A DNA stretch of 64,000 bases. Source: Komagataeibacter xylinus. GTDB taxonomy: Bacteria; Pseudomonadota; Alphaproteobacteria; Acetobacterales; Acetobacteraceae. The stretch's first letter is position 1. Each line of letters starts with the position of its first letter. The translations under genes and the position numbers were made by a program. The notes beneath the pieces are model-generated. The model did not search any database and was not told where the DNA came from. It saw only the letters and a program-made list of their open reading frames with translations. Location of the stretch: assembly GCF_031081985.1 (NCBI RefSeq), contig NZ_JARWSK010000008.1, positions 1 through 64,000 on the forward strand, read 5' to 3'. Positions 1 to 64,000 of this stretch are shown one piece after another.

Positions 1-567
1 GAGGGATACGGTTTGCGTGCAGGCGTCATCCCTCATTACTGCACCAATCAGGCACGAAAGTACATAACACCCTCTAGGCTCGTATCTCGGATTTGAGCAT
101 CTGTTAAAGTTCCTTGCTACGGACGGACATGATGCTGTCGTGCCCTCGGTACCCAGCTCTGCCTTTTTCAACCCGATCACCGGTATCATACATAGGCCCG
201 CGTTGTGCAGCCGCACTCATATGCGGGCTGATGGCTCGTCTAGCCGGTACCCGGCGTTTTGAACGCTCATCGGCGTCAGGATAAGGCTCCAGACTCACCC
301 CGCACCCAGACTGAAACAGGTGATTTCACACCCCTGCCCAATTAGAGTACAAAACCCGACCACAGCCCGGTGCCATTGCTAACGTATAGCAACCTACCGC
401 CAGGAATGTGCTGGCAGCCGCAACCGAACGTGACCCTGTTCGGCTGTGCTGCACATCTCATGTTTCCGTTTTCTGGCGCAGAGGCCAACGTTGCCCTGTA
501 TGTCGGCGTAGAACGTGGTTGATCGCTCATCAGACAAGCGCATGCAGCGTCGAACCTACAACACATA
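1..567. other. Intergenic/degraded region, no gene supported
   Basis: Reading both strands shows only short overlapping frames with no recognisable protein family, no convincing ribosome-binding site and many stops. It lies next to a decayed toxin-antitoxin pair, so it may be decayed accessory DNA. A gene starting left of the window could run into the first ~100 bases, but no family is recognisable there. Confidence 0.4.
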
Positions 568-973
568 TTAAGAAGTCCGGCAGGACATGTTTGAATACAT
601 TGAAATGTTCGGGCTTCCCTGTTTTCCTCGGCCAGCCAGTAATCTGGCATGCTGACGAACTGCCTCAATTTCCTTTGCCGAGACCTTTCCTTTGAGCTTC
701 GCGTTCCGCATCCGCCAGTCCAGACTTCTCACCTGATCAGAGAGGACCACACTGGCGGGTTTTACTACTACGGCTACTTCAAACGGATAGCCTTTGATTT
801 TAGTGGTCATGGGGCAGCAAAGCGTCATCCCCGCTTTGGCATTATAACTTGCAGGGCTGAGAAGCACCGCAGGCCGATGCACAGCCCGTTTCCGCCCCGG
901 CTGAGGGATCAAATTCCAACCAGACAATGTCGCCGCAGTCCGGAACCCACGTGACCTGCGATTTGGTGTTCAC
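568..973 (-). pseudogene. mazF: MazF/PemK-type endoribonuclease toxin, frameshifted
   Basis: MazF toxins cleave mRNA and are neutralised by MazE. A GTG start at 973 overlaps the upstream mazE stop by 4 nt. The first frame reads VTWVPDCGDIVWLEFDPSAG, the usual MazF N-terminus. The frame then breaks near 893-900, inside a run of C on the plus strand, and a second frame continues with HRPAVLLSPASYNAKAG and CCPMTTKIKGYPFEV, both classic MazF segments. Removing one base from the G run (coding strand) restores one continuous MazF, so this is a single-base frameshift. It is either a true pseudogene or a homopolymer sequencing error. The C-terminal ~20 residues after LLAG do not look like the family. 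Confidence 0.8.
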
Positions 974-1143
974 CAGCTTTCGTCACCTACAGACTGTCCA
1001 AAGTCAATTTCATCATGCCCGTTCAGATCGGTAATCCCGGCGACGAGATCTTCCAGTTTGAGCAGTGTGGCGCGAACTGGCGCAATGATAACTCGAACAT
1101 CTTCCTCATGAACATTCATCATCTGATCATCCTGACGTTCGGG
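970..1143 (-). pseudogene. mazE: MazE-type antitoxin remnant, N-terminus missing
   Basis: The frame ends ...GHDEIDFGQSVGDESW, typical of the MazE C-terminus that wraps the toxin, preceded by VRVIIAPVR, the last strand of an AbrB/MazE DNA-binding swapped hairpin. Upstream of about 1143 the frame runs into stops, and the first half of the AbrB domain is absent. Only an internal ATG at 1122 is available, giving ~50 residues. The antitoxin therefore looks truncated, probably by the event that placed the MucR-like gene next to it. The 4-nt GTGA overlap with mazF is retained. With the toxin frameshift, the pair is probably inactive. Confidence 0.7.
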
Positions 1144-1191
1144 TGATGCCTGGCTGCCTTATGACAAAGCCGGATAGGCTGGGCTGATCAG

Positions 1192-1860
1192 TCAGACCTT
1201 GGCCCCTTTTGCTTTCGTGCCGGTCTTCCGTACCGCACGCGGTCTCGCTGAAGTCTTGGAACCCGGCGTTTTCTTTGGCGATGCCGCGGAAGATCCGGTT
1301 TCAGTTGCCGACGACCTGGATCGCTTCGAAATCGTTTTTTTGGGGGGTAATACAGCCTCTGCAGTGTCGACCAACACTTCTTTCGTCGCACTATCGACAG
1401 AAGGTGCTGCGGTTGCTTCGTCCACGGGAGCGGTCTGGGGCACCAAAACCTTACGTCCGAGACCCGCGTCTCGCGCCAGAGTCGCCCGCATTTTGGCATA
1501 CTCCGGAGCAACCATGGGATAATCCATAGGAAGCTGCCACTTCTCTCGGTATTGCGTTGGCGTCATTCCGTACCTTGTCTGCAGGTGACGCTTGAGCATT
1601 TTGAGTTTTTTGCCATCTTCCAGACAGACGATGTAGTCAGGAAATACCGACTGCGCGACTGGAACTGCGGGTTGCTGGGCAGGGATGCTGCTGTTTTTCT
1701 CTGTGGCCGGTGTTGTTTCGCGGATAGCGGCGTAGACATCGCGGATAAACGCCGGGACATGTTCTGTCGGCAGAGAGGTATTGGTATTGCCGAGATGCGC
1801 TGCCACGATGTCGCTCATGGCAATTACAATTGCCGGGGTTAGGTCGTCTGATTGGTCCAT
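1192..1860 (-). CDS. Ros/MucR family transcriptional regulator with basic tail
   Basis: Ros/MucR proteins are alphaproteobacterial zinc-finger-fold regulators that often silence horizontally acquired or surface genes. Residues ~72-120 carry the signature (VFPDYIVCLEDGKKLKMLKR, then RYGMTPTQYREKW and DYPMVAPEYA). The zinc site is atypical: C79 and H92 are present, but the second Cys is D82 and the second His positions are R96/Y97, so zinc binding is unlikely. Zinc-free Ros homologues are known in rhizobia. Residues ~150-222 form a Lys/Ser/Ala/Pro-rich tail absent from normal ~140-aa members, resembling an H1-type DNA-coating tail. ATG 1860 follows a GGAGAGG sequence. A second paralogue lies at 40104-40589. 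Possible role: silencing of the plasmid; its targets are not visible. Confidence 0.85.
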   Translation of the reverse strand: MDQSDDLTPAIVIAMSDIVAAHLGNTNTSLPTEHVPAFIRDVYAAIRETTPATEKNSSIPAQQPAVPVAQSVFPDYIVCLEDGKKLKMLKRHLQTRYGMTPTQYREKWQLPMDYPMVAPEYAKMRATLARDAGLGRKVLVPQTAPVDEATAAPSVDSATKEVLVDTAEAVLPPKKTISKRSRSSATETGSSAASPKKTPGSKTSARPRAVRKTGTKAKGAKV

Positions 1861-2244
1861 GATAAAGCCTCTCCGCTATATTTTTGCCGAATAACATTGC
1901 CGGAGTGTAAGTCTTTATGCAATCGGCAAAATATGGCGTATCGAAAGCTAAATTATATATTGCGGTACGTTGCCTACATCGATCACATTGCACCATGAAC
2001 ATCAAGTTTTACGCAAATTGTATGCGGCGGAGCCTGCCCCTGATTACGCTATCAGACGGCGTAAACTGGCTTATGCAGCGGGCCTTTCACGAAAACTACG
2101 GCTCACCTCAATGTCGATGATAAGTTTTTTTAGTCGGAATATATCCACACACGAATTTTCCATGACGTGGTGAGCGGATACAGTATTTATCTCTATCACC
2201 TGTCTGATGATCACCCCGGGTTATCCTGCAGATAATGCTGCCAG
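1861..2244. other. Intergenic region between MucR-like and WGR genes
   Basis: About 380 nt with no supported gene. Short plus-strand frames around 1917-2173 lack ribosome-binding sites and recognisable domains, although the stretch HEHQVLRKLYAAEPAPDYAI in one of them hints at a decayed gene fragment. Promoters for the MucR-like gene would lie at the left end. Confidence 0.4.
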
Positions 2245-2544
2245 TCATGACTGTGTAACGATATAGCCGCGTTTCAGGCGATAACGGATCATCGCGGTCA
2301 GAGCATTCACCGCAGCGCCTTCGTCGGGATAGAGATCCACGCGCTGGGTGCCAGCTGTCCCGATCCTGCCCCAGTTACGAACAAGTGCAGCACCACCGAA
2401 CAGGTCGGGCTGAACTGACAGTCCGTAATACCGCCACTCATTGAAACTGGGTTGAATACGGCGCAACTGGACCGATAGCGGGAACAGTCCAAGTTGTATT
2501 GTTTTCCCTGGGGGAACGGCGCTCCTTGATCTTCTGGATGTCAT
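2245..2544 (-). CDS. WGR-domain protein
   Basis: A 99-residue protein made almost entirely of a WGR domain: LRRIQPSFNEWRYYGLSVQP, then LVRNWGRIGTAG (the W-G-R signature) and a C-terminal helix ALTAMIRYRLKRGY. WGR domains occur in PARP enzymes, MolR-like proteins and as small stand-alone proteins on alphaproteobacterial plasmids, where they are thought to bind nucleic acid. The start at 2544 is preferred over 2559 because AGGA lies six bases before it. It is a lone gene on the minus strand with no operon partner; its function on the plasmid is unknown. Confidence 0.8.
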   Translation of the reverse strand: MTSRRSRSAVPPGKTIQLGLFPLSVQLRRIQPSFNEWRYYGLSVQPDLFGGAALVRNWGRIGTAGTQRVDLYPDEGAAVNALTAMIRYRLKRGYIVTQS

Positions 2545-3085
2545 ATTGGTCCTGCGCATCGCATGATGCTAACATGATCTATTATCCAAGTACAGATATT
2601 CTGAACTTCTTTCAGCCTTTTGCAACTCCGCGTGGAGCATGCATGGATCATTTCCTACGATCTATGGGTCGGATGATACGATGCGGATGTCTTCCGATAC
2701 GTCAATCATCCAGCACATTGGTGGTTGCCTCAAGCCATGACCCGGTCGAAGATGACGTAGAAGACGCTTTTTCTCGCCACTCAGGCGTGACTGCCCTTCG
2801 ATCAGCCAGAAAGTGCAGGGCATGTTTCGAACATGCGTTGCCCGCAGAATATTGACGAAACACTTGGTAACAATAATGAGATATACGTTACAACAAGACG
2901 GAATCGTGTAGATTGAGCAGCCTGATCATGATTCCGTGGAGCCAGGTGACCAGATTAAATCACTACGGAAATCGTCAACAATAGCAAAGTATATCGGGTT
3001 ATGCCGCTCCAGCGCTCCGTAAGAAACATGGCAACCGTGCACTGCGTTGCTTCAGTGTGTTCGTCTTGATCCGTGTGAGGATGAT
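2545..3085. other. Intergenic region, nothing recognised
   Basis: About 540 nt of moderately A+T-rich DNA. Plus-strand frames here (for example 2499-2855) overlap the WGR gene or have no ribosome-binding site and no family resemblance. No tRNA, clear terminator or long repeat was seen. Confidence 0.4.
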
Positions 3086-3475
3086 ATGAAGTTTGATGAA
3101 CTTCGCTCGCGTTTCGAGCTTATCGATGACGAACAATCCGGACAGCTATGTCTGACGCTGGTTCAGGCGATTTTAGCGCTGAGATGCAATATTGAATACA
3201 TTGCTTCTCCAGCGAAAACATCAACTGCCAGGCGTGAGCAGGCAAGATCATTGCACCCCATTCTGGTGCTTTGCCACGAAAAAGGCCATCAGTTGAAAGA
3301 CGACCACCCGAATTCCCATTATTTGCAACTCCGCGTTGATATTCTTGTAAAAATGATAAGCGAGATGTCGGTCGAGGAGTTAGGAAGCGAAGCAGAAGAT
3401 ACGTTTATTCTCTCCCCGATCCCCCCCCCTTTTGAAAATCTCCTGTCTCAAGAAAGGGGAAACGACAAGGGATGA
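3086..3475 (+). CDS. Hypothetical protein, 129 aa
   Basis: Start ATG 3086 follows AGGATGAT at good spacing, preferred over the in-frame 3047 codon. The protein is soluble, with a helical first half (MKFDELRSRFELIDDEQ) and an acidic C-terminal third. No domain is recognised. It lies alone upstream of the first transfer gene, and the GTCGCATGAT element begins only 14 nt after its stop. It is probably a small accessory plasmid protein. Confidence 0.55.
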   Translation: MKFDELRSRFELIDDEQSGQLCLTLVQAILALRCNIEYIASPAKTSTARREQARSLHPILVLCHEKGHQLKDDHPNSHYLQLRVDILVKMISEMSVEELGSEAEDTFILSPIPPPFENLLSQERGNDKG

Positions 3476-3488
3476 TTTTTTAATCGCA

Positions 3489-3498
3489 GTCGCATGAT
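3489..3498 (+). promoter_or_regulatory. GTCGCATGAT element upstream of the thioredoxin-fold gene
   Basis: Exact copy of the recurrent 10-mer, ending 38 nt before the ATG at 3537 and in the same orientation. Part of the set described under findings. Confidence 0.65.
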
Positions 3499-3536
3499 CA
3501 GGGCGTACAGGACATAGGTATTGTCCGGAGTCCGCC

Positions 3537-4541
3537 ATGCGCTGTTTCTACGTGTTGCCATTTCTCCTGCTCATGCACGCGCCAGCGCGAGGACAGCAAT
3601 GCTCTGTGTCTACTCCGATTGAGTCCAGGAGCGACACCATAGGGCCGACCCTGGAACATGATGATAAAGGTAGGACCGATGCAGTCGCCCACCTTGGGAT
3701 CGCAGGGGCCAACATCGAAAAACTACCCGATCTCCACGGGTTCGAAGCTGGCATCGCCCATACCCGGAACGAACTCCTCGTCTTTTTCGCTCCGGAAAGC
3801 CATGCAATCGTGCTTAGCGGCACGATGATTCCGGTACCCTACGACACCCTACGTTCACTGGCCGGGTCGCGCGCCCACGATCTCGCACCGGTCGATGGCA
3901 TCAGGGGAATGTTTGTTCGGGCAGATAATCGTTTTCAGGTCGTCTATGCGACCCCGGATGGCAAGGCAGCAGTCGCGGCCCGGATGTGGGGTGCCGCTGG
4001 ACAGGACATCACGAAAGACCAGATCAGGGGCATTCCTGGAGCCGTCCCAGAAATCAGTATCTCTGGCGCTTCATCCGACGCTAACGAACAGTCCGAGTTC
4101 CAGGGGCTCTCGGGAGGCCTTATAGGGATACCTTCCGCCCCGGAAGTCATCATGTTCATAGACCCGCAATGCATTTACTCGATGAAGGCGATGCATATCC
4201 TTCAGCCCGCAATCGATGCAGGGAAAGTTCGCCTGAAAATAGTCCCGCTGTCATTGCTTGATTACGAGGATAACGGCGCCAGTACCGTCAATGCGAGAGC
4301 CATGCTATCGCTCCCGGCAAACGAGATGGCACAAGCGTGGGTCAACGGTCGTCTAAACCCGGGATTGGCTGCACCTGAACCGGATAGTGGGGAGAAGCTT
4401 GCCCGTAATACCCGGATTGCACGGCAGATAGGGCTCACAGGGACACCAACGTTCGTCTGGATGCACCGCAATGGCGGGACCGGCCGGCTCGACGGCGTTC
4501 CCACGGATGTCGCCACATTTCTCACCTCGGTCTCGCAATGA
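3537..4541 (+). CDS. Exported thioredoxin-fold (DsbC/DsbG-like) protein with a single active-site Cys
   Basis: The 334-residue protein begins with a signal peptide (MRCFYVLPFLLLMHAPARGQ). A long N-terminal region, like the dimerisation part of DsbC/DsbG, leads to a thioredoxin fold: VIMFIDPQCIYSMKAM near residue ~211 and the cis-proline loop LTGTPTFVW near residue ~310. The usual CxxC is here CIYS, so only one active-site thiol remains. It could form mixed disulfides but not act as a classic dithiol oxidase; a holdase or conjugation-specific scaffold role is possible. It overlaps the next gene by 4 nt (ATGA). Several neighbouring exported Tra proteins carry cysteines that could be clients. 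The GTCGCATGAT element lies 38 nt upstream. Confidence 0.8.
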   Translation: MRCFYVLPFLLLMHAPARGQQCSVSTPIESRSDTIGPTLEHDDKGRTDAVAHLGIAGANIEKLPDLHGFEAGIAHTRNELLVFFAPESHAIVLSGTMIPVPYDTLRSLAGSRAHDLAPVDGIRGMFVRADNRFQVVYATPDGKAAVAARMWGAAGQDITKDQIRGIPGAVPEISISGASSDANEQSEFQGLSGGLIGIPSAPEVIMFIDPQCIYSMKAMHILQPAIDAGKVRLKIVPLSLLDYEDNGASTVNARAMLSLPANEMAQAWVNGRLNPGLAAPEPDSGEKLARNTRIARQIGLTGTPTFVWMHRNGGTGRLDGVPTDVATFLTSVSQ

Positions 4542-5074
4542 AGACACGACAGGACCAGACCGGCCCGCGGCGTTTTTTTGAAAGAACGCGCAAGGTGGCC
4601 CGCGTGGTGATTGGCGACCCACGTACATTGGTCGCCTGGTCCGATGTAACGAGGAATGCCGCGCTGATTGAAGCCCTCGGGAAGGCATTACTGAAGCCTA
4701 AAGCCGGTATGCAGGGCCCGCGGGCGCCAGACGGTACCCCTATTGATATCGCCGCGGTCGCTGCCGAATACGGCGTCGAACCCCGCGTTGTGGCGATCTT
4801 ACTCGATCAGAGACAGCATGAGACATACAGGCGGGCGCTTGCTGCCAGTATGCTCGCTGTTGTTCTGGTGCTTGGCTGGACCGGAGAAATGCTCCTTTCC
4901 CACTGGAAGGGCAGCCAACTCCTTGCTGCGCTGGAGTTCGCACCCTTCTGGACATTTCTGACACTCGTGGCGTTTCAGAACGCGTGGCTCAACTGGCAGA
5001 TCCGCGAACGCCGCCTGGGTTCCGCCCGCCAATTTGTCGCCACCGCCGACAGCCTCATTCCACGCAGGCCGTAA
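4538..5074 (+). CDS. Membrane protein, possible IcmV/TraX-like transfer component
   Basis: A 178-aa protein with a basic soluble N-terminal ~100 residues and two close hydrophobic segments (AASMLAVVLVLGWTGEMLL and FAPFWTFLTLVAFQNAWL), ending in a basic tail rich in Arg. Such an inner-membrane hairpin near dotA fits IcmV of Legionella and TraX of IncI plasmids, but the sequence similarity was not tested. The start overlaps the upstream stop (ATGA), so it is co-transcribed and probably co-translated with the thioredoxin-fold gene. It faces the dotA operon tail to tail. Confidence 0.6.
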   Translation: MKTRQDQTGPRRFFERTRKVARVVIGDPRTLVAWSDVTRNAALIEALGKALLKPKAGMQGPRAPDGTPIDIAAVAAEYGVEPRVVAILLDQRQHETYRRALAASMLAVVLVLGWTGEMLLSHWKGSQLLAALEFAPFWTFLTLVAFQNAWLNWQIRERRLGSARQFVATADSLIPRRP

Positions 5075-5125
5075 CCGCAAGTCCATCTGCTTTACGCTGG
5101 TGAATAGATAGGATTGGCGGAGCAC

Positions 5126-5431
5126 TCAGAACGTGCCGGGTGGCGCGTTCTTGTCGCCGCCCTGAGCGCCTGTTGCCCAGGAGGCATGTTCGTAATCCTC
5201 GCGCCCCGACATCGCCCGTGGATCATCAGGCCGGACGATCGTACCGGCGCGATCGTACGTAGGGGGTGTCCAGATTACACGTGTCGATCCGTAGGCCACG
5301 TGCGGATCATAACGCGCATGCCTGGTCGGGGGAGCCTTTGGGCCATGCACATGTGCAGCAGACGACACGTTGCCAGCGCTGCATGCCGCAAGCCAGGGGG
5401 AGAGGACAAGAGGTAGAATGAGATGTTTCAC
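5126..5431 (-). CDS. Small lipoprotein
   Basis: Starting at GTG 5431 (SD GGGAG), the protein opens MKHLILPLVLSPWLAACSAG, a short lipoprotein signal with lipobox LAAC, so it is expected to be acylated at Cys17. The ~80-residue mature part is His/Pro/Tyr-rich (HVHGPKAPPTRHARYDPHVA) with no known domain. It is the last gene of the dotA operon. T4BSS outer-membrane complexes contain several small lipoproteins (DotD, DotK), so a structural role is plausible but unproven. The ribosome-binding site lies inside a predicted hairpin. Confidence 0.65.
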   Translation of the reverse strand: MKHLILPLVLSPWLAACSAGNVSSAAHVHGPKAPPTRHARYDPHVAYGSTRVIWTPPTYDRAGTIVRPDDPRAMSGREDYEHASWATGAQGGDKNAPPGTF

Positions 5432-5435
5432 GAAT

Positions 5436-5457
5436 GGTCTCCCGCTTAGAGGAGACC
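5436..5457 (-). promoter_or_regulatory. Hairpin enclosing the lipoprotein ribosome-binding site
   Basis: A perfect 7-bp inverted repeat GGTCTCC/GGAGACC with an 8-nt loop. On the coding strand the 3' arm contains the GGGAG Shine-Dalgarno sequence of the gene starting at 5431. Folding would hide it and reduce translation relative to upstream genes of the operon. Confidence 0.5.
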
Positions 5458-5479
5458 ATCCTGACAAAGTATCTTGCGA

Positions 5480-5977
5480 CTAGGACTGCCGCTTTCTCCA
5501 TTCATTTTCCATGGAAAGATAGCCCCAAATCCGTCGTTCCATGTTCTCGGCTTTAGTCTTCAGCATTGTATGGTCGTCGCTAAGTCGATGGTATTTATCG
5601 TGGGCTGCCGCAAGATCGCACGCCAGGCGTTTCTCTCGGTCCCCAGCAGCCTTAAGTTGAACTGCCTGCCGCGCAGTTGCTGCATCTGCGAGAGCGAGAG
5701 TGTCTTTCAGGTCTTTGATCTGAGCCTCCAGACCAGAAGCATATTCCCTAGATCTGAGCAGATGCTCCTCAAGTCTGTCAGATTCCGCGTTCTTCTGTCG
5801 CAGTAGACTTGTCATCTGCGAAAGCAGGTGAGCAAGTTCATCGGCTTCTGTCGGTCGCGCAGGCCGTCGGCCGTAAAGCGCACGTTGTATGGAGTTCCCC
5901 AGCGTCTGTTCGTACTGGTGCGATGCACGTCCCAACATGAACGCTGCAGCCCCGCTCAGGCCACCACAGTTCGACAT
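5480..5977 (-). CDS. Coiled-coil protein downstream of dotA
   Basis: A 165-aa soluble protein whose middle two-thirds (about residues 40-145) has the heptad spacing and charge of a coiled coil (SQMTSLLRQKNAESDRLEEH, then KDTLALADAATARQAVQLKA). The start ATG 5977 has a strong AGGAGG. It begins 23 nt after dotA and is likely in the same mRNA. No family was recognised. It may be a cytoplasmic partner of the DotA-type membrane protein or a substrate-handling factor; that is inference from position only. Confidence 0.65.
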   Translation of the reverse strand: MSNCGGLSGAAAFMLGRASHQYEQTLGNSIQRALYGRRPARPTEADELAHLLSQMTSLLRQKNAESDRLEEHLLRSREYASGLEAQIKDLKDTLALADAATARQAVQLKAAGDREKRLACDLAAAHDKYHRLSDDHTMLKTKAENMERRIWGYLSMENEWRKRQS

Positions 5978-6000
5978 CTCAGTTCCTCCTGACCCTAAAG

Positions 6001-8361
6001 TCAGACGCTCTTTTTCATTGTTGTATCACTTATCAGGGCTCGAGCACCAGAAGATATGCCACCGTTGCCTTGTCCCGGCCCATTCTGATTATCTGCTTTA
6101 TTTCCTGCCAGAGACTGCTGAATCGAGAGCAACGTGCCCGCCATACCGACAACGGCGGCGTCCCTGCTGAACTGGTCGATATCAACGCGATCCACGTCAC
6201 CAAATCCGATCATCGCGGGAACCCGCTGGGGCAGGATCGAGATCATCCTGAATGAAATGAACGCCAGGGTGACGTGAATCATGACAAAAAGGCTGACCAG
6301 AACAATCATGCCGAGGAAGTTGCTGACAATCCAACCGTTTGACAGCACCAGTCCGGCCGCAATGCCGAAACACATGTGGATCAGCCACGACACTGAATCA
6401 AATATAAAATATCCGAGGAAAAGTCCGAACAGCATCAGTACCGGCCGGAAGATGACATTGAACAGAAGGGCATAACCCTGTTTTGCATGACCGTGCAGCC
6501 CCTCCCCATTCATGGTCATATGCGCGAGCATCCACAGAGGTGCTGCAATCACGGATTCACAGACCATGATGAACCACCCAGCTACGGCAAACATCCACAT
6601 GACAAACGGGATCATCGGGATGACGTAGGCAATGGTGAGGCCTGGCATAAGCATGGCAAAGCAGCCGCCGATAATCGGCGCGCCAAAAAAGTGCATCAGT
6701 GCGTGCCCGGCCCCTGCCGCTACGGCACCTTCTGGATTCCCGCTCAGAAGCGACAGCACGCCGATACCAACGGTCCCGGCCGTAGAAGAAAGGACCGACG
6801 CAGTGCCCATCGTGAGAAGGGCGGTCGTGATCATCCAGTTTCCAAGTGACATGAGATTGCCAAACGGATCCGTCCAGTAGCCGTTCGTCCCGGACGGCTC
6901 GATAAATCCGGTCACGATCTGCAGGGCGTAATCGTTCAGGTGCAAAGCGCGGAACAGCTGGTCGAGCACACCCGCACCGTCTCCACCCGGTATAGCGCCT
7001 GTGTACAGGTCGGCATTCCCGCCTGGCGCAGTCACGCCATCCTGCGTCGCAACCATGCTGTCAATGTTCTCCATAAAGGTGTCCGCAGACTGCACCAGGG
7101 GCGCAATGTCCGAGGCAAGATAGTTTCCGAGACCGGAATAGGATGGGGTGGTGATGGTTGGCGTTGCGGTCATGAGAGACAGGGTCTGGCCATTGAGGCG
7201 CGCGAATTCGAGATAGTAGGCTCCTGCGCCAGTCCACCCGAGATTATCCATCTGGTTGCTGGTGTTGACCGCATCTCCGTTCGTCGAAATCCCCCATTGG
7301 TGAAGCGCGAGCGTCTGATTGTTGACCGTGTCCTGAAGCTTCGACCGCAGTTGTGCCGCCTGCGTCGTGAGACGCGACGCATAATCGTTGGTGGCATTGA
7401 CGATGATGGTCATGAGTGGGGCCAGGGACGCTGTCGTTTTCGTCTGCCAGTAATTCTCGGCCACCTGCGCAACCTGGCTGCGAATGTCGCCAAGGATCAC
7501 GGAATCAAGGACCTGTTTTTGCATACCCGCCTGGTCGACCTGGAAACCGGCCAGATTCACCGCGTCAGTATTGGGCGCCTGCAGACTTACGGCCCCGCAA
7601 ACTGGTGTCCCGTCCCCTGCGCCGGCTGCCATATTGTAAGAATAGTTGATGATTCCCATCTTCCCGCCGGTCACGGACAGGACGGTCTGCCCGGTCGGGG
7701 CTGCAATCAGGTTCGTGTTATTCGCAGCAATGTTAATAATGGCCCGGCAGAACTCATTTTTCACAAGACCGGTCACAATCCCCTTTGTGCCGGGAATAAG
7801 GGGCTGTGCGATGACCATGCCGTCTGGTCCGATTGCCTGCTTCGCCTTGTCGTAGACGACCTTCGCCATACCGATGCCCCAGAGCGAGCCCTGCACGACA
7901 ACGGCCTGCGCCGCATTGAAGCCGGTTGTCGGAAGCGGCCACATCAGGATGGCTGCAATCCCGATCCGCACAATCGACATGCTGGTCTGGTTGTTGCCAA
8001 GGAGTTGCGCTGTTTCTGCCCCCCGGTGGATGTTCATGAAGTAGATATAGCTTACGACCGCCATCGCAAATGCCATGACGAACCCGGAGAACCACCCGAT
8101 CATGGTTCCTATCACGGTCGCCTCGTTGCCGATGCTGGGCGCGCTCGTATCCTGGCCGAAAACCGGGAATACGGACCGGATGACCTGCGCCGCCCAGTCA
8201 CTGCCCGGATCAAGCAGGTCCCATGTCACGTTATAGCCCGTGCTGCTGGCTGCATCTTCCGAACCGGTCGCAACAACCGTCTGCGCTGCAGCGGACACGG
8301 TAAGAGCCGACAGAAACAGGAGCGGCAGGATGGCGAATACAGGGCGACGAAAGGGCGTCAT
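6001..8361 (-). CDS. dotA: DotA/TraY-family T4BSS integral membrane protein
   Basis: DotA/TraY is a large polytopic inner-membrane protein required for type IVB secretion and IncI conjugation. The 786-aa product has a signal-like N-terminus, a cluster of TM helices (~75-160: MIGWFSGFVMAFAMAVVSYI, IGIAAILMWPLPTTGF), a ~300-aa Ala/Thr/Asn-rich periplasmic domain, then at least five C-terminal TM segments. Glycine-rich motifs such as MWPLPTTGF are DotA features. ATG 8361 is chosen over GTG 8388 because GGGAGGAC lies seven bases before it. Upstream is the 470-aa gene, downstream the coiled-coil gene, all one leftward operon. Confidence 0.9.
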   Translation of the reverse strand: MTPFRRPVFAILPLLFLSALTVSAAAQTVVATGSEDAASSTGYNVTWDLLDPGSDWAAQVIRSVFPVFGQDTSAPSIGNEATVIGTMIGWFSGFVMAFAMAVVSYIYFMNIHRGAETAQLLGNNQTSMSIVRIGIAAILMWPLPTTGFNAAQAVVVQGSLWGIGMAKVVYDKAKQAIGPDGMVIAQPLIPGTKGIVTGLVKNEFCRAIINIAANNTNLIAAPTGQTVLSVTGGKMGIINYSYNMAAGAGDGTPVCGAVSLQAPNTDAVNLAGFQVDQAGMQKQVLDSVILGDIRSQVAQVAENYWQTKTTASLAPLMTIIVNATNDYASRLTTQAAQLRSKLQDTVNNQTLALHQWGISTNGDAVNTSNQMDNLGWTGAGAYYLEFARLNGQTLSLMTATPTITTPSYSGLGNYLASDIAPLVQSADTFMENIDSMVATQDGVTAPGGNADLYTGAIPGGDGAGVLDQLFRALHLNDYALQIVTGFIEPSGTNGYWTDPFGNLMSLGNWMITTALLTMGTASVLSSTAGTVGIGVLSLLSGNPEGAVAAGAGHALMHFFGAPIIGGCFAMLMPGLTIAYVIPMIPFVMWMFAVAGWFIMVCESVIAAPLWMLAHMTMNGEGLHGHAKQGYALLFNVIFRPVLMLFGLFLGYFIFDSVSWLIHMCFGIAAGLVLSNGWIVSNFLGMIVLVSLFVMIHVTLAFISFRMISILPQRVPAMIGFGDVDRVDIDQFSRDAAVVGMAGTLLSIQQSLAGNKADNQNGPGQGNGGISSGARALISDTTMKKSV

Positions 8362-8384
8362 GGTTTGTCCTCCCAGCAGCACAG

Positions 8385-9797
8385 TCACGGCGCAGGACTG
8401 GCGGTGGGACCAGGATTCATCCGCGTCATGAAATCCGTCACCGCAGTCACAGCCTTGTGCATCATCTCGCGGACCTTCTCGCTCATGTCTTCCAGCGCAC
8501 TGGCCCCCTCTTTTTTTCCGGGCACTTCGGCAGCAGTCCTGCCAATCTCGGCATCGATCTGGGTGAAGCGCTGCGTCACACTGCCGGGCATTCCCATGCG
8601 CTGGCCTGTTGCCTCGGCGGCTTCCCTTCCCTTTCCGTAGGCTTCGAGTTTGCTGGTGACATTCTCCAGTTGCGCCGCAAATGCCTGGTTATTCTGTTTC
8701 TCCGTCACAAACTGGCTATGCAGATCGGCATACCGACCACCAGCCTTCATCTCCGACAACACACCGGCAACACCGTCAGGATCGCCCTTTCCTGCATCTG
8801 AGATCGCCGCCATGATCGAGGAAGCTGGTCGCTCCCTGAGGTCACGCAGGGCCTCCACCGCCTGCTTTCCCAGACGTTCGGTCGCCTCCAGGCTCTTTGC
8901 GTCACGCGCGTTGTGCAGCCGGGTGCTGAAATCGACGGCCTTTTCCATCCACGATGATGCCGGGTTCGCAGGCTGGTTATCAATGCGCGAGGCAATCGCT
9001 TCCGCAAGGCGGGCAAATCCGCCACCGCGAATAACCTTGACGTCCTCCTGATCCTTGGCCGCCGCGTTCGTTTCCCGCGTGTTCGCTGCCGCCTTTTCCT
9101 TTGTGCCGCTGGCATCCATCGTCGATCGGCTTTCCGGCGCATCTTTTGCCGGACCTGTCTGTTTCTCTCGAAAATCCTTCTGAGGATCCGTCGTATGGGT
9201 CCGTCCGGGCTGGCTGCTGGCTGACTGCTCCGGTCCTGGCGGGGTACCCTCCCCCGGGGACGCCATTCCTCGGGTTTTGTCCGGCTGACCTTTCTCATCG
9301 TGCGCAAACCCGGCAGCATGGTCATGCCCTGGCGCTGGCTGGCGCCCTGGTTCGGGAAAGACGGTCGCCCTCAGGTTCTCGATGGTGTGCGCGATGTCCG
9401 GGTGATCCGGATCCTGACGTCCTTCAACCAGTTCGCTGGCAAGTGTCCGGATCGCGTTTACTTCTGGCTGCTGAAGGCGATGCGTTTCACGCATCATCGC
9501 AGCGACCACAGGTTCGTTCAGACCCGGGTAATGCGCCGCGCGCTCTGTCATCTCGGTGCGGAGAGGATGCTCCTTTTCGAGCGTCGGTCCCAAAAGACGC
9601 TCTACATCCTGCATGGCGTATGCGACGCGCGTACGGAAGCCGGGATCATTATGGACGTCAGGCTCGCGGGATTCCTGCCGCAGCCGATCATAGGCGGCGG
9701 CCTGCCCGGGTGCCTGCTTCCTGTATTCGGACTGCACGCGATCAAGGGTTGTCAGCACATCCTCGATATCGCCGGTTTTCTGCTGGGCCTCAGACAT
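8385..9797 (-). CDS. Large hydrophilic protein of the dotA operon, unknown family
   Basis: A 470-aa protein without signal peptide or TM segment. It is helical and charged at both ends (about 1-130 and 280-450). A low-complexity Pro/Gly/Asp/Thr linker at ~140-260 is rich in QPAPGHDHA- and DKTRGMASPG-type stretches. It lies between an exported protein gene and dotA, with short gaps, so it belongs to the transfer operon. It could be a cytoplasmic chaperone or substrate protein of the T4BSS, or a surface-exclusion/regulatory factor; the sequence does not decide. The domain pattern (helical-linker-helical) resembles a transferred effector-like protein, but this is speculation. Confidence 0.65.
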   Translation of the reverse strand: MSEAQQKTGDIEDVLTTLDRVQSEYRKQAPGQAAAYDRLRQESREPDVHNDPGFRTRVAYAMQDVERLLGPTLEKEHPLRTEMTERAAHYPGLNEPVVAAMMRETHRLQQPEVNAIRTLASELVEGRQDPDHPDIAHTIENLRATVFPEPGRQPAPGHDHAAGFAHDEKGQPDKTRGMASPGEGTPPGPEQSASSQPGRTHTTDPQKDFREKQTGPAKDAPESRSTMDASGTKEKAAANTRETNAAAKDQEDVKVIRGGGFARLAEAIASRIDNQPANPASSWMEKAVDFSTRLHNARDAKSLEATERLGKQAVEALRDLRERPASSIMAAISDAGKGDPDGVAGVLSEMKAGGRYADLHSQFVTEKQNNQAFAAQLENVTSKLEAYGKGREAAEATGQRMGMPGSVTQRFTQIDAEIGRTAAEVPGKKEGASALEDMSEKVREMMHKAVTAVTDFMTRMNPGPTASPAP

Positions 9798-9806
9798 GGC
9801 AAACCT

Positions 9807-10991
9807 CTAGGGATTGATCGTGGGGGAAGGCATCGGTGTCAGGCCGTCCTTGAAGGCGACCTCTTCTTCCTGCGCAACCCGGGCAGCTCCCATGGTCGCC
9901 AGGTAGAGCCCGAGACGGTAGTTCTGCAGCGCAAGGTAATTGGACTGCGCCATCTCGGTGGCAACTTCGCGCATGACCGATGCGGGAGGCATTGCCTGGA
10001 GCGAGGCGTTCCAGCTCACGCTGGAGACCCTGCGATTGACTTCCAGCGCCATGGCCTGCAGCCACGACGCCTTGTCGAGCGGCGTAAGCCCCTCGGCCGT
10101 CATTTCGGCCTTCTGGTCCCGCGTGAGCGTGACAGACGGAACACCAAGAGATGTGACGTAGCCCGTGACCCAGCGGGCAAGAGACATACGACTGTTGTAC
10201 GACCGGCGCCGGGTTGCGGCTTCACGTCCCCGAAGGCTGGACAGCTGCTCGCCACGCAGGGCCGCAGGCGCTACCGGCTGGATGAGCGTGGTCGCATAAT
10301 CATTGGCTGCATCCACTGCGCCATCCGCGGACAGGGTATCGGCGCCGAACAGGCTGGCGGCACGCTGGTCGGCGTTCGGCAGCCGCGACACGGAAGAGCA
10401 GAGCCCCTGCGCCACGTCGTCGGATGAACAGTAGCGCTTGAGGTGCAGGGACATGTTCGCATCCGTGCCCTGTGACTTGCCGTAATAGGAGGGCGTCCCC
10501 TGACCTGCCTCACCACGGGGATCGCTTACGGTCGCGATGGCATACACCGCGGATCGAGCCGCCTTGGACGCGGCCACGGTGGACTGCTGGGCATCAAGGC
10601 CCGCGCAGAATTCCGGATTCATCATATGCTCGTCCCGGATTCCGGTTTCCTGCTGACGCCGTAGAAATCCGGCCATCGCCGCGTCCTGGGCATCCATGAG
10701 TTGCGACTGGGCACCGACCTGGGCTTTCGCGTAATTGGCAACCTGCGTGAAACCCTTCGTCAGGAGAGACGCAACGGAATTCGGGTTTGTAAGGCTACTG
10801 AGATTTGAATCGATGCTGTCCGTCAGGTTTTTCGTCATCGTATTGAGGGCGTTGCCCGTGAACGCCTGGAGAAGCTTGATCGCCGCAACGACAGCAGCAT
10901 CGCTGAAAAGCGCGTATGCCGGACGCGGCGTGACTGCCAGCACGCAGACACACGAAGCGGCACCAATGGCAACCATCTGCAGCCGGCGCAT
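9807..10991 (-). CDS. Exported transfer protein, position and size like TraW/IcmX
   Basis: The 394-aa product has an N-terminal signal (MRRLQMVAIGAASCVCVLAV, cleavage near PAYA) followed by an Ala/Ser-rich, helical periplasmic protein with two or three pairs of Cys (FCAGLD, KRYCSSDDVAQGLCSS). Its length and place in the dotA operon match TraW of IncI plasmids and IcmX of Legionella (periplasmic, required for pore function), but no diagnostic motif was confirmed. The ATG overlaps the upstream stop (TGATG), showing translational coupling. The Cys pairs could be clients for the thioredoxin-fold protein at 3537. Confidence 0.65.
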   Translation of the reverse strand: MRRLQMVAIGAASCVCVLAVTPRPAYALFSDAAVVAAIKLLQAFTGNALNTMTKNLTDSIDSNLSSLTNPNSVASLLTKGFTQVANYAKAQVGAQSQLMDAQDAAMAGFLRRQQETGIRDEHMMNPEFCAGLDAQQSTVAASKAARSAVYAIATVSDPRGEAGQGTPSYYGKSQGTDANMSLHLKRYCSSDDVAQGLCSSVSRLPNADQRAASLFGADTLSADGAVDAANDYATTLIQPVAPAALRGEQLSSLRGREAATRRRSYNSRMSLARWVTGYVTSLGVPSVTLTRDQKAEMTAEGLTPLDKASWLQAMALEVNRRVSSVSWNASLQAMPPASVMREVATEMAQSNYLALQNYRLGLYLATMGAARVAQEEEVAFKDGLTPMPSPTINP

Positions 10992-11578
10992 CAGAATACT
11001 CCGTCCACGAGATTGCTCAGGCTGTATCCAGTCGGAAGCTGGGGAGATCCGTTGATATACAGGTCAGTCGCACCGCTCGACGTTCCCGCAATGGTGGTCG
11101 CAATTGGCGGCCCACCACCACCGAAACTCAGGCTCGGGCACATGAGTCCGCTACTCGAGCCAAAACCGAGCCCCAGGTTAACGCCCGACAGACTGAGTCC
11201 ACATTGGGTCGACCCCATGGCGTTCCCCCATGCAGCCTGTGCGGCCTGACAGACCTGGCCACCTATCTGGCCCTCGACGGCCTGCAGGAGGGCTGCTGGG
11301 TCAAGGCCGTTCGTGATGAGATTCAGTCCGGTGCCGTTGAAAAAATTGCTCAGGCAGGACAGGCCGTTGACGCTATCCGGCTGCTTTTCATAGGCGTCGT
11401 TGGCCTGGACGCGTTCGTTTACGGCTGTTGCCGCCGCCTGGGTCAGGGCAGCACAGCCGACGCTTCCCGTAGATGTCGTGGCACCAGAGGCGCCTGATGA
11501 CGTGGTCTGCGCATGCCCCTGTATCGATACAAGAGCGGCAGTCACTGACAACAGGACACGGAAGCGCAGACGGATCAT
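10991..11578 (-). CDS. Small exported Gly/Ser-rich protein with cysteines
   Basis: 195 aa, signal peptide MIRLRFRVLLSVTAALVSIQ followed by GHAQ, then a Ser/Thr/Gly-rich mature protein with five Cys residues (GCAALTQ, LSCLSNF, QVCQAAQAAWG, TQCGLSL, LMCPSLSFGGGG). The central segment DPAALLQAVEGQIGGQVCQA is helical. ATG 11578 has a perfect AGGAGG and overlaps the preceding stop (ATGA); the stop overlaps the next start. It is part of the dotA operon, probably a periplasmic or outer-membrane component or adhesin specific to this T4BSS branch. No family was recognised. Confidence 0.65.
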   Translation of the reverse strand: MIRLRFRVLLSVTAALVSIQGHAQTTSSGASGATTSTGSVGCAALTQAAATAVNERVQANDAYEKQPDSVNGLSCLSNFFNGTGLNLITNGLDPAALLQAVEGQIGGQVCQAAQAAWGNAMGSTQCGLSLSGVNLGLGFGSSSGLMCPSLSFGGGGPPIATTIAGTSSGATDLYINGSPQLPTGYSLSNLVDGVF

Positions 11579-11964
11579 GCGGCCTCCTGACGTGTAGCCG
11601 GACGCGTCACAGCCTCCAGCAGGGCAATCCTTTCCGGAGCAAGAAGGCGATGAAGCGCCTGGCGCCTGCTTTCCGAGATCACGCCCCGTCCAAAAGGGCT
11701 ATCCGCCGACAACAGGTCCCTGCGGCCGCGCAGATAGGGGATCAGCGCGTCAAGGGAGTTGACCAGATCAGGCCATTCAGGCGACGCGACACCAGAGAGG
11801 ATGGCGTGCCAGGCCGTCCTCGCTGTCATATCATTGTCCAACATCGCGATGACATCCTCTCCGCCCCTGATGCGCCAGATCTCGCCGAGCGCATCCAGCG
11901 CAAGGGCGACATTGGGCATCGGGGAAGAAGGTCCGGATTTCCGGACGGATGAGGGCTTGTTCAT
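11575..11964 (-). CDS. Cytoplasmic helical protein, unknown family
   Basis: 129 aa, no signal or TM. Helical with conserved-looking Leu/Arg-rich C-terminal half (RGRRDLLSADSPFGRGVISE then RRQALHRLLAPERIALLEAV). ATG 11964 follows GAGGAAGG. The upstream gap (11965-12016) holds a GTCGCATGAT element 39 nt before the start, so this gene probably begins a transcript although the 12017 gene lies just upstream. It overlaps the next gene by 4 nt. Confidence 0.6.
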   Translation of the reverse strand: MNKPSSVRKSGPSSPMPNVALALDALGEIWRIRGGEDVIAMLDNDMTARTAWHAILSGVASPEWPDLVNSLDALIPYLRGRRDLLSADSPFGRGVISESRRQALHRLLAPERIALLEAVTRPATRQEAA

Positions 11965-12003
11965 GGAACCTTCCTCGGGTGATTACGACGAAGGTGTCGG
12001 GCC

Positions 12004-12013
12004 ATCATGCGAC
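12004..12013 (-). promoter_or_regulatory. GTCGCATGAT element upstream of the 11964 start
   Basis: Exact copy on the minus strand, 39 nt before the ATG at 11964. It lies immediately beyond the 3' end of the upstream gene (stop at 12017). Confidence 0.65.
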
Positions 12014-12016
12014 CGG

Positions 12017-12499
12017 TCAGCGAATTCGACGTCGGACCGCGACTTTATTATGAGCGACATCAATGACGTCGCCCGCCTGGGCTACCGTGGTCGCCAGAAC
12101 CTTGTTCCATTCCCGGCCGCCCTGCCAGTCAACAGGAACGCTGGTGTCCACGTCCGCCGCGAACACGACACGCACCCCATGCGGAACGATCTGGCGTATG
12201 GCGAAGCCAAGTGGAACCTGCTTTCCGTATCCACTGGCGATATGGAAATATCGACGGGCTGGAACATTCCCGGATGTTCGAGGATCCGTACCAGTACCCG
12301 GCAATACGCCCGGCCCTTTCTGACCAGTGTCTCCCGGTGAAGGTAAGGTCTCCCCGCCGGTCGTCCCCATTGTGGGCGACGTCAATGCCGACTGCGGCGG
12401 AGTTTCCGGAGAGGTTGTCTGGACCAGATGAAACGCGGCAGGTGTGACAGATATGGGGCCAGAGGCCAGCGCCATAACCACGGCAGGCATAACAGGCAT
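12017..12499 (-). CDS. Exported protein with a TcpQ/PilL-type C-terminal domain
   Basis: 160 aa. The N-terminal ~25 residues are hydrophobic (MPVMPAVVMALASGPISVTP), probably a signal or anchor, followed by a Pro/Gly/Thr-rich linker. Residues ~92-158 look like the toxin-coregulated-pilus Q domain: VPLGFAIRQIVPHGVRVVFA, then VDWQGGREWNKVL and a final DVAHNKVAVR strand. This small beta-alpha fold also occurs in DotD, PilL and secretin N-domains and helps outer-membrane complex assembly. GGAG lies 8 nt before ATG 12499. It is the first gene of the leftward block and has a degenerate GTCGCA element upstream. Confidence 0.7.
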   Translation of the reverse strand: MPVMPAVVMALASGPISVTPAAFHLVQTTSPETPPQSALTSPTMGTTGGETLPSPGDTGQKGPGVLPGTGTDPRTSGNVPARRYFHIASGYGKQVPLGFAIRQIVPHGVRVVFAADVDTSVPVDWQGGREWNKVLATTVAQAGDVIDVAHNKVAVRRRIR

Positions 12500-12538
12500 A
12501 TGAGTGTCTCCATCAAGCTCTCCTGACCAAAGCAGCGG

Positions 12539-12548
12539 CCTTTGCGAC
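12539..12548 (-). promoter_or_regulatory. Degenerate copy of the GTCGCAWGWT element
   Basis: GTCGCAAAGG on the minus strand; only the first seven bases match. It sits 39 nt before the ATG at 12499, the same distance as in better copies, which is why it is listed. Confidence 0.35.
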
Positions 12549-12695
12549 CTCAGACACCTTTTTTGCGGGCTCCAACTCGACTATCATGACGTTCCGTCAC
12601 GGCTGATCCCCTGTCAGGACGCGGCCAGTCGATATCTTCTGGATGTTGGAAGTTTCTTTTGCTGAGGAAAACGCCCGCCGTGAGAGTAAACGAAA

Positions 12696-13499
12696 ATGTC
12701 CCATGACAATGGCAAGATGCAAGCCGAGGCCTTATTTGCATCCGGCCAATTATATAGAGACATCGGGGAAATCATTTATGACAGGCGGACTGCGCTTGAC
12801 TGGACGCAGGTGCACCTCGCCAAACTGGCACGGTTGAATGTATCGGTCATACGGAGCATCGAAGCCGGTCGTCCGGTTTCCCTGGAAACATTATCGGCGC
12901 TGCTACGGGTGTTTGAGATAGATCCGCGCGATATTCTTCCGCAAGGTGCACCGGAAGGAACATGGTTTGCCCATCTGGATCTGGCGGCATCCGCCACGCA
13001 GCTGAAAAAGACCATGAAGCAGTGTTCGGACTACAATCTGGCAATCCAGAAATTACGCGACATTATTGGCAATATTTCCAAGACGTTTAACCTGCCGGAA
13101 ATACCGGCCAGATTGCCGATCGATCATTATTCACACAGTGTCGCCTTCACCTCGGGGGAACGGCAGGACCTCCTTGAGATATTTGGGCGCAGGATTCAGA
13201 TCTTCAGAACGCTTCAGGGAGCAACAGCGAGCCAGATCGCTCATAAATCGCACGTTTCCCTGACCAGCCTGAGCCTGATCGAAGCAGGGCTGAGAAATCC
13301 GAGCCTTGAAACGGTTTATCGCATTGCCGAAGGACTGTCCGTCTCCGTTTATTACCTGATCCCGGGAATACATGACGACGCAGATCTTTTGCGTTCCCTG
13401 GACATGACCGCGTGGGCAATGTCCGCGCAATCACAACTCGAAGCCCTCGCTGATCTCGAATCCATTATTGGTCACCTCGACGATATCGCAAACCACTGA
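12696..13499 (+). CDS. Regulator with two XRE-type helix-turn-helix domains
   Basis: 267 aa. An N-terminal XRE domain at ~20-75 (DRRTALDWTQVHLAKLARLN, then IRSIEAGRPVSLETLSALLR) and a second at ~150-210 (RRIQIFRTLQGATASQIAHK, then SLSLIEAGLRNPSLETVYRI), joined by a helical linker; the C-terminal ~45 residues are helical and may dimerise. Double-XRE proteins are uncommon. The gene lies between the leftward and rightward transfer operons and is transcribed rightward, divergent from the TcpQ-domain gene, a typical position for a master regulator of transfer. It is a candidate binder of the GTCGCAWGWT element, but nothing in the sequence proves this. Confidence 0.75.
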   Translation: MSHDNGKMQAEALFASGQLYRDIGEIIYDRRTALDWTQVHLAKLARLNVSVIRSIEAGRPVSLETLSALLRVFEIDPRDILPQGAPEGTWFAHLDLAASATQLKKTMKQCSDYNLAIQKLRDIIGNISKTFNLPEIPARLPIDHYSHSVAFTSGERQDLLEIFGRRIQIFRTLQGATASQIAHKSHVSLTSLSLIEAGLRNPSLETVYRIAEGLSVSVYYLIPGIHDDADLLRSLDMTAWAMSAQSQLEALADLESIIGHLDDIANH

Positions 13500-13747
13500 C
13501 CGGGTGCATGAAGGTATAAAGACTGTCAGGAAAGGGGTCTCCTTTCTTATGGCAGACCCTATGCCTTGGGCTGTCCATTCCAGGTGATGTGCCCCGGCTG
13601 ATCACCAACGTGGACCGGAAACCGCGTCTGGAGTCATATTGGCGCGTTCTGCGCTATTTATTTCTTGACGGTGATATAACGCTTAAGAGATATTATTCCC
13701 AAAACACGCAGCCTATCCCGAAAACGCGATGACGAGGGCATACCGCC

Positions 13748-14626
13748 ATGAAGTCAGCATCGTTCGGCCAGGTCATAAAACACGGTCTGTTTACATGGCT
13801 TCAGACCTATCCCACGCCAGAAATGACGCGCGCCCTCTATGCCAGGCTGTGCGACGAAGTCCTTGTAGCGACAATGCTTACCCTGACAGTGCAGGAGGTA
13901 AAGGAGTCAGTCGCGCAATGGGCCAACCGACCCCAGAATGTTTTTTATGAAGCGCCTGCACGCAGGGGAGCATGGACAAGGACCCAGTTGCTCATCCTTG
14001 GCCAACGCTGGCTCTGTGGTGATAAAACCGCCGACATAGCTGAGATGCTTGGCCGCTCGGCCGGGAGCGTGCGTGCAAAAAGAAAGCAGCTTGGCCTGCC
14101 ACCGCGCATCAGGCTCTCAAAAATACAGGCGGAGACCATACTTGCCGAAAAGCGGAGCGCCATTCCCGCAGATCCCGAAGCTGTCCTGACATGGGAACAG
14201 GCCTCCCTGCTTCCTCATGAAGCCCGGCGGGGACGGACATGGCTTGTCAGGAAGAGCCTCAACAGGCTGACCCTCACAGGACATAAGGGAGGAGACAAGG
14301 TACGGTGGCACGAGGCCGCCAACATTGAAATCGCATACCGCCATTTTGCATTTCAGAACCCGCGTGAAATTGCGCGGGACTTCCTTATTTCGGAAAGCGC
14401 GCTGAAATCCCAAAGCTGCTGGGAACAGCTTCCGCCACGACGCGGCGCCAAAGTGCCCTGGTTCATTCACGCGAGGGCCGAATATTATATCGGCGAACAC
14501 CACTACATCCGGCGGGAATGCCTCTGCAAGAGCGGATGCTTTTTCTGGACCACCCGCAAGGGTGGTGACCGGGTCAGCAGACGATACCGCCGCAGCATTG
14601 CCGCCACGCATGGCATTGCCGCCTGA
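13748..14626 (+). CDS. GcrA-like HTH regulator
   Basis: 292 aa. Residues ~75-120 (RGAWTRTQLLILGQRWLCGD then KTADIAEMLGRSAGSVRAKR and KQLGLPPR) resemble the N-terminal HTH of alphaproteobacterial GcrA (WTDERVELLKKLW..., tri-helical, R-x-L/H-GL ending). GcrA works with sigma-70 RNA polymerase at -10 regions of methylated promoters. A second helical segment at ~200-235 (IEIAYRHFAFQNPREIARDF) may be another HTH, and the tail is Arg/Lys-rich with three close Cys (ECLCKSGCFFW) that could bind metal. It lies alone between the XRE gene and dotI; a role in controlling the transfer genes is a reasonable inference. It is longer than chromosomal GcrA (~175 aa). Confidence 0.65.
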   Translation: MKSASFGQVIKHGLFTWLQTYPTPEMTRALYARLCDEVLVATMLTLTVQEVKESVAQWANRPQNVFYEAPARRGAWTRTQLLILGQRWLCGDKTADIAEMLGRSAGSVRAKRKQLGLPPRIRLSKIQAETILAEKRSAIPADPEAVLTWEQASLLPHEARRGRTWLVRKSLNRLTLTGHKGGDKVRWHEAANIEIAYRHFAFQNPREIARDFLISESALKSQSCWEQLPPRRGAKVPWFIHARAEYYIGEHHYIRRECLCKSGCFFWTTRKGGDRVSRRYRRSIAATHGIAA

Positions 14627-14661
14627 GTAGTAGCGGGAATCATCAAAGAAAAAACGTGCCG

Positions 14662-14671
14662 GTCGCAAGAT
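14662..14671 (+). promoter_or_regulatory. GTCGCAAGAT element upstream of dotI
   Basis: One-base variant (T to A at position 7) in the sense orientation. It ends 87 nt before dotI, but only 47 nt before a short leader frame at 14719. Confidence 0.6.
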
Positions 14672-14718
14672 AGACTTCCAGCCTGCTCTCATCACCGTCG
14701 GGAAATGAGAGTAGAGTG

Positions 14719-14772
14719 ATGACCACCTTTTTTCATGCCCCCGTAAGGGAGGCGCGCCATGCGGCTGTTTAA
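14719..14772 (+). CDS. Possible 17-aa leader peptide overlapping the dotI start
   Basis: ATG 14719 reads MTTFFHAPVREARHAAV and stops at 14770-14772, inside the dotI coding sequence. The dotI Shine-Dalgarno sequence (AAGGGAGG) lies inside this frame, so ribosomes reading it would pass over the dotI initiation site. The distance from the GTCGCAAGAT element suits a normal leader. No strong SD precedes it. It may couple or tune dotI translation; it could equally be chance. Confidence 0.25.
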   Translation: MTTFFHAPVREARHAAV

Positions 14773-15394
14773 TTCCGCAGTAACCAGGCGGCTTACCGAC
14801 CCCGACTTTCAGGGGATTGTTGTAGACAGATCACTGCTGCTCAACATCGCACTGGCGGGCGTGGTCATCGTGTTCGCGGCGCACGACGCCTATATCCGTG
14901 CACACCCGCCCACACCCCTCTATTTCTACGTTGACGGCCAGAATGCTCCCCGACCGGCCGTGGCCCTCACCAGTCCGGTACTTGGCCAGGATCAGCTTCT
15001 CGGCTGGGCCGTCAAATGGGCGATCGCACCCTACAACATCAACTATCGTGATTTTCCAACCCAGATGAACACCGCGGGCGCTCACTACACGCTCAACGGA
15101 TGGAACACCTTTGCAAAGTCTTTCATTACGCAGGGGAATCTGGCGAAACTCAGGGATGCAAAACTGCTCTGTTATGCGCAGCCGACACGGGCCGCGACCG
15201 TACGCGCCGAGACAGTCGTGCAGGGACACGCGCGCTACGTAATACAGTTTCCTTTCATCCAGACCTGCGAAAACGTGAACCAGCAGAATACGCAAATGCT
15301 GATGGCAACCGTGACGATTGATCGCGTGGAGGACCTGGATCACCCGGATGGACTGGCCATCGAACAGCTTGTCGTCTCGTCGGGGAGGGAGTGA
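14759..15394 (+). CDS. dotI: DotI/IcmL/TraM-family T4BSS inner-membrane protein
   Basis: 211 aa, one N-terminal TM helix (~27-43, LLNIALAGVVIVFAAHDAYI) and a periplasmic domain. Family features: the short cytoplasmic segment LTDPDFQGIVVDRS, ALTSPVLGQDQLLGWAVKWA, and the second half with YVIQFPFIQTCENVNQQN. DotI forms an inner-membrane ring in the T4BSS and is called TraM on IncI plasmids. AAGGGAGG precedes ATG 14759. The stop overlaps the region where dotH begins. The order dotI-dotH-dotG is the same as icmL-icmK-icmE in Legionella and traM-traN-traO in R64. Confidence 0.92.
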   Translation: MRLFNSAVTRRLTDPDFQGIVVDRSLLLNIALAGVVIVFAAHDAYIRAHPPTPLYFYVDGQNAPRPAVALTSPVLGQDQLLGWAVKWAIAPYNINYRDFPTQMNTAGAHYTLNGWNTFAKSFITQGNLAKLRDAKLLCYAQPTRAATVRAETVVQGHARYVIQFPFIQTCENVNQQNTQMLMATVTIDRVEDLDHPDGLAIEQLVVSSGRE

Positions 15395-15399
15395 CAACC

Positions 15400-16371
15400 G
15401 TGCGAATTCTTTCTCTCTTTCCGCTGACCCTGTCCATCCTGCCACTTGCGGCACTCGCACAGCAGCCATCACAGCCCGGGCCTGCGGCAACGACACCTGC
15501 AGACGATCAGGATCAGGCAGCCGAAGGTGAGGCCGAGCATGAGGCCATTCCTTTCACCCCCGAAGAAATCCTTCGGCTGGGGGAACGCCTGAAGGACGTG
15601 CGTCGTGCCACGGAGCAGGTCGGTACGGAATTCGCGACCCCTAATGCGCGCCCGGCGATCCGTGTCTCCTTTGCGCCTGGTCAGCAGACAAGCCTGATCT
15701 TTACGACAAAAGGCTATCCGACCGCATTGTCCTTCGTGGACAGCACGGGACAGCCCTGGCCGATCGCATGGAATACGTCTGGCAATTCCGCCAACCCGGA
15801 CGGCAGCACGAACTGTGCTTCCGGCAAAAGCGGCGCGTCGGCCGGGAATCCTGCGGTTGAGACAACGGGTTTCTATACCTGCGTCCCGTTCAAGGGCTCC
15901 AATACCATCAATATCGAACCGATGTCGCTCCAGCCCAGAGGTGGACTGCTCGTAACGCTTCAGAACGCGCCAAAGCCGGTCTCCTTCCTGCTGATCGCGG
16001 GACGTGGATCCTACGATGACAACCTGACCGTTCGCATGTCCGAGGGAGGGCCCAATGCCCGGGAGCCGGTCGACAGCCGCCCCGGAGTGCCCGCGACAGG
16101 CGAGCCCTACATGAACGCCATGCTAAGCGGCATTCCACCAGCGTCAGCCGTTCCGCTGGCCGTCGAGGGTATTTCACCCGATGACGTACGCGCCTGGCGG
16201 ATTGGAAACGAGGTCTATCTTCGCACGCGCCTTCATCTCATGACGCCCTCCTCGGACAGCATGGAGCAGGGTGAAGGGGGATACACGCTCTATGCCTTCC
16301 ATGAGTCCCCCGTTGTCCTTCTCTCCGATGCGGGACGGACGGTCTCGGCCCATATCAGGGACGCACAGTGA
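15400..16371 (+). CDS. dotH: DotH/IcmK/TraN-family outer-membrane core protein
   Basis: 323 aa from GTG 15400, which sits 10 nt after GGAGGG and gives a clean signal peptide (MRILSLFPLTLSILPLAALA); an in-frame GTG at 15391 overlapping the dotI stop is the alternative. A helical segment (ILRLGERLKDVRRATEQV) precedes beta-rich domains with the family signatures IRVSFAPGQQTSLIFTTKGY, FVDSTGQPWPI and LIAGRGSYDDNLTVRM. DotH is recruited to the outer membrane by DotC and DotD and forms the secretin-like ring with DotG. The single Cys pair (CASGK/YTCVPF) is periplasmic. It is translationally coupled to dotG (TGATG). Confidence 0.92.
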   Translation: MRILSLFPLTLSILPLAALAQQPSQPGPAATTPADDQDQAAEGEAEHEAIPFTPEEILRLGERLKDVRRATEQVGTEFATPNARPAIRVSFAPGQQTSLIFTTKGYPTALSFVDSTGQPWPIAWNTSGNSANPDGSTNCASGKSGASAGNPAVETTGFYTCVPFKGSNTINIEPMSLQPRGGLLVTLQNAPKPVSFLLIAGRGSYDDNLTVRMSEGGPNAREPVDSRPGVPATGEPYMNAMLSGIPPASAVPLAVEGISPDDVRAWRIGNEVYLRTRLHLMTPSSDSMEQGEGGYTLYAFHESPVVLLSDAGRTVSAHIRDAQ

Positions 16372-17609
16372 TGAAACCCAGGTTCAACCAGCTGCTCAGT
16401 GATGCGTCGCGGGGCGGAAACCGGCGTCTGCTCGCAATCCTTGGGAGTATAGGCACCGTTCTTGGTGTCACGCTGCTCATCTCCACCATCCACCGTAAGG
16501 AGCTTCCACGCTCGGACCCCGGCAGGCCGCCCGCCGCCAACCCCCTGCCCGGCGGCCTGAATTCCAATCCGCGCCAGCAGGAACTCCGCGAAGATCAGAT
16601 CCGCGACGAGGCAGGTCGGGCACAGACTGCGGGACAGTCGTATTCACCCGATATTGCACCGGGCACGCCCACCCATCCCGACGACAAGCTTCCCCCGCCC
16701 CCAGTCGCCCAGGAGGTCGGGGCGGACGTCAACCCGGCGCTGGCCAAGGCCGCCGCAGCGCCAGCCCTGCACGCGCCTGAGGTCGTGCCAAGCGTTCCCG
16801 TCGTACCAGTGCAGACGGATGCAGCCTTCCGTGCAGCCATGCCACGTGACCCACAGCTCCAGAAAGACGCCATCACCGCATACAGACATGCGATCATGGA
16901 TCTCGCGGGCCGTCTTGATGGACGCTTTCCTGTCACAAATGTCCTGTATGAAAAGACGGAAATCGGAAGGGAACAGACAAAAAAACCGGTGGTCTCCCCT
17001 TCAATAACTTCGGCCGCGACAGCAAATTCCCAGACGGCCCTCTCCCGCGTCCTTGTTCCTGCCGGGCGGGGGATTTACGCCCATACGGTTTCAGCAACCA
17101 ACAGCGATCTCGGGGGAGAAATCATCCTGGAAGCTGATTCAGGTCCACTCGCTGGCGACAGGATGAAAGCATCCGTCAGAAGGGCCGGGGGACATCTGAA
17201 CAGGCTGGTTGTCCGCGTTGATCAGGTCTTCCATAAGAATGATCCGACCCCGATCCAGGTCGAAGGTATGGTGGTTGCGCCGGACACCATGGAAGCTGCG
17301 GTGGCCTCAAGCGTTGACCAGCTATACGTTGAGCGCTTTGTTCTTCCCGCCGCAGCCGCCTTTGTCCAAGGGCTCGGGCAGGCGATCGAGATGACGTCGA
17401 ACACGACCGGTTCGATCGGAGCCCTCGGCAACGTCAACTACGTCCAGTCACTGAATTTCCCGCAACAACTGGGCGTGGCGGCCGGTGCAGCGGCCTCGCA
17501 GGTCAACAGCGCGCTCATGCAGCAGATGCCGACCCAGCCGCGCGTAAATCTTGCCGCTCAGGTCAGTGTTGGCGTGATCTTCATGTCGGACGTCGTCATG
17601 AAGAAGTAA
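16371..17609 (+). CDS. dotG: DotG/IcmE/TraO-family trans-envelope protein
   Basis: 412 aa. N-terminal cytoplasmic segment and TM helix (ILGSIGTVLGVTLLISTIHR, ~21-40), a Pro-rich spacer, then a C-terminal VirB10-like beta barrel domain (~215-400): RVLVPAGRGIYAHTVSATNS, then ILEADSGPLAGDRMKASV and VASSVDQLYVERFVLPAAAA. DotG is the channel-forming protein linking inner and outer membranes. At 412 aa it is close to plasmid TraO and lacks the long pentapeptide repeats of Legionella DotG. ATG 16371 overlaps the dotH stop. Confidence 0.92.
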   Translation: MKPRFNQLLSDASRGGNRRLLAILGSIGTVLGVTLLISTIHRKELPRSDPGRPPAANPLPGGLNSNPRQQELREDQIRDEAGRAQTAGQSYSPDIAPGTPTHPDDKLPPPPVAQEVGADVNPALAKAAAAPALHAPEVVPSVPVVPVQTDAAFRAAMPRDPQLQKDAITAYRHAIMDLAGRLDGRFPVTNVLYEKTEIGREQTKKPVVSPSITSAATANSQTALSRVLVPAGRGIYAHTVSATNSDLGGEIILEADSGPLAGDRMKASVRRAGGHLNRLVVRVDQVFHKNDPTPIQVEGMVVAPDTMEAAVASSVDQLYVERFVLPAAAAFVQGLGQAIEMTSNTTGSIGALGNVNYVQSLNFPQQLGVAAGAAASQVNSALMQQMPTQPRVNLAAQVSVGVIFMSDVVMKK

Positions 17610-17623
17610 GTTTTCGGGCACCG

Positions 17624-17633
17624 GTCGCATGAT
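17624..17633 (+). promoter_or_regulatory. GTCGCATGAT element downstream of dotG
   Basis: Exact copy, 14 nt after the dotG stop and 42 nt before the ATG at 17676. It implies a second transcript start inside the dotI-dotO series. Confidence 0.65.
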
Positions 17634-17675
17634 ATCGGCGAATTCTGCACTCTCTACCAGAAGGCAGCATTCACC

Positions 17676-18842
17676 ATGACCTCAGCCGCAACCGCAACGA
17701 CGTCCCGGGATCCGTTCAGCGCGGATCGCGGCATTGAACCTGTTCCGTTTCGCAAGCTGGGCACGACGCCCGAGCCTGACCCTTCGCCTGAACCGGACAC
17801 AATTGCCGAGCCTCTCTCTCCTCACCCGCAACCTGTGACAGCAGCACCTGACAGGAACAGACCCGTTCCACATGCCATAGCCCTTTTCAGGGCGCTTCCG
17901 CGCCGCAGGCAGGTCATCATCGCGGGTACTGCCGTCGGCAGTCTGCTCTCCCTCTTCCTCGTGATGGGCATAACAAAGAGGCAGGCGTCTCCCGTGGGCC
18001 AGGAAGTCGGAATGATTTCCGCCCCGCTACCAGCAGGCCCCAAAGCGTCTCCAGCGCCAGGGCACTCACCTACATCATTGCCATCACCCCCGGCACCTCA
18101 GGTCTCGGCTACAGATGAGGATCTCAAGGCACTCCTTGCGATGAAAAAGCCGCCCCATCCCGCCGACCCAATACCGGCAACTCCGTCGGCTGAGAACACG
18201 CCTACGCAGAGACACGATATCGGCATCGAAACGGCCGTTCCAACCGACGATGCGGTCCAGAAAGCAACCCGGCTGCAAGCGGCTCCCATGACATCGGACG
18301 ACCAGTTGCAGGTGCTGCAGCTTGTAACGGAAGAAGCAGCACTGGTGCAGCGGACCCGCAGCGACATCGCAGCGCTCCGGCAGGATCTTGACCGGCTGCG
18401 TATCGCAGATACGGCAAAGGCTTCGGATCTCAACCGCCGGATGTCGCTCCTCGAAGCGAAACGAGCCGTGGCCGACGCCGAAGCACCCCCGTCAGATGGA
18501 CCGGCCGCCACACGCGCCGCAGCCGACAAGGCACGGGCAGCTCTGGAAGCCGCGGCGGCCGAGCCGCAACCAGCACCAACGCCGCCGCAATCTCCAGCGT
18601 CCCGGACAGCGAAAATGCGCCCGACGCCTCCTGCTCCGCCCCCGACATGGACGCCCCACTACCGGATACTTGCCGCATCTCCCCAGCTTGCCATGGTGCA
18701 GGACGACGCTGCGCCGGCCGGGCAACCGCCGCAGTCCGAAATCGAAATCGGCACGGATCTCCGCGGATATGGTCGTGTGCGCGCCATCTCTCAACGCGGC
18801 ACGATGTGGGTGATCCAGGCTGAACGCGGCATCATCCAGTAA
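17676..18842 (+). CDS. DotF/IcmG/TraP-position bitopic membrane protein
   Basis: 388 aa. Acidic/Pro-rich cytoplasmic N-terminus, one TM helix (~85-102, VIIAGTAVGSLLSLFLVMGI), a long Ala/Pro-rich periplasmic region with a coiled-coil (~205-285, LVQRTRSDIAALRQDLDRLR then LNRRMSLLEAKRAVADAEAP) and a compact C-terminal beta domain (HYRILAASPQLAMVQ, VRAISQRGTMWVIQAERGII). The TM-coiled-coil-domain layout and the position between dotG and dotE match DotF/IcmG and IncI TraP. DotF joins the core and coupling parts of the machine. Direct similarity was not measured, so the name is tentative. Confidence 0.7.
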   Translation: MTSAATATTSRDPFSADRGIEPVPFRKLGTTPEPDPSPEPDTIAEPLSPHPQPVTAAPDRNRPVPHAIALFRALPRRRQVIIAGTAVGSLLSLFLVMGITKRQASPVGQEVGMISAPLPAGPKASPAPGHSPTSLPSPPAPQVSATDEDLKALLAMKKPPHPADPIPATPSAENTPTQRHDIGIETAVPTDDAVQKATRLQAAPMTSDDQLQVLQLVTEEAALVQRTRSDIAALRQDLDRLRIADTAKASDLNRRMSLLEAKRAVADAEAPPSDGPAATRAAADKARAALEAAAAEPQPAPTPPQSPASRTAKMRPTPPAPPPTWTPHYRILAASPQLAMVQDDAAPAGQPPQSEIEIGTDLRGYGRVRAISQRGTMWVIQAERGIIQ

Positions 18843-18859
18843 GGCAAGGACACATCGAC

Positions 18860-19405
18860 GTGCAAGGTCTGGTCAACCTCGTCAACGATCTCGCTCTCGC
18901 CATGGCCTGGCTGCTGCCAATGGCCTGCTATATTGCAGCGTGGATTGCCTTCCTGACCGGGGCATGGGGATTATGGCAGCAACGCCAGCCCCAGAACCCG
19001 TTCGTCGGCCGTCCCTGGGTGCCCTGGATCGGGATTGTCCTGTCCGGCGTTTTTGCCACCTTTGACAGGATACTCACCAAGTCCACCACCTCTGCCGGTC
19101 TCGATACGCAGGTTGCGCTGGGAGCTTCTGTCACCGGCTACACGGAAGCGACGACGGGAAGCGTCATTTCCGGGACTGGCCCAGAGGATGCCATCCTGTC
19201 AATCGTCAGTGATTTCGCCCTGTTCTTCGAAATGTTCGGCGCCTGGGCGGCGTTCATGGCGGTCGTTGCGTGGAACGCGTCGGCGACCGGAAAAACAAAC
19301 CGCTCAAAACTCAGTTGCCTCATCCAGTTCGTTTTCGGCGTGATCCTCCTCAATCCCGTCAAGGAAGCAACCTGGATCCTGAGCCACTGGACAACGTCCG
19401 GCTAA
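18860..19405 (+). CDS. dotE: DotE/IcmC/TraQ-like membrane protein
   Basis: 181 aa from GTG 18860 (AGGA upstream). Four hydrophobic segments: residues ~10-33 (LALAMAWLLPMACYIAAWIA), ~55-70 (WIGIVLSGVFATFDRIL), ~115-140 (VSDFALFFEMFGAWAAFMAV) and ~150-168 (LIQFVFGVILLNPVKEATWI). Small polytopic proteins at this position are IcmC/DotE (TraQ on R64), paralogous to IcmD/DotP. The GAWGLWQQR-type segment after the first helix is shared with the downstream dotP product (GVWAAWQSR), supporting that relationship. It is separated from dotP by an unrelated small-gene insertion. Confidence 0.8.
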   Translation: MQGLVNLVNDLALAMAWLLPMACYIAAWIAFLTGAWGLWQQRQPQNPFVGRPWVPWIGIVLSGVFATFDRILTKSTTSAGLDTQVALGASVTGYTEATTGSVISGTGPEDAILSIVSDFALFFEMFGAWAAFMAVVAWNASATGKTNRSKLSCLIQFVFGVILLNPVKEATWILSHWTTSG

Positions 19406-19486
19406 AATCATGACCCAACCCGTAGCGCTAAGATTGGCCACGGTTCGACACTTTCTTCCTGCGCATTTTTTTGATAACCGATAAAC

Positions 19487-19648
19487 ATGATAAAATTGGG
19501 AAATAATAACCCGAAAAAGCGGGGCGCGCGCCATCTGGAGAGATGGCCACATGTGGCCGTGCGCCAAGGCATTAACCGTGCTGGAGCAATCCGCCGCCTG
19601 ATCGCAAGGGAACTTGAAGCCGCCGAACGCGATGGCTGGGATGGGTAA
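19487..19648 (+). CDS. 53-aa basic protein, first gene of an inserted mini-operon
   Basis: ATG 19487 opens a 53-residue basic protein (MIKLGNNNPKKRGARHLERW ... VRQGINRAGAIRRLIARELE, ending WDG). The C-terminal helical part looks like a short DNA-binding or ribbon-helix-helix-like segment, but no family is certain. It overlaps the start of the 77-aa membrane-protein gene by 8 nt, which in turn overlaps a 31-aa hydrophobic peptide gene, so the three probably share one mRNA. The segment is more A+T-rich than its surroundings and splits dotE from dotP. Confidence 0.5.
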   Translation: MIKLGNNNPKKRGARHLERWPHVAVRQGINRAGAIRRLIARELEAAERDGWDG

Positions 19649-19874
19649 TCTTGTTCATAACGAACGGACCAAGCTGCGGGCAAACCTGCTGAATACCGCT
19701 GCGGGATCTTGCCTTTCGCTAGGTGTTCTATCTTCTTTGGCTGCGTCATTTTTTAATCTGACAGCCAACCGCGTTCCTACTCATATCGTTATCTTGGGAG
19801 TCGCTTTCTGGCTGGGAATGGCGTATTTTCTCCATCAGCGGGCACAAGCCGTTTTAGGAGGGCTTCGAGAATGA
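19641..19874 (+). CDS. Small two-helix membrane protein, mini-operon
   Basis: 77 aa from ATG 19641. A short polar N-terminus (MGNLVHNERTKLRANLLNT) and two TM helices (~20-42 AGSCLSLGVLSSLAASFF; ~50-66 HIVILGVAFWLGMAYFL) ending RAQAVLGGL. I recall similar short proteins from alphaproteobacterial mobile elements without known function. It overlaps both neighbours (8 nt and ATGA). It might be a toxin-like or immunity membrane protein, but no direct evidence exists. Confidence 0.55.
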   Translation: MGNLVHNERTKLRANLLNTAAGSCLSLGVLSSLAASFFNLTANRVPTHIVILGVAFWLGMAYFLHQRAQAVLGGLRE

Positions 19875-19966
19875 CCTTTATGCAGTTCTTCGCCTTTATT
19901 GGCATGCCAATCATCATTGGCGTTCTTGGTTATGGTATTTCTAAAATGCCTATCAAGGATAATTGA
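19871..19966 (+). CDS. 31-aa single-helix membrane peptide, mini-operon
   Basis: ATGA overlap with the preceding gene. The sequence MTFMQFFAFIGMPIIIGVLG and a short polar tail (YGISKMPIKDN) form one TM helix. Such tiny hydrophobic peptides can be type I-like toxins or assembly partners of a small membrane protein. The coupling to the 77-aa gene argues that it is translated. Confidence 0.5.
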   Translation: MTFMQFFAFIGMPIIIGVLGYGISKMPIKDN

Positions 19967-20261
19967 GAGTTTATCATCCGTTCCAATCAATGGTTGATCG
20001 TATGATACCTGTTTATGATTAGGATAACAGACCCATAAAATTTGAGGTCCATGCAGAAATAAGGGTGTATTCAAGGTAATACCTAAACTCTGCCCGCTCA
20101 CTTTCGTTTACCGTTCACATTTTACAGAAGTTAAACAAAAAATATTTCGTTTTTACTGAAGCTCCGAGCGGTTCTGGATCAAGATATATGTCCCGGATTT
20201 TTATACCAAAGTCATAGTGTACCGTTCGACAAGATAGATTTTTTCGGAAAAAACATTCGCA
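19967..20261. other. A+T-rich gap between mini-operon and dotP
   Basis: Nearly 300 nt, clearly A+T-rich compared with the surrounding transfer genes. No gene is seen. A T/A-rich stretch around 20128-20160 and the promoter element at 20262 suggest that the right end drives dotP. Confidence 0.45.
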
Positions 20262-20271
20262 GTCGCATGTT
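20262..20271 (+). promoter_or_regulatory. GTCGCATGTT element upstream of dotP
   Basis: One-base variant (A to T at position 9) in the sense orientation, 56 nt before the dotP ATG at 20328. It would restart transcription after the mini-operon insertion. Confidence 0.6.
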
Positions 20272-20327
20272 ACTGGCCGAAGACTCCTCCGAGGGACATG
20301 CCTCCCTCTTTAACGGAGCCCTTGACC

Positions 20328-20798
20328 ATGAACCTCTCTCGCACAAGCATCCCCGACACGGGGCGATTGACGCGTCTCGTGACCAAACGGGTCGGATACA
20401 GCCAGCGTGCCGTCACGGCACTTGGCACATTGGCCGTCCCGATCCTCATTGCCAGCCATGCGCTGGCCCAATCCGCAACCGGCAGCGCAAACGGTATCGG
20501 GGCCCAGATGCAGGCCACCGCCCAGGAGGGGCTGACAGCGGGCGGCTTTGTCGCTGCAGCATGCATGTATGTCGCTGCCTTCATCTGCTTCATCGGCGGC
20601 GTATGGGCGGCCTGGCAGAGCCGCAACGAACAGAACCGTTCGCCCGGAAAGGTCGGTATGGCAATCGCCGGCATCGTGCTGTGCGGTCTTTTCGCAACGG
20701 GTCCGCAGTGGATCAACAAGGCTGCCAACACCGCGTCCGGTGGCTCGGCAACCGTTGGTACGCAGGCTCAAGCCTATCAGTTCACGAGCGGCGGCTAG
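20328..20798 (+). CDS. dotP: DotP/IcmD/TraR-like small membrane protein
   Basis: 156 aa from ATG 20328, preceded by GGAG (an upstream ATG at 20298 has no better signal). Signal-like segment LGTLAVPILIASHALAQSAT, then two TM helices (GGFVAAACMYVAAFICFIGG and GMAIAGIVLCGLFATGP) joined by WAAWQSRNEQNRSPGK. Size, topology and position before dotN/dotO match IcmD/DotP. It is related in sequence to the dotE product. Confidence 0.8.
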   Translation: MNLSRTSIPDTGRLTRLVTKRVGYSQRAVTALGTLAVPILIASHALAQSATGSANGIGAQMQATAQEGLTAGGFVAAACMYVAAFICFIGGVWAAWQSRNEQNRSPGKVGMAIAGIVLCGLFATGPQWINKAANTASGGSATVGTQAQAYQFTSGG

Positions 20799-20811
20799 GA
20801 ACCCGATCGCA

Positions 20812-21474
20812 ATGGCCCGTCTCACCCAGTCTTTCCGTCTGCTGCCGCGCCCATGGGATCCGTCAGCGCCAGGCGCCAGGGAGATGGGTGAGCCGGGCCT
20901 TTTCACATGTGCCTGCTGCGGCCTGATAACGCCTGGTCGCAGGTTTCCATGGCATGGTGACGGACCCGGGCCTGTCTGCGCCTTATGCAACATTCTGCAG
21001 GATCCGACCCGTCCGGCCATTGAACGCGAAGCCGTCCTAATATGGTGGCCGAAACTGCCGCAGGCCCGCATCATGACCCTGACCCGCTGCGCGCATCAAG
21101 CCCTCATCCAGACGCTCGGCAATGGGCCAAACGGACAGGATGTCGTCTGGCATCGTGCAATGGACACGATTGCGTCAGGGTCGGACACCGCGATGATGCC
21201 TGCGCAATGCAAAAGCGCTCTCGCTGTGCTCCGCGCTTTGCACGCGCGAACGACCGAAGCCCGGCGGCGGCTGGAGACAACCTCTCCCCGACTGCTGGCG
21301 ACTGCCCTGCTGATGGCGAACCGGGCTGACCCGCAGATCAATGAAAGCGCGACCGCCCTAATGGACGGCATCCGGCTCTTCCCCCTGGGCCGTCTCTACA
21401 ACGGCCCCACCGACATCTACCCGGCGCTCGTCAGGGAATGGCTTGATGCCGATCCCCAACCGGTCATGACATGA
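20812..21474 (+). CDS. dotN: DotN/IcmJ/TraT-family coupling-complex protein
   Basis: 220 aa. DotN is a cytoplasmic zinc protein that docks on the DotL coupling protein. Two Cys pairs near the N-terminus (CACCGLITPGRR ... PVCALCNILQDP) form the expected metal site, followed by the family segment EAVLIWWPKLPQARIMTLTR and a helical C-terminal half (ARTTEARRRLETTSPRLLAT). The start ATG 20812 lies 13 nt after the dotP stop. The dotP-dotN-dotO order equals icmD-icmJ-icmB in Legionella. Confidence 0.9.
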   Translation: MARLTQSFRLLPRPWDPSAPGAREMGEPGLFTCACCGLITPGRRFPWHGDGPGPVCALCNILQDPTRPAIEREAVLIWWPKLPQARIMTLTRCAHQALIQTLGNGPNGQDVVWHRAMDTIASGSDTAMMPAQCKSALAVLRALHARTTEARRRLETTSPRLLATALLMANRADPQINESATALMDGIRLFPLGRLYNGPTDIYPALVREWLDADPQPVMT

Positions 21475-21487
21475 CAGGATCATATCA

Positions 21488-24400
21488 ATGGGCGGTATTC
21501 TTTCCAGTCTGCTGGCCGGCATCAGCCTCGGGCTGCGCCAGCCCCTTGCCTCATTCTGCGATGTGGAAAGTACGCACGGGGACCATCTCATCACCAAACG
21601 CGGTGAATATGTCTCCGTACTGCGCATCAATGGCCTGCGTCGCATGTGCACGCGGCAGGAAGTGGAAGCGCTCGCCGAGCAGCAGCGTATAGAATTGCAG
21701 GGTCTCCTTGAAGAACGTGGCCATGCCATCGTGGGATGGTATATTTCCGATCCCGAGCGCTCAGGTATCGAGATTGACCGCCTGAGCCTCAATGGTTGCC
21801 GGTCCATAGCCCGACAGATCGGAGCGGACCTTTCGGACGTCATCGAAGAGAGGCGCCGGCGCTGGCCAAACGTCATGCGCTGGGAAGCCACCTGTTACGT
21901 CCTGTGGACCCGGCCCAGCGTGCTGACACGTGAGGACCGCAAACAGGTGGCAGAGGAGCGCCGGACCCTTGCCTCCCAATTTCCCCGCGTGGGCAATACC
22001 CAACGTTTTGCCCTGCGCTCCGATATCATGGCGGCCCGCCATGAATCGTTCATTTCACGCGTCCAGGCTGCCCTGCAGGGGTTCGACATTTCCTGCGAAT
22101 TCCTTGGTCCACATCAGGCATTGCAGGTCGCGCGCGAAGCGACCTATCGTGAAACGGCGGGCTCCGCCTGGAAACCGACCCTGCTGGGTGACCGGGTCAT
22201 GCCACGGCTTCCCGACGATCTGGATGATCCGCAGCCACATCCGCAGGGCCTGCTCTGGCCGGCGATCCGGGACCAGATCTTCAATGCCGACGCCGAAACG
22301 AAAGGCGGGCAACTCGTGACCGTGGGGGATTATACATACGCCCCGGTCGACATGACGATTGGCCCAGAGGATCCGCGCCCGTTTTCCGAACTGTCCAGCG
22401 TACTCGGCCGCAAGAGACTGCCATGGCGCAGCGCCATGATCCTGGAGGGTGGTGGCCGCGCCGCCTTCGGCTTCAAGGAAGCCGGAGCCGGGTTTCTGGC
22501 GATGTTCCCCGGAAATAGCGACATTCGACGGGCGTTTGCCGCACTCAAGCTGGAGCGCCAGAAAAACAACCATAATTCCGTGCGGATGCGCATGACCGCC
22601 ACAACCTGGGCTCCGGTTGGAGCAGAGGCGAAGCTGCGACGGCAGGCGTCGGACCTCTCTCAGGCAATTGATGCGTGGGGCAACAGCAAGACAACGCGGA
22701 TCTCTGGCGATCCGCTGGAGGCGGCCATGGGTTCTGTCCCTGCCCTGGCGCTCGGTTCGACTGCGACCTCATCGCTCGCCCTTGTCGGTGACGCGTTCTC
22801 CATGATGCCGTGGGCACGCAGTGCATCACCGTGGCAGAGAGGATCCATTCTCTTCCGCAAACCCGATGGTTCAATCTGGCCCTACGATCCGACCGGGGGC
22901 GGGCTACGCCCATCCGTCGTAGACATTATCGTAGCCCCGCCTGGCGGCGGAAAATCCGTTCTGGCCAATACCATTCTTCTGGGCTTGATCCTCAGCAGCG
23001 CCGCGATCAGCAGCCACGGCACGAAGCTCCCCTATATCGGCAAGCTCGATATCGGGCCGTCCTCGCGCGGACTGATCGAGATGCTGCGCAACGCGCTTGG
23101 CCCCGAACGCCAGCACGAGGCGGTTTACGTCAAGATGCAGGCAATCCCGGGCTTCGAAGTCAATGTCTTCGATACCCAGGTCGGACTGGAATATCCCCTG
23201 CCACTCGAGCGCGTTTTCCTGCAGAATTTCATCTCGCTTCTTGCCACGCCGCTGGATGGCAGGCCGTGGGAGGGCATGGACCATCTGGTAGAGGACGTGA
23301 TTGATGAAGCCTACCGCCTCTGTACCGGGGTGCAGGGGGGCACGCCCAAAATCTACACCCCAGGGATCGAGCCCGACGTCGATGCCGCAATAACATCGCT
23401 GGGTATCAGCCTGCCCCACCATGCGGGAGAGGACGATCCGACATGGTGGCGGGATGTCGTCGATGCCCTTGTCAATCTCAGGGAATACCGCCTTGCAGGT
23501 TTTGCCCAGCGCCATGCCGTACCGGTCCTGCAGGATCTGCTGATTGCGGCCCGCAGCCCGGAAATCGAAAAACGCTATTCCAAGATCACCCTGGAAACCG
23601 GTGAAAGCCTGATCGACACGTTTGATCGCTACATCATGAACGTGATCAAGAATTTTCCCATGCTGGCGTCCCCGACAAGGCTGGATATGGGGGACGCGCG
23701 CGTGATCGTCCTCGATCTTGCCGAGGTTGCACCATCCGGCTCTCCCGCGGCCAACCGCCAGACAGCGCTCATGTATATGCTTGGCCGCCATATCCTGGCC
23801 CGGAATTTCTTTCTCCATCCCGATTATGCCGACGACCCGCATATGCCCTCGTCCATGCGGGACTATCATCTCGCCCGCTTCACTGAGATGTATGAAACGA
23901 CGAAGCGTGTCGACTTCGATGAGTGGCACCGTACCGAACCCGCACCCCAGGTAGACAAGCAGGCTGTCCGCGACGGCCGCGAGGGGCGTAAGCACAACGT
24001 CCAACTCGCCTTCATTTCACAGAACCATACCGATTTCAGCGAGGATCTCTACAAGATATCAACCGCCCGATGGGTCCTCAAATGCGGTGATCAGGAGACG
24101 GCAGACAGTCTTATCCGACGTTTCAAGCTGTCCGATGCCAGCGCCTATGTCATTCGCAACGCGCTGCCGGGTCCGGGAAAGAATGGTGCGCCGTTCTTCG
24201 TGGACATGTCGGCCGGAGAAGCAAAATATGAACAGCTTCTGGTGAACGTCCTGGGGCCAATCGAACTCTGGTCATTCTCGACGACGCCTGGCGACACGGC
24301 GCTCCGTTCGCGCCTTTACAAACGGATCCATTTTGCCCGCGCCCTGCGGATGCTCGCCACTGTATTTCCCTCGGGAACAGCAAACAGCGAGATCGAACGC

Positions 24401-24571
24401 AGAAAAAGCGAGCGCATGAATGTTTTCGGTCTCGCGACCGATGAAGCGTTTGCCGGCGTTCTGGATGAACTGGCGGATGAGATCGTGGAAGGTAGAGGCG
24501 TGGCCGCAGGATTGTATGAAACCCTGCGCGCCATTGATGAACAATCGGAACTCGAATTTACCATTGGGTAG
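21488..24571 (+). CDS. dotO: DotO/IcmB/TraU-family ATPase
   Basis: 1027 aa, the VirB4-like ATPase of the type IVB system, docking at the cytoplasmic base of the channel. Walker A is IVAPPGGGKSVLAN near residue ~482; Walker B-like DARVIVLDLAEVAPSG near ~737; a later conserved block VQLAFISQNHTDFSE (~838) is typical of DotO/TraU. The N-terminal ~400 residues form the family-specific domain. Length is as expected (Legionella DotO ~1009, TraU ~1014). AGGA precedes ATG 21488, 13 nt after dotN. It is the last gene of the rightward series; the intergenic stretch to hipA follows. Confidence 0.93.
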   Translation: MGGILSSLLAGISLGLRQPLASFCDVESTHGDHLITKRGEYVSVLRINGLRRMCTRQEVEALAEQQRIELQGLLEERGHAIVGWYISDPERSGIEIDRLSLNGCRSIARQIGADLSDVIEERRRRWPNVMRWEATCYVLWTRPSVLTREDRKQVAEERRTLASQFPRVGNTQRFALRSDIMAARHESFISRVQAALQGFDISCEFLGPHQALQVAREATYRETAGSAWKPTLLGDRVMPRLPDDLDDPQPHPQGLLWPAIRDQIFNADAETKGGQLVTVGDYTYAPVDMTIGPEDPRPFSELSSVLGRKRLPWRSAMILEGGGRAAFGFKEAGAGFLAMFPGNSDIRRAFAALKLERQKNNHNSVRMRMTATTWAPVGAEAKLRRQASDLSQAIDAWGNSKTTRISGDPLEAAMGSVPALALGSTATSSLALVGDAFSMMPWARSASPWQRGSILFRKPDGSIWPYDPTGGGLRPSVVDIIVAPPGGGKSVLANTILLGLILSSAAISSHGTKLPYIGKLDIGPSSRGLIEMLRNALGPERQHEAVYVKMQAIPGFEVNVFDTQVGLEYPLPLERVFLQNFISLLATPLDGRPWEGMDHLVEDVIDEAYRLCTGVQGGTPKIYTPGIEPDVDAAITSLGISLPHHAGEDDPTWWRDVVDALVNLREYRLAGFAQRHAVPVLQDLLIAARSPEIEKRYSKITLETGESLIDTFDRYIMNVIKNFPMLASPTRLDMGDARVIVLDLAEVAPSGSPAANRQTALMYMLGRHILARNFFLHPDYADDPHMPSSMRDYHLARFTEMYETTKRVDFDEWHRTEPAPQVDKQAVRDGREGRKHNVQLAFISQNHTDFSEDLYKISTARWVLKCGDQETADSLIRRFKLSDASAYVIRNALPGPGKNGAPFFVDMSAGEAKYEQLLVNVLGPIELWSFSTTPGDTALRSRLYKRIHFARALRMLATVFPSGTANSEIERRKSERMNVFGLATDEAFAGVLDELADEIVEGRGVAAGLYETLRAIDEQSELEFTIG

Positions 24572-24739
24572 AAGGTGACCGATATTTTCCTGATGGCCTC
24601 ACATCCCGATCATTGCGGACACAATGATGTTGACCATGCTGTTCGATCAATAGCGCGGCGACGTCTGGCAGGGATAGATTCGACAAATTTATGTGTCGTA
24701 TCTGGCATATTATACGATATTATCAGTCATATGTGACTA

Positions 24740-25972
24740 TCAGATCGTTAGCGCGATCCCGATCTGATCGTTTATGAAGGCGGCTTCATAATGACGCGCC
24801 ATCGCCCCGGAAACACCAACCTCTCGCAGAACAGGCCTCCACTCATCCGAAATTCGCCGCGCTGTCACACGGATCATCTGCCGGGCCTCAGCAGGGGTAA
24901 TTTCGAAGAATTCACACGCCTCCAGTGCCAGACGGATGGACCGATCATGCGGACCGCCCTCCAGTATCGCCGTTTCCAGATGCGGGTTACGGTCGGGTGC
25001 TGGATTCACATCGAAAACGGGGGATAACCGCCAGTGTCCAGCGCCCACATAGAGAAATCCGTGATTTTTCAGATGATCGTCCTTATTTGACACGAGAATA
25101 GTATAAACCAGACGCAGGAAGAGTTCGCGGAACTCTGCCTGGGGATCGGCGGCATAGGTCCGGATAAAATCGACAATCTCCGTATAGGAACCCAGTTCCG
25201 TTCCGGTTTTCCCCAGAGCAGTCCTCGCCGAAATATAAGGAATCCGGCCAGCCCCACGCCGATCAAACCGCTGGATCAGAGCCACAGGAAACGGCGTTTC
25301 AGCCAGTTCCAGCCTGACCTCTGGCGTCCGGATTCCGCATGCTCTTGCCAGACGAAGCGTGGCAACTTCAATACGTTCTATTGGCCACTGGTCGTGAACC
25401 GAGGTAAATTTTGCAAGCCAGAGCACATCGCCGTCCCGAACATTGGCCTTCGGTCGCGCCCCACCCGAACCACCTGCACCAGCGAGCGCCTGCATATCCC
25501 TTTCGGATATGTCCTTGCCCTGTTCATATGCCCGCGCGATAGCCGTAATAGCGGCAAGATCGACCAGACGCGGTATGATGTCATCGGCGCCGCCACGAAT
25601 GATTTCTCCGTTATCATCGGCGAAACGAAGCGCACCCTGCCGACATACGTCATCCGACAGTGTGAGATATTCAAACTCGGAAAGCCCATTACCGTAGGCA
25701 CGCTCGAGAAGCCTGCGCCCCCAACTGTCGGGCGCAGCATCAGCAAAGACACCCGCAAGGGCATCGCGCACGTTCCCTGGCTGGCCAGCCGCATGAAACG
25801 GCCCAGAGCCAAGGGGAAAGGTTGGCTGGATGGCAAAGGCCCGAGAATTCTCGACCCAGGCCGGATCATAAGTGAAGGTCGAAAACTGCCGTGGACCTGC
25901 CTGCGTAAAACGCAGTTGACCCACGGGAGTCAGGCTGTTGCCAAGAACGACATGGGCGCTGAAATCAGGCAT
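24740..25972 (-). CDS. hipA: HipA-type serine/threonine kinase toxin
   Basis: 410 aa. HipA kinases phosphorylate glutamyl-tRNA synthetase (or other targets) to stop translation and induce tolerance. Visible features: N-terminal subdomain, Gly-rich nucleotide loop GAGGSGGARPKA (~165-176), ATP-binding Lys in WLAKFTS (K188), catalytic segment SNKDDHLKNHGF (295-306) and the metal-binding SPVFDVNP (D321). All expected residues are present, so it should be active. The start overlaps the hipB stop (TGATG). The pair sits between two T4BSS blocks and can act as a plasmid-stabilising addiction module. Confidence 0.92.
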   Translation of the reverse strand: MPDFSAHVVLGNSLTPVGQLRFTQAGPRQFSTFTYDPAWVENSRAFAIQPTFPLGSGPFHAAGQPGNVRDALAGVFADAAPDSWGRRLLERAYGNGLSEFEYLTLSDDVCRQGALRFADDNGEIIRGGADDIIPRLVDLAAITAIARAYEQGKDISERDMQALAGAGGSGGARPKANVRDGDVLWLAKFTSVHDQWPIERIEVATLRLARACGIRTPEVRLELAETPFPVALIQRFDRRGAGRIPYISARTALGKTGTELGSYTEIVDFIRTYAADPQAEFRELFLRLVYTILVSNKDDHLKNHGFLYVGAGHWRLSPVFDVNPAPDRNPHLETAILEGGPHDRSIRLALEACEFFEITPAEARQMIRVTARRISDEWRPVLREVGVSGAMARHYEAAFINDQIGIALTI

Positions 25973-26349
25973 CAGAACGAAGCACCGTCCATATCAATAA
26001 CATCCGCTCCCCCATGCGTGGCCTTATCCTTATCCTGCTGCCTGCGTAACGTGGTCGCAGAAGACCGGCCTCGACGAGGCTGACGTTCAGCAGCCAACGC
26101 CAGTCCCAGATCATCCTTGCGGATATCAATCAGGTCGGCCAACCGGTCCAGAAGACCAAGCACGACAAGCACGTCGGCCAGAGTGCCGATCCCCACACCC
26201 GGGTCTCCCTTTTCCAGGCGCGCGATGGAACTTGCTGACGTGCCGGCACGAGCGGCCAGGTCGGCTATCGCTATGCCGCGCCGCAGGCGCGCGCCACGAA
26301 GGTCACGCCCCAGTCGTTCAAGAGCCGCGCGGGATTTTGGTGAGCCCAT
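25972..26349 (-). CDS. hipB: HipB-type XRE antitoxin
   Basis: 125 aa from ATG 26349 (an in-frame GTG at 26358 is an alternative). XRE helix-turn-helix at ~10-65: LGRDLRGARLRRGIAIADLA then ARAGTSASSIARLEKGDPGV and GIGTLADVLVVLGLL. The C-terminal ~40 residues (QPRRGRSSATTLRRQQDKDK) are basic and disordered, the part that binds HipA in the family. It is co-transcribed with hipA and probably autorepresses at the inverted repeat 26361-26396. Confidence 0.9.
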   Translation of the reverse strand: MGSPKSRAALERLGRDLRGARLRRGIAIADLAARAGTSASSIARLEKGDPGVGIGTLADVLVVLGLLDRLADLIDIRKDDLGLALAAERQPRRGRSSATTLRRQQDKDKATHGGADVIDMDGASF

Positions 26350-26360
26350 TACTATCACTC

Positions 26361-26396
26361 ATATTTGACGGATAATTTGCCTTATACCGTCATATA
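26361..26396. promoter_or_regulatory. Inverted-repeat operator candidate for hipBA
   Basis: An imperfect palindrome with arms GACGGATAA and TTATACCGTC (one-base bulge), flanked by ATAT on both sides, directly upstream of the hipB start. Its position matches HipB autoregulation; the sequence does not match the E. coli TATCC-N8-GGATA operator exactly. Confidence 0.5.
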
Positions 26397-26555
26397 TGGA
26401 ATTCTGCAAACTCCAGCCTCTGCCCTTCACAACACGTTCCTGGCAGGAACTGGCACGTCGCGTAGAAAACGCTGGGCAGGCCGCCTGAATTCCACGGGCA
26501 GTTTCTGGTCGCGGGGCGATCATCACCCTATAAGTCTATTTTCCACCTTGAGGTC

Positions 26556-27719
26556 ATGATGCCTGTGCCGCAAATCGATCCCTTCCACGCGCTGTCCATC
26601 AGCGCACTGGCACATGAACTGGCCGCGCAGGGGCGCAGCATCATTCATATGGAATTTGGCCAGCCTTCTACCGGCGCGCCAAGCGCGGCGATCGAACGCG
26701 CCCAGCACGTACTGGCGACCGACCCCATGGGCTATTGGGAAAGCCAGCCCCTGAAGGAACGGATCGCCTTGCACTATGACGAAACATATGGCGTTTCGCT
26801 CCAGCCTGAACAGATTATCCTGACCTGTGGCGCCTCACCCGCGCTGGTTCTGGCGCTCATGACCAGTTTTGTGCCCGGCGCGCATGTAGCCATGGCGCGA
26901 CCGGGTTATGTGGCCTACCGCAATGTCGTGCGCTCGCTCCATATGAAACCGGTTGAAATTCCGTGTGGGGAAAAAGAACGCTTCCAGTTGACCCCCGACG
27001 GCATTGCCGCGCTTGAACCTGCTCCCGACGGGTTGATCCTGGCCAGTCCCGCCAACCCCACCGGTACCATCCTGTCTCCTGATGAAATACGGCGCATTGT
27101 TGACGTCTGTCGCGCGCACGGGATCTGCATCATATCGGATGAAATCTATCACGGCCTGAGTTTTGGCGAACGCGCGCACAGTATTCTGGAATATGATCCC
27201 GATGCGCTGGTGGTAAACAGTTTTTCCAAATACTTCAGCATGGCGCCGTGGCGGCTGGGGTGGCTGGTTGTCCCGCCAGCCAAGGTGGAAGCCGCCCGCG
27301 CGCGGATGGGTAATCTGTTCCTGCCGCCCGCCGCCCTCAGCCAGCACGCGGCCCTTGCCGCCTTCGATTGCCGCGATGAGCTTGAAGGGCATATGGAAAC
27401 CTACCGGCGCAATCGTGACCTGCTGTTACGTGCCCTGCCCGAAATGGGGCTGCGCCATATCGCGCCACCAGATGGAGCGTTCTATATCTATGCCGATATC
27501 CGGCACCTGACGGATGACAGCATGGCGTTTTGCAAGCGCCTGTTGCTGGATACGGGTGTTACGACAGCACCGGGCATTGATTTCGACCCTCTAGACGGGA
27601 AATACTTCATCCGTTTCAGCTTTGCGGTAGCAACGGACCAGATTGAAGAAGCCATCCGCCGCATGGTCCCATGGTTTCGTCACCAAAAGGACCGCTTACC
27701 CGTCAATGCAGTGACTTAA
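26556..27719 (+). CDS. PLP-dependent class I/II aminotransferase
   Basis: 387 aa, fold-type I aminotransferase, likely on aspartate/aromatic or similar amino acids. Landmarks: EFGQPSTGAP (34-43), the ring-stacking YWESQPLKE (60-68), SPANPTGT (164-171, with the conserved Asn), SDEIYHGL (194-201, Asp195 and Tyr198 for PLP) and the Schiff-base lysine in NSFSKYFSM (K225). It ends FIRFSFAVATDQIEEAIRRM with the substrate-carboxylate Arg. It is a lone metabolic gene between hipBA and a lipoprotein gene, not part of the transfer system; probably cargo acquired from a chromosome. The substrate cannot be told from the sequence. Confidence 0.9.
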   Translation: MMPVPQIDPFHALSISALAHELAAQGRSIIHMEFGQPSTGAPSAAIERAQHVLATDPMGYWESQPLKERIALHYDETYGVSLQPEQIILTCGASPALVLALMTSFVPGAHVAMARPGYVAYRNVVRSLHMKPVEIPCGEKERFQLTPDGIAALEPAPDGLILASPANPTGTILSPDEIRRIVDVCRAHGICIISDEIYHGLSFGERAHSILEYDPDALVVNSFSKYFSMAPWRLGWLVVPPAKVEAARARMGNLFLPPAALSQHAALAAFDCRDELEGHMETYRRNRDLLLRALPEMGLRHIAPPDGAFYIYADIRHLTDDSMAFCKRLLLDTGVTTAPGIDFDPLDGKYFIRFSFAVATDQIEEAIRRMVPWFRHQKDRLPVNAVT

Positions 27720-27929
27720 AGGGGGATAGACGTCTGGAGCGCGTATAGCTGTGTTTCTGATCAGGAGACATGCGGATACGCACTTACCGCGACCCATTAC
27801 TACGGACCATGCAGGTGGTTTCTTCCAACTTAATTTCTGCGGCACACGTCTTGATTATAGTCAGCCCCGGCTGCATGCCTTACCCAGATCAATACATTCA
27901 TACCAAACCATTACCTGCCTGCGATATTA

Positions 27930-28319
27930 CTACCTCAAGCCACTGCTGGAACTGAAATGCGAGGTGGCAAAACTATGCTTCAGCACGATCCCGTTACTCA
28001 ACACAACAGTCAGCATCTTGCTTTTGTTATTTGATCTTTCTCCAAGCATGCCAAGCCCGACTACGTCCTGCGCTATTGAAAGACCATCCTCCCTGCCGGA
28101 CGTAAAACTATAAATCCAGACCTCATAACCATCTTCATAGGTTTTCTGCCCCGGTTCACCGTAAATCTGACGCACCTGGGATGAAGTTGTCACACCATCA
28201 TGAATATTCTGATCAACTTCCGCGATGGTTGTTTTTTTTATGGAAGCATCACCCGTGGACGAACAGGCACTCGTGCCTGCAATGATCGCCATCACGATGG
28301 CCGTTCTGATGATCTTCAT
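27930..28319 (-). CDS. SmpA/OmlA (BamE)-like small lipoprotein
   Basis: 129 aa. Signal peptide MKIIRTAIVMAIIAGTSACS with lipobox (TSAC), so lipid-anchored at Cys19. The mature part has a BamE-like alpha-beta-beta layout: VDQNIHDGVTTSSQVRQIYG (the usual G-x-T-x-x-x-V-x-x-x-x-G helix) then YEVWIYSFTSG and the strand KMLTVVLSNGIVLKHSFA. Similar stand-alone proteins are common on mobile elements. It is transcribed away from dotD and has no obvious link to transfer. Confidence 0.75.
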   Translation of the reverse strand: MKIIRTAIVMAIIAGTSACSSTGDASIKKTTIAEVDQNIHDGVTTSSQVRQIYGEPGQKTYEDGYEVWIYSFTSGREDGLSIAQDVVGLGMLGERSNNKSKMLTVVLSNGIVLKHSFATSHFSSSSGLR

Positions 28320-28599
28320 CCTGCACTCTACCCTCTCGGCTACATATCATCGACATACCTCATTGTGTCCCATCGATACAGATTGTTCAGCGCACATCAG
28401 ATGCTTGGTAGGACTGTCAGCAACATGGATGGCTGCCGGTGATCCCCTCACGTTCAGAGCCGAAAACAGAAAAGGGTTGCTCCTGTCCCACGCAATTCTG
28501 CGCGTCAATCCGGCGACAGCATACCCCAAAAGAGGACACGAATCTGCTCTCGGGGCCTACATGAAAGAAAAAGCAACGCAGCCAATTTTTGCTGTAGCA
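28320..28599. other. Intergenic region between lipoprotein gene and dotD
   Basis: Divergent promoter region. Plus-strand frames here overlap or lack ribosome-binding sites. No terminator or repeat was seen. The dotD control element lies at its right end. Confidence 0.45.
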
Positions 28600-28609
28600 G
28601 TCGCAAGAT
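28600..28609 (+). promoter_or_regulatory. GTCGCAAGAT element upstream of dotD
   Basis: One-base variant in the sense orientation, ending 36 nt before the dotD ATG at 28646. It marks the head of the second transfer block. Confidence 0.65.
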
Positions 28610-28645
28610 GATCTTCGAAGCTTCTCCCATCATCCGGAGAAGCTC

Positions 28646-29104
28646 ATGAAACATTCTCTGCTCATTTTTCTTTTGTCCATGGCGCTCAACGCCTGTGCGC
28701 AGAGCCTGTCGTCACCTTCTCCCATTGCGACGACCGGCATGGCCAATCCTGAACTGGCCTTGCAGCGGTCAATAGCAGAGACCACGACTGATCTTCGGGA
28801 ACTTGGCAGCATCCGCCCGTCTCCGGTCGTTGCATCTACCAACCAACCCCCGCTCCCCGATGACCTGACCCGCCGAATCTGGTTCGTGTGGGACGGCCCG
28901 CTGGGCAAGGCCGTCGCAAAACTCGGCCAGGAGATTGGCTACAGCGTGACGGTCACCGGCCATCCCCGAGCAATGCGCGTCGCGACCAACAGCGTTGCCG
29001 CCGTGGTGGATATCCTTCGGACATTGGGCGATCAGGCCGGAGATCAGGCCATGGTCTCGGTAGACCCGCTTCACCACGCGATAACGGTGGCCTGGCATGC
29101 GTAA
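28646..29104 (+). CDS. dotD: DotD/TraH-family outer-membrane lipoprotein
   Basis: 152 aa. Lipoprotein signal MKHSLLIFLLSMALNACAQS (lipobox LNAC, Cys17). The mature part starts with the DotD pattern NPELALQRSIAETTTDLREL and has a C-terminal secretin-N-like domain (KAVAKLGQEIGYSVTVTGHP ... DILRTLGDQ ... HHAITVAWHA). DotD and DotC carry DotH to the outer membrane. GGAG precedes the ATG. It overlaps dotC by 8 nt and heads the operon dotD-dotC-dotB-icmT. Confidence 0.92.
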   Translation: MKHSLLIFLLSMALNACAQSLSSPSPIATTGMANPELALQRSIAETTTDLRELGSIRPSPVVASTNQPPLPDDLTRRIWFVWDGPLGKAVAKLGQEIGYSVTVTGHPRAMRVATNSVAAVVDILRTLGDQAGDQAMVSVDPLHHAITVAWHA

Positions 29105-30137
29105 GATGGCGCTCTTTCTATCTTCGGCCATCGTCGTGACGGCCGCAGGCAGCCCGACCCATGCGGCATCTGTCTCCACGGGGAAGGTTGTCATTGAGGA
29201 GGGGCAGCACGTCCGGCTACCGACATCGTCTCCATCCCCGCCATCGGCCCGCAGCGGCACATTGGTCCCGGAGCCACAGCCGCCCCAGCCGGGTGCGGAT
29301 CAGGTGGACGGGGCTGACCCCGCCCTTGCCAATCCCATCAATAAACCGGTGACAGGGGCCTCAACGCTCGACGAGGTGGTTGGCGGCGGAGCGCCCCCCT
29401 CTCTTGAGGCCCTTGAGAACACCCGCCCCAATGACGAGCCAGGCGATGACCTGAAACCCGGTCGAAGCACCCAGCTTCGGGAAGCCGCGCATATTTACGG
29501 CGCGCAAGGCGGTCTGGCCGCCCGGGCATTCGCAATCAACGAGATGCTGCGGCGCCACGAGGAGACACTCGACGCCACTTATGATTTCCGGTCGATCGTG
29601 CTTCCGATCGGGAGCGGCCAGACCCTCATGCAGCCCCCCATCGTCACCGAGGCACAGATGGCCTTTGCGCTCAATGACACCGGCCAGGTGGCGCACGAGA
29701 CAGAATGTGTTTTCGAGATCACCCGGGAGGCACAACTGACATCCGCGCCCCCGGACTGGCGCACGTATCTCGTCCGGACATGGGGCAAACCGCATCACCC
29801 GGTAGCCGCGGCCCTGCCCCGCACAAAGGCGGAAGTGTCACACTGGAACCAGTGGGTGGCCGAAGGCTGGGCAGACGGGGAAAAGCAGGCGACCGAGATC
29901 TTCCTCTCCGACCTGTCGCGCCTGCAGCGCGACATTACCGGCATGGCCCGCTACCGGGTGCTGCTGAACGCTGGGCGCGTCGAAGAACCGCGCGTCGTGT
30001 TCGAGCACCAAGATACCGTGGGAGGAGGAGACACCCTCCACCTCAATGACCGCACGATCCGGATCGCGAGCCAGCCGGGGCTTCAAGGCCACGTCCGGCG
30101 CGGAAGCGATTACGGTTATCCGGAGCATTGCCGATGA
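29097..30137 (+). CDS. dotC: DotC/TraI-family protein
   Basis: 346 aa. Signal peptide MRKMALFLSSAIVVTAAGSP. A long Pro-rich linker precedes the conserved body: LREAAHIYGAQGGLAARAFA, MQPPIVTEAQ, FEITREAQLTSAPPDWRTYL, and WVAEGWADGEKQATEIFLSD then LQRDITGMARYRVLLNAGRV. No clear lipobox Cys follows the signal, unlike Legionella DotC which is a lipoprotein; it may be a soluble or differently anchored version. It overlaps dotB by 4 nt (ATGA). Confidence 0.93.
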   Translation: MRKMALFLSSAIVVTAAGSPTHAASVSTGKVVIEEGQHVRLPTSSPSPPSARSGTLVPEPQPPQPGADQVDGADPALANPINKPVTGASTLDEVVGGGAPPSLEALENTRPNDEPGDDLKPGRSTQLREAAHIYGAQGGLAARAFAINEMLRRHEETLDATYDFRSIVLPIGSGQTLMQPPIVTEAQMAFALNDTGQVAHETECVFEITREAQLTSAPPDWRTYLVRTWGKPHHPVAAALPRTKAEVSHWNQWVAEGWADGEKQATEIFLSDLSRLQRDITGMARYRVLLNAGRVEEPRVVFEHQDTVGGGDTLHLNDRTIRIASQPGLQGHVRRGSDYGYPEHCR

Positions 30138-31297
30138 ATATCACCATCCCCGTCACGACCGACGAACGCTGGCCGGATGAAGGCAGGAAAGCGTTTGCCT
30201 GGGTCGAGGAGCGACGGCGTAACGCGCCAGGGCTGGACTCCCTCCTTCGCTGGGCGCATGGCCTCGGCGCCTCGCGCATCGACATCAAGACCGGCCATCC
30301 GGTCACGATCAAAGTGCACGGCGTGATCCGCTACGCCACATGTAAAGCGACGGACTCCCTTGCGCTGGCGGATATCGTCGGCCATGTCTATGCCTCTGAC
30401 GGGATGGCCATGCTTGGTGTCGGCCATATCCTCGATACAGCCTACAGCGTGGCACTGGACCGCAAGGTCAATCTGCGTTTCCGGATCAATCTTTCACCCA
30501 TTTCAGTCAAGCGGGGCAGTGGCGTCCACATCGTCATGCGTCCGATCCCCGCCCGCCCCGCAAGCCTTGACCAGCAGATGGTCGAGCAGGAAATCCGGGA
30601 CACGAACAGGCTCAAAAGCGGCATGATCCTGTTTGGTGGGGCAACCGGTTCCGGAAAGACCACGTTGCAATTCGGGCTCGCCATCGAAAAACTCATGGAC
30701 CCGACCGTGTATTGCGACATGGCAACCGGCGAGGAGCCCATCGAGTTCCTGCTGGACGACCTGCGTCCGCCTTCAGGCTCGCGGATCAGCCAGACGGAGA
30801 TCCGCCCCCCCACCCTGACTTTTCCCACGTTCACCCGCAGCCTGACACGCCGCGAGATGAGCGATGGCATCATCACGGAATGTCGGGACGGCGAGACCAT
30901 GAATGCAGCCATCAATATCGCCATGATGGGCGGTATTCTGGGCACGACGCTGCATGCAGACAGCGTCTCCCTCATGATCCAGCGCGCGATCGCGCTCTGT
31001 CCCCCCTTGGAACGTGACAACCTGGTCTCGGCCCTCGCTCAGGCGCTCCGGTTCTGCATCAACCAGCGCCTTGTGCCCCGAAAGGACGGCGGGCGTGTTG
31101 CGATCCGCGAATTCCTCACCTTCGATCGTGATCTGCGCCGCAAGCTGACCCGGACCGAGCCAACAGACTGGCCGGACGTCGTGGCCGACGCGGTCGAGGC
31201 GCAGGGCCAGTCCTTCGGCAGAGCCATCCGCAAACTGCTTGATGCCGATCTGATCACCGAAGACACCGCTCTGGCGGAAGAAAGGAGAGACGCGTGA
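30134..31297 (+). CDS. dotB: DotB/TraJ-family secretion ATPase
   Basis: 387 aa, PilT/VirB11-type hexameric ATPase. Walker A ILFGGATGSGKTTLQ near residues 165-179; an Asp-box-like YCDMATGEEPIEF; Walker B region MMGGILGTTLHADSV with the conserved His of the His-box. The N-terminal domain (LRWAHGLGASRIDIKTGHPV) is the usual DotB fold. ATG 30134 overlaps the dotC stop and GGAG is well placed; the TTG at 30128 is not needed. The stop overlaps icmT (TGATG). Confidence 0.93.
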   Translation: MNITIPVTTDERWPDEGRKAFAWVEERRRNAPGLDSLLRWAHGLGASRIDIKTGHPVTIKVHGVIRYATCKATDSLALADIVGHVYASDGMAMLGVGHILDTAYSVALDRKVNLRFRINLSPISVKRGSGVHIVMRPIPARPASLDQQMVEQEIRDTNRLKSGMILFGGATGSGKTTLQFGLAIEKLMDPTVYCDMATGEEPIEFLLDDLRPPSGSRISQTEIRPPTLTFPTFTRSLTRREMSDGIITECRDGETMNAAINIAMMGGILGTTLHADSVSLMIQRAIALCPPLERDNLVSALAQALRFCINQRLVPRKDGGRVAIREFLTFDRDLRRKLTRTEPTDWPDVVADAVEAQGQSFGRAIRKLLDADLITEDTALAEERRDA

Positions 31298-31545
31298 TGT
31301 GGCGTGCAACGGCCTATCCTGTCCGGGTTTTCATTCTCGACGCCCGCAGCTGCTTTCCCATTCTCATCTCCGTGACACACTGGAGCCTCACCACCCTGCT
31401 GATCGGGGTCTTCGGCGTGGTGTTTTTCGGGACGATCTCGTTTTTCGGGCTGACGCTGCCAGCCGCGATACGCTCCATGCGACGCTTCCTCATCGGGCCG
31501 GTCCGCACCGCCCTGCCGACATGGCAAAGGAGGCGGTTCTCATGA
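31297..31545 (+). CDS. icmT: IcmT/TraK-family small membrane protein
   Basis: 82 aa. The IcmT pattern is clear: MWRATAYPVRVFILDARSCF at the N-terminus, a TM segment ~29-52 (SLTTLLIGVFGVVFFGTISF), then GLTLPAAIRSMRRFLIGP. IcmT is required for transfer (TraK on R64). AAAGGAG precedes ATG 31297, which overlaps the dotB stop. The stop overlaps the next gene (ATGA). Confidence 0.9.
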   Translation: MWRATAYPVRVFILDARSCFPILISVTHWSLTTLLIGVFGVVFFGTISFFGLTLPAAIRSMRRFLIGPVRTALPTWQRRRFS

Positions 31546-31964
31546 GCGCGATCGATCTGGCGGCGATCAGTGCCGCGCAGACACGGCTTCTGGCCGAAAT
31601 CGGCAAGCCGATTGAACTGCTGGACCGTGGCACCGGAAAACGGGTGGTCGTATCACCAGCTGACGCGGCACACCCTGAAGCCTATCTGCCCATTTTCCTG
31701 ATCAGTGCCGAAACCCTGTGGCTGGAACTGACGGGAACGGGCTTTGCCCTTGATGTCAGCAGGACGCCCGACAGCGCGCTCGGCTATGCCGTCCGCAAGG
31801 TGCGCGCCGGTTCATTTACGGTCGTGATGTTATGTCTGATCGATGTCACGATGAGGCTTGCGGAGATGGACGACGCGCTGGTCCTCAATCATCTGATCGA
31901 CTTCTGGGGCGAAGCCCATGGCCGGATTGCCGATGTCGCGCCGACCTTGCAGGGGGCGACATGA
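31542..31964 (+). CDS. Small cytoplasmic protein of the dotDCB operon
   Basis: 140 aa, no signal or TM. Start ATG 31542 follows AGGAGG and overlaps the icmT stop. The fold appears mixed alpha/beta (LLAEIGKPIELLDRGTGKRV, FLISAETLWLELTGTGFALD, SFTVVMLCLIDVTMRLAEMD). IcmS, an adaptor chaperone of similar size, follows icmT in Legionella, but no convincing similarity to IcmS was seen. Unknown transfer-associated function. Confidence 0.6.
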   Translation: MSAIDLAAISAAQTRLLAEIGKPIELLDRGTGKRVVVSPADAAHPEAYLPIFLISAETLWLELTGTGFALDVSRTPDSALGYAVRKVRAGSFTVVMLCLIDVTMRLAEMDDALVLNHLIDFWGEAHGRIADVAPTLQGAT

Positions 31965-32470
31965 TCCCCCGCCTCGCTCTGGCGGCACTCGGGGCGTTTC
32001 CCCTTTTTGTCGCCAGCACGACCGCCCGCGCCACGAGCATCGAAGAAAACGGCCACCAGATTGCAGCCTGTCTGGAGGCTTCGGCAAAAATCTCCAGTGT
32101 GCCCCGTGGCGTGCTGCTCGTCCTCCTCTATGTCGAGGCCGGCCGCCCCGGAATGGTCAGCCCGAACGGTAACGGCACGGCGGATCTCGGGCCGATGCAG
32201 GTCAACACGACATGGGTCGATCGCATCGCGAGGCGATGGCACAGCACGCCCGCGCAAACATATGCAGCGCTGCGCGACAGTTCGTGTGCCAATATCGAGG
32301 CAGGCGCCTGGATCCTTGGTCAGGCGATGCACGAAGCACACGGCGACCTCTGGCAGGCCGTGGCATTCTATCACTCTCATACCCCACGCCATGGCAATGC
32401 CTATCTCCGGCGTTTCTACGACATCGCCCTCACGATGATGGCCAGAAACCGCAGGGGCGATCGCTCATGA
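31961..32470 (+). CDS. Exported lytic transglycosylase (SLT-like)
   Basis: 169 aa. Signal peptide MIPRLALAALGAFPLFVAST (cleavage near ARA). The SLT-type catalytic region reads VPRGVLLVLLYVEAGRPGMV (Glu in YVEAG is the likely catalytic acid) and GTADLGPMQVNTTWVDRI, then EAGAWILGQAMHEA and VAFYHSHTPRHGNAYLRRF. Such enzymes (VirB1, TrbN, R64 equivalents) open peptidoglycan for channel assembly. It overlaps both neighbours (ATGA). A second transglycosylase lies at 48285. Confidence 0.85.
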   Translation: MIPRLALAALGAFPLFVASTTARATSIEENGHQIAACLEASAKISSVPRGVLLVLLYVEAGRPGMVSPNGNGTADLGPMQVNTTWVDRIARRWHSTPAQTYAALRDSSCANIEAGAWILGQAMHEAHGDLWQAVAFYHSHTPRHGNAYLRRFYDIALTMMARNRRGDRS

Positions 32471-33648
32471 GCACGAGCCGCGTCCCATGGTCATCCAGCG
32501 ATGACTATCTGCTCTTTTCCTCGATCATCATCATCATCGGGATCCTGCTGTTCAGCTACATGGCCTGGAGCCTGTGGCACACGCAGATCTCGGCCTTCTA
32601 TCTGCGGGCCATGCTGGGGCAGATCAACCTGCTGCATACGTCCGATCCCGACCTGATGCGCCTGCGGTTCCAGTTGCAGGCCGCACAATATCGACCGGAC
32701 CTAGTGCGGGCGATCCAGCTTTATTATGGGCTTGCGATCCTGGGCAATGCCCTGAAATGGCCGGTGGCCATCGTGATTGCGCTCCTGGGCGGGTTATGCA
32801 TGTGGCGTGCTGCCCCCGGCCGTTTTGCAAAAGCGCTCGATCTGGAAGGTCTGATTGCGGTCCAGGCAGAAATGTTTCCGACACTGAGAGGCTTCGTCCG
32901 ACGCCGACTGGACAGGCTTGTAACGCCCACGGATGGCATCCCCCTGCCCGCGGACCCGGCCCTGACACGTGCCGAATGGGGCGCGCGCTTCGCTGTCGAT
33001 GCACAAGACCGCTACAGTGAAACCGGCGCGCTCGAAGCGTTCACGCGCCAGCTGGGCCGCCACTGGTCCAGCATCCACGCCGCATCCCCTGTCGAACAGG
33101 TGCTTCTCGTTGCCTTTGCGATGCACTACCTCCAGAGGCGCCGGGACGCCCTCGCGCTCCTTGGTGAACTCTCTGCCAGTCTGGCGGACGCTGGCCTTGG
33201 TGGTCCGCAAGGTCCGCTGGCGCCGCTTACGGTGCCAGAGTCCGTTGTGCGAAGCGCCCGCTCTGCCCTGCAGGACAAGGAAATCACAAACTGTATCGAT
33301 ACGGTCTGCGAGCGCAGCGGATGGAGCGTGACCGCGCTCATGACCCTGCTGCACGAGGCCCGGCGTCAGGCGGGCGTACTGGCACCCTCCTCATTCGCCA
33401 TCGTGAAGCTTATCGACCGATCATTGTGGTACGCGCTGCACTCACTCGGCTTTCCTGCTGAAATCCCGGCCGAAGACCTTCATCCCAATCCCCGCATCGA
33501 GGCCGCTGGCGCGCGTGCGCACTGGAGCGAAGAACGACGCTACCAGCGTCCGATCTACATCCCTGCGGTTGAGAACGCGCTCGCCATCCTGCGCCCGATG
33601 CCCGAAGCACAAGGATTTTCCCATGACCCGTATCATTCTCCACGCTGA
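32467..33648 (+). CDS. dotM: DotM/IcmP/TrbA-family coupling-complex protein
   Basis: 393 aa. Two or three N-terminal TM segments (LLFSSIIIIIGILLFSYMAW ~19-38; PVAIVIALLGGLCMWRA ~100-117) and a large cytoplasmic domain. Family features: WSLWHTQISAFY after the first helix, MFPTLRGFVRR, PVEQVLLVAFAMHYLQRRRD, and the tail IEAAGARAHWSEERRYQRPI then VENALAILRPMP. DotM partners DotL and DotN in the substrate-recruiting coupling complex. It overlaps the transglycosylase gene by 4 nt and the next gene by 26 nt. Confidence 0.9.
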   Translation: MSTSRVPWSSSDDYLLFSSIIIIIGILLFSYMAWSLWHTQISAFYLRAMLGQINLLHTSDPDLMRLRFQLQAAQYRPDLVRAIQLYYGLAILGNALKWPVAIVIALLGGLCMWRAAPGRFAKALDLEGLIAVQAEMFPTLRGFVRRRLDRLVTPTDGIPLPADPALTRAEWGARFAVDAQDRYSETGALEAFTRQLGRHWSSIHAASPVEQVLLVAFAMHYLQRRRDALALLGELSASLADAGLGGPQGPLAPLTVPESVVRSARSALQDKEITNCIDTVCERSGWSVTALMTLLHEARRQAGVLAPSSFAIVKLIDRSLWYALHSLGFPAEIPAEDLHPNPRIEAAGARAHWSEERRYQRPIYIPAVENALAILRPMPEAQGFSHDPYHSPR

Positions 33649-34234
33649 TGGCCGGGCGCCCATCACCGTTGAACTCGACGGGACAGGCTTACAGCCCCTC
33701 CATCTCCATCTCCATCTCGGATCTGATTTCGGGCAGACAAAGACAAGCGATGCGGCACCGACTGTACCAGAAACGGCAGCAGCACGACGCGGGCGCCTGA
33801 AAAAGGCATTGCCCGCGCTCATCGCCGGGGGGCTGGCCGCCATCCTGATCATCGGCACACGTCAGGCCATGGTTTCCGACCGCGCTGTTCCCGACACGGG
33901 GCCCGCTGGCATGCTACGACCGCCTGCAATTCTACCCCCACTCTCCGGCTCGCCCATGACGGACGAAGGCGCGCCAGGGGTCAGCTCAACCTATGTCCCG
34001 GGCGCACGCATGCCGGTCGACGGGAATGTGGTCGGCAATCCCGACGGTCACCCGGCGAGCGCGGAAATCGATGCCGCACGACGCATCATGACGCAGCGGC
34101 CCGTCGTCACTTATCCGCAACCCCCAGGTAGCGCGCAGACAGCGCCGACGGCGCCGGTTTCCCCCACGGCACCAACCGCGCCCGTGGCGCCCATGATCGA
34201 CACGGGAAAATCTCCTTTCGGGCTGGAAGACTGA
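33623..34234 (+). CDS. Bitopic Pro/Ala-rich membrane protein between dotM and dotL
   Basis: 203 aa. A 50-residue cytoplasmic start with a His-rich strand (LQPLHLHLHLGSD), a TM helix (~70-90, ALPALIAGGLAAILIIGTRQ), and a long Pro-rich periplasmic part ending in a repeated Ala-Pro-Thr/Val motif (~172-192, APTAPVSPTAPTAPVAP). It starts 26 nt inside dotM and ends 3 nt before dotL. It holds the position of TrbB on R64 (trbA-trbB-trbC) but shows no thioredoxin fold. It may be a periplasm-spanning tether. Confidence 0.65.
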   Translation: MTRIILHADGRAPITVELDGTGLQPLHLHLHLGSDFGQTKTSDAAPTVPETAAARRGRLKKALPALIAGGLAAILIIGTRQAMVSDRAVPDTGPAGMLRPPAILPPLSGSPMTDEGAPGVSSTYVPGARMPVDGNVVGNPDGHPASAEIDAARRIMTQRPVVTYPQPPGSAQTAPTAPVSPTAPTAPVAPMIDTGKSPFGLED

Positions 34235-34237
34235 AGC

Positions 34238-36580
34238 ATGGTGAAGCGCGAGATTGGCGGACCGCAGGTCCACCAGCAACTGAAACACGGCTCCACCTAT
34301 CGCGACACGCGTCCCTTCACGGTCCGGATCGCCGAAGAGCTGCAATCCAGCAGTTCCGGGTTCGCCCTGATGATTCTGGCAGGGCTCAGCGTGCTGGCTC
34401 CCGCGATCGTCGGGATCACCTTTCCCCTCGCCCTCTGCCTGACGCTCTGGGTCATGACCCGCCAGCCCGTGCTGCCTTTTCATCTGCCCAGGTATTGCGG
34501 ACTGAAAGACAAACACGATCTTGATCCCAAAACCCGTCGGCCGCGGGCGGCGGCAGGCATCATATATCTTGGAACGGACGGACTGACCGGCCAGCAACTC
34601 TGGCTTTCATCCGACGCGGGGCGCCAGCACGCCGCCGTGCCCGGCACAACGGGTGCAGGCAAAACGACATCCGCCATCTCCCTGCTGGCCAATCCTCTCG
34701 CGCACGGATCCGGGTTCATCCTGATCGACGGCAAGGGTGACAACACGGTCCACGGCGATGTGCTGGCGCTCGCCCGCCGCTTCGGGCTGGACGACCAGGT
34801 TCTCAATCTCAACTTTCTGACCGCAAGCGGCATCCGCCAGTCCAATACGTTCAATCCGTTTGCAACCGGCAATGCCGACGCCATCCGTGAAATGCTGGTC
34901 AGCCAGCTTGGTGAGCCGTCCAGCAACGACGCCAACGGCGTCTTTCGGGACCGTGCCGTCGGCCTTGCCGGCACGATCGCCCCCGTGCTGACCTGGATGC
35001 GCGACACCCACGGCGTGCCGATCAACATCGAGACCATGCGCTACGCCATGGAACTGCGCTGGATCGGCACGCTGGCCCGGCATCGCGTATTCCTGATCCG
35101 CAATCCCGGCTCCGATCACCCCATCGAGATCAGCGTTCCCGAAATTCCCGATGATATCCTCTATCCGGCCCAGGCCTATCTGGGCGAACTGCCGGGGTAT
35201 GATTCCTCGTTGGCGTGGAATGAGCAGAAAGAAAACAAACCGAGCGAGCAGCATGGCTACGCCAAGATGTATTTCACCCGGGTCTTCACGCAGCTTGGTG
35301 TCAGTCTCGGGCACATCTTCCGCGCCCAGATCCCTGATATCGACATGCGCGATGTGGTGCTGAACCGCCGCATTCTCGTCGTCACGCTGCCCGCGCTGGA
35401 GAATTCCTCGGATACGCTGGCCGGACTGGGCAAGATCGTGGTTGCTGCCGGTCGCGGCGTCATGGCCCAGCTTCTTGGCGCCCGCCTTGACGGCCCCGCC
35501 GAGCAGGTCTTCAAGCTCAAGGCAGGCAGCGGCGACGCGCCGTTCCATTTTTTCTACGACGAACTCTCCGCCTACGTCACGGACGGCATGGACCGGCAGC
35601 TGGCCATGGGACGCGGCCTGAACTGCATGTTCTGGCTGGGGTTTCAGGATCTTCCGGGTCTCACGACACGCATCGGCGACAAAGCCTTTACCCTGCTCGG
35701 CAACGCCAACCTCACCCACGCCATGCGCCTGCAGGATGCCATGCGCACACGCGAGTGGATCGAAAAGCAGTCCGATCGGATCGAGGTCAGTCAGGCCACG
35801 CATTTTGAAGGCAACTCCGCGGGAAGTTACCGGGAAGGACGGGGTGCCGAAGTCCGGGAAGTCGCCCGTATCCCCTGGGCAGACCTTCAGTCACTCATCG
35901 AGGGCGAGGCCATAACGATGTATGCCGGTCGCATCGTCCATTCGAAGACGTTCTTTGCCGCCGTCAATGGGCGGTCAGGCGCGATCCGCATGGCCCAGCC
36001 GGTCATGCTTGCAGCGCCGCTGGACCTGAATCGGGTGCCCCCGGACCAGCAGCTGCTTGCCCTCCTCGCGACGATCGAAGGCGGTCTGTTTCAGTCTGAA
36101 CTGACCACCGTACACGACGAGCCGGATGTTCGCGCACTCGAGGAAGCAGTCGACCGCCTCGGTTCAGGTTCTCAAGACATCCTGCGCAATTTTGCACAGA
36201 TTGGTGCAGCAGTCGCCGCCGCACCACGCCGGGTTGCGACCGCCAATGACGATGAAGAGAATGAGCATGCAGCCGGAACAGACATGCTGACACCATTTTC
36301 CTATATGCTGCGTGACGCTGCCTCCATCCCGAAACCCGGTTTTCGGACACCGCCCCGCACCATACCTCCCATCGACGGTCACCTGCTTGGACGCCTGGAG
36401 GCTATTGAACGCCGCGTGGACCGGCAGCCTGGTGTAGCCCGGCGTCAGGCACTGCTTATGTTGGGTGTCAGGGACGCGATGACAAAAGGCGCATCGAAGG
36501 AGGGCGCTGCCAGCACCGGGATGACCGAGAAGGAAATCCTCGCCCAGATCAGGATATTGCGAGAAAAAACCTCGGCATGA
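34238..36580 (+). CDS. dotL: DotL/IcmO/TrbC-family type IV coupling protein
   Basis: 780 aa. Coupling ATPase that brings DNA and relaxase to the T4BSS. N-terminal TM segments (~40-70, FALMILAGLSVLAPAIVGIT), Walker A AAVPGTTGAGKTTSA near residue ~134-147, FILIDGKGDNTVHGDVLALA (~165), Walker B-type FHFFYDELSAYVTDGMD (~440), and the terminal ~200-aa family-specific C-terminus that binds DotN/IcmSW-type adaptors. Length equals Legionella DotL (783) and R64 TrbC (763). It overlaps the DUF1173 gene by 4 nt. Confidence 0.93.
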   Translation: MVKREIGGPQVHQQLKHGSTYRDTRPFTVRIAEELQSSSSGFALMILAGLSVLAPAIVGITFPLALCLTLWVMTRQPVLPFHLPRYCGLKDKHDLDPKTRRPRAAAGIIYLGTDGLTGQQLWLSSDAGRQHAAVPGTTGAGKTTSAISLLANPLAHGSGFILIDGKGDNTVHGDVLALARRFGLDDQVLNLNFLTASGIRQSNTFNPFATGNADAIREMLVSQLGEPSSNDANGVFRDRAVGLAGTIAPVLTWMRDTHGVPINIETMRYAMELRWIGTLARHRVFLIRNPGSDHPIEISVPEIPDDILYPAQAYLGELPGYDSSLAWNEQKENKPSEQHGYAKMYFTRVFTQLGVSLGHIFRAQIPDIDMRDVVLNRRILVVTLPALENSSDTLAGLGKIVVAAGRGVMAQLLGARLDGPAEQVFKLKAGSGDAPFHFFYDELSAYVTDGMDRQLAMGRGLNCMFWLGFQDLPGLTTRIGDKAFTLLGNANLTHAMRLQDAMRTREWIEKQSDRIEVSQATHFEGNSAGSYREGRGAEVREVARIPWADLQSLIEGEAITMYAGRIVHSKTFFAAVNGRSGAIRMAQPVMLAAPLDLNRVPPDQQLLALLATIEGGLFQSELTTVHDEPDVRALEEAVDRLGSGSQDILRNFAQIGAAVAAAPRRVATANDDEENEHAAGTDMLTPFSYMLRDAASIPKPGFRTPPRTIPPIDGHLLGRLEAIERRVDRQPGVARRQALLMLGVRDAMTKGASKEGAASTGMTEKEILAQIRILREKTSA

Positions 36581-37893
36581 CCGGCACGATCATCATCCTT
36601 CCCGGCGGGGAAAGGTTCCAGCTCGAATGGCGCCGGACCGACCCGGAGCGATGGGAACGCCGCCTGAAGGCAAAATATGATGAGAGCCGGAGCGCGGAGC
36701 GTTCTGACAAGGCGCGATGCCTATGCCAGCATCGCGGCGCCGTACTACCTCTACAGATCCGTTACCGGGCGGACAGTCACAGTTATCACCTCGCCGTCTG
36801 GCCAAATGAAGGGCCGCTGCATGAAAAGACATGCTCGTTCTACAAGCCTGATCCGGAGAAAAGTGGGCGCGCCAGCTATGTAAATAGCGTAATTCGCGAG
36901 GGTGAGGATGGGGATGTCGCTGTGACCCTGTCGATCGGCCTGCGCCGCAAGGGACCACCCCGGCCAGTCGATGACACGCCGCTGCCTGCTTCAGATCGGC
37001 CCGGACAGGCGCGACAGCGCCGGATGACGCCTCTCGGGCTGCTCCATCTCCTGTGGGAGCGGGCGGGGCTGACCGAATGGCGGCCACAATTCGCCGGACA
37101 CCGCACACCGACGGTCGCCCTGGGCCGGATCGCCTCTGCCGGAACCCGGATCCGGGCGCAGGGCCGACTGATCTCCGATCTTCTATGCCCTGTTGCCCCA
37201 GGGCATGAAAAGTTCGGACGGCGTCTCCATGCCGTTGTCAGGACAGAAGGACAGGAAAACCATCTGTTCCTGATCGGGTTCGTGGAGGCTCTGGAACCAG
37301 ATCCCAGGGGCAATTTCACGATGGCCCTGAGCGGTCAGCGCAACGGTTACCGCTGCTTTCTGACAGTGCCTGCTGCCGAGAGGAACCGTCTTGTCCGGTC
37401 GCACCAACTGGCGGCAGCCACGCTCGCCCTGCCCGAAGCGGCGCGGCAGGCACATGTTGTGGCGTTGCTCTATGTGACGGCACGAAACATCGGAACGCCC
37501 AATAGCCGATGGAAGGGCTGGATCCAGGCGGAAGTCAGGACCGGTGCCCTGATGACCGTCTCTCGCAGCATGCTTCCTTTCGAAAGCAGCCATGAACTGG
37601 CGGTAGCCGATGCCCTCGTGGCAGCGGGACGCGCATTCGAAAAACCACTACGTTTCGACGCAGAACGGGATCTCGTTTTTCCCGACTTCATCCTGCAGGA
37701 CACCGCGCGGAGTGACGGATATCCAATGGAAGTTTTCGGTCGCACGGACGAGGCCTACACTGCCAGACGAGCCGGGAAGGAAAACTACTACACCATGACT
37801 TTCGGCGCAGGCGGATGGTGGTCATGGGATGCGACAACGGGAAGCCGGATTCCAGCCTTCCCGCCCGCCAGAAAAGGAGCGATGCTGAGCTGA
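36577..37893 (+). CDS. DUF1173-family protein
   Basis: 438 aa. The layout matches DUF1173 proteins: N-terminal Cys-containing region (KARCLCQHRGAVLPLQIRYR, then HEKTCSFYKPDP), a central domain (TPLGLLHLLWERAGLTEWRP) and a nuclease-like C-terminal end (FESSHELAVADALVAAGRAF, LVFPDFILQDT, YPMEVFGRTDEAY), reminiscent of a PD-(D/E)xK core (E..D..E/V). DUF1173 genes are often found behind T4BSS coupling genes of IncI-like elements; the function is unknown. ATGA overlap with dotL shows co-translation. It is the last gene of this block. Confidence 0.85.
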   Translation: MTGTIIILPGGERFQLEWRRTDPERWERRLKAKYDESRSAERSDKARCLCQHRGAVLPLQIRYRADSHSYHLAVWPNEGPLHEKTCSFYKPDPEKSGRASYVNSVIREGEDGDVAVTLSIGLRRKGPPRPVDDTPLPASDRPGQARQRRMTPLGLLHLLWERAGLTEWRPQFAGHRTPTVALGRIASAGTRIRAQGRLISDLLCPVAPGHEKFGRRLHAVVRTEGQENHLFLIGFVEALEPDPRGNFTMALSGQRNGYRCFLTVPAAERNRLVRSHQLAAATLALPEAARQAHVVALLYVTARNIGTPNSRWKGWIQAEVRTGALMTVSRSMLPFESSHELAVADALVAAGRAFEKPLRFDAERDLVFPDFILQDTARSDGYPMEVFGRTDEAYTARRAGKENYYTMTFGAGGWWSWDATTGSRIPAFPPARKGAMLS

Positions 37894-38169
37894 TCACGTC
37901 AGACAATGCCTTTCATCCGGCTTGATGGGGCTCCAGACCTTGTCGACGCCACCGAACCCAGCCGGGACCATATCAACGGACACGAGGAGCAAACAGGCTG
38001 ATCATGCGGCGCTTCAGTGAATGAGAATTATTGATCACAAAGACGAAGTGACGAACGCATACGCGGGGCCACGGCTGTCCATATATATTTTTTTACACAA
38101 GGCACCGTTTATATGCGATTTTAAGCATCAATAAACGGTTTTGGACAACTCGGCAGGAATCTAACTCCA
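37894..38169. other. A+T-rich gap upstream of the Fic gene
   Basis: About 275 nt. The right half (38020-38160) is A+T-rich and probably contains the fic promoter. A partial motif GCCGCATGAT occurs on the minus strand at about 38001-38010, in the wrong orientation for the Fic gene. Confidence 0.4.
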
Positions 38170-39714
38170 ATGGCGGACCCGATTGGCGGCACGTGGCTCG
38201 CACTGAAATATGATGCAGAGCCATTCGGTGGACTGGCTGTCAAAAGCCAGCTTGGAAGTCGCCGGTCGAGCAGTCATCATAATTTATACAGCATCGAGAC
38301 ATATCCCGAAAACATGCGTCCGGCTGACACGGCGGCCGCGCATCTGCAGTTTCATCTGCGACACGAACCCACCAGCCTGGAGTTGCTGGCGCGCGTCTTT
38401 GCGAAGACCGGACCAGGTTTTGTCCAGGAGTGGATAAACAGTGCACCGACCGGACAATATGCCAGACGGGCGTCATTTCTCTTTGAGTTCGTCACCGGAC
38501 AAACGCTCGTGCCGCCAGTCGACCTCGGCGGCAACTACGTCTTCGCACTGGACGCATCTTTTCAGGTAACAGCTTCTCCGGACAAAACGAGCAACGTCAG
38601 CAGATGGCGCGTCCGTGACAACATGCCCGGGAACCGCTTTTTTTGCCCCTTTATCCCGCTTTCCAGTCAACTCAAGACGGCTGCGGAGATGGACGTATCT
38701 GCCGGTTACGGTGAACTGGTGCAGGAGTTCGGCGAGAGCATGCTTGCCCGGGCCGCAGTGTGGCTGACAAATCGTGAAAGCAAGGCAAGTTTCACCATTG
38801 AAGGCGAGGAGCATCAACTTGACCGGATCCAGCGCTTCAGCCACGTACTCGCCACGAGAACCGGGCAAGGGACAGTCCCCCTGACAGAGACTGACCTTGC
38901 CGAATTGCAACGCAACATCCTCGGTGACGTCACAATAACCGAGCATTTTGGCTTGCGACTGTCTCCGGTATTCGTTGGAGAATACACGATGAGGTACGAG
39001 AATGTTGTTCACTACCTCGCGCCTCCCGCACAAGACGTAGCGGATATGCTTGAGGGATTAAAAATTTTCCTCGACAGGACTGAAGAACAGTCTCCTGTCA
39101 TGCGTAGCGCCGTGGCAGCCTTCGGGTTCGTCTACATCCATCCTCTTTCTGACGGGAACGGCCGTGTCCACCGGTTCCTGATAAACGACGTTCTCAGGCG
39201 GGACGGCGTCATCCCCGACCAGATCATCCTTCCCATCTCAGCTACGATCATTGGAGACCCGACGAGCAGGCGAAACTACGACCAGATTCTGGACAGGGTT
39301 TCAAAACCCCTGATGCGACAGATCACGGATCATGTCTCTTTCGATCGTGACATGAAGACCTATCCTGATGGGATAAAATCCAATCTCGACTTCTCGAACC
39401 CTGATCTGGCGAGACCGGCCTGGCGCTATATCAATTTCGCCCCCCACGTTATCTATCTCAGCGCAGCACTGGAGATGACCATCAAGCACCACATGAAAGA
39501 GGAAGCCATATATCTCCGGTCACACCATAATGCCCGGCAGGCACTCAAGGAGCTTGTTGAAATGCCGGATATGGATGCCGACCGCATCATCAGGTCATTA
39601 CGGAATACTCGTTTCATACCCAGCGGCAAGATTCAGAAAGAATATCCCATGATCGAAAAATTCAGGCTTTGGAGCGCCATCTCTGAGGCGCTGAGGCGTT
39701 CATTCTCTGAATGA
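38170..39714 (+). CDS. Fic-domain AMPylase-like protein
   Basis: 514 aa. Fic enzymes transfer AMP or other nucleoside phosphates to target proteins. The core motif at residues ~324-335, HPLSDGNGRVHR, keeps the catalytic His, acidic Asp and both phosphate-binding residues of HPFx(D/E)GNGRxxR, with Leu replacing Phe, so activity is expected. A beta-hairpin flap region precedes it. No separate antitoxin gene adjoins. An inhibitory S/TxxxE(G/N) helix could not be assigned with confidence; S-A-I-S-E at the C-terminus is one option. It is monocistronic, with A+T-rich upstream DNA. It could be a toxin, a stabilisation gene or a substrate delivered by the T4BSS. Confidence 0.88.
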   Translation: MADPIGGTWLALKYDAEPFGGLAVKSQLGSRRSSSHHNLYSIETYPENMRPADTAAAHLQFHLRHEPTSLELLARVFAKTGPGFVQEWINSAPTGQYARRASFLFEFVTGQTLVPPVDLGGNYVFALDASFQVTASPDKTSNVSRWRVRDNMPGNRFFCPFIPLSSQLKTAAEMDVSAGYGELVQEFGESMLARAAVWLTNRESKASFTIEGEEHQLDRIQRFSHVLATRTGQGTVPLTETDLAELQRNILGDVTITEHFGLRLSPVFVGEYTMRYENVVHYLAPPAQDVADMLEGLKIFLDRTEEQSPVMRSAVAAFGFVYIHPLSDGNGRVHRFLINDVLRRDGVIPDQIILPISATIIGDPTSRRNYDQILDRVSKPLMRQITDHVSFDRDMKTYPDGIKSNLDFSNPDLARPAWRYINFAPHVIYLSAALEMTIKHHMKEEAIYLRSHHNARQALKELVEMPDMDADRIIRSLRNTRFIPSGKIQKEYPMIEKFRLWSAISEALRRSFSE

Positions 39715-40103
39715 CTACACGTGGACCGCCCGTGACAAGAAGAAAGTTGTCCGTCACCAGACATGGGATCTGCAAAAGGATTATCCGAGCGGAAAAGGCA
39801 GGCTGCCCTCGTGAGAGCACAACTTTGTAGTCATCGCTTATGGATTTTCACTGAGAACTGAATTCTTCCGCGAGGTGCATAACGCAAGGGCTTAGGATCG
39901 CGATCCGCAACCTGGATTGTATAAAAGGCATCTTTCGTCGGGATTTATCGACGTCACGCCCCGAACTGGATCATGGTCCGGTCAAACAGGAACATCCACT
40001 GTCGACACCCTACAGCGTAGCGAAGAAGTTCTGCCTTCGCATATTGCTGCGTTCCTGAGCCAAGAGATCGCCGCGCCGCCCGGTCCGGCGGCGCGTTCCC
40101 CTT
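39715..40103. other. Intergenic region with a strong GC hairpin
   Basis: About 390 nt between the converging fic and Ros/MucR genes, with no supported gene. At 40072-40080/40087-40095 a perfect 9-bp stem (CGCGCCGCC/GGCGGCGCG, 6-nt loop) is followed on the plus strand by TTCCCCTTTT, a plausible terminator for the fic direction. Confidence 0.5.
40072..40102 (+). terminator. GC-rich hairpin terminator candidate
   Basis: 9-bp perfect stem with a 6-nt loop and a short T-rich tail on the plus strand. It lies between convergent genes and may act in both directions. Confidence 0.45.
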
Positions 40104-40589
40104 TTAGTGGATGGCCTTCTTTCTACCCCGGCGACGTCCTTGCGGCCTGTCAGACAATGCAGGTTCTGTCGCGCCCTCATCACCAGATTTGGTGGCAGTG
40201 GACATTATATCCCGCCCCAGCCCAATCTCTCTTGCAAGTTCCGATCGGCGTGCTGTGTAATTGGGGGCGACCATCGGGTAATGAGACGGAAGTCCCCATT
40301 TCCGCCGATATTCTTCAGGCGTCATGCCATAGGATGCCTGCAGATGCCGTTTGAGCATTTTCAGCTTTTTCCCATCTTCAAGACATATGATATAATCCGG
40401 AAATACGGACCGCTTGATGGGAACGGCAGGTATCTGTTCTTTTACGCCCGAAGCAGTCGGGACGGACAATGAATTGTAAACAGTCCCAATCAGCCTGATA
40501 AGTTCGTCCGGCGATATTTTATTTTCCGATACATAAGCAGTTATGATTTCCACGGTCAGCGCCAGCTGTCTTTGTTGTTCTTCGGGCAT
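40104..40589 (-). CDS. Ros/MucR family transcriptional regulator, second copy
   Basis: 161 aa, normal family length. Core VFPDYIICLEDGKKLKMLKR, then YGMTPEEYRRKWGLPSHYPM and VAPNYTARRSELAREIGLG. As in the 1192 paralogue, the second Cys is Asp (D72) and the second His is missing (S86/Y87), leaving C69 and H82; zinc coordination is doubtful. A short Arg/Lys tail (RPQGRRRGRKKAIH) ends the protein. GAGGTG precedes ATG 40589. Having two family members on one plasmid suggests a dedicated silencing or transfer-control role, or replacement of chromosomal MucR function. Confidence 0.88.
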   Translation of the reverse strand: MPEEQQRQLALTVEIITAYVSENKISPDELIRLIGTVYNSLSVPTASGVKEQIPAVPIKRSVFPDYIICLEDGKKLKMLKRHLQASYGMTPEEYRRKWGLPSHYPMVAPNYTARRSELAREIGLGRDIMSTATKSGDEGATEPALSDRPQGRRRGRKKAIH

Positions 40590-40834
40590 TGTCCATCACC
40601 TCAACAGACGAAAAAAACTCTGGCCCTGTATATAACACCGCTACTGGGAATAGTCCTCGACGTTTTCGAGGATTTGGCAGATTGCAAAACAGGTATGCTC
40701 TTGAGCAAATATCCAATAGGATCCTTCGCCTGCTCATCTGTATTTTATCTGACCGTCAACACTTCTTTCTTTATACAGCAATCCTATTACCCGTTTCCCG
40801 CCCAGCATCAAGACGCCATATCTGCGATACGAAA
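40590..40834. other. Intergenic region, A+T-rich
   Basis: Divergent-side leader of the Ros/MucR gene. Nothing beyond short non-coding frames is seen. Confidence 0.4.
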
Positions 40835-41059
40835 TTATCTGGAGCCGGTGTCAGCAGAACACTCAGACACAGCTTCCTCCTCGGTCCAGGAAGGTCTTGA
40901 GGCGTGAACATGCCCGGAAGCTTCAGTCGCGCCAATAATGCGCAGCAGACTTTCAGGGATCGGTTCACGCACAACATCATTGAACCGCGCACGCAATTCG
41001 TTCTTCAACCAACAGTCGAACGGATCAGGATCTCCCCGGAAAGACACATCGTCCATCAT
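40835..41059 (-). CDS. NepR-like anti-sigma factor (orphan)
   Basis: 74 aa from ATG 41059. The segment WLKNELRARFNDVVREPIPE followed by SLLRIIG matches the short NepR core (L-R-x-x-Y/F-x-x-V-x-x-E-P-I/V-P), the alphaproteobacterial anti-sigma factor that holds EcfG and is released by phosphorylated PhyR. No ecfG or phyR gene adjoins. The N-terminal PMMDDVSFRGDPDPFDC is typical of the variable leader. A plasmid copy could alter the host general stress response; it lies just downstream of the relaxase stop. Confidence is moderate because the match is short. Confidence 0.6.
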   Translation of the reverse strand: MMDDVSFRGDPDPFDCWLKNELRARFNDVVREPIPESLLRIIGATEASGHVHASRPSWTEEEAVSECSADTGSR

Positions 41060-41217
41060 TGGCCTGTTATCTGCTGCTCCCCGCCTGCCTAACGGTACGC
41101 ATCCGACTTCGTTGCGCAAATGACCAAAGCGTGCGTCAGATCTGAGACGTTGTCGCGGTATGGCACACTGTCAGCGGGATCCAGATACGGGTGAGAACAG
41201 CAGAAAGCCGGACCGCT

Positions 41218-44200
41218 CTAGCTGGCGGCGCCTGGCGACGCAGATGGCACAGGGGGACGCCTGCCCAGCACCTGAGCGGCCCGTTGGTTCCGAAGCGTCT
41301 GCTCTGCACCCGTCATGACCGCTGGTGCGTTCCTGATCATGACCTCCAGTCTGGCGTCGATCTCGGCCAGACGCGCCTTATGCAAGCGCTCGGCCTGCCG
41401 CGCCTGAGTTTCCAGAATAATCTCCCTTCCGTATGGGCGACCTGACTTCATCAGTGTCTCCTGCGTGCGTCCAAGCGCGATCAGTTCGCGGATCCTCGCA
41501 TCCCGGGCCTTGCGGGTTCGGGCAACCAGATCCGTGCCCAATGATTTATAGGGTTTATGCGCCATTTTCTTTGCCACGTGGTTCCACAGATCGTCACTGG
41601 TGATGGGCGTGGTATCCCCGAGCGGCCTCTGGTTCCGGACCGCCTCAAACGTCGCGCCATCGGAGATCATGGTCCATGTGGTTCCACGCGCCCGGCTTTC
41701 CGCGACGTATGAGGTAAATCCCGTCGCCAGTTCGACGCCTCGCGGCAGGGCATTGATATGCTCATCGGAAGTAAGCCCCTGTGCCGCATCAATCGTCATG
41801 GCATGTCCGAACCCGAGCAGTACCCGACCAGTCTTCACATCACGAAACCGCCGCCATTCGACATCGGCAACAAGCCCGTCCTTCGTGCGAACGCGAAGCC
41901 CCGCATCGCCATGGGCCAGAACCTCCACCACATCACCGTTATTTCCGACTGTGGCGCCCTTTCCATCCACACTGCCCCATGTCCGACGATACAGCCGAAG
42001 CCGGTCGCCCATAGCGATCGCAAGATCATAGGTTTCGCCGCGCTGATCAATAGCCTGCACGGTGATTTCATGCGTCGAGATCTCGCCGCGCTCCTGCAGG
42101 ATTGTACGGACTGCCCGACTCAGATCGGCAGCATCCTGATTGGTCAGTGCCGACATGCTGATCGTCTTGGTCCGACCACGCCGCAGGCCGGCACCCTCGG
42201 CGGCCAGGGCATCGCGACGCGTCACATACAGCCGGGCAATATCCTGCAGGACTTCCTCATGGTCGCCGCCGACCAGACGGATCGTTCCATCCGCCCGTTT
42301 CATATCAATCGCGTCCCGGACTTCCTTCAGATGGAACCTGTTACGGACGTCGTCATCATTTTCCTCGTCGGTATGCGCGTTGGCCGCAGCCCCCTTGAAC
42401 TCGTGGGATTCCAGATCGCTCTCTTCCGGCTCTGCGCCACGAAACAGATCAGCAATCTGGCGATTTCTTGCAGATACCTGCCGGACACTGGACAGAAGCT
42501 CAGGCATATCTTCCGGATCCAGGACCCGGCGCAGCATCTCGATGGCGTCCCCTGCCTCGATATTCTGCGCCTGCTCGTGGTCACCCAGCGCCTTGATCGT
42601 GCAACCGGTATCGCGCTGCAACTGTAACAGGCGAAGCATCTGGCGCGGGCCGACCTGACCGACCTCGTCAATCACCAGCACCGTATTCTGGTCCACATCA
42701 ACGTCACCGCGCTCCAGCCGCGCCAAAAAGGGCAGCATCGCGCTTGTGTCAAAGATGCCGGCCTCACGTAATGCGTCCGCCTGGCGCCAGGCATTGGCAA
42801 TCCCGATAACCCTGCGACCATTCGTGTCATAACGCGTATCATGTTTCCACGCATCAACCAGCGGAGACAGCAGGGCCGTCTTCCCGGAACCCGCGACGCC
42901 GGTGAGCATGGAGAGCGCACCGCCCCGGCCAAGAGCGTAGATCGCAGCCTTCTGGGTCTTTCCATGCTCGCTTGCGAAGTCGAGGGGTGATCGTCCGATC
43001 GCTTCCGTGATCTGGCGGTCCGACAGCGCCCCGCTCCGGTCTCCTGAAGCACGAGCCGCCTGAATCGCGAGGTCCTCCTCAATGGCGATCTGCGCGGAAT
43101 TCGTCACCCTCAGCCTGTCGCCACGCATCTCCTGAATCAGCGAGACCCGTTCCCCGCCGAGTTCAAGACCACGCTGTTCAATAAGGGCCACGACATGATC
43201 AATGTCCTTCACGCCACCCTCGATGCCGGTGCCGATCAGGCCCCGGGCCGCATACGTTCTGAGCTTGTCGTGATCGATCACGGCGGCTGTTTCAAACTCC
43301 CTCGCGAGATGGCGCGCAGCGAAACGGTAGGCAATATCGTATCGTTGTTCCCTGGCGCCCACGGGCGCTACTGGCGTGCCAAGCAGACTTTTTTTCTCCC
43401 AGCCAAGACGCCTGGCCTGCTCGTGCCATATCTCATGGTCACTCGTACCTTTGTCCTTGTCGAGCCGGGCTGCCAGGCCGGCCATGGACAGGATGCGGCG
43501 CTTGCGTTCGATCGGCATATGCGCCCAGTCCGCTCCTTCCGCCGCGGCATACTCCTTGGCCGCCCTGATGACGTTGCGTCGTCCCTTGCTGAAGAAATCC
43601 GATATATCCTGCGGCACGGCCGAGATGACCGTCGCCTGTTCACTCGCATCGTATTGCTGGGCGATGCCGATCCGGCGCAGTTCATCGGCGAGCTGTGCCT
43701 GGAAATATGCTCCAAATTCGTGAACGCGCGATCGCAGCCGCTTCGTGTCGAGTGAACCCACATGTCCCTCTTCCGTAACCACGACATTGAACAGGGCATT
43801 ATGGATATGGGCATGGGGATCGCCGCCTGCTGGCGTATCGATCAGATAGGTCTGACCTGTCCCCGCGTCACGCGCCTCGACCGTCGGGCGCGCGGTATCA
43901 TGCCGGAATGACACCCAGGCGACCTCGCCCGGGTTGGCACCGTCTTCGCCCCCATGACCGCGCCGCGCGAAGCCGATTTCCCGCGCGACATAGAGCATGG
44001 TGGCGTCGTTTGCCCGATCAATGGCGTGCCAGATGGCTGCCCTCTCGGCCTCGGTCGGCGCAAACTCGGCCGCAAGCGTAACTGATTTGTGTGGCGCCAG
44101 GGTCAGATCATAGGCACTGATCTTGCGGGCATTCCTTGACCAGTCATCGCCATTATCGGCCCTCTTTGCTTCAAACAGGCGATTGAGTTGCGCGTTCTTA

Positions 44201-44436
44201 GGTGGTGTCTTCGGATCAATGCCAAGAGCCGCTGCAATCTCGGGTCGCATGTCCGGTCGCCACGAGGCCCGCCCATCGCGACCGGTGTAATAGCTGGTCA
44301 GTCGGCCACCATCCGCGTCGGGCACTTTTCCGGGCCGGGTACGGAAATCGTGCTCTGGCTCTGGCAGCTCCTGCGTGAAATAGGCAGTGATCAGGCGACC
44401 ACTACTCTCAGCCGAGATTTTCCGGAACGTCATCAT
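41218..44436 (-). CDS. MobF-type conjugative relaxase with helicase domain
   Basis: 1072 aa. Relaxases of the TrwC/TraI (MobF) class nick oriT, stay on the 5' end and unwind the plasmid. Relaxase domain: Tyr pairs at ITAYF (Y19) and SYYTGRDGRASW (Y49-Y50), core YDLTLAPHKSVTL (109-121) and the metal-binding three-His motif GGDPHAHIHN (H208, H210, H212). Helicase domain: Walker A TGVAGSGKTALLSPL near residue ~515, Walker B VLVIDEVGQVG near ~590 and further SF1/RecD-like motifs (MTIDAAQGLT). The C-terminal ~100 residues are Arg/Ala-rich. It is coupled to the 97-aa gene upstream (TGATG). MobF with a type IVB channel is an unusual pairing; IncI plasmids use MobP. Confidence 0.93.
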   Translation of the reverse strand: MMTFRKISAESSGRLITAYFTQELPEPEHDFRTRPGKVPDADGGRLTSYYTGRDGRASWRPDMRPEIAAALGIDPKTPPKNAQLNRLFEAKRADNGDDWSRNARKISAYDLTLAPHKSVTLAAEFAPTEAERAAIWHAIDRANDATMLYVAREIGFARRGHGGEDGANPGEVAWVSFRHDTARPTVEARDAGTGQTYLIDTPAGGDPHAHIHNALFNVVVTEEGHVGSLDTKRLRSRVHEFGAYFQAQLADELRRIGIAQQYDASEQATVISAVPQDISDFFSKGRRNVIRAAKEYAAAEGADWAHMPIERKRRILSMAGLAARLDKDKGTSDHEIWHEQARRLGWEKKSLLGTPVAPVGAREQRYDIAYRFAARHLAREFETAAVIDHDKLRTYAARGLIGTGIEGGVKDIDHVVALIEQRGLELGGERVSLIQEMRGDRLRVTNSAQIAIEEDLAIQAARASGDRSGALSDRQITEAIGRSPLDFASEHGKTQKAAIYALGRGGALSMLTGVAGSGKTALLSPLVDAWKHDTRYDTNGRRVIGIANAWRQADALREAGIFDTSAMLPFLARLERGDVDVDQNTVLVIDEVGQVGPRQMLRLLQLQRDTGCTIKALGDHEQAQNIEAGDAIEMLRRVLDPEDMPELLSSVRQVSARNRQIADLFRGAEPEESDLESHEFKGAAANAHTDEENDDDVRNRFHLKEVRDAIDMKRADGTIRLVGGDHEEVLQDIARLYVTRRDALAAEGAGLRRGRTKTISMSALTNQDAADLSRAVRTILQERGEISTHEITVQAIDQRGETYDLAIAMGDRLRLYRRTWGSVDGKGATVGNNGDVVEVLAHGDAGLRVRTKDGLVADVEWRRFRDVKTGRVLLGFGHAMTIDAAQGLTSDEHINALPRGVELATGFTSYVAESRARGTTWTMISDGATFEAVRNQRPLGDTTPITSDDLWNHVAKKMAHKPYKSLGTDLVARTRKARDARIRELIALGRTQETLMKSGRPYGREIILETQARQAERLHKARLAEIDARLEVMIRNAPAVMTGAEQTLRNQRAAQVLGRRPPVPSASPGAAS

Positions 44437-44729
44437 CAGACACCCGTTCCGTCCTTTTCCTCGGGTCGAGAGGTGAGGGGCGCCCGGCCCTCCTGAATAT
44501 CGAGGGTTCTGCAGGTTGTGGCGTCAATATGCCTGAGAACAGGGCCCTGCGCGGCGACAAGTGTCACCAGTCGGCCGAGGATCTCATCAAGTGTCGGACC
44601 ATCAGATTCCTTCGGGGCGAGAATTTCAATGATCAGGGACAGCTTGTCTTCGATCATTCGAAGCCGTTCCCGGATATCGTCGTCCCAACTTGCGGTCGTG
44701 TTAGGTTTTCCGACTGACTCGCTCATCAT
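44436..44729 (-). CDS. Small protein encoded upstream of the relaxase
   Basis: 97 aa from ATG 44729, preceded by a G-run at SD distance. Residues ~15-75 form a helical, partly coiled-coil region (DIRERLRMIEDKLSLIIEIL, then TLDEILGRLVTLVAAQGPVL). No DNA-binding motif is certain. Coupled translation with the relaxase suggests an accessory (relaxosome or regulatory) role. A GTTGCATGAT element lies 42 nt upstream, and a hairpin precedes the ribosome-binding site. Confidence 0.6.
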   Translation of the reverse strand: MMSESVGKPNTTASWDDDIRERLRMIEDKLSLIIEILAPKESDGPTLDEILGRLVTLVAAQGPVLRHIDATTCRTLDIQEGRAPLTSRPEEKDGTGV

Positions 44730-44738
44730 CGTCACCCC

Positions 44739-44757
44739 CCCGTGTCAGAAACACGGG
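44739..44757 (-). promoter_or_regulatory. Hairpin adjacent to the relaxase-operon ribosome-binding site
   Basis: 7-bp perfect stem (CCCGTGT/ACACGGG, 5-nt loop). On the coding strand its 3' arm runs into the G-rich ribosome-binding site of the gene starting at 44729. It could limit relaxase-operon translation or end the HU transcript. Confidence 0.45.
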
Positions 44758-44771
44758 AAGCGTGACGCGGA

Positions 44772-44781
44772 ATCATGCAAC
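44772..44781 (-). promoter_or_regulatory. GTTGCATGAT element upstream of the relaxase operon
   Basis: One-base variant (C to T at position 3) in the sense orientation, 42 nt before ATG 44729 (36 nt before the in-frame GTG at 44735). It lies in the short gap before the HU stop codon. Confidence 0.5.
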
Positions 44782-44784
44782 CGT

Positions 44785-45078
44785 TCAGACCTTCTTCTGG
44801 TTAGCCCCGGTGAGCTGGTCCTTGACCGCCTTGGCCGGCGCAAAAACCAGCTTGCGCGAGGCCGGAATCTGCATCTCAGCACCGGTCGCCGGATTGCGAC
44901 CCATGCGGGCAGCGGTATGCCGGACGGTAAACTTGCCAAAGCCAGGCAGCGATACCTCATCGCCGACCTCTGCAGCCTGAACGATAGAGGCCAGGACGGT
45001 CTCAAGAGCGGTCTTCGCATCGGCCTTCGTGCCGCCCGTGGCTTCGGCGATACGGTCAATCAGATCGGTACTTTTCAT
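44785..45078 (-). CDS. HU/IHF-family DNA-bending protein
   Basis: 97 aa from ATG 45078; an earlier in-frame ATG at 45096 is possible. Complete HU fold: MKSTDLIDRIAEATGGTKAD, the TLETVLASIVQAAEVGDEVS helix and strand, LPGFGKFTVRHTAARMGRNP and the intercalating-arm tip NPATGAEMQIPASRKLVFAP. Family Pro in the arm is present (NPATG). Plasmid HU proteins help relaxosome assembly, replication or plasmid stealth. It lies between the relaxase operon and the BRO gene, near the proposed oriT. Confidence 0.93.
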   Translation of the reverse strand: MKSTDLIDRIAEATGGTKADAKTALETVLASIVQAAEVGDEVSLPGFGKFTVRHTAARMGRNPATGAEMQIPASRKLVFAPAKAVKDQLTGANQKKV

Positions 45079-45137
45079 CAACGCTGTCTCTTTCAATTAA
45101 GGTGACACGGAAAGATCGAATCACAACCGTGGCGGCT

Positions 45138-45890
45138 TTATGATTTCTCTCGGGTAGGCACGATGACGCTGCGGGACAGGTCCACCCCGATGCGAATGGC
45201 GTCATCAAGCTGGCGACCGATACCACTCTGCAAGACGGCGGAGCAATACATCGCCCCGTCGATTTTGCAGCATACGCTCCAGACCGACCCGATCAGGTTC
45301 ATGGCGTGAACCAGCCCCTCCACGTCGTGACGATCCAGATCGCGAATGAACTGATGAGGATCAACCTCCTCAATGTATGGCTCCTGTCCCGGCATCACAA
45401 AAACCATGTGAGGACCAGGCCGCGAAAGACGCCTGAGAAGATCCATCTGACTGCTGGTGACTGTAAGTTGCACGGCACTTCCGGGGCATCCGCCGGGGAT
45501 ATAGGCACCGGTTCGACTGATCTGTGGCATCACCTCTCCGGTAATCCAGCGCCGAACCCGTTTGGCAACAGGCTTTCGAGAAATGAACGTCAGGTGATTG
45601 GCTCCGCTTTCACTGACGAAGAGCTGTTCCTGCGTCCCGCCTGCCGTCACCACGCCAATACGGCAATATTCATCATCATCAAGCCGTTTGACCGTCGCAG
45701 AAGGATTGCTGAGGCCCAATATGGAGCAAATCTCCCGCGCCGAGATCCATCGCCTTCCGGTGACTTCCTGAACTGAGATCCGGGTGTCTTCAAATGTCAG
45801 ATAGTCTCGTTCGCTTTTATGCAGAATAGGTTGAACCGGATCACTGACCGGCTTCCTGACTCGCGGCCTGTTAGGGATGGTATCTCGCAT
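45138..45890 (-). CDS. BRO-N domain protein
   Basis: 250 aa. Residues ~30-130 are a BRO N-terminal DNA-binding domain, as in phage antirepressors: YLTFEDTRISVQEVTGRRWI, SAREICSILGLSNPSATVKR, LDDDEYCRIGV, LFVSESGANHLTFISRKPVA and KRVRRWITGEVMPQI. The C-terminal ~110 residues contain no known domain. It is transcribed leftward from the oriT-side region, with a GTCGCATGTT element 39 nt upstream, so it is controlled like the tra genes. A role as a transfer regulator or defence antagonist is inference. Confidence 0.85.
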   Translation of the reverse strand: MRDTIPNRPRVRKPVSDPVQPILHKSERDYLTFEDTRISVQEVTGRRWISAREICSILGLSNPSATVKRLDDDEYCRIGVVTAGGTQEQLFVSESGANHLTFISRKPVAKRVRRWITGEVMPQISRTGAYIPGGCPGSAVQLTVTSSQMDLLRRLSRPGPHMVFVMPGQEPYIEEVDPHQFIRDLDRHDVEGLVHAMNLIGSVWSVCCKIDGAMYCSAVLQSGIGRQLDDAIRIGVDLSRSVIVPTREKS

Positions 45891-45929
45891 CTCATATCTC
45901 CCCTTTTCCTAAGGAGATTGTGCGCGGGG

Positions 45930-45939
45930 AACATGCGAC
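45930..45939 (-). promoter_or_regulatory. GTCGCATGTT element upstream of the BRO-N gene
   Basis: One-base variant in the sense orientation, 39 nt before ATG 45890. Confidence 0.6.
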
Positions 45940-45970
45940 CTCTTGTTAAAATGGGCTCAGCGGCATCCGG

Positions 45971-46182
45971 AAGGGTCTAAGCATTGCTTATACCCTTTCC
46001 AACTCCCCCGCTCCTGGCGGCGAAGCCGCCCGCACCAACGGTGCAATGGTGTATGAGGACCCGCTATTTATGGGTAGGCGCAATGTCGGCCTCGGGTATG
46101 TCAATGGGTCGTCGTAAGGGTAGTCGTTGGGTCGTGAAACAGTCGTTCCGTCCGTGCGTCAAGGGTAGGGATATGGGTCGTT
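45971..46182 (+). other. oriT: Candidate origin of transfer (oriT)
   Basis: This gene-free stretch lies between the relaxase side (leftward) and the TraL-like side (rightward). It holds three ordered hairpins: AAGGGTCTAAGC/GCTTATACCCTT (45971-45997, 11 of 12 pairs, 3-nt loop), GGCGGC-GAA-GCCGCC (46016-46030) and GCACC-AAC-GGTGC (46032-46044). The last resembles the R388 pre-nick hairpin (GCACC-GAAA-GGTGC) and is followed by AATGGTGTATGAGG, where a MobF-type nick would be expected (about 46050-46056). A phased array of GGGT repeats follows (46072-46182). The nick position is inferred, not seen. Confidence 0.6.
46070..46182 (+). repeat. Helically phased GGGT(A/C)G direct repeats
   Basis: Copies of GGGT followed by A or C (often GGGTCGT or GGGTAG) start at 46072, 46094, 46106, 46118, 46129, 46163 and 46175. 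The intervals are 22, 12, 11 or 12, and 34, that is near multiples of one helical turn. Weaker copies fill the 46129-46163 gap. This fits cooperative binding of one protein along one face of DNA, probably the 191-aa protein encoded next door. Confidence 0.65.
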
Positions 46183-46270
46183 CATGAGTATGCGCGCGCA
46201 GATCACATGTGAGAATCTGCATGCTGACGAAGTTGCGCCCCAGGTATGATGATGCAGGAGGGGATGAATC

Positions 46271-46846
46271 ATGACAGGCAGGTTCGGCAAGGAACGGCTG
46301 AAATCGCTCATTGAGAACCATAGAGCCCGAGACAGTGCGACACCTCTCTATCGGTGGCTGCTCACCAACTGCGAGGACATAAGCGCACTGCGATCAAAAG
46401 GGGATTCCTGGGCTCCCTATGTTGCCGCAGCCCGAGAAGATGGCCTTGACCTTCCGGACGAAAAGGAAGCGATGAAGCGTATGGAGCGCTATTGGCGCCG
46501 TATGGCCGGCACCCGCCGCATGCATCCGGAAGCTGAACAGGTTCCACAATCTCCTGACACCGAAAGCGCCATGCAACCCAGCCGCTTCCCTCGCGGCTGG
46601 AGGCCCGCTGTTGTCGATGACGGTCGCGTAAGCTGCGCGCCCGATGGAACTGGCGTTCCCGCACAAATAGTGCCCGCCGAAGAAAACGCACAGGTCGCAT
46701 CATTGCCTGCGACAGTGCCAGTGTGCTCGGACAGCGAGACAACCGGGGAGAAGAACTTCCCCATTGGTCGCGCCCGGGCCGAGGCCATCAAGCGGGATCT
46801 TCTTGCGCGGCTGAAGCGAAAGGAGCCCGGTTTTCATCGGGAGTAA
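46271..46846 (+). CDS. Transfer accessory protein, TraK-like position
   Basis: 191 aa. N-terminal ~75 residues are helical and charged (RFGKERLKSLIENHRARDSA, then EDGLDLPDEKEAMKRMERYW), followed by a Pro/Thr/Ser-rich linker and a basic C-terminal helix (GRARAEAIKRDLLARLKRKE). No named domain. It sits just right of the candidate oriT and before a TraL-like ATPase and a coiled-coil membrane protein, the same order as traK-traL-traM in RP4. The basic ends suit an oriT-binding protein. GAGGGG precedes ATG 46271. Confidence 0.55.
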   Translation: MTGRFGKERLKSLIENHRARDSATPLYRWLLTNCEDISALRSKGDSWAPYVAAAREDGLDLPDEKEAMKRMERYWRRMAGTRRMHPEAEQVPQSPDTESAMQPSRFPRGWRPAVVDDGRVSCAPDGTGVPAQIVPAEENAQVASLPATVPVCSDSETTGEKNFPIGRARAEAIKRDLLARLKRKEPGFHRE

Positions 46847-46849
46847 GGC

Positions 46850-47680
46850 ATGGCATCCGCCACGATCACAGACGCCGCAGACCCAACGGAGCTGGTGACA
46901 CGCCCGACACTGCTCGTAGCCATCGGGCGCCAGCGGGTGGGAAAGACGACATTCCTCAAATCGCTGGCCGAGATCACGGCCCAGCAGGGAGGCAGACCGG
47001 AGATCTGGAACACGGATTCCATGAACCGCTCGCATACGCTTTCATCGCTTGGTCCGCAGGTTCTGGAAGCGGACAGCATGTCCCCGACCGGGCAGGCTGC
47101 CTGGCTCGAAGGGCAGATCGAGAAGCTGGTTGAATCCCGCCATGATGCGATCCTCGACATCGGGGGAGGATGGACTGCGATGCACGAACTGATCCGCTCA
47201 TCTCCCCTTGTCGCGGCGCTGGACGAGCTCGGGATCTCGCTTGTGACGATCTTCATGATCGGCATGGAGAATGCGGACATCGACTATCTGCAGGACCTTC
47301 AGGAGCAGCACGGATTCCTGCCGCCCCGCACGGCTATTGTCATAAATGAAGGCCTGCTTCCCGTCGGTATCGATACACCTCAGGCGGTCAGCCAGATCCT
47401 CGAAAACGAAGCGGTGCTCAACGCTCTGGACCGAGGCGCCGCGCACGGTGTGTTCCCCGCGATCAACGGGCTGAAGAAAATCGCGGATCGTGGGCAGTCG
47501 TTCATGGATTTTGCTGCGAACAAGCCGGTTCCCGGACAGCCGAAAAGCTCGGTATTCGACAGGCTACGGGTCAATCGCTGGCTCAAACGGGACGTGCCCC
47601 TCTTCCTGCGCGACCTCGGAGCGGACTATCTGCCCCGGATGCCGAAGGGATTGCCCGACGTGGTGATGGAGAATGTCTGA
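46850..47680 (+). CDS. TraL/VirC1-like P-loop ATPase
   Basis: 276 aa. Walker A ALLVAIGRQRVGKTTFLKSL at ~23-41 (GxxxxGKT type without the ParA signature Lys), Walker B-like HDAILDIGGGW near ~100, and a ParA/MinD-like fold. The C-terminal half (FDRLRVNRWLKRDVPLFLRD) is helical. RP4 TraL and Agrobacterium VirC1 are ATPases that promote relaxosome assembly at the cell pole. The start lies 4 nt after the upstream stop. The next gene overlaps by 1 nt. Confidence 0.75.
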   Translation: MASATITDAADPTELVTRPTLLVAIGRQRVGKTTFLKSLAEITAQQGGRPEIWNTDSMNRSHTLSSLGPQVLEADSMSPTGQAAWLEGQIEKLVESRHDAILDIGGGWTAMHELIRSSPLVAALDELGISLVTIFMIGMENADIDYLQDLQEQHGFLPPRTAIVINEGLLPVGIDTPQAVSQILENEAVLNALDRGAAHGVFPAINGLKKIADRGQSFMDFAANKPVPGQPKSSVFDRLRVNRWLKRDVPLFLRDLGADYLPRMPKGLPDVVMENV

Positions 47681-48174
47681 TGGCAGCCCAAGGCGACATC
47701 GAGGCGGCAGACCGTGAATTCGCGGTCCGAATGGAGAACCTGCGCCGGGTCGCCGCCCAGTGGGTCGAGCGTCCGATCGCGCCCGAAGTCGAAGTGCTTT
47801 CAGCACTGGTCGCAGCGATAGACCAGATCGGCACCCTCTGCATTGAAGCCAGGCGCGCCTCCATCCGCTCCGTTGCCGAGAGCAGGCTGGTGGCCGAACA
47901 GCAGCGCGAAACCCTGGCGCAGGACACGATCGCCATCCGCAGTCACCTCAGGGACGGCATTGAAGCGGTGCACACGCTGCGCACCATCAACGAAAAACTG
48001 GTCGAGAAGAAACTCCTCGCGATCACCGCGGATATGACGAAAGGATTGAGGGGTGCCATCGAGAGCCAGGCCACGGCCATGACCAGACGGTACAACCTGC
48101 AGACGGCCTTTCGGATCCTAGGCTACAGTTCCATCGTCCTGATAGCAGGATTTGCGCTCGGGCGAATGCCCTGA
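47680..48174 (+). CDS. Coiled-coil protein with C-terminal membrane anchor, TraM-like position
   Basis: 164 aa. A long coiled-coil/helical body (EADREFAVRMENLRRVAAQW, AIRSHLRDGIEAVHTLRTIN) and a C-terminal TM helix (LQTAFRILGYSSIVLIAGFA). The gene order matches RP4 traK-L-M, where TraM is a small transfer protein. It could tether the TraL-like ATPase to the membrane; that is inference. ATG 47680 overlaps the upstream stop. Confidence 0.6.
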   Translation: MAAQGDIEAADREFAVRMENLRRVAAQWVERPIAPEVEVLSALVAAIDQIGTLCIEARRASIRSVAESRLVAEQQRETLAQDTIAIRSHLRDGIEAVHTLRTINEKLVEKKLLAITADMTKGLRGAIESQATAMTRRYNLQTAFRILGYSSIVLIAGFALGRMP

Positions 48175-48236
48175 GCGTGTCCACGACGGACACGTTCAGA
48201 ACCGGAACCGAAACGCCGTACTAAGTACTGACACAG

Positions 48237-48246
48237 GTCGCATGAT
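48237..48246 (+). promoter_or_regulatory. GTCGCATGAT element upstream of the second transglycosylase
   Basis: Exact copy, ending 38 nt before GTG 48285, in the sense orientation. Confidence 0.65.
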
Positions 48247-48284
48247 GCTGGCCGATCCTGTCCGCCTCGCAACAGGAGGCCAAG

Positions 48285-49097
48285 GTGATCCGGCTCCCCT
48301 TTCCATGCTGCCGCACGGCGCAAGCGACCGTGGTCCTCGTAACGTGCGGCCTCCTCGTTCCGCCGATCGGGCACGCACAGACAGTAAACGTGCCGGGCGG
48401 GCTCCCGACACATGTCAACGCAACCTATCAGGAACCGGGGCTCGGTGGCTGGACCCCGGACACGACGGGGACAGCCCAGACCACCAGCGGAAGCGGCGCC
48501 GTCACCCAGCCAACGACAGCAGGCACGTCCGACAGCGATGCGCTCGAGACCCTATACCAGCAGTCCTGGGGCTATGCGGCAGCCCAGAACGCCGAGGCGC
48601 TGGGCGTCAATCCATCAGCGCTGGCAGCGACCTGCGTGGTGGAATCCGGCTGCCAGAACCTCTACACGGCCGGAAACGGCAGTACGATCACCGGCGCGTT
48701 CCAGATGAGCAACGGGACCTACAGCCAGACCCTTGGAGAGGCACTGGCAGCAGACCCCTCGCTGGCCTCATCCATCACCAGCGGCACGGCGGGCCAGCAG
48801 GACCCGGCAACACAAGCGGTAGCTGCAGCGCAGTATCTCAAGGATGCCGCGACCAGTCTGCAGCACAGCGGCATCAGCAACCCGACAGCCCTTGATGCCC
48901 GGGCCTATTATAACTTTGGCCCGAGCGCGGGCGCTGAAATCGCGACGGCCGACGACAGCAGCCTCATGTCGTCCTACATATCGAGCACGGCGATGTCGGG
49001 GAACAATATCAGTTCAACCACCACGGTCGGCCAATGGCGCGCGGCGGTCGCAGCAAAAATGGGCAGTGCCGCGTCCAGTTCGATCCTGACCGGCTGA
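48285..49097 (+). CDS. Exported lytic transglycosylase (VirB1/SLT-like)
   Basis: 270 aa from GTG 48285 (AGGAGG). Signal sequence AQATVVLVTCGLLVPPIGHA. After a Gly/Thr-rich linker the catalytic part reads AEALGVNPSALAATCVVESG (the Glu in VESG is the expected acid), GAFQMSNGTYSQTLGEAL, and AAAQYLKDAATSLQHSGISN then ARAYYNFGPSAGAEIA. A Cys pair (ATCVVESGCQN) may form a disulfide. The C-terminal ~60 residues are Ser/Ala-rich. It is the second peptidoglycan hydrolase of the window and is likely used at a different step or cell side. Confidence 0.85.
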   Translation: MIRLPFPCCRTAQATVVLVTCGLLVPPIGHAQTVNVPGGLPTHVNATYQEPGLGGWTPDTTGTAQTTSGSGAVTQPTTAGTSDSDALETLYQQSWGYAAAQNAEALGVNPSALAATCVVESGCQNLYTAGNGSTITGAFQMSNGTYSQTLGEALAADPSLASSITSGTAGQQDPATQAVAAAQYLKDAATSLQHSGISNPTALDARAYYNFGPSAGAEIATADDSSLMSSYISSTAMSGNNISSTTTVGQWRAAVAAKMGSAASSSILTG

Positions 49098-49110
49098 CGA
49101 GGAGTCCAGC

Positions 49111-49518
49111 ATGAGGTTTTCCCACCGGGCCGCGATCCTTGCGGCCCTCACCTGCAGCCTAAGCCACCCGGCTTTCGCGCTGCACAGAACCCCGGTCCGT
49201 GCGCTCGACGGGTACAGATGCATGGCCCTTGATGCACCGGAGCGGATTATGATGGATTTCAGGCATCCGATCCCGCTGCAGAGCGAACCGCGGGACGATG
49301 CCCCAAGCATTGCTCCCGCGCTAGCGGTACTCCCGGTCGCCACGAACGCACCGCCTACGAACGGCTACGTCCGGAGCATGAATCTCGCATTGCGTCCCGG
49401 CTGGGTCTCGACAAGATGGCTGAAACCCTACGACGCGGTCCATCCCGGCATGACCTGCACGCCCTATGTCATGAATGACGGCAAGCTTGGCTTCGTGTTC
49501 GGCAGGGCGACACAGTAG
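49111..49518 (+). CDS. Exported protein of unknown function
   Basis: 135 aa. Signal peptide MRFSHRAAILAALTCSLSHP (cleavage near AFA). The mature part has a Cys pair (RCMAL/TCTPYV) and SH3-like spacing (VLPVATNAPPTNGYVRSMNL, GWVSTRWLKPY), so it may be a periplasmic bacterial SH3-like domain that binds cell wall. It follows the transglycosylase by 13 nt with GAGGAG, so the two are one operon and probably work together on peptidoglycan. Confidence 0.6.
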   Translation: MRFSHRAAILAALTCSLSHPAFALHRTPVRALDGYRCMALDAPERIMMDFRHPIPLQSEPRDDAPSIAPALAVLPVATNAPPTNGYVRSMNLALRPGWVSTRWLKPYDAVHPGMTCTPYVMNDGKLGFVFGRATQ

Positions 49519-49870
49519 GTTTGTCATCTCCACAGTCCGGCATGCTGCATGGCCTACATTGTTTTCCCCGGGAGCGGATCAGGGAAGGCCGCTGCCCGCC
49601 GGGAGGACCGCGAGGTGCCCGGGTCAAGCCTGAGGGCATGCCCCTGAGGTGGACCGGGTTGCCCGGAGCGCGGGGCACCGCCCTGCGATCCGGGCGGCCC
49701 TGTTCACTGAAAGGGGCGTGTCCTCACCGCGCGAAGCGCGGCGCGCAGCGGGCTTGAGGCGGGTGCCTCGCGGCGACATGCTGGTTTCAGGGCATTTTTT
49801 TGCAAACACGATGGCGACCCCGGACACCAGAAGCAGGAACCCGGTTTCCGGGCTCCTGCGGCGTGGTCTC
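49519..49870. other. Gene-free, highly structured intergenic region
   Basis: Between converging genes. It contains the long imperfect inverted repeat 49608-49773 and a T7 run at 49795-49801. No coding frame is convincing; codon-like frames here are side-effects of the high G+C. Confidence 0.6.
49608..49773. repeat. Long imperfect inverted repeat with internal hairpins
   Basis: Outer arms 49608-49630 and 49751-49773 match at 19 of 23 positions, next arms 49631-49645 and 49711-49725 at 13 of 15. Inside lie small hairpins (CCGGG-TTG-CCCGG, CCGCCC/GGGCGG, CCGCGC-GAA-GCGCGG). It could be a single-strand initiation or primer site, a structured RNA or a two-way terminator. Confidence 0.55.
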
Positions 49871-50173
49871 TCAAGCCGTTGGATCGTCGGGCCACCAGGG
49901 GTCGGGGGCGTCCGCGATCTCGCGCGCTTTCGCTTCGGCTGCGGCGATGGCTGCGGCCCTTGCGGCCGTGGTCGCCTCCCGCCATGCGTCGATGCCGTGG
50001 TCGGCAATAAAGTCATGGGCGCCGTCATCTTCGGGATGCGGCATTTCCGGGCCATGATAAAAAGGATTGCGATGCCAGACGTCCCGGTCCGTCAGGACCC
50101 ATGCGTGGTGGGGCGCAGCACGCGAAAGCGCAAGGGCTTCGTCGCGGTCTGCCATGGATTCATATTCGCTCAT
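49871..50173 (-). CDS. Hypothetical protein, 100 aa
   Basis: From ATG 50173 (AAGGA at SD distance); longer in-frame starts run through the 5' region and are rejected. The sequence begins MSEYESMADRDEALALSRAA, contains HHAWVLTDRDVWHRNPFYHG and an Ala-rich helix (ATTAARAAAIAAAEAKAREI), ending in PWWPDD. Trp/His spacing suggests a small regulatory or metal-related protein, but no family is recognised. It lies 70 nt after the larger minus-strand gene and is probably in its operon. Confidence 0.6.
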   Translation of the reverse strand: MSEYESMADRDEALALSRAAPHHAWVLTDRDVWHRNPFYHGPEMPHPEDDGAHDFIADHGIDAWREATTAARAAAIAAAEAKAREIADAPDPWWPDDPTA

Positions 50174-50243
50174 GCGGGTCGATCCTTGCGGAAAGGTACC
50201 TTGCCGTGGGTGGCCGGACCCGCCGTGGGTCCGGCCGGGTCGG

Positions 50244-50924
50244 TCAGAAGCCGAGGGCGTCCATCTCGGCAGCTGCGGCCCGCTGGTCGATGGTTCGGGC
50301 GTTGCTGGCCGTGTAGGGCTTCCACGGAGTGCCAATCATGTCCTCGTAGGCCGCAAGGACCCCGCGGGCGGACGCGACCAGAGCGGCGGCCTTGATCCCC
50401 TGCTCGGCTGCGAAGCGGCGGGCGTTGGCCGCCCTGTTTTCCAGCCCGTCGACGCCCAGCCGGTCCTCTTCGCGATACTCGTTGAACTGTGAGGACAGTT
50501 CGCGGGCCTGCGCGCGCTTGGCGTCATAGAACTGGGCGGCCCCGAAGGCGGACGCGACAGCGGCGCCAGCCATGCGCTGGAGGTGCATTTCCAGCCCCTT
50601 GTCGTTCTGCTCCCCATTCCATGTGGTCACGACCAGCACGGGCGAGAGGCTGCGGGCGATGACGGTAAAAGCCTGCCGAGCCGTTTCCGCGAGGGCGTCG
50701 GCGTCGAAGTCCTCAAGACCGAAATGGGAAACGATCTTGGTGATCTGGTCGGGAACGGGGATCAGGGCTTCGGCGGCCTCGATGGTGATGACAGGCGCGC
50801 GCCGGGCCGCTTCCTCGAAGCGGCGGGCAGCGGGGGCCTTCTGGCCCGATTTTGCCTTGCTGGCGGCTTTCTTCTCTTGCGCGGAAGCAAGGGCGGCGGT
50901 CATTGTGTTGGTAGCGTTGGACAT
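50244..50924 (-). CDS. Hypothetical leading-region protein, 226 aa
   Basis: Start ATG 50924 is preceded by AGAAAGG; an upstream frame to 51077 lies in the A+T-rich leader and is rejected. The product is mostly helical: a Lys/Ala-rich start (ALASAQEKKAASKAKSGQKA), a DUF-like middle (VPDQITKIVSHFGLEDFDAD, AFTVIARSLSPVLVVTTWNG) and a conserved-looking coil (LSSQFNEYREEDRLGVDGLE). No catalytic motif is obvious. Its upstream DNA has the same design (A+T-rich tract, then a hairpin, then SD) seen before ssb and the ArdC cluster. Confidence 0.6.
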   Translation of the reverse strand: MSNATNTMTAALASAQEKKAASKAKSGQKAPAARRFEEAARRAPVITIEAAEALIPVPDQITKIVSHFGLEDFDADALAETARQAFTVIARSLSPVLVVTTWNGEQNDKGLEMHLQRMAGAAVASAFGAAQFYDAKRAQARELSSQFNEYREEDRLGVDGLENRAANARRFAAEQGIKAAALVASARGVLAAYEDMIGTPWKPYTASNARTIDQRAAAAEMDALGF

Positions 50925-50950
50925 GAAACTAGCCTTTCTGTCTGGCGTCA

Positions 50951-50989
50951 GCCCTGTCCGGTGTTCCAGCACCGGGCGGGGCGTCTGTG
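50951..50989 (-). promoter_or_regulatory. Hairpin upstream of the 226-aa gene
   Basis: Arms TCCGGTG/CACCGG(G) with a 6-nt loop and flanking GCCC/GGGC pairs, 30-65 nt before ATG 50924. Together with the A+T-rich tract to its right it resembles the single-strand promoter layout proposed for ssb. Confidence 0.4.
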
Positions 50990-51174
50990 GCGGGAACCAT
51001 TTCCCTCCCCACAAATAAAGAATAGTACGAACAGAATATAAATTCAATAAAAAAGACAATATATTAGAAGTAAACATTAGTTTACTACTGTTTTTATTCC
51101 ATTTATTTCCTTATGCCCATTTTATTAATCGCAGTATTATTATGTATTGCATAAGTATTGATCCTGAAGAACCC

Positions 51175-51307
51175 CAGGGCGAGCGGTCGAACCGTTGCGC
51201 GAAAGCGTGGAGACCCCGCAGGGGGCTCCAGTGAGGTTAGCGGCGCAGCCGCTTAGCGAACCAGAGTGAGAGAACCCCGAAGGGGCCGCCCTGATTTTCT
51301 TTTTTTC
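51175..51307 (+). ncRNA. Multi-hairpin element ending in a T-run, possible small RNA
   Basis: Outer pairing CAGGGCG (51175-51181) with CGCCCTG (51287-51293). Within it are GGAG-A-CCCC/GGGG-G-CTCC (loop GCA, 51209-51229), AGCGGC-GCA-GCCGCT (51239-51253) and CCCC-GAA-GGGG (51275-51285). T-rich DNA (51294-51307) follows. All loops are three bases (GCA or GAA). On the plus strand this looks like a structured RNA with an intrinsic terminator; no family was recognised. Confidence 0.45.
51275..51307 (+). terminator. Intrinsic terminator candidate (plus strand)
   Basis: GC-rich stem (CCCC/GGGG and the outer CGCCCTG arm) followed by ATTTTCTTTTTTT. The best-formed rho-independent terminator seen in the window. 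Confidence 0.5.
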
Positions 51308-51445
51308 CTGTTGAACAGAGATGTTTCCCGAACCGGGCCTTCCGGGAGAGGCGGCTATAACCAGACGCCCAGGACTTACGCCGCGTTTTGCGGGCATGCG
51401 CTGCAGGGACACAGATCCAGTTCATCTGTGACCCGCGACATGACT

Positions 51446-51880
51446 TCAGATACTCTTGATGAAGCCGGAAGGCGTGCCTTCGGCAGGATTGACGAACACC
51501 ACGTCATCCGGTGCCCGGCGCGGTGTGTCGATGGCAAGAAAAGTGACAGGATCACGCAGGATACGCGGCACCGCATGCACCGCACGCCGCGGAAAGACCA
51601 GCAGGTGCCCGGGAACAAACGGCGCTTCCTCAGCCGGGTCATCAATCCAGAATGTCCCTTCTCCGGAAAGCACATGGAGGACTTCATCACACTGGGTATG
51701 ATAATGCGGCGGCACGTCCCGATAGATCCGGAACACCCTGATACTGGCTTCAGGCCTGTCGGTCAGATAGGTATCCAGCAGCATCGTATCCGCGGTTTCC
51801 GGGAACGCCGCGGCAATCCTGTTGAGATCGAACCGTCCACCGGTACGGTTCAGGGTCATCAGATGTTCTTCATCAATCAT
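51446..51880 (-). CDS. Cupin-domain protein
   Basis: 144 aa from ATG 51880. Single cupin barrel: PPHYHTQCDEVLHVLSGEGT (motif 1, His-x-His and Glu metal ligands), FWIDD, then PGHLLVFPRRAVHAVPRI (motif 2, His). Small cupins include dioxygenases, isomerases and sensors; the substrate is unknown. It is the last gene of the operon oxidoreductase-NTF2-cupin and overlaps the upstream stop (ATGA). Confidence 0.85.
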   Translation of the reverse strand: MIDEEHLMTLNRTGGRFDLNRIAAAFPETADTMLLDTYLTDRPEASIRVFRIYRDVPPHYHTQCDEVLHVLSGEGTFWIDDPAEEAPFVPGHLLVFPRRAVHAVPRILRDPVTFLAIDTPRRAPDDVVFVNPAEGTPSGFIKSI

Positions 51881-52263
51881 GCGGCCTGTTCTCCGCCCGC
51901 TAGCAGCTCCTGAATAGCCGCCGTATCCGCCACCTGCTGCAGGGCCGAGATCTGGCCGTCTCTCACGGTCCAGAAATGCGCGAAGGCGATATCGCCCGGC
52001 CGACCCTGTTTCGTCCGCACGCGATAGATCCCCGTTACCGCGACAAGGTTTCCTTCGGCGGTGAAGCTGTGCGGGTGGGTCACATACTCCGAAAAGTGGG
52101 CCGTCAACCGGGGGAAGAACTGCTCTTCCACAGCCTTGCGGCCGACATACCGTCCGCCCTCGGGAAAGGTTGACAGCACAGTCCAGACAATGTCCTGGGC
52201 AAGTAATGCCGTATTGCCTGTTCCATACCATGTCTCGACGAGCGCTTTTGCGGATTCAGTCAT
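51877..52263 (-). CDS. SnoaL/NTF2-like protein
   Basis: 128 aa from ATG 52263, with GGAG 10 nt before it; ATG 52275 is also possible. Cone-shaped NTF2 fold visible as SAKALVETWYGTGNTALLAQ, FFPRLTAHFSEYVTHPHSFT, LVAVTGIYRVRTKQGRPGDI and AFAHFWTVRDGQISALQQVA. Such proteins can be isomerases, lyases or accessory sensors, often beside oxidoreductases that act on electrophiles. It lies 14 nt after the oxidoreductase gene. Confidence 0.85.
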   Translation of the reverse strand: MTESAKALVETWYGTGNTALLAQDIVWTVLSTFPEGGRYVGRKAVEEQFFPRLTAHFSEYVTHPHSFTAEGNLVAVTGIYRVRTKQGRPGDIAFAHFWTVRDGQISALQQVADTAAIQELLAGGEQAA

Positions 52264-52276
52264 GGTCTTCTCCATT

Positions 52277-53296
52277 TCAGCCAGGAAAACCTTCGAGCAC
52301 GATCTTGCCCTTTGCCTGGCCGCTCTCAATCAGGGCATGAGCCTGCCGCAGGTTTGCAGCCGTGATCAGGCCGAGGTTCCTGCCGAGCGTGGTGCGGATA
52401 CGCCCGTCATCCACGAGGCGTGAGACGTCGTTGAGAATCTTGCCCTGCCTGCCCATATCGGCTGTGCCGAACAGCGGGCGGGTGAACATCAGCTCCCAGT
52501 GCAGCGACAGGCTTTTCTTCTTCAGCGGCAGGGCGTCGAGCGCGGCCGGGTCGTCAATCAGGCCGAAATGCCCCTGGGGCGCGATCAGCGCGACAATCTC
52601 TGGCATATGCCGATCGGTCTGCGTCGTGGAAAAAACGAAGCCGGGCGCACCGGTCGGAAGGGCCGCGACCTGCGCGGCAAGAGGCCTGCTGTGGTCCACC
52701 ACATGATGTGCCCCGAGGGATTTTACCCAATCGCGCGTTTCTGGCCGGGAGGCGGTGGCGATGACCGTGACATCGGTCAGGACCCGGGCCAGCTGGATGG
52801 CGATGGAGCTGACGCCGCCCGCACCCCCGATAATCAGCACGGCCGGCTTCACGCCAGGGATTGACCGACGGATATCCAGGCGATCGAACAGCATCTCCCA
52901 GGCGGTGATCGCTGTCAGCGGCAGGGCCGCGGCTTCAGCCCAGTTCAGGGAACGGGGCTTACGGCCGACAATCCGCTCGTCGACCAGGTGGAATTCGGCA
53001 TCGGTTCCCGGACGATCGAGCGCGCCAGCGTAGAAAACCTCATCCCCGATGGCAAAATCCGTCACTTCAGGTCCGGTGCCGACAACGATCCCGGCGGCGT
53101 CCCAACCCAGAACCCGCCACTGACCCGCGTCCGGCGTGGCGCTGCGACGGACTTTTGTATCGACCGGATTGACCGACACAGCCCTGATTTCCACCAGGAG
53201 ATCCCGCCCTGAAGGAACAGGCTTCGGCAGATCGATGTCCTGAAGGGATGCGAGATTGTCGATCGGGAGAGGCGTCTGGTAACCGACGGCGCGCAT
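52277..53296 (-). CDS. Zinc-type alcohol dehydrogenase / quinone oxidoreductase family
   Basis: 339 aa, MDR superfamily. N-terminal GroES-like fold (RDLLVEIRAVSVNPVDTKVR, VLGWDAAGIVVGTGPEVTDF, IGDEVFYAG) and NAD(P)-binding Rossmann segment with GGAGGVSSIAIQLARVLTDV. The catalytic zinc Cys/His set of true alcohol dehydrogenases is missing, so it is a quinone/enone reductase of the ZADH/YhfP type using NADPH. It heads an operon with NTF2-like and cupin genes and is divergent from hxlR, the classic layout of quinone- or aldehyde-responsive modules. AGGAGC precedes ATG 53296. Confidence 0.9.
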   Translation of the reverse strand: MRAVGYQTPLPIDNLASLQDIDLPKPVPSGRDLLVEIRAVSVNPVDTKVRRSATPDAGQWRVLGWDAAGIVVGTGPEVTDFAIGDEVFYAGALDRPGTDAEFHLVDERIVGRKPRSLNWAEAAALPLTAITAWEMLFDRLDIRRSIPGVKPAVLIIGGAGGVSSIAIQLARVLTDVTVIATASRPETRDWVKSLGAHHVVDHSRPLAAQVAALPTGAPGFVFSTTQTDRHMPEIVALIAPQGHFGLIDDPAALDALPLKKKSLSLHWELMFTRPLFGTADMGRQGKILNDVSRLVDDGRIRTTLGRNLGLITAANLRQAHALIESGQAKGKIVLEGFPG

Positions 53297-53376
53297 GATG
53301 TCTGCTCCTGTGTTGATGAAGGAGAACAGTGAGCATTATGCTAGGTTCGGACAAGAACGCACTTTTAACGCCCATA

Positions 53377-53392
53377 GTATCGGAAATGATAC
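53377..53392. promoter_or_regulatory. Operator candidate for the HxlR-type regulator
   Basis: Inverted repeat GTATC-N6-GATAC immediately upstream of the hxlR ATG and between the divergent genes. HxlR-type dimers bind such short palindromes, so autoregulation plus control of the oxidoreductase is likely. Confidence 0.55.
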
Positions 53393-53396
53393 CGTC

Positions 53397-53810
53397 ATGG
53401 CCCGTATCCGGCATAAATCACTTGATTGCAGTCCCGGCTGTGCCGTTGAAGCGACGCTTCAGCTGATCGACGGGAAATGGAAAGGAGTGATCCTCTACCA
53501 CCTGCTCGAGGGAACCCTGCGCTTTAACGCGATCCGCAGGCGCCTGCCCAATATCACCCAGCGCATGCTGACGGCGCAGCTCCGCGAACTGGAGCAGGAC
53601 GGGTTTGTCCTGCGGACGGTCTACGCCGAGGTGCCCCCGAAGGTGGAATACAGCCTGACGCCGCGGGGGCGGACCCTAGAGCCGGTCATCATGGCCCTCA
53701 AGAAATGGGGGGACGAGAATACCGGGTTCAGACGGGATCCTGAATCCCCTGCGGAACTGGACGAGCCTGCCGCCGATTGTCCGGTCTCCTGCATTCAGGC
53801 TGGCGGTTGA
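53397..53810 (+). CDS. HxlR-family winged-helix regulator
   Basis: 137 aa from ATG 53397. Full HxlR domain: CAVEATLQLIDGKWKGVILY, HLLEGTLRFNAIRRRLPNIT, QRMLTAQLRELEQDGFVLRT, VYAEVPPKVEYSLTPRGRTL. Two N-terminal Cys (SLDCSPGC, C11 and C15) match the thiol-sensing position of YodB/HypR-type proteins, so it probably senses quinones, aldehydes or hypochlorite. It is divergent from the oxidoreductase operon. The C-terminal Cys (DCPVSC) are unusual extras. Confidence 0.92.
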   Translation: MARIRHKSLDCSPGCAVEATLQLIDGKWKGVILYHLLEGTLRFNAIRRRLPNITQRMLTAQLRELEQDGFVLRTVYAEVPPKVEYSLTPRGRTLEPVIMALKKWGDENTGFRRDPESPAELDEPAADCPVSCIQAGG

Positions 53811-53901
53811 GCGGGCACTATTGGTGATCCGCATCCACGCTGCAGACATGTACCCGGCCCCTCACCCGGAACATACACGGTTCCCAATACATCCAGCTGC
53901 A

Positions 53902-53911
53902 GTCGCATGAT
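53902..53911 (+). promoter_or_regulatory. GTCGCATGAT element upstream of the NERD gene
   Basis: Exact copy in the sense orientation, 53 nt before GTG 53965 (17 nt before the alternative ATG 53929). Confidence 0.6.
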
Positions 53912-53964
53912 GGACAGATATACGGGACATGCTATCGGACCGTGGAACCACAGGGGAAGACTGC

Positions 53965-54570
53965 GTGGCAAGACTTCGACGTCATCGCGTGAAGCCTTCC
54001 GGCAGCTGCCGCCTGACGGCCCATGAGGCGCAGGTCTGGCGATCCTTTCGCGCCGCCATCCAGGGCGAGAAAGGAGAGAGCGCCGTAGCCCATGTGCTCG
54101 ACCGGAGCGGCCTGGCCGTGCTGCACGACGCCATACTGCCGACGGGTGACGGCAGGACGACCCAGATTGACCACCTGTTCCTCAGCCCGCGGGGCATCCA
54201 TGTCGTGGAGACAAAGCGGTATGGCGGCGAACTGACCGGACACCCGGAAGATGAACGGTGGCGGCAGCGTTTCGCGGGCGAGGCGCCCGACGTCCCGCCC
54301 CGGCTGATTTACAGCCCGGTGATGCAGAATGCCGCCCATTGCCGGGCCGTCTACGCGCTGGCCCGCCTCTTGGACCCGACCATCCAGGTCTTCAGCCACG
54401 TCGTGATGACGGGAACTGCGGTCCTGTCACCTGCGCTTGTCGCCTGCACCCTTTCCCTTTCCGAGCTGGAAACCCTGCTACATGGTCTTGAGCGCAACGT
54501 GCCGCGGGGCACACTGACTGACGCATGGCGGCGCATCGGGCTGGCCTGCCATGCCAGCAGGCATCAGTAA
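53965..54570 (+). CDS. NERD-domain (nuclease-related) protein
   Basis: 201 aa from GTG 53965, preceded by AGGGGAAG; ATG 53929 is an alternative. NERD core: IQGEKGESAVAHVLDRSGLA, then TQIDHLFLSPRGIHVVETKR and YGGELTGH, giving the D...E-x-K type nuclease residues (ID and ETK). NERD proteins are weakly characterised nucleases, common on plasmids and in DNA-processing modules. Its regulation by the transfer motif and its position in the leading region suggest a role in DNA uptake or processing in the recipient. Confidence 0.85.
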   Translation: MARLRRHRVKPSGSCRLTAHEAQVWRSFRAAIQGEKGESAVAHVLDRSGLAVLHDAILPTGDGRTTQIDHLFLSPRGIHVVETKRYGGELTGHPEDERWRQRFAGEAPDVPPRLIYSPVMQNAAHCRAVYALARLLDPTIQVFSHVVMTGTAVLSPALVACTLSLSELETLLHGLERNVPRGTLTDAWRRIGLACHASRHQ

Positions 54571-54998
54571 GCGGCCTCCCTGTCGAGAAAATCGAGCAGT
54601 TCCGCGATTTCCGCAGTTGAAAGCATACGCCCGCGACAGGCCTCACTATCGCGGGGAAAATCGAGCGGCTCACCACCATGGTCACGGTTGCCCGCACTGA
54701 TCCAGAGTACACGCTCCGGCTCCTCGGGATCATAATCAAGGCGAACCCCGAGGCCATCTCCAAGGTCGATGAAATCGGAGAACAGGTCGTCCTCACACCG
54801 AAGCGGAAGCGTGCCGATTTCCACACCGATCCATCTGTCGGGAAATCTGGCCCGGAGAAGGTCGGCGAGCTGGCGCGTATGCAGCCTGAGATCCGTCGGA
54901 TCCCGGACGGGCGGCGGTGGCTCCAAGGGCTGCAGGAAGACCGCCTCGTCATCATCCCAGTCATCGGGCTCAATCGGCGGCACCGGCTTTTTCGCCAT
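54564..54998 (-). CDS. Acidic Pro-rich hypothetical protein
   Basis: 144 aa from ATG 54998. N-terminal acidic/Pro-rich stretch (KPVPPIEPDDWDDDEAVFLQ, then EPPPPVRD), followed by a mixed alpha/beta half (TRQLADLLRARFPDRWIGVE, LFSDFIDLGDGLGVRLDYDP, ERVLWISAGNRDHGG). No family recognised. It overlaps the NERD gene by 7 nt tail to tail. Confidence 0.55.
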   Translation of the reverse strand: MAKKPVPPIEPDDWDDDEAVFLQPLEPPPPVRDPTDLRLHTRQLADLLRARFPDRWIGVEIGTLPLRCEDDLFSDFIDLGDGLGVRLDYDPEEPERVLWISAGNRDHGGEPLDFPRDSEACRGRMLSTAEIAELLDFLDREAAY

Positions 54999-55128
54999 AA
55001 AGCAGACGTCCTTCGACCAAAAGAAAAGCAATTTAAGACCGAAGCGTCGGACGGAACCAGCCTGTTTGGTGCAATGCCCCGGCCACGCGAACGCATGTCG
55101 CCGCTGCCGAAGCATGCATTGTCCGCAT

Positions 55129-57180
55129 TCACAAGCCAAGCGCATTCAGTTCCTGATCAACCTGCCTCCAACGGGTGTCAGACTGACGTGGTTCGTTCCT
55201 GCCATGATTCCAGCTGCTGACCCGGTTCTCGAGTGGAATTTCGTCAATGAACCGGCTCGGACGGGAAGATCCGCCCTGGCGATAATCACAGAACGTGATC
55301 GTGGCCTGCTCCATGGCCCGGGTCAGCGCCACATAGGCAAGGCGACGCTCCTCTCCGGGATTGCGCGACATCGCACCGGGGAAAATCGCCTCTTCCCACG
55401 CAGGAAGAAAGACATGCCGGAATTCCAGTCCTTTCGACCGGTGCATGGTCATGAGCTGAACGCGATCACGACCTTTTTCTCCAGGTGCTCCGCCTGCCAG
55501 TGCCGCATGTTCGATGAGGTGTTCCACGCGCCGGAAACCCTGGGCCAGTTCGATCAGTTCCGCGAGGTTTTCGCGCTGGGTTGCCGCTTCATCCGAATCA
55601 TCAGCCCGCAGCATGTCCAGATACCCTGTTGCCTCGAGCAGGCCGGTAAGGCGCTCCCCAAGGCTTTCCCCTTCCCGACATCCGATCTGTCTGAGAATCT
55701 GGACGAATCCCTGCAACGCCACGGCACATCTCGGGGACAGACGGGTCCGTGTGGCCGCCGCGCATAGCGACTGACCACCTGCCGAAGCCTCTATCTCGAT
55801 TTTCCCCAGGCCCCTGGCACCAAGGCCCCGCGGGGGCCGGTTGGCCATCCGCCGAAAGGCTTCGTCCGACCTGCGCTCATCGGGCCATGCGCAAAGCGTC
55901 AGCAGGGCCAGAGCGTCCTTGACGGCGGTACGCCGATAGAAACCCATATCCCCGATGATCTCGTAGGGAACACGAGCGTGGAGCAATGCTTCCTCCAGCG
56001 TTCGGGAGAGCCGGTTCTGGCGGTAAATGATAGCCATGTCATGCCAGGCGACGCCGGTCGCTGCGCGACGGCCAATCTCCCGGATGATCGCCGCAGCTTC
56101 CTCGGTGGCGTAGGAGAACCCCAGAACCTCGATCGGGAGGCCCTCGCCCCGACGTGTAAACAGTGTCTTTTCGATCCGCGACGGGTCAAATGAAATCACC
56201 GCATTCGACGCATCAAGAATATTGCTGGTGGAACGGAAGTTCTCCTCGAGCTTGAACGTCTTCACAGCAGGAAATTCACGCGGGAAGTTCCGCAGAAAGC
56301 CGACTTTCGCCCCCCGCCAGGAATAGATGCTCTGGGAATCATCACCCACACAGAACAGTTCACCAGACGTCCTGCTGAGCAACGTGAGCCACAGGTACTG
56401 GGCGCGGTTCACATCCTGAAACTCGTCCGCCATCACGGCCGTAAAACGGGCGGACCACCGGCGATGGTATGCCGCATCATGCAGCATCGCGAGGGTCGGC
56501 CACATCAGCAGATCACCAAAATCCGCCGCGTTCTGCTCGCGCAGGATCGTCTGGTAACGACCATACAACCTGACGACAAAGCGCCAGCTTTCGTGATCCA
56601 CATGGAGATTCGCCGACTGCCGCCTGCCGATCAGGCTTTCAACATGCGCGAAAGCAGCCACCGGTGTGATTAGATCCTCTTTCAGCCGCGCAATCCGCTC
56701 GGCCATTTTTTTGATCTGTCTCGCGTCTCCTGGCGCTCCCTCCTGCGGCACGGGAAGCTTTTCCTTCGGGACAGTCCTGATCAGGCGGCGGACGATGGCG
56801 AGACTGTCCTCGCCGTCACGAATATCAAAGCCGCTGCGCAATTGCGCCACTTCAGGCTCGGCCCGTAGCTGTCGGGCGGCCAGGGCATGAAAAGTTCCAA
56901 GCCATGTCGGTACCGAGTACGGCCCAAGAACGTCTCCGATGCGCTTGCGCATTTCCTGGGCAGCCTTGTTGGTAAAGGTTACACAGAGGATCTGGCCAGG
57001 AACCATGCCATGCAGTTCGACGCGGGTTGCGACCCCGGCTGTCAGGGTTTTGGTCTTGCCGGTGCCTGCCCCTGCCAGAACCAGAACATATCCCAGTGCC
57101 ATCGCCGCACGCCGCTGTTCTGGCGTCAGACTGTCAAGGACTGGCGCAAGCGCGCGCGGAACGGGAAGATCACCGGTCAT
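55129..57180 (-). CDS. UvrD/Rep-type superfamily 1 DNA helicase
   Basis: 683 aa from ATG 57180, overlapping the upstream stop (ATGA). All SF1A motifs are visible: Q-motif SLTPEQRRAAMA, Walker A LVLAGAGTGKTKTL (33-46), motif II VMADEFQDVNRAQY (DEFQ), motif III GDDSQSIYSWRGA, motif IV, LMTMHRSKGLEFRHVFLPAW (motif V) and VALTRAMEQATITF (VI). Length is close to UvrD/Rep/PcrA. It is in the operon with the 214-aa and Toprim genes in the leading region and may help second-strand synthesis or repair. Confidence 0.93.
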   Translation of the reverse strand: MTGDLPVPRALAPVLDSLTPEQRRAAMALGYVLVLAGAGTGKTKTLTAGVATRVELHGMVPGQILCVTFTNKAAQEMRKRIGDVLGPYSVPTWLGTFHALAARQLRAEPEVAQLRSGFDIRDGEDSLAIVRRLIRTVPKEKLPVPQEGAPGDARQIKKMAERIARLKEDLITPVAAFAHVESLIGRRQSANLHVDHESWRFVVRLYGRYQTILREQNAADFGDLLMWPTLAMLHDAAYHRRWSARFTAVMADEFQDVNRAQYLWLTLLSRTSGELFCVGDDSQSIYSWRGAKVGFLRNFPREFPAVKTFKLEENFRSTSNILDASNAVISFDPSRIEKTLFTRRGEGLPIEVLGFSYATEEAAAIIREIGRRAATGVAWHDMAIIYRQNRLSRTLEEALLHARVPYEIIGDMGFYRRTAVKDALALLTLCAWPDERRSDEAFRRMANRPPRGLGARGLGKIEIEASAGGQSLCAAATRTRLSPRCAVALQGFVQILRQIGCREGESLGERLTGLLEATGYLDMLRADDSDEAATQRENLAELIELAQGFRRVEHLIEHAALAGGAPGEKGRDRVQLMTMHRSKGLEFRHVFLPAWEEAIFPGAMSRNPGEERRLAYVALTRAMEQATITFCDYRQGGSSRPSRFIDEIPLENRVSSWNHGRNEPRQSDTRWRQVDQELNALGL

Positions 57181-57821
57181 AGCTCTTCCAGCCCTTCCGC
57201 CACGCAACCCGGGGTGGTAGTGATCTTACCGGTCGAGAGCAGGATCGTCGCCGGATAGGAAAGATCCCAGTTCCCAAGCTGACCTTCCCAGCGTCCATCG
57301 ATAACCAGGCCGACAGGACAGCCCAGCCGCTCGTAGAGGCGGACTGCACTTTGCGGTATCGGGGGATCATCTTCTGCCTGCGCCAAACGCTGGCGCAGGT
57401 GGCGGTTCCAGATGCCTCGAGCCGGGCGCGAGCGGGCAAACGTCCGTGCAAGGTCTGCCTTCATCGCCAGACGCGCGATCCCCCGATCCGCATAGTCTGA
57501 AACATATCCCATGACCCTCTCCTGTGTGAGATGATCCTGCGCGCAGGACCGTTCGGCGCCCACCTCTGTGGCATGCCAGCCGTAAATGACGATCATCCCG
57601 TGATCGTCGGCGAAGGAGGCAATGCGGCCTGCCAAGTCCCGGCCTCGAGCCATCGAGGCCGCGCGTTGCCCCGCAATCGACGCGCCACGTATTTCCGCAT
57701 ATCCGTCGCCCCTGGCAGCAGGGCCGTTCGTGCATGCACACAGGCCCGCATATGTTCGGACAAAGCCTGCAGCCCGCGATGCCGTCTGTCCGGTGAGCCC
57801 AAAGGACTCACGCTGGTTCAC
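57177..57821 (-). CDS. Hypothetical protein between Toprim and helicase genes
   Basis: 214 aa from GTG 57821 (GTGA overlap with the Toprim stop). Two-part layout: an N-terminal region rich in Ala/Gly (AGFVRTYAGLCACTNGPAAR) with a mid helical patch, and a C-terminal compact domain (IPQSAVRLYERLGCPVGLVI, DGRWEGQLGNWDLSYPATIL). No catalytic motif was identified. Tight coupling to both neighbours suggests a DNA-processing partner. Confidence 0.6.
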   Translation of the reverse strand: MNQRESFGLTGQTASRAAGFVRTYAGLCACTNGPAARGDGYAEIRGASIAGQRAASMARGRDLAGRIASFADDHGMIVIYGWHATEVGAERSCAQDHLTQERVMGYVSDYADRGIARLAMKADLARTFARSRPARGIWNRHLRQRLAQAEDDPPIPQSAVRLYERLGCPVGLVIDGRWEGQLGNWDLSYPATILLSTGKITTTPGCVAEGLEEL

Positions 57822-59017
57822 AAGGACAGCCCCGGCGATGAACCTGACCGTGGTCCGGCAGGCTTCCCGACAGGTTCAGACGAAGCAGGCAATGAGGCGT
57901 CCGAAACCCGCGGCGGCCGCTGCGTGCCGTGTGCCTCGGCCTGACCCAGCCATGACGGGGAAACCGTCTCCGGTTGCGCTTTCGACCCTGAACCCAGGAC
58001 TTCGGACAGGCGGCACAAGGGCGCAACGGGAACAGAACCTGCCTGCATTCCTTCCCTGCGGGTCCTCAGGACCGCGTTCCAGTCCTCTCCGGGCCCCTTC
58101 GGAGATACCCGTCCTGACCAGAGACCGACGTCTTGTGCCATCGCAGCGAATTTCCCGGCATAACGATCCCCCTGCAGGTCGTTATCAACGGCAACAACCA
58201 GTCGCGCTTCAGGCTGGGCGGCGACCTGCATCATGACCCGTTTCAGGTTCGCTTCGCTCTCTGGGCTCATGCCGCCACCCGTCGAGGTATAGAGCGTTCC
58301 TTTGTGGAAGCGATCGAGTGCTGCAAAGGACAGTGCATCAATGGCCGCCTCGGTGACGACAAGGCGCGTCACGGGTTCTTCTCCCCCGTCGGCCCGGAAA
58401 CCGAAGAGACGCTTGCCAACGCCGCCTGTCGAAAACCCCTTGTAATCCGGCCCCCGCATTTCCATCCCGGTGAACTGCCCGTCCGCATCCCGGTGGCCGA
58501 ACCAGGCGGTTCCGTGCGGGCCTTCCTTCAGCGCCCCCTGCTGTCCGGCAATCGCGATAATATGGTCGGGCAACCCACGGATCTCCGTCAGATAGCGCCA
58601 TGCAGCCGTCCCCTGCCCGGGTGCGGTGCGACGGTTCCACAGTTTAGCGGGATCGCGCCGCGGTCTGTCAGCGGCTCCCTTCGTACGCTCGACAACTTCG
58701 AGCGTCGGGCTCCTGCCGACCAGGGCGCGAAGTTCCTGCCTGACATGACCGAGGTTCTTCGAGGGATCGAGATACTGGACAAGCTTGAAGACATCGCCCT
58801 TGCCGTCGCCTTTCGGGTCCCACCAGCCCTTGCCATCGTGATTGACAATAATGGCCTCACTGTCACGGCGAAATTTCAGGTTACGGGCGGAACGCTGCGC
58901 GGTAGCCTGCCGATCCAGCCGGAACCCGGCTTTCTCCAGAACAACGGCGCAGTTTACAGCATTGCGAAGCTCATCAAGTTCTCTTTGCTGTGCTTCTGGG
59001 GAAGACGTGTAAGCCAT
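57818..59017 (-). CDS. DUF3991 plus Toprim-domain protein
   Basis: 399 aa from ATG 59017, preceded by AGGAG. N-terminal part with the primase-like zinc-free region (NLKFRRDSEAIIVNHDGKGW, WDPKGDGKGDVFKLVQYLDP), central DUF3991 fold (TAWRYLTEIRGLPDHIIAIA) and a Toprim segment (RLVVTEAAIDALSFAALDRF; ARLVVAVDNDLQGDRYAGKF) with the Glu and the D-x-D of Toprim catalysis. Plasmid proteins of this type are thought to be primases or DnaG-like factors that prime the incoming strand, which fits the leading-region location. Confidence 0.88.
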   Translation of the reverse strand: MAYTSSPEAQQRELDELRNAVNCAVVLEKAGFRLDRQATAQRSARNLKFRRDSEAIIVNHDGKGWWDPKGDGKGDVFKLVQYLDPSKNLGHVRQELRALVGRSPTLEVVERTKGAADRPRRDPAKLWNRRTAPGQGTAAWRYLTEIRGLPDHIIAIAGQQGALKEGPHGTAWFGHRDADGQFTGMEMRGPDYKGFSTGGVGKRLFGFRADGGEEPVTRLVVTEAAIDALSFAALDRFHKGTLYTSTGGGMSPESEANLKRVMMQVAAQPEARLVVAVDNDLQGDRYAGKFAAMAQDVGLWSGRVSPKGPGEDWNAVLRTRREGMQAGSVPVAPLCRLSEVLGSGSKAQPETVSPSWLGQAEAHGTQRPPRVSDASLPASSEPVGKPAGPRSGSSPGLSL

Positions 59018-59597
59018 GAAAGACACTCCTTCACGAACAGCATGGATTGTGTTTCAGACCGCTCCGGTATTTACGGTGAGTATTTGAGATGATCGCGCGG
59101 AAACACACGACGACCTCTGTATGGTTCGTCGAGATATTGCGTCCTGATGATCCGCGTTGAGGATTTTTATTCTGCGTGAACTGCAAAAGAATACAGGACG
59201 CACGAATGGCCGCAGTTTACGCGCGGCAGCAAACGGCACGTGCCCGCGCCACTGCGCACGCATTACCGGGACTATGGACGAGCGGGCATTCACGACGTCA
59301 GATACTCCCTGTGGAGGATCCTGCCTGCGCCCACATCATGCGACTGACGAAAAAATAAGGTTCACGAGCCCGTATAAAGGTCGATGGAGAAACAGGAGAG
59401 ACACAGTTCATCCCCGATGTGGACGGACGACCGGCGTTCCGGTGTCGGCCGACAGGCTTTCCCGATCGCCCGCGCCATCAGGCCTGTCAGTCCTCACAAG
59501 TATTCATGACGGGAACTGGCGCGGCAGAAACCGCACTTTCTTCTCCCTGAACGGGCAAAATGCTCCGGGTCGTTGACGACCCGGAACACCGCGCGGC
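59018..59597. other. Intergenic region upstream of the Toprim gene
   Basis: About 580 nt. A GTCGCATGAT element (59335-59344) points left and would give a transcript with a ~315-nt leader before the Toprim gene, or one starting the short basic frame at 59293-59054. That frame has no good SD and no family resemblance. No other feature is supported. Confidence 0.45.
59335..59344 (-). promoter_or_regulatory. GTCGCATGAT element, leftward
   Basis: Exact copy on the minus strand, 317 nt before the Toprim start and 41 nt before a GTG-initiated 79-codon frame. It probably drives the Toprim-helicase operon. Confidence 0.55.
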
Positions 59598-60068
59598 CTA
59601 AAACGGGATTTCGTCATCCAATTCCTGCGCGTTGGAAGTTGCGGCAGGAACGGGGCGCTGTGCAGCGCTCCGCGAGGGACGCTCTTCATCAAAACGTCCA
59701 TCGCCAGTGCTTCGACCATTGGCCAGCACCTTCAGGTTTCCATCAAACCGATCAATGATGATCTCGGTCACATAACGGTCCTGTCCCTGCTGGTCGGTCC
59801 ATTTGCGTGTCTCGAGATGGCCTTCGACATAGACCAGCGTTCCCTTCTGGCACCGACGTTCGATCACGGCTGAAAGGTGATCGTTGAAAGAGACGACGCG
59901 GTGCCACTGGGTTTTCTCCCGGCGCTCACCGCTGGCGCGATCGGTCCAGGTTTCACTTGTCGCCACGCCGAAGGATGCGATTTTGCCCTCCCCTTCCCTG
60001 CGTGCGGCAAGATCCGGATCCCGGCCCAGGTGACCGATGATGATGGCGCGATTGACTGACTGGCTCAT
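59598..60068 (-). CDS. ssb: Single-stranded DNA-binding protein
   Basis: 156 aa. OB fold: SVNRAIIIGHLGRDPDLAAR, WHRVVSFNDHLSAVIERRCQ, KGTLVYVEGHLETRKWTDQQ, RYVTEIIID. After a Pro/Ser-rich linker the acidic tip ends DDEIPF, the peptide that binds primase, RecO and other partners. It is complete and normal in length. Plasmid ssb genes usually lie in the leading region and are expressed early in the recipient. ATG 60068 follows AAGGAAC at SD distance, 41 nt after the edge of a large palindrome. Confidence 0.96.
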   Translation of the reverse strand: MSQSVNRAIIIGHLGRDPDLAARREGEGKIASFGVATSETWTDRASGERREKTQWHRVVSFNDHLSAVIERRCQKGTLVYVEGHLETRKWTDQQGQDRYVTEIIIDRFDGNLKVLANGRSTGDGRFDEERPSRSAAQRPVPAATSNAQELDDEIPF

Positions 60069-60109
60069 GGTCTTGTTCCTTTTTTCCTTCCTGGTCGTCT
60101 CCGGCGCCT

Positions 60110-60292
60110 GCCGGATCTCTGACCTGGTGCGGTCTCGCGGAAGCGGGCCTCAGGCGGCGGGCGCAACCCCTCGGGGCGGCAGTGGTGCGGAAGCCGCGCA
60201 TGCGGCTTCACGGTGCCGCCCCGACCGCAGGCCTGGGGGTTGCGCCCGACGACGACCGCTTCAGACCGCAGAAACCAGGTCAGAGACCCGGC
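60110..60292. repeat. 183-bp imperfect palindrome upstream of ssb
   Basis: Arms pair stepwise around 60200: 60110-60128 with 60274-60292 (18 of 19), GCGGTCT/AGACCGC, GAAGCGG/CCGCTTC, CGGGCGCAACCCC/GGGGTTGCGCCCG (60158-60170 with 60236-60248), CGGGGCGGCA/TGCCGCCCCG (60172-60181 with 60214-60223) and GAAGCCGC/GCGGCTTC (60190-60197 with 60202-60209), loop GCAT. Single-stranded DNA or RNA would fold into one long rod with unpaired islands. It lies between the divergent ssb and 60426 genes. Confidence 0.8.
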
Positions 60293-60299
60293 AGGGGCC

Positions 60300-60425
60300 G
60301 AGGTCATGCTTTTGGATTTTGATTTCTGTTTTATTTTTCTATTTCGCTCATAATCGCGTCATTTATTCTTGTACAATTATGATAGTCGTCCTAGAATTTC
60401 CCTGTCTCTACATTGGGAGTTCATC
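60300..60425. promoter_or_regulatory. A+T-rich promoter region between palindrome and the 60426 gene
   Basis: A T-rich tract (TTTTGGATTTTGATTTCTGTTTTATTTTTC and similar, 60308-60350) and TTGTACAATTATGATAG (60367-60385) give possible -35/-10 elements for the rightward gene and, on the other strand, for a double-stranded promoter of ssb. Confidence 0.45.
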
Positions 60426-60938
60426 ATGGCCGTGATTACTGCGTCGGAAGGACGCATCACCCTGAAGGCCGACTTTCATCCCGAACTGGCAGTCCAGGCC
60501 CGGCGTTACAGGGGACGTTTTCTCGGCAAGGAAATCGGCTGGTCCTTCCTGCCCGAACATGAGCCGGCGATCCGCCAGCTCTGCCAGACCCTGTATGGCG
60601 TGAATGGCACGCCAGATGCATGGCATGACTGCTGCACCGTGCAGGTCGAAGTCGACGAGCAGGATGTCCGGGCACCGCTGTGGCGCCAGTTCAACGCCGA
60701 TATTTACCTCGGTGGCCGTCACGTTGTGGGCGTTTTTGGTCCACGGCAGGCAGTTCGCACCGGCAAGGGCATAAAATTCCTGCGCGGCCAGCCGCATTAC
60801 GCCGCCCGGATCGGCGCCTACCACATGGAGGTACCCACCGGCAGCGTTCTGGAAATCCGGAAATATCCGCGTGCCGCACTGGTGTTCCTGGGCCGGTGCC
60901 TCGACGGACATGGCTCCTGGCGCATGGCCCAAGGCTAG
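60426..60938 (+). CDS. Hypothetical protein, 170 aa
   Basis: From ATG 60426. Beta-rich, with residues such as GRITLKADFHPELAVQARRY, RGRFLGKEIGWSFLPEHEPA and the C-terminal QPHYAARIGAYHMEVPTGSV. No known domain. It is the only clear rightward gene of the 55-64 kb region and is divergent from ssb. Confidence 0.6.
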   Translation: MAVITASEGRITLKADFHPELAVQARRYRGRFLGKEIGWSFLPEHEPAIRQLCQTLYGVNGTPDAWHDCCTVQVEVDEQDVRAPLWRQFNADIYLGGRHVVGVFGPRQAVRTGKGIKFLRGQPHYAARIGAYHMEVPTGSVLEIRKYPRAALVFLGRCLDGHGSWRMAQG

Positions 60939-61441
60939 AGCAGCCCGAGTTGCACGGTGGGCACGGGTGCATCCGCTGCCATCACTGTTCCGCCATGCTT
61001 TGCCTGCAGACGGGCCATCTCCGCTTTCTCGCGCGCAACCTGTTCCTCGCGGGCGCGGGTCGTCCATGCCTCGACCAGCAGGTTTTCCCGGACACGCTGC
61101 CCGATTTCCTTCTCTACATCCGACCAGACAAAAGTCGGGTCGCCCCAGCAGGGATATCGCGCAACCTGATCGAGGAAATCGCGCCGTGTGGCTGCATTGT
61201 CGAACCATGTCTGCGCGAAGCCGGTCCGATTATAATGCGCGATAAATCCGAACATATTGCTCAGCCGGTTATACAGGGCCGGGGTAAATTTTTCTGCGGG
61301 CATTCCGAGTGCGATGAACCGCAGGATCGCATTACCAAGCTTTGCCTTTTGCTGGGCCGTCGCCCATTGGGTGGGTTTCAGGAGAGCCGGGTCTAAAGGC
61401 GGGATCCGAAGCCACTCGCACAGGATCGGTCCCGCCGTCAT
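60935..61441 (-). CDS. Hypothetical protein, 168 aa
   Basis: ATG 61441 is chosen over 61459 because it overlaps the upstream stop (ATGA). The product is mostly helical (KPTQWATAQQKAKLGNAILR, LYNRLSNMFGFIAHYNRTGF, VEKEIGQRVRENLLVEAWTT) with no recognised domain. The 4-nt tail-to-tail overlap with the 60426 gene is unusual. It belongs to the ArdC-cluster operon. Confidence 0.6.
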   Translation of the reverse strand: MTAGPILCEWLRIPPLDPALLKPTQWATAQQKAKLGNAILRFIALGMPAEKFTPALYNRLSNMFGFIAHYNRTGFAQTWFDNAATRRDFLDQVARYPCWGDPTFVWSDVEKEIGQRVRENLLVEAWTTRAREEQVAREKAEMARLQAKHGGTVMAADAPVPTVQLGLL

Positions 61442-61827
61442 GACACCTGGCTCCGGCATCGATAGCCGTTATGAAAGCGGTTCACATCCGGCAGATCCGG
61501 ATAATGCCCCTCGCCCAGGCCCTCTTCATTCATCCTTTCCAGATAGCGCACTGCCACGGTCACACGGCGGGCATCGGCGAGGCTACGCAATACGACCAGA
61601 TCCGAGCGGCCTCGCATATAACGGTCTTCCCAGAGACCCGTGACGGGGTTCAGCGCAGCCGCCCCCATCGTGCCGTTCAGAAAACATTCCACGATCCACG
61701 GCCGGGTCCGATAGGGACGCCCCGAAACAGGAGCCGGAAGACGGAAGATGGTTCCACTGGCAATGGTCCCGACCCGGAGCGGGTTATTACCGCCCTGAAA
61801 TGGAGACGTATAATACTGGCGGATCAT
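61438..61827 (-). CDS. Hypothetical protein, 129 aa
   Basis: From ATG 61827 (AAGGAG at SD distance), overlapping neighbours by 4 nt on both sides. Beta-rich N-terminus (YTSPFQGGNNPLRVGTIASG) and helical second half (DLVVLRSLADARRVTVAVRY LERM-type). No known family. Confidence 0.6.
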   Translation of the reverse strand: MIRQYYTSPFQGGNNPLRVGTIASGTIFRLPAPVSGRPYRTRPWIVECFLNGTMGAAALNPVTGLWEDRYMRGRSDLVVLRSLADARRVTVAVRYLERMNEEGLGEGHYPDLPDVNRFHNGYRCRSQVS

Positions 61828-62207
61828 GCCACGTCTCCTTTGCAGGACGCCATGTTTCCGGTTTCGGCTGCGGATCGTCCATGCAGGATCCGCGCGCCAT
61901 CAGCGTCGTTATCGACCATGAGAACCCATCTGTCCGTCCCCAGGGCGCCAGTGCGGTAAGCCGCATCAAAGCCACGTGGCTTACGATCGCCCCGACGGAT
62001 ATGCACACTGATGGAAAATGAGCGCCCTGGATGCGCGTCGGCGATCCTCTCACCGTAAAGCGTTACGGCAGTCGAGATTTCCGCGAGCGTCCGGGCTTCT
62101 GTCATCCCCCGTGCACCAAGGTGTTCCATCGGCAGCGCCTTAAGGATGGTGCAGCCGTCGGAACGGATGCGCACGGCGGGAGTGGCAATCAGGGCAAAGA
62201 CTGGCAT
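61824..62207 (-). CDS. Hypothetical protein, 127 aa
   Basis: ATG 62207 is preferred because GGAG lies 8 nt before it; in-frame GTG 62222 and ATG 62219 are alternatives. N-terminus MPVFALIATPAVRIRSDGCT, internal ISVHIRRGDRKPRGFDAAYR, and GTDRWVLMVDNDADGARILH, which is reminiscent of a Toprim-like D-x-D strand but is too short to call. It follows ArdC by 57 nt, after a small hairpin. Confidence 0.6.
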   Translation of the reverse strand: MPVFALIATPAVRIRSDGCTILKALPMEHLGARGMTEARTLAEISTAVTLYGERIADAHPGRSFSISVHIRRGDRKPRGFDAAYRTGALGTDRWVLMVDNDADGARILHGRSAAETGNMASCKGDVA

Positions 62208-62227
62208 GATGAACTCCATCACTCAGC

Positions 62228-62243
62228 GCGCCCTTGCGGGCGC
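62228..62243 (-). promoter_or_regulatory. Small GC hairpin between ArdC and the downstream gene
   Basis: GCGCCC-TTGC-GGGCGC, 6-bp perfect stem, just before the start sites of the 127-aa gene. It may reduce read-through or translation after ardC. A T-rich tail exists only on the plus strand. Confidence 0.4.
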
Positions 62244-62264
62244 ATATATTTTCAGGGTTGGGTT

Positions 62265-63164
62265 TCAGGCGGCAGAAGCCACGTCCTCGACGGATGGCTG
62301 ACGTGTCGATGAGCTGAAAATGTATTGGGCCGCGGCTGAAGCAGCACTCGCTGCGGTGAAAATGGCGCGCTTGTCAGCCTTCAGCAGTTCCAGCCAGTTC
62401 CCGATGTAATCAGCATGGCGGACCGTCGGCTCGATCTGCAGTTCCGCGCATACGAAAGCAGATGTCATCTCTGCGACCAGTTCCTCGGCCGCGTAGGCAT
62501 GGTCCCCAAACCGCCTGCCAAAGGTGCGCGCCAGTCGGCTTTCGGCCCCGGTCCAATGCCCGATCTCGTGAAAGACGGTTCGGTACCAGTCGATCTGGTT
62601 GAAATAGGACTGCTGGGGCGGAACCCGGATGAAGTCCGCATCCGGGGCATAAAATGCCTTGTCACCACCGATGCGAATGTCCGCCCCGGTTTCGGTCATC
62701 AGCGCTTCCGCGTGCGGCACGATTTCGCGTTCCGGCAACGGCGCGGTCGGCGCGACCATGCTCTCCGGCAGGTTCTCGCACTGGTCAAGATTGAACACCG
62801 TAAACCGCTTTAGAAACGGGATCTGGCGTGGCTCGTCGGAACCTGCTTCCGATTTTGGCGTGAAACGGTCGGCATAAAATACAGTCGTTCCCTTCTCGCC
62901 TTTCCTGACATTGCCGCCCTGCGCATGCGCCTGGCGGAACGTCAGCCATTTCTGGGTACAAAACCCCTGCATCTCTACCGAACCCCACAGCATCAGGATG
63001 TTGATCCCGGAATAGGCCCGGTCGGTCGCGGCATTACGCGGCAGGGCAATGCCGCATTTCGTGCGGCTCCACGGGCAGACCCATGGCACGGTTCCCGCTT
63101 CAAGTTCGCGGATGATGCGGTCAGTGACGCACTGGTGGATGTCGGTACGTTCAGTTCTGGCCAT
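62265..63164 (-). CDS. ardC: ArdC-family antirestriction / ssDNA-binding protease-like protein
   Basis: 299 aa. N-terminal ssDNA-binding region (IHQCVTDRIIRELEAGTVPW, AYSGINILMLWG, WLTFRQAHAQGGNVRKGEKG, TTVFYADRF) and a C-terminal zincin-type domain with HEIGH (199-203) and the downstream Glu in YAAEELVAEMTSAFVCAELQ. Members of this family protect incoming plasmid DNA against restriction and are leading-region markers. All metal-binding residues are present. The start ATG 63164 follows GGAG-like bases. It heads the operon that continues to 60935. Confidence 0.93.
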   Translation of the reverse strand: MARTERTDIHQCVTDRIIRELEAGTVPWVCPWSRTKCGIALPRNAATDRAYSGINILMLWGSVEMQGFCTQKWLTFRQAHAQGGNVRKGEKGTTVFYADRFTPKSEAGSDEPRQIPFLKRFTVFNLDQCENLPESMVAPTAPLPEREIVPHAEALMTETGADIRIGGDKAFYAPDADFIRVPPQQSYFNQIDWYRTVFHEIGHWTGAESRLARTFGRRFGDHAYAAEELVAEMTSAFVCAELQIEPTVRHADYIGNWLELLKADKRAIFTAASAASAAAQYIFSSSTRQPSVEDVASAA

Positions 63165-63238
63165 GATCAGTCTCCAGAAAGTGCAGACGCCGCCCCGAAG
63201 GGCGGCGCGGATGGGCAGCGAATGGCGAGGTGGTGGTG

Positions 63239-63394
63239 TCACCTGAGATCGATGATGCCCGTGCACGGATCGAGGAAGACGTCGGGCAGCAGGAGGAAAG
63301 TGACCATGGAGGCCGTCCAGAGGAGCACGATGGCGACGAATTTGGCGATTTCGACGGCGGGGCGGGACGGCGGCGCAATGCGGTTCTGTGCCAT
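63239..63394 (-). CDS. 51-aa single-helix membrane protein
   Basis: ATG 63394 after AGGA at SD distance gives MAQNRIAPPSRPAVEIAKFV, a TM helix (IAKFVAIVLLWTASMVTFLL) and a short tail with one Cys. It lies 74 nt before the ArdC start and 44 nt after the hairpin region. It is small but has a proper SD and is probably translated. Confidence 0.55.
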   Translation of the reverse strand: MAQNRIAPPSRPAVEIAKFVAIVLLWTASMVTFLLLPDVFLDPCTGIIDLR

Positions 63395-63412
63395 TTCCAG
63401 ATCCTTTTTTCG

Positions 63413-63561
63413 GGGGTTTCGACCCCTTCCGGCGACCGCAGGGCAGACTGGCGGGCAAGGGCGCCGCACAGCGGCGGCACCGGAGCCGCGCACAGATGGC
63501 GCAGCCATCGCGCACGGCGAGGAGCCACACCTTGCGCGGCAGGCTGGACTGTGGTGCCTGC
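63413..63561. repeat. Imperfect palindrome upstream of the ArdC cluster
   Basis: Arms near 63444-63460 and 63530-63546 pair at 14 of 17 positions (CAGACTGGCGGGCAAGG with CCTTGCGCGGCAGGCTG). Inside lie hairpins GCCGC-ACA-GCGGC (63463-63475) and GATGGC-GCA-GCCATC (63495-63509), and a side hairpin GGGG/CCCC at 63413-63426. It resembles the ssb-upstream palindrome in size, place and loop style. Confidence 0.6.
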
Positions 63562-63612
63562 CTCCTTTCTTTACTATTTCATTTATTTCTATATTTTATT
63601 TTTATTATATTT
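63562..63612. promoter_or_regulatory. Very A+T-rich tract upstream of the palindrome
   Basis: Almost pure A/T on the minus strand (from about 63573 to 63620), directly after the DUF3085-like gene and before the palindrome. It may melt easily or hold a double-stranded promoter. Confidence 0.4.
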
Positions 63613-64000
63613 TTATTCAGATTTGGCCTTTCCAGAGCCGCCATCCGGTTGTCCGGATCGGGCTTTTTGCGGGGATGCCAGATAGGGGCAACTGATCCGC
63701 GCAGGCGTGACATCAATCCACAAACGATTGCCCGCAGTCGCCTTCAGTGCCTTACGGATGGTATCGGCGGAAAGAAATTCCGCGCCATCGTCACCGCCAA
63801 ACGATGCGCGTTTGACATCGTACCAGTCGTCAGGACATGTGCGCGGGTCCGCTTCGACAGCATAGGCGACAAGGTTCGCCTGCCCCTCGGCATCACTGAG
63901 GCCCGGATAACCATTCGACATCAGGTACACCCCATGATCGCCGACCAGCATAAGTCCTGCCGGTATTCTGGTACGGTCGACATCCGCACCGGTCGGATGG
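63613..64000 (-). CDS. DUF3085-like protein, partial (start beyond window)
   Basis: The frame is open to the right edge (HPTGADVDRTRIPAGLMLVG...). The body contains LMLVGDHGVYLMSNGYPGLS, DPRTCPDDWYDVKRASFGGD, DGAEFLSADTIRKALKATAG and a C-terminal Lys/Ser tail, matching the short DUF3085 proteins of plasmids. The function is unknown. About 129 codons are in the window; the N-terminus is missing. Confidence 0.75.
   Translation of the reverse strand, partial: HPTGADVDRTRIPAGLMLVGDHGVYLMSNGYPGLSDAEGQANLVAYAVEADPRTCPDDWYDVKRASFGGDDGAEFLSADTIRKALKATAGNRLWIDVTPARISCPYLASPQKARSGQPDGGSGKAKSE

Follow-up and report, generated by a model that had tools for sequence, protein, structure and literature searches.

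In T4 middle promoters, a MotA box near -30 replaces the -35 element, at a distance of 12 ± 1 bp to the sigma70 -10 hexamer, as described in the available part of PMC2988021. GcrA acts on promoters of the housekeeping sigma factor, which it activates according to the excerpt of PMC7403470. Hairpins that hide the Shine-Dalgarno sequence in RNA arriving from upstream, with the proper promoter of the gene placed in the 5' arm, are described in the accessible sections on T4 gene e (PMC3014915) and on the sigG leader of B. subtilis (PMC5942855). In IncI1, plasmid-encoded TraB/TraC regulate a transfer region of MPF_I type (PMC10286972, in part), and a lax -10 (nAtnnn) is given for Gluconobacter in the excerpt of PMC5756330. 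For the plasmid group considered here, the literature found, as far as its text was available, names no transfer regulator.

The window, that is the whole stretch of 64,000 nucleotides analysed here, represents the transfer region in a plasmid of Komagataeibacter type. Its transfer operons are preceded by the 10-mer GTYGCAWGWT, which very probably marks a sigma70-type promoter class common to them.

Occurrence of the 10-mer

Exact copies of the 10-mer number 12 in the 64-kb window, far beyond the 1.35 ± 1.20 expected by chance from 100 dinucleotide shuffles (largest count, 5). The source genome (3.53 Mb in 16 contigs) contains 48 exact copies, 12 of which fall within the window, representing 1.8% of the genome. 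Both comparisons confirm the original prediction, which put chance occurrence at about one copy in 64 kb. Allowing one mismatch, 37 matches are found against 28.9 expected, and 7 of the 100 shuffles get that high; the contrast is thereby lost, and the 'lower-scoring' copies that had been included are unfit for counting by eye. Two more exact 10-mers are located on the plasmid contig outside the window (82993 and 146394, both on the minus strand), and -11 is A in each case. Downstream of one of them an ORF of about 100 aa opens 28 nt past the T, and the other is without an ORF; we judge both to be chance matches.

All 11 strong sites originally listed are exact, with correct places and strands, and a 12th (5471-5480, minus strand) had been overlooked. 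The sites point at genes of transfer units, and none stands just upstream of hipBA, the aminotransferase gene, fic or the HxlR gene (a label of the original prediction), in line with what had been claimed. The sites are as follows, with predicted starts inferred from the position of the -10:

3489..3518, plus strand: promoter of gene 3537, whose product gives a weak DsbA-like match; box 3489-3498, -10 region 3506-3511 with A present and T absent, predicted start ~3518
5451..5480, minus strand: the promoter overlooked earlier; box 5471-5480, -10 CAGGAT 5463-5458, predicted start ~5451, gene start GTG 5431
11984..12013, minus strand: promoter of an operon that begins with gene 11964 and leads to the DotA/TraY-position gene; box 12004-12013, -10 CACCTT, predicted start ~11984
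14662..14691, plus strand: promoter of the operon DotI-DotH-DotG, in which DotI starts at 14759; box 14662-14671, -10 CAGCCT, long leader
17624..17653, plus strand: promoter of the operon from 17676 (TraP position); box 17624-17633, -10 AATTCT
20262..20291, plus strand: promoter of the operon from 20328 (TraR position, then DotO); box 20262-20271, -10 with A present and T absent, longer leader, weak folding signal
28600..28629, plus strand: promoter of the DotD-DotC-DotB operon (28646); box 28600-28609, -10 GAAGCT
44752..44781, minus strand: promoter of the gene before, and of, the TrwC-type relaxase; box 44772-44781, -10 CACGCT
45910..45939, minus strand: promoter of a gene that encodes a Bro-N domain and starts at 45890; box 45930-45939, -10 CACAAT, weak folding signal
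48237..48266, plus strand: promoter of gene 48285; box 48237-48246, -10 GATCCT
53902..53931, plus strand: promoter of the NERD-domain gene; -10 with A present and T absent, weak folding signal
59315..59344, minus strand: promoter ahead of a 79-aa ORF (GTG 59293); -10 with A present and T absent, no folding signal
12539..12548, minus strand: weak copy GTCGCAAAGG, without composite promoter

Because a good copy is found at the position of the weak one in two Acetobacter plasmids, the copy at 12539 is probably a decayed site. The distance from box to start codon is near-constant. Four sites had been set apart for their long leaders: two of these, 53902 and 59335, shorten with a moved start (for 53902, the gene probably starts at 53965, where a GTG in frame was identified by eye), and the other two, 20262 and 14662, are truly longer.

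Promoter layout and its conservation

More specifically, 12 bp separate the core (G/T)TCGC from the lax sigma70-like -10 hexamer NANNNT downstream of it, and there is no conserved -35. All 12 window sites have A at the -11 place and 8 additionally have T at -7. The composite pattern, box-12-NANNNT, occurs 10 times in the 3.53-Mb genome, 8 times within the window, while the reversed-pattern control gives 0 matches. The list of spacing-12 matches in the window also holds one non-exact 10-mer, at 42005 on the plus strand.

In plasmids of Acetobacteraceae, Beijerinckiaceae and Methylocystaceae, orthologous operons have the same layout ahead of them; the element is conserved upstream of orthologous tra genes, as anticipated. 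Relatives keep the core and differ in its flanks by lineage, the box variants being GTCGCAWGWT, GTCGCATCAT, AGTCGCAGAT, CGTTCGCACC and ATTCGCGC; in pGOX1-type relatives, the box reads TCAC and stands at the equal 12-bp spacing. Per-locus motif EM gave weak solutions in many loci (occupancy 0.87-0.95, for example in the window, G. albidus, R. gilardii and p3-AD3), and 6-mer counts and explicit patterns were used in its place. In 12 of 16 loci, the top-ranking word in unbiased 6-mer counts upstream of genes contains (G/T)TCGC. For the window gene that follows 5471, the start was set to 5437 (GTG 5431 is better), placing one leader end off by 6 nt in these counts, in site pooling, in Shine-Dalgarno folding, in the first swap test and in the start-enclosure and neighbour analysis.

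Positions of the -10 were counted from the T of TCGC. At least 135 raw sites were reduced to 101 according to how far they lie from the start and which bases adjoin the core, without reference to the -10. In this pool, A is found at +17 in 86% and T at +21 in 87% of sites, defining the conserved -10; 83 sites have both, 11 have one and 7 have none. We also examined spacing in further loci. From 60 related loci, gathered by DotI similarity inside this clade, 38 were dropped before counting (29 near-duplicates and 9 sharing at least 5% of 24-mers with a discovery locus). In the remaining 22, a spacing of 12 yields 119 gene-start matches distributed over 21 loci (L105 has no site), compared to 8-23 for each of the other spacings from 5 to 19. 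With the gene filter off, the preference is less sharp (268 matches at spacing 12 versus 63-189). These unfiltered counts rise where the spacing differs from 12 by a multiple of three, a pattern to be expected from codon rhythm.

The fixed 12-bp spacing to a lax -10 looks like that of an activator box, which on sequence grounds would occupy about -29 to -20 and stand in for the -35. The original prediction of a shared promoter or operator element of transfer units, devoid of a conserved -35, stands, and the 10-mer as a switch of conjugation is plausible. What it had overlooked are the lineage variants, the fixed spacing and the complementarity of the -10 region to the Shine-Dalgarno region. 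CATGAT, which it had put forward as a possible -10, was rejected: the hexamer is confined to Komagataeibacter and Kozakia/Acetobacter variants, whereas A+17/T+21, further downstream, occur in all five lineage groups.

Complementarity between the -10 and Shine-Dalgarno regions

At most sites, the stretch from the -10 to the predicted start is complementary to the Shine-Dalgarno region of its own gene, promoter by promoter. Native halves fold at -12.9 kcal/mol and swapped halves at -8.5 kcal/mol (n=58, ten diverged loci; 0 of 5000 permutations). A second swap test on 96 further sites, out of the 119 test sites, gave -14.25 and -9.83 kcal/mol, respectively (0 of 5000 permutations), such that the native advantage is 4.4 kcal/mol in two data sets. 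Batches of control genes (288 of 621 used) differ by 0.1-0.6 kcal/mol; one batch of three reached a z of -2.7, yet with a difference of -0.64 kcal/mol.

A base pair encloses the predicted start at 69 of 72 sites, and the innermost 5' base of the hairpin has its median at +27, one base before the predicted start. Removing the 5' arm lowers the cost of unfolding the Shine-Dalgarno region by 6.1 kcal/mol, compared to 1.25 kcal/mol in control genes, and leaves the leaders less structured than those of control genes. In the window, folding z is below -1.9 at 7 of 12 sites and above -1 at four. At site 5471 a long stem surrounds the predicted start (~5451), and because of the long leader at 14662 the hairpin there is not on the DotI Shine-Dalgarno sequence. 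We dropped the hairpin as a plain 5' leader of the native RNA, since A+17/T+21 puts the predicted start in the loop.

The hairpin is not significant in pGOX1-type relatives (n=13, z -1.2). A purine at the predicted start was not replicated (A 45% in the first set, 22% in the second). Close-pair covariation, covering 14 of 18 planned pairs, was uninformative and no better than slid controls (129 unchanged, 11 one-sided, 1 both-sided, 15 broken). An Rfam search of the window returned three sub-threshold matches, none at the sites.

Taken as predicted, the hairpin is rather likely to be a regulon-wide lock on read-through translation, like that of T4 gene e. A simple read-through story predicts otherwise than what is seen where the upstream neighbour is divergent: with neighbours assigned from start positions only, hairpins are about equally strong at 17 divergent (-11.7) and 55 co-directional sites (-13.35; p 0.17). 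Such hairpins at divergent promoters would suit another purpose within the same promoter class, either in the single-stranded DNA form during transfer or as a guard against pervasive transcription. We consider this unlikely, as the 3' arm covers the Shine-Dalgarno region, and hairpins occur on genes of either strand, which is evidence against a function in a single transferred strand. It is more doubtful still that box and hairpin act together at the RNA level in the native leader, with a small RNA or an RNA-binding protein opening or closing the structure. Strong structure at the Shine-Dalgarno sites and the steady distance of the box from the start codon would fit this, but the strict A/T at -11/-7 with fixed spacing is the signature of a -10, and the low structure of leaders lacking the 5' arm speaks against it.

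Candidate regulators and related systems

The original prediction had named two proteins for binding tests, and these are the right regulators to test:

13748..14626, plus strand: candidate activator upstream of dotI; has a GcrA-like HTH plus, as judged by eye, additional HTH-like segments
12696..13499, plus strand: second candidate, a regulator of the XRE type that has two HTH stretches and is syntenic in TCGC lineages

The 13748 gene has no exact box of its own within the window. Of the 60 related loci, 57 have a homolog upstream of dotI at a distance of at most about 1.1 kb, the other three being contigs that end before that position; because all 60 loci were gathered by DotI similarity inside one clade, this co-occurrence partly reflects shared descent. 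Two distant DotO plasmids have neither a spacing peak nor a 13748 homolog in the stretches examined. The DNA-binding segment aligns with chromosomal GcrA (hhalign, 52 aa, E 6.3e-7) and with GcrA in the PDB (7ye1/5yiu, E 5e-8). At E<=1, 7 of 15 homologs match PF07750 in Pfam (best 5.9e-6); the matches of the window protein by itself do not include it. The alignments span the DNA-binding part and linker only; the sigma-interacting C-terminal domain of GcrA was not found in 13748. GANTC is not enriched within -12..+24 of the core (7 of 83 sites versus 7 of 83 upstream controls; 9 of 119 test sites). The 13748 protein is probably the activator reading the box.

The XRE protein could instead read it, as an activator or as a repressor whose operator lies in the promoter spacer, with 13748 acting elsewhere. 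In TCGC loci it is conserved as well as 13748, syntenic in 57 of 60 with truncated contigs accounting for the 3 misses. Its profile, however, finds no match in the pGOX1-type stretches L016, L026 and L027, where the TCAC box at 12 bp occurs together with 13748 homologs (L016, a row of the profile itself; L026, E 7e-17; L027, split). The box is also short, non-palindromic and fixed relative to the -10, as one would expect for an activator contacting polymerase, and we regard the XRE reading as decidedly unlikely. An alternative sigma factor, for which box and -10 would be the two promoter elements, would explain the fixed spacing, and the second HTH-like stretch of 13748 has a weak likeness to ECF sigma region 4 (E 0.04). 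Sigma factors usually have a longer spacing than the 12 bp between core and -10 seen here. Moreover, the plasmid contig carries no Sigma70_r2 gene, all five of the genome being on other contigs, and the -10 pattern fits the lax nAtnnn of Gluconobacter in the excerpt of PMC5756330. Altogether, a sigma factor seems highly improbable.

We therefore favour, with a probability of roughly 60% on sequence analysis, a combination of plasmid activator, -35-less promoters and read-through lock acting on the transfer operons. One plasmid-encoded activator would switch on these operons through the shared promoter class: the 13748 protein would bind the box at -29 to -20 via its GcrA-like HTH and hold RNA polymerase on the weak -10, the box thereby taking the place of a -35. 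RNA entering from upstream would fold and hide the Shine-Dalgarno sequence, while RNA begun at the activated promoter would start in the hairpin loop, lack the 5' arm and be translated. Synthesis of transfer proteins would thus be largely confined to times when the activator fires the individual promoters. More tentatively, at slightly less than even odds, most transfer promoters may carry a two-key lock, in which a GcrA-derived, methylation-independent activator is combined with a hairpin; since the -10 region also forms the 5' arm, only promoter-started RNA would be translated well, and box and activator would co-evolve by lineage with the layout fixed.

The plasmid group concerned is widespread and belongs to vinegar, kombucha and methanotroph bacteria; this reading proposes for it a master switch of transfer that can be put to the test. 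In addition, box-12-NANNNT with a self-complementary leader provides a search pattern for transfer genes of unannotated plasmids. If true, a GcrA-like DNA-binding fold is used by a mobile element without a methylation code, and the hiding of ribosome sites in read-through RNA, known from single phage and sporulation genes, becomes the rule for most promoters of a regulon.

Compared to T4 middle promoters, as far as the available text describes them, the plasmid promoters share the layout of a box 12 bp upstream of a sigma70-like -10 without a -35. The box sequence differs, the plasmid system is an operon regulon of conjugative plasmids, and MotA/AsiA is not among the Pfam matches of 15 homologs of 13748 or of 30 window proteins scanned. 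GcrA of Caulobacter and other Alphaproteobacteria has a related HTH segment, but measures 173 aa, whereas the 13748 family spans roughly 240-510 aa with its additional HTH-like segments (by eye), no recognised sigma-interacting domain and no GANTC enrichment at its promoters. IncI1 TraB/TraC, in the accessible account, resemble the present case in being plasmid-encoded transfer control and differ in host group. Finally, the predicted hairpins are arranged like the leaders of T4 e, soc, 49 and I-TevI and of B. subtilis sigG in the excerpts at hand; the pairing of DNA upstream of the start with the Shine-Dalgarno region is shared as set averages, not at every site. Those cases are reported there gene by gene, whereas the plasmid hairpins extend to most of a regulon's promoters, across several lineages.

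The box word and its lineage versions

The window contains 12 exact matches to GTYGCAWGWT, whereas shuffled sequence yields 1.35 ± 1.20 (0 of 100 shuffles reach 12). All eleven sites listed in the original prediction are exact copies, and its list lacked a twelfth, 5471 on the reverse strand. The whole genome (3.53 Mb) holds 48 copies, so a quarter of them fall within 1.8% of the DNA. Searching with one mismatch comes close to noise (37 observed vs 28.9). An additional 100 kb of this contig contains two 10-mers.

The window encodes a Dot/Icm-like (MPF_I) transfer system with a TrwC-type relaxase, product names of the transfer genes being taken from the annotation of relatives. Six plasmid records, five from Komagataeibacter and one from Novacetimonas, match a 25-kb query at 96.5-97.9% identity over 80% or more of its length. 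A DotO search retrieved syntenic plasmids from Kozakia (72%), Acetobacter (70%), Gluconobacter (66%), Roseomonas (56-58%), Lichenicola and Methylocapsa (57%), and Methylosinus, Methylocella and Beijerinckia (56-54%), together with a distant group of pGOX1 type (37-39%). The sites that had been proposed to mark transfer transcription units are conserved upstream of orthologous tra genes: every lineage keeps a form of the word of its own, at the same position.

Versions of the box by lineage
Komagataeibacter: GTCGCAWGAT
Kozakia and Acetobacter: GTCGCAT(G/C)AT
Gluconobacter: AGTCGCAGAT
Roseomonas: CGTTCGCATC or CGTTCGCACC
Lichenicola: CGTTCGCNCC
Methylocapsa and kin: ATTCGCGC

An unbiased count of 6-mers whose first base lies 28-62 nt before a gene gives top rank to a (G/T)TCGC-containing word in 12 of 16 loci. 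The overlapping TCGCAT ranks second in Kozakia and the overlapping CCGTTC first in R. mucosa p3-AD3; Beijerinckia and pGOX1 do not show the (G/T)TCGC word in this count.

A plasmid gene for a DUF2312 protein has a box upstream in four Kozakia, Acetobacter and Gluconobacter plasmid loci (L009 12810-, L017 1555-, L011 778-, L023 713-). DUF2312 corresponds to the GapR family of DNA-binding proteins (Pfam PF10073), and a nucleoid-type protein in the transfer regulon is possible; the only PF10073 gene of the window's own genome is on another contig (C14). The annotation of Kozakia pKB16680_1 (L009, 15224-17577) lacks the DotA-to-DotG segment of the transfer genes, adjoining an IS21 element, and several remaining operons nevertheless retain boxes. 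The window's left end holds, at 1192-1860 (-), a gene for a ROS/MUCR-type regulator (PF05443, E 3.8e-42).

A predicted -10 element at fixed spacing

Aligning 101 of 135 raw sites on the T of TCGC brings out two further columns that each of the five lineage groups conserves: overall, 86% of the sites have A at +17 and 87% have T at +21. Lying four bases apart, these are by their sequence the -11 and -7 bases of a predicted -10 hexamer, and the pattern agrees with the lax -10 nAtnnn reported for Gluconobacter (PMC5756330). The absence of a -35 box at the normal distance, as originally noted, holds across the alignment, where no column at the -35 place reaches 0.3 bit apart from those adjoining the core. 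All 12 window sites have A+17, and 8 have T+21 as well. Of the ten copies of the composite GTYGCAWGWT-N8-ANNNT found genome-wide, eight fall in the window; its reversed pattern does not occur at all, and the additional 100 kb of contig has no composite gene-start match.

Further loci were gathered by a DotI search with one genome per species (60 loci), from which near-duplicates and those sharing at least 5% of 24-mers with loci already used were removed, leaving 22. For each s from 5 to 19 we counted the (G/T)TCGC-Ns-NANNNT matches that have a Shine-Dalgarno-like sequence and then a reading frame behind them. Spacing 12 gave 119 matches in 21 of the 22 loci and any other spacing 8 to 23, which fixes the position of the box at roughly -29 to -20, ahead of a weak -10. 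In the pGOX1 group NTCAC takes the same spacing (14 matches vs 1-8 at others), the core 12 bp from NANNNT being CACTCAC in pGOX1 itself (L016) and GTCACAAC in L027. The peak is absent from the distant DotO plasmids of M. extorquens AM1 and Bosea. We conclude that a promoter class with fixed box-to--10 geometry is real and conserved. T4 middle promoters, with a MotA box 12 ± 1 bp from the -10 (PMC2988021), share this architecture.

The candidate regulator

Upstream of dotI lies the gene at 13748-14626 (13748), whose family was analysed with 15 homologs at 17-39% identity to the window protein. A segment of this family matches the genome's own chromosomal GcrA (hhalign E 6.3e-7) and solved GcrA (E 5e-8). 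In 57 of the 60 loci a homolog sits at most about 1.1 kb upstream of dotI, the contigs of the other three ending before that point; because all were gathered through DotI within one clade, part of this co-occurrence reflects shared descent. The XRE regulator gene (12696) is present in the same 57, so presence alone cannot separate the two in TCGC lineages. The pGOX1 group retains a diverged 13748 homolog (L016, a profile row; L026, E 7e-17; L027, split), and its stretches read gave no match to XRE. In these three loci box and homolog have diverged jointly. No 13748 homolog was found in 43-kb stretches of the M. extorquens AM1 and Bosea plasmids.

The plasmid contig carries no sigma factor gene. 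13748 is not GcrA in the strict sense, since no sigma-binding domain is visible and GANTC occurs no more often at the promoters than in the sequence upstream. A GcrA-like activator encoded by the plasmid is the probable switch of the promoter class. The family has another HTH-like segment (profile positions 175-250), which weakly resembles ECF sigma region 4 (E 0.04). In R. mucosa p2-AD3 (L020 12845+) a box core lies 72 nt upstream of the 13748 homolog itself, which suggests autoregulation there and not in the window.

Self-complementary leaders

Folded from +12 to the start codon, the 101 sites give a mean z of -1.92 against shuffles, compared with -0.22 for 509 control genes (p 1e-16). Across 72 sites, pairing runs high over +20 to +26 and again over +37 to +45, with its minimum at +30 to +33. 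To exclude -10 and Shine-Dalgarno composition as the cause, the upstream half of one leader was joined to the downstream half of another: native leaders reach -12.9 and swapped ones -8.5 kcal/mol (n=58, ten diverged loci; 0 of 5000 permutations), with at most 4 of 5000 reaching the native value in each of five lineage groups. For 96 of the 119 further sites the values are -14.25 and -9.83 kcal/mol (0 of 5000). Control genes, taken in three batches of 96, show differences of 0.1, 0.1 and 0.6 kcal/mol.

At 69 of 72 sites the predicted start is enclosed by a base pair; the innermost 5' base of the hairpin has its median at +27, one base before that start. Without the sequence 5' of the predicted start, the Shine-Dalgarno region costs 6.1 kcal/mol less to open (1.25 less in control genes), and the leader that remains is freer than in controls (4.6 vs 6.5 kcal/mol). 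A preference for A at the predicted start, seen in the first site set, is absent in the second. Within the window z falls below -1.9 at 7 of 12 sites and exceeds -1 at four (20262, 45930, 53902, 59335); at 14662 the hairpin lies so far upstream that it does not reach the Shine-Dalgarno sequence of DotI. Plasmids of the pGOX1 group show the promoter layout and no clear hairpin. By eye, longer leaders (window 20262-20328; the same leader in relatives' loci L011, L013, L014 and L015) have an additional short hairpin that lies after the box and before the start codon, of GAGGG..CCCTC kind in the first three relatives and of other sequence in L015.

Coupled to the promoter class, these leaders look like read-through locks: RNA entering from upstream would hide the ribosome site in the hairpin, and RNA beginning at the predicted start would leave it open. 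Divergent and co-directional promoters have hairpins of about equal strength, so selection cannot come solely from read-through out of neighbouring tra genes; pervasive transcription or inserted elements may contribute. Precedents for such locks are T4 gene e, which operates in this manner, its longer RNA yielding 100-fold less lysozyme (PMC3014915), and the B. subtilis sigG leader, for which a large hairpin has been proposed as a translation block for read-through RNA from PspoIIG (PMC5942855). Activator-box promoters and read-through-blocking leaders are known kinds; what would be new here, and directly testable, is their regulon-wide use, with the lock-type design spread over most promoters.
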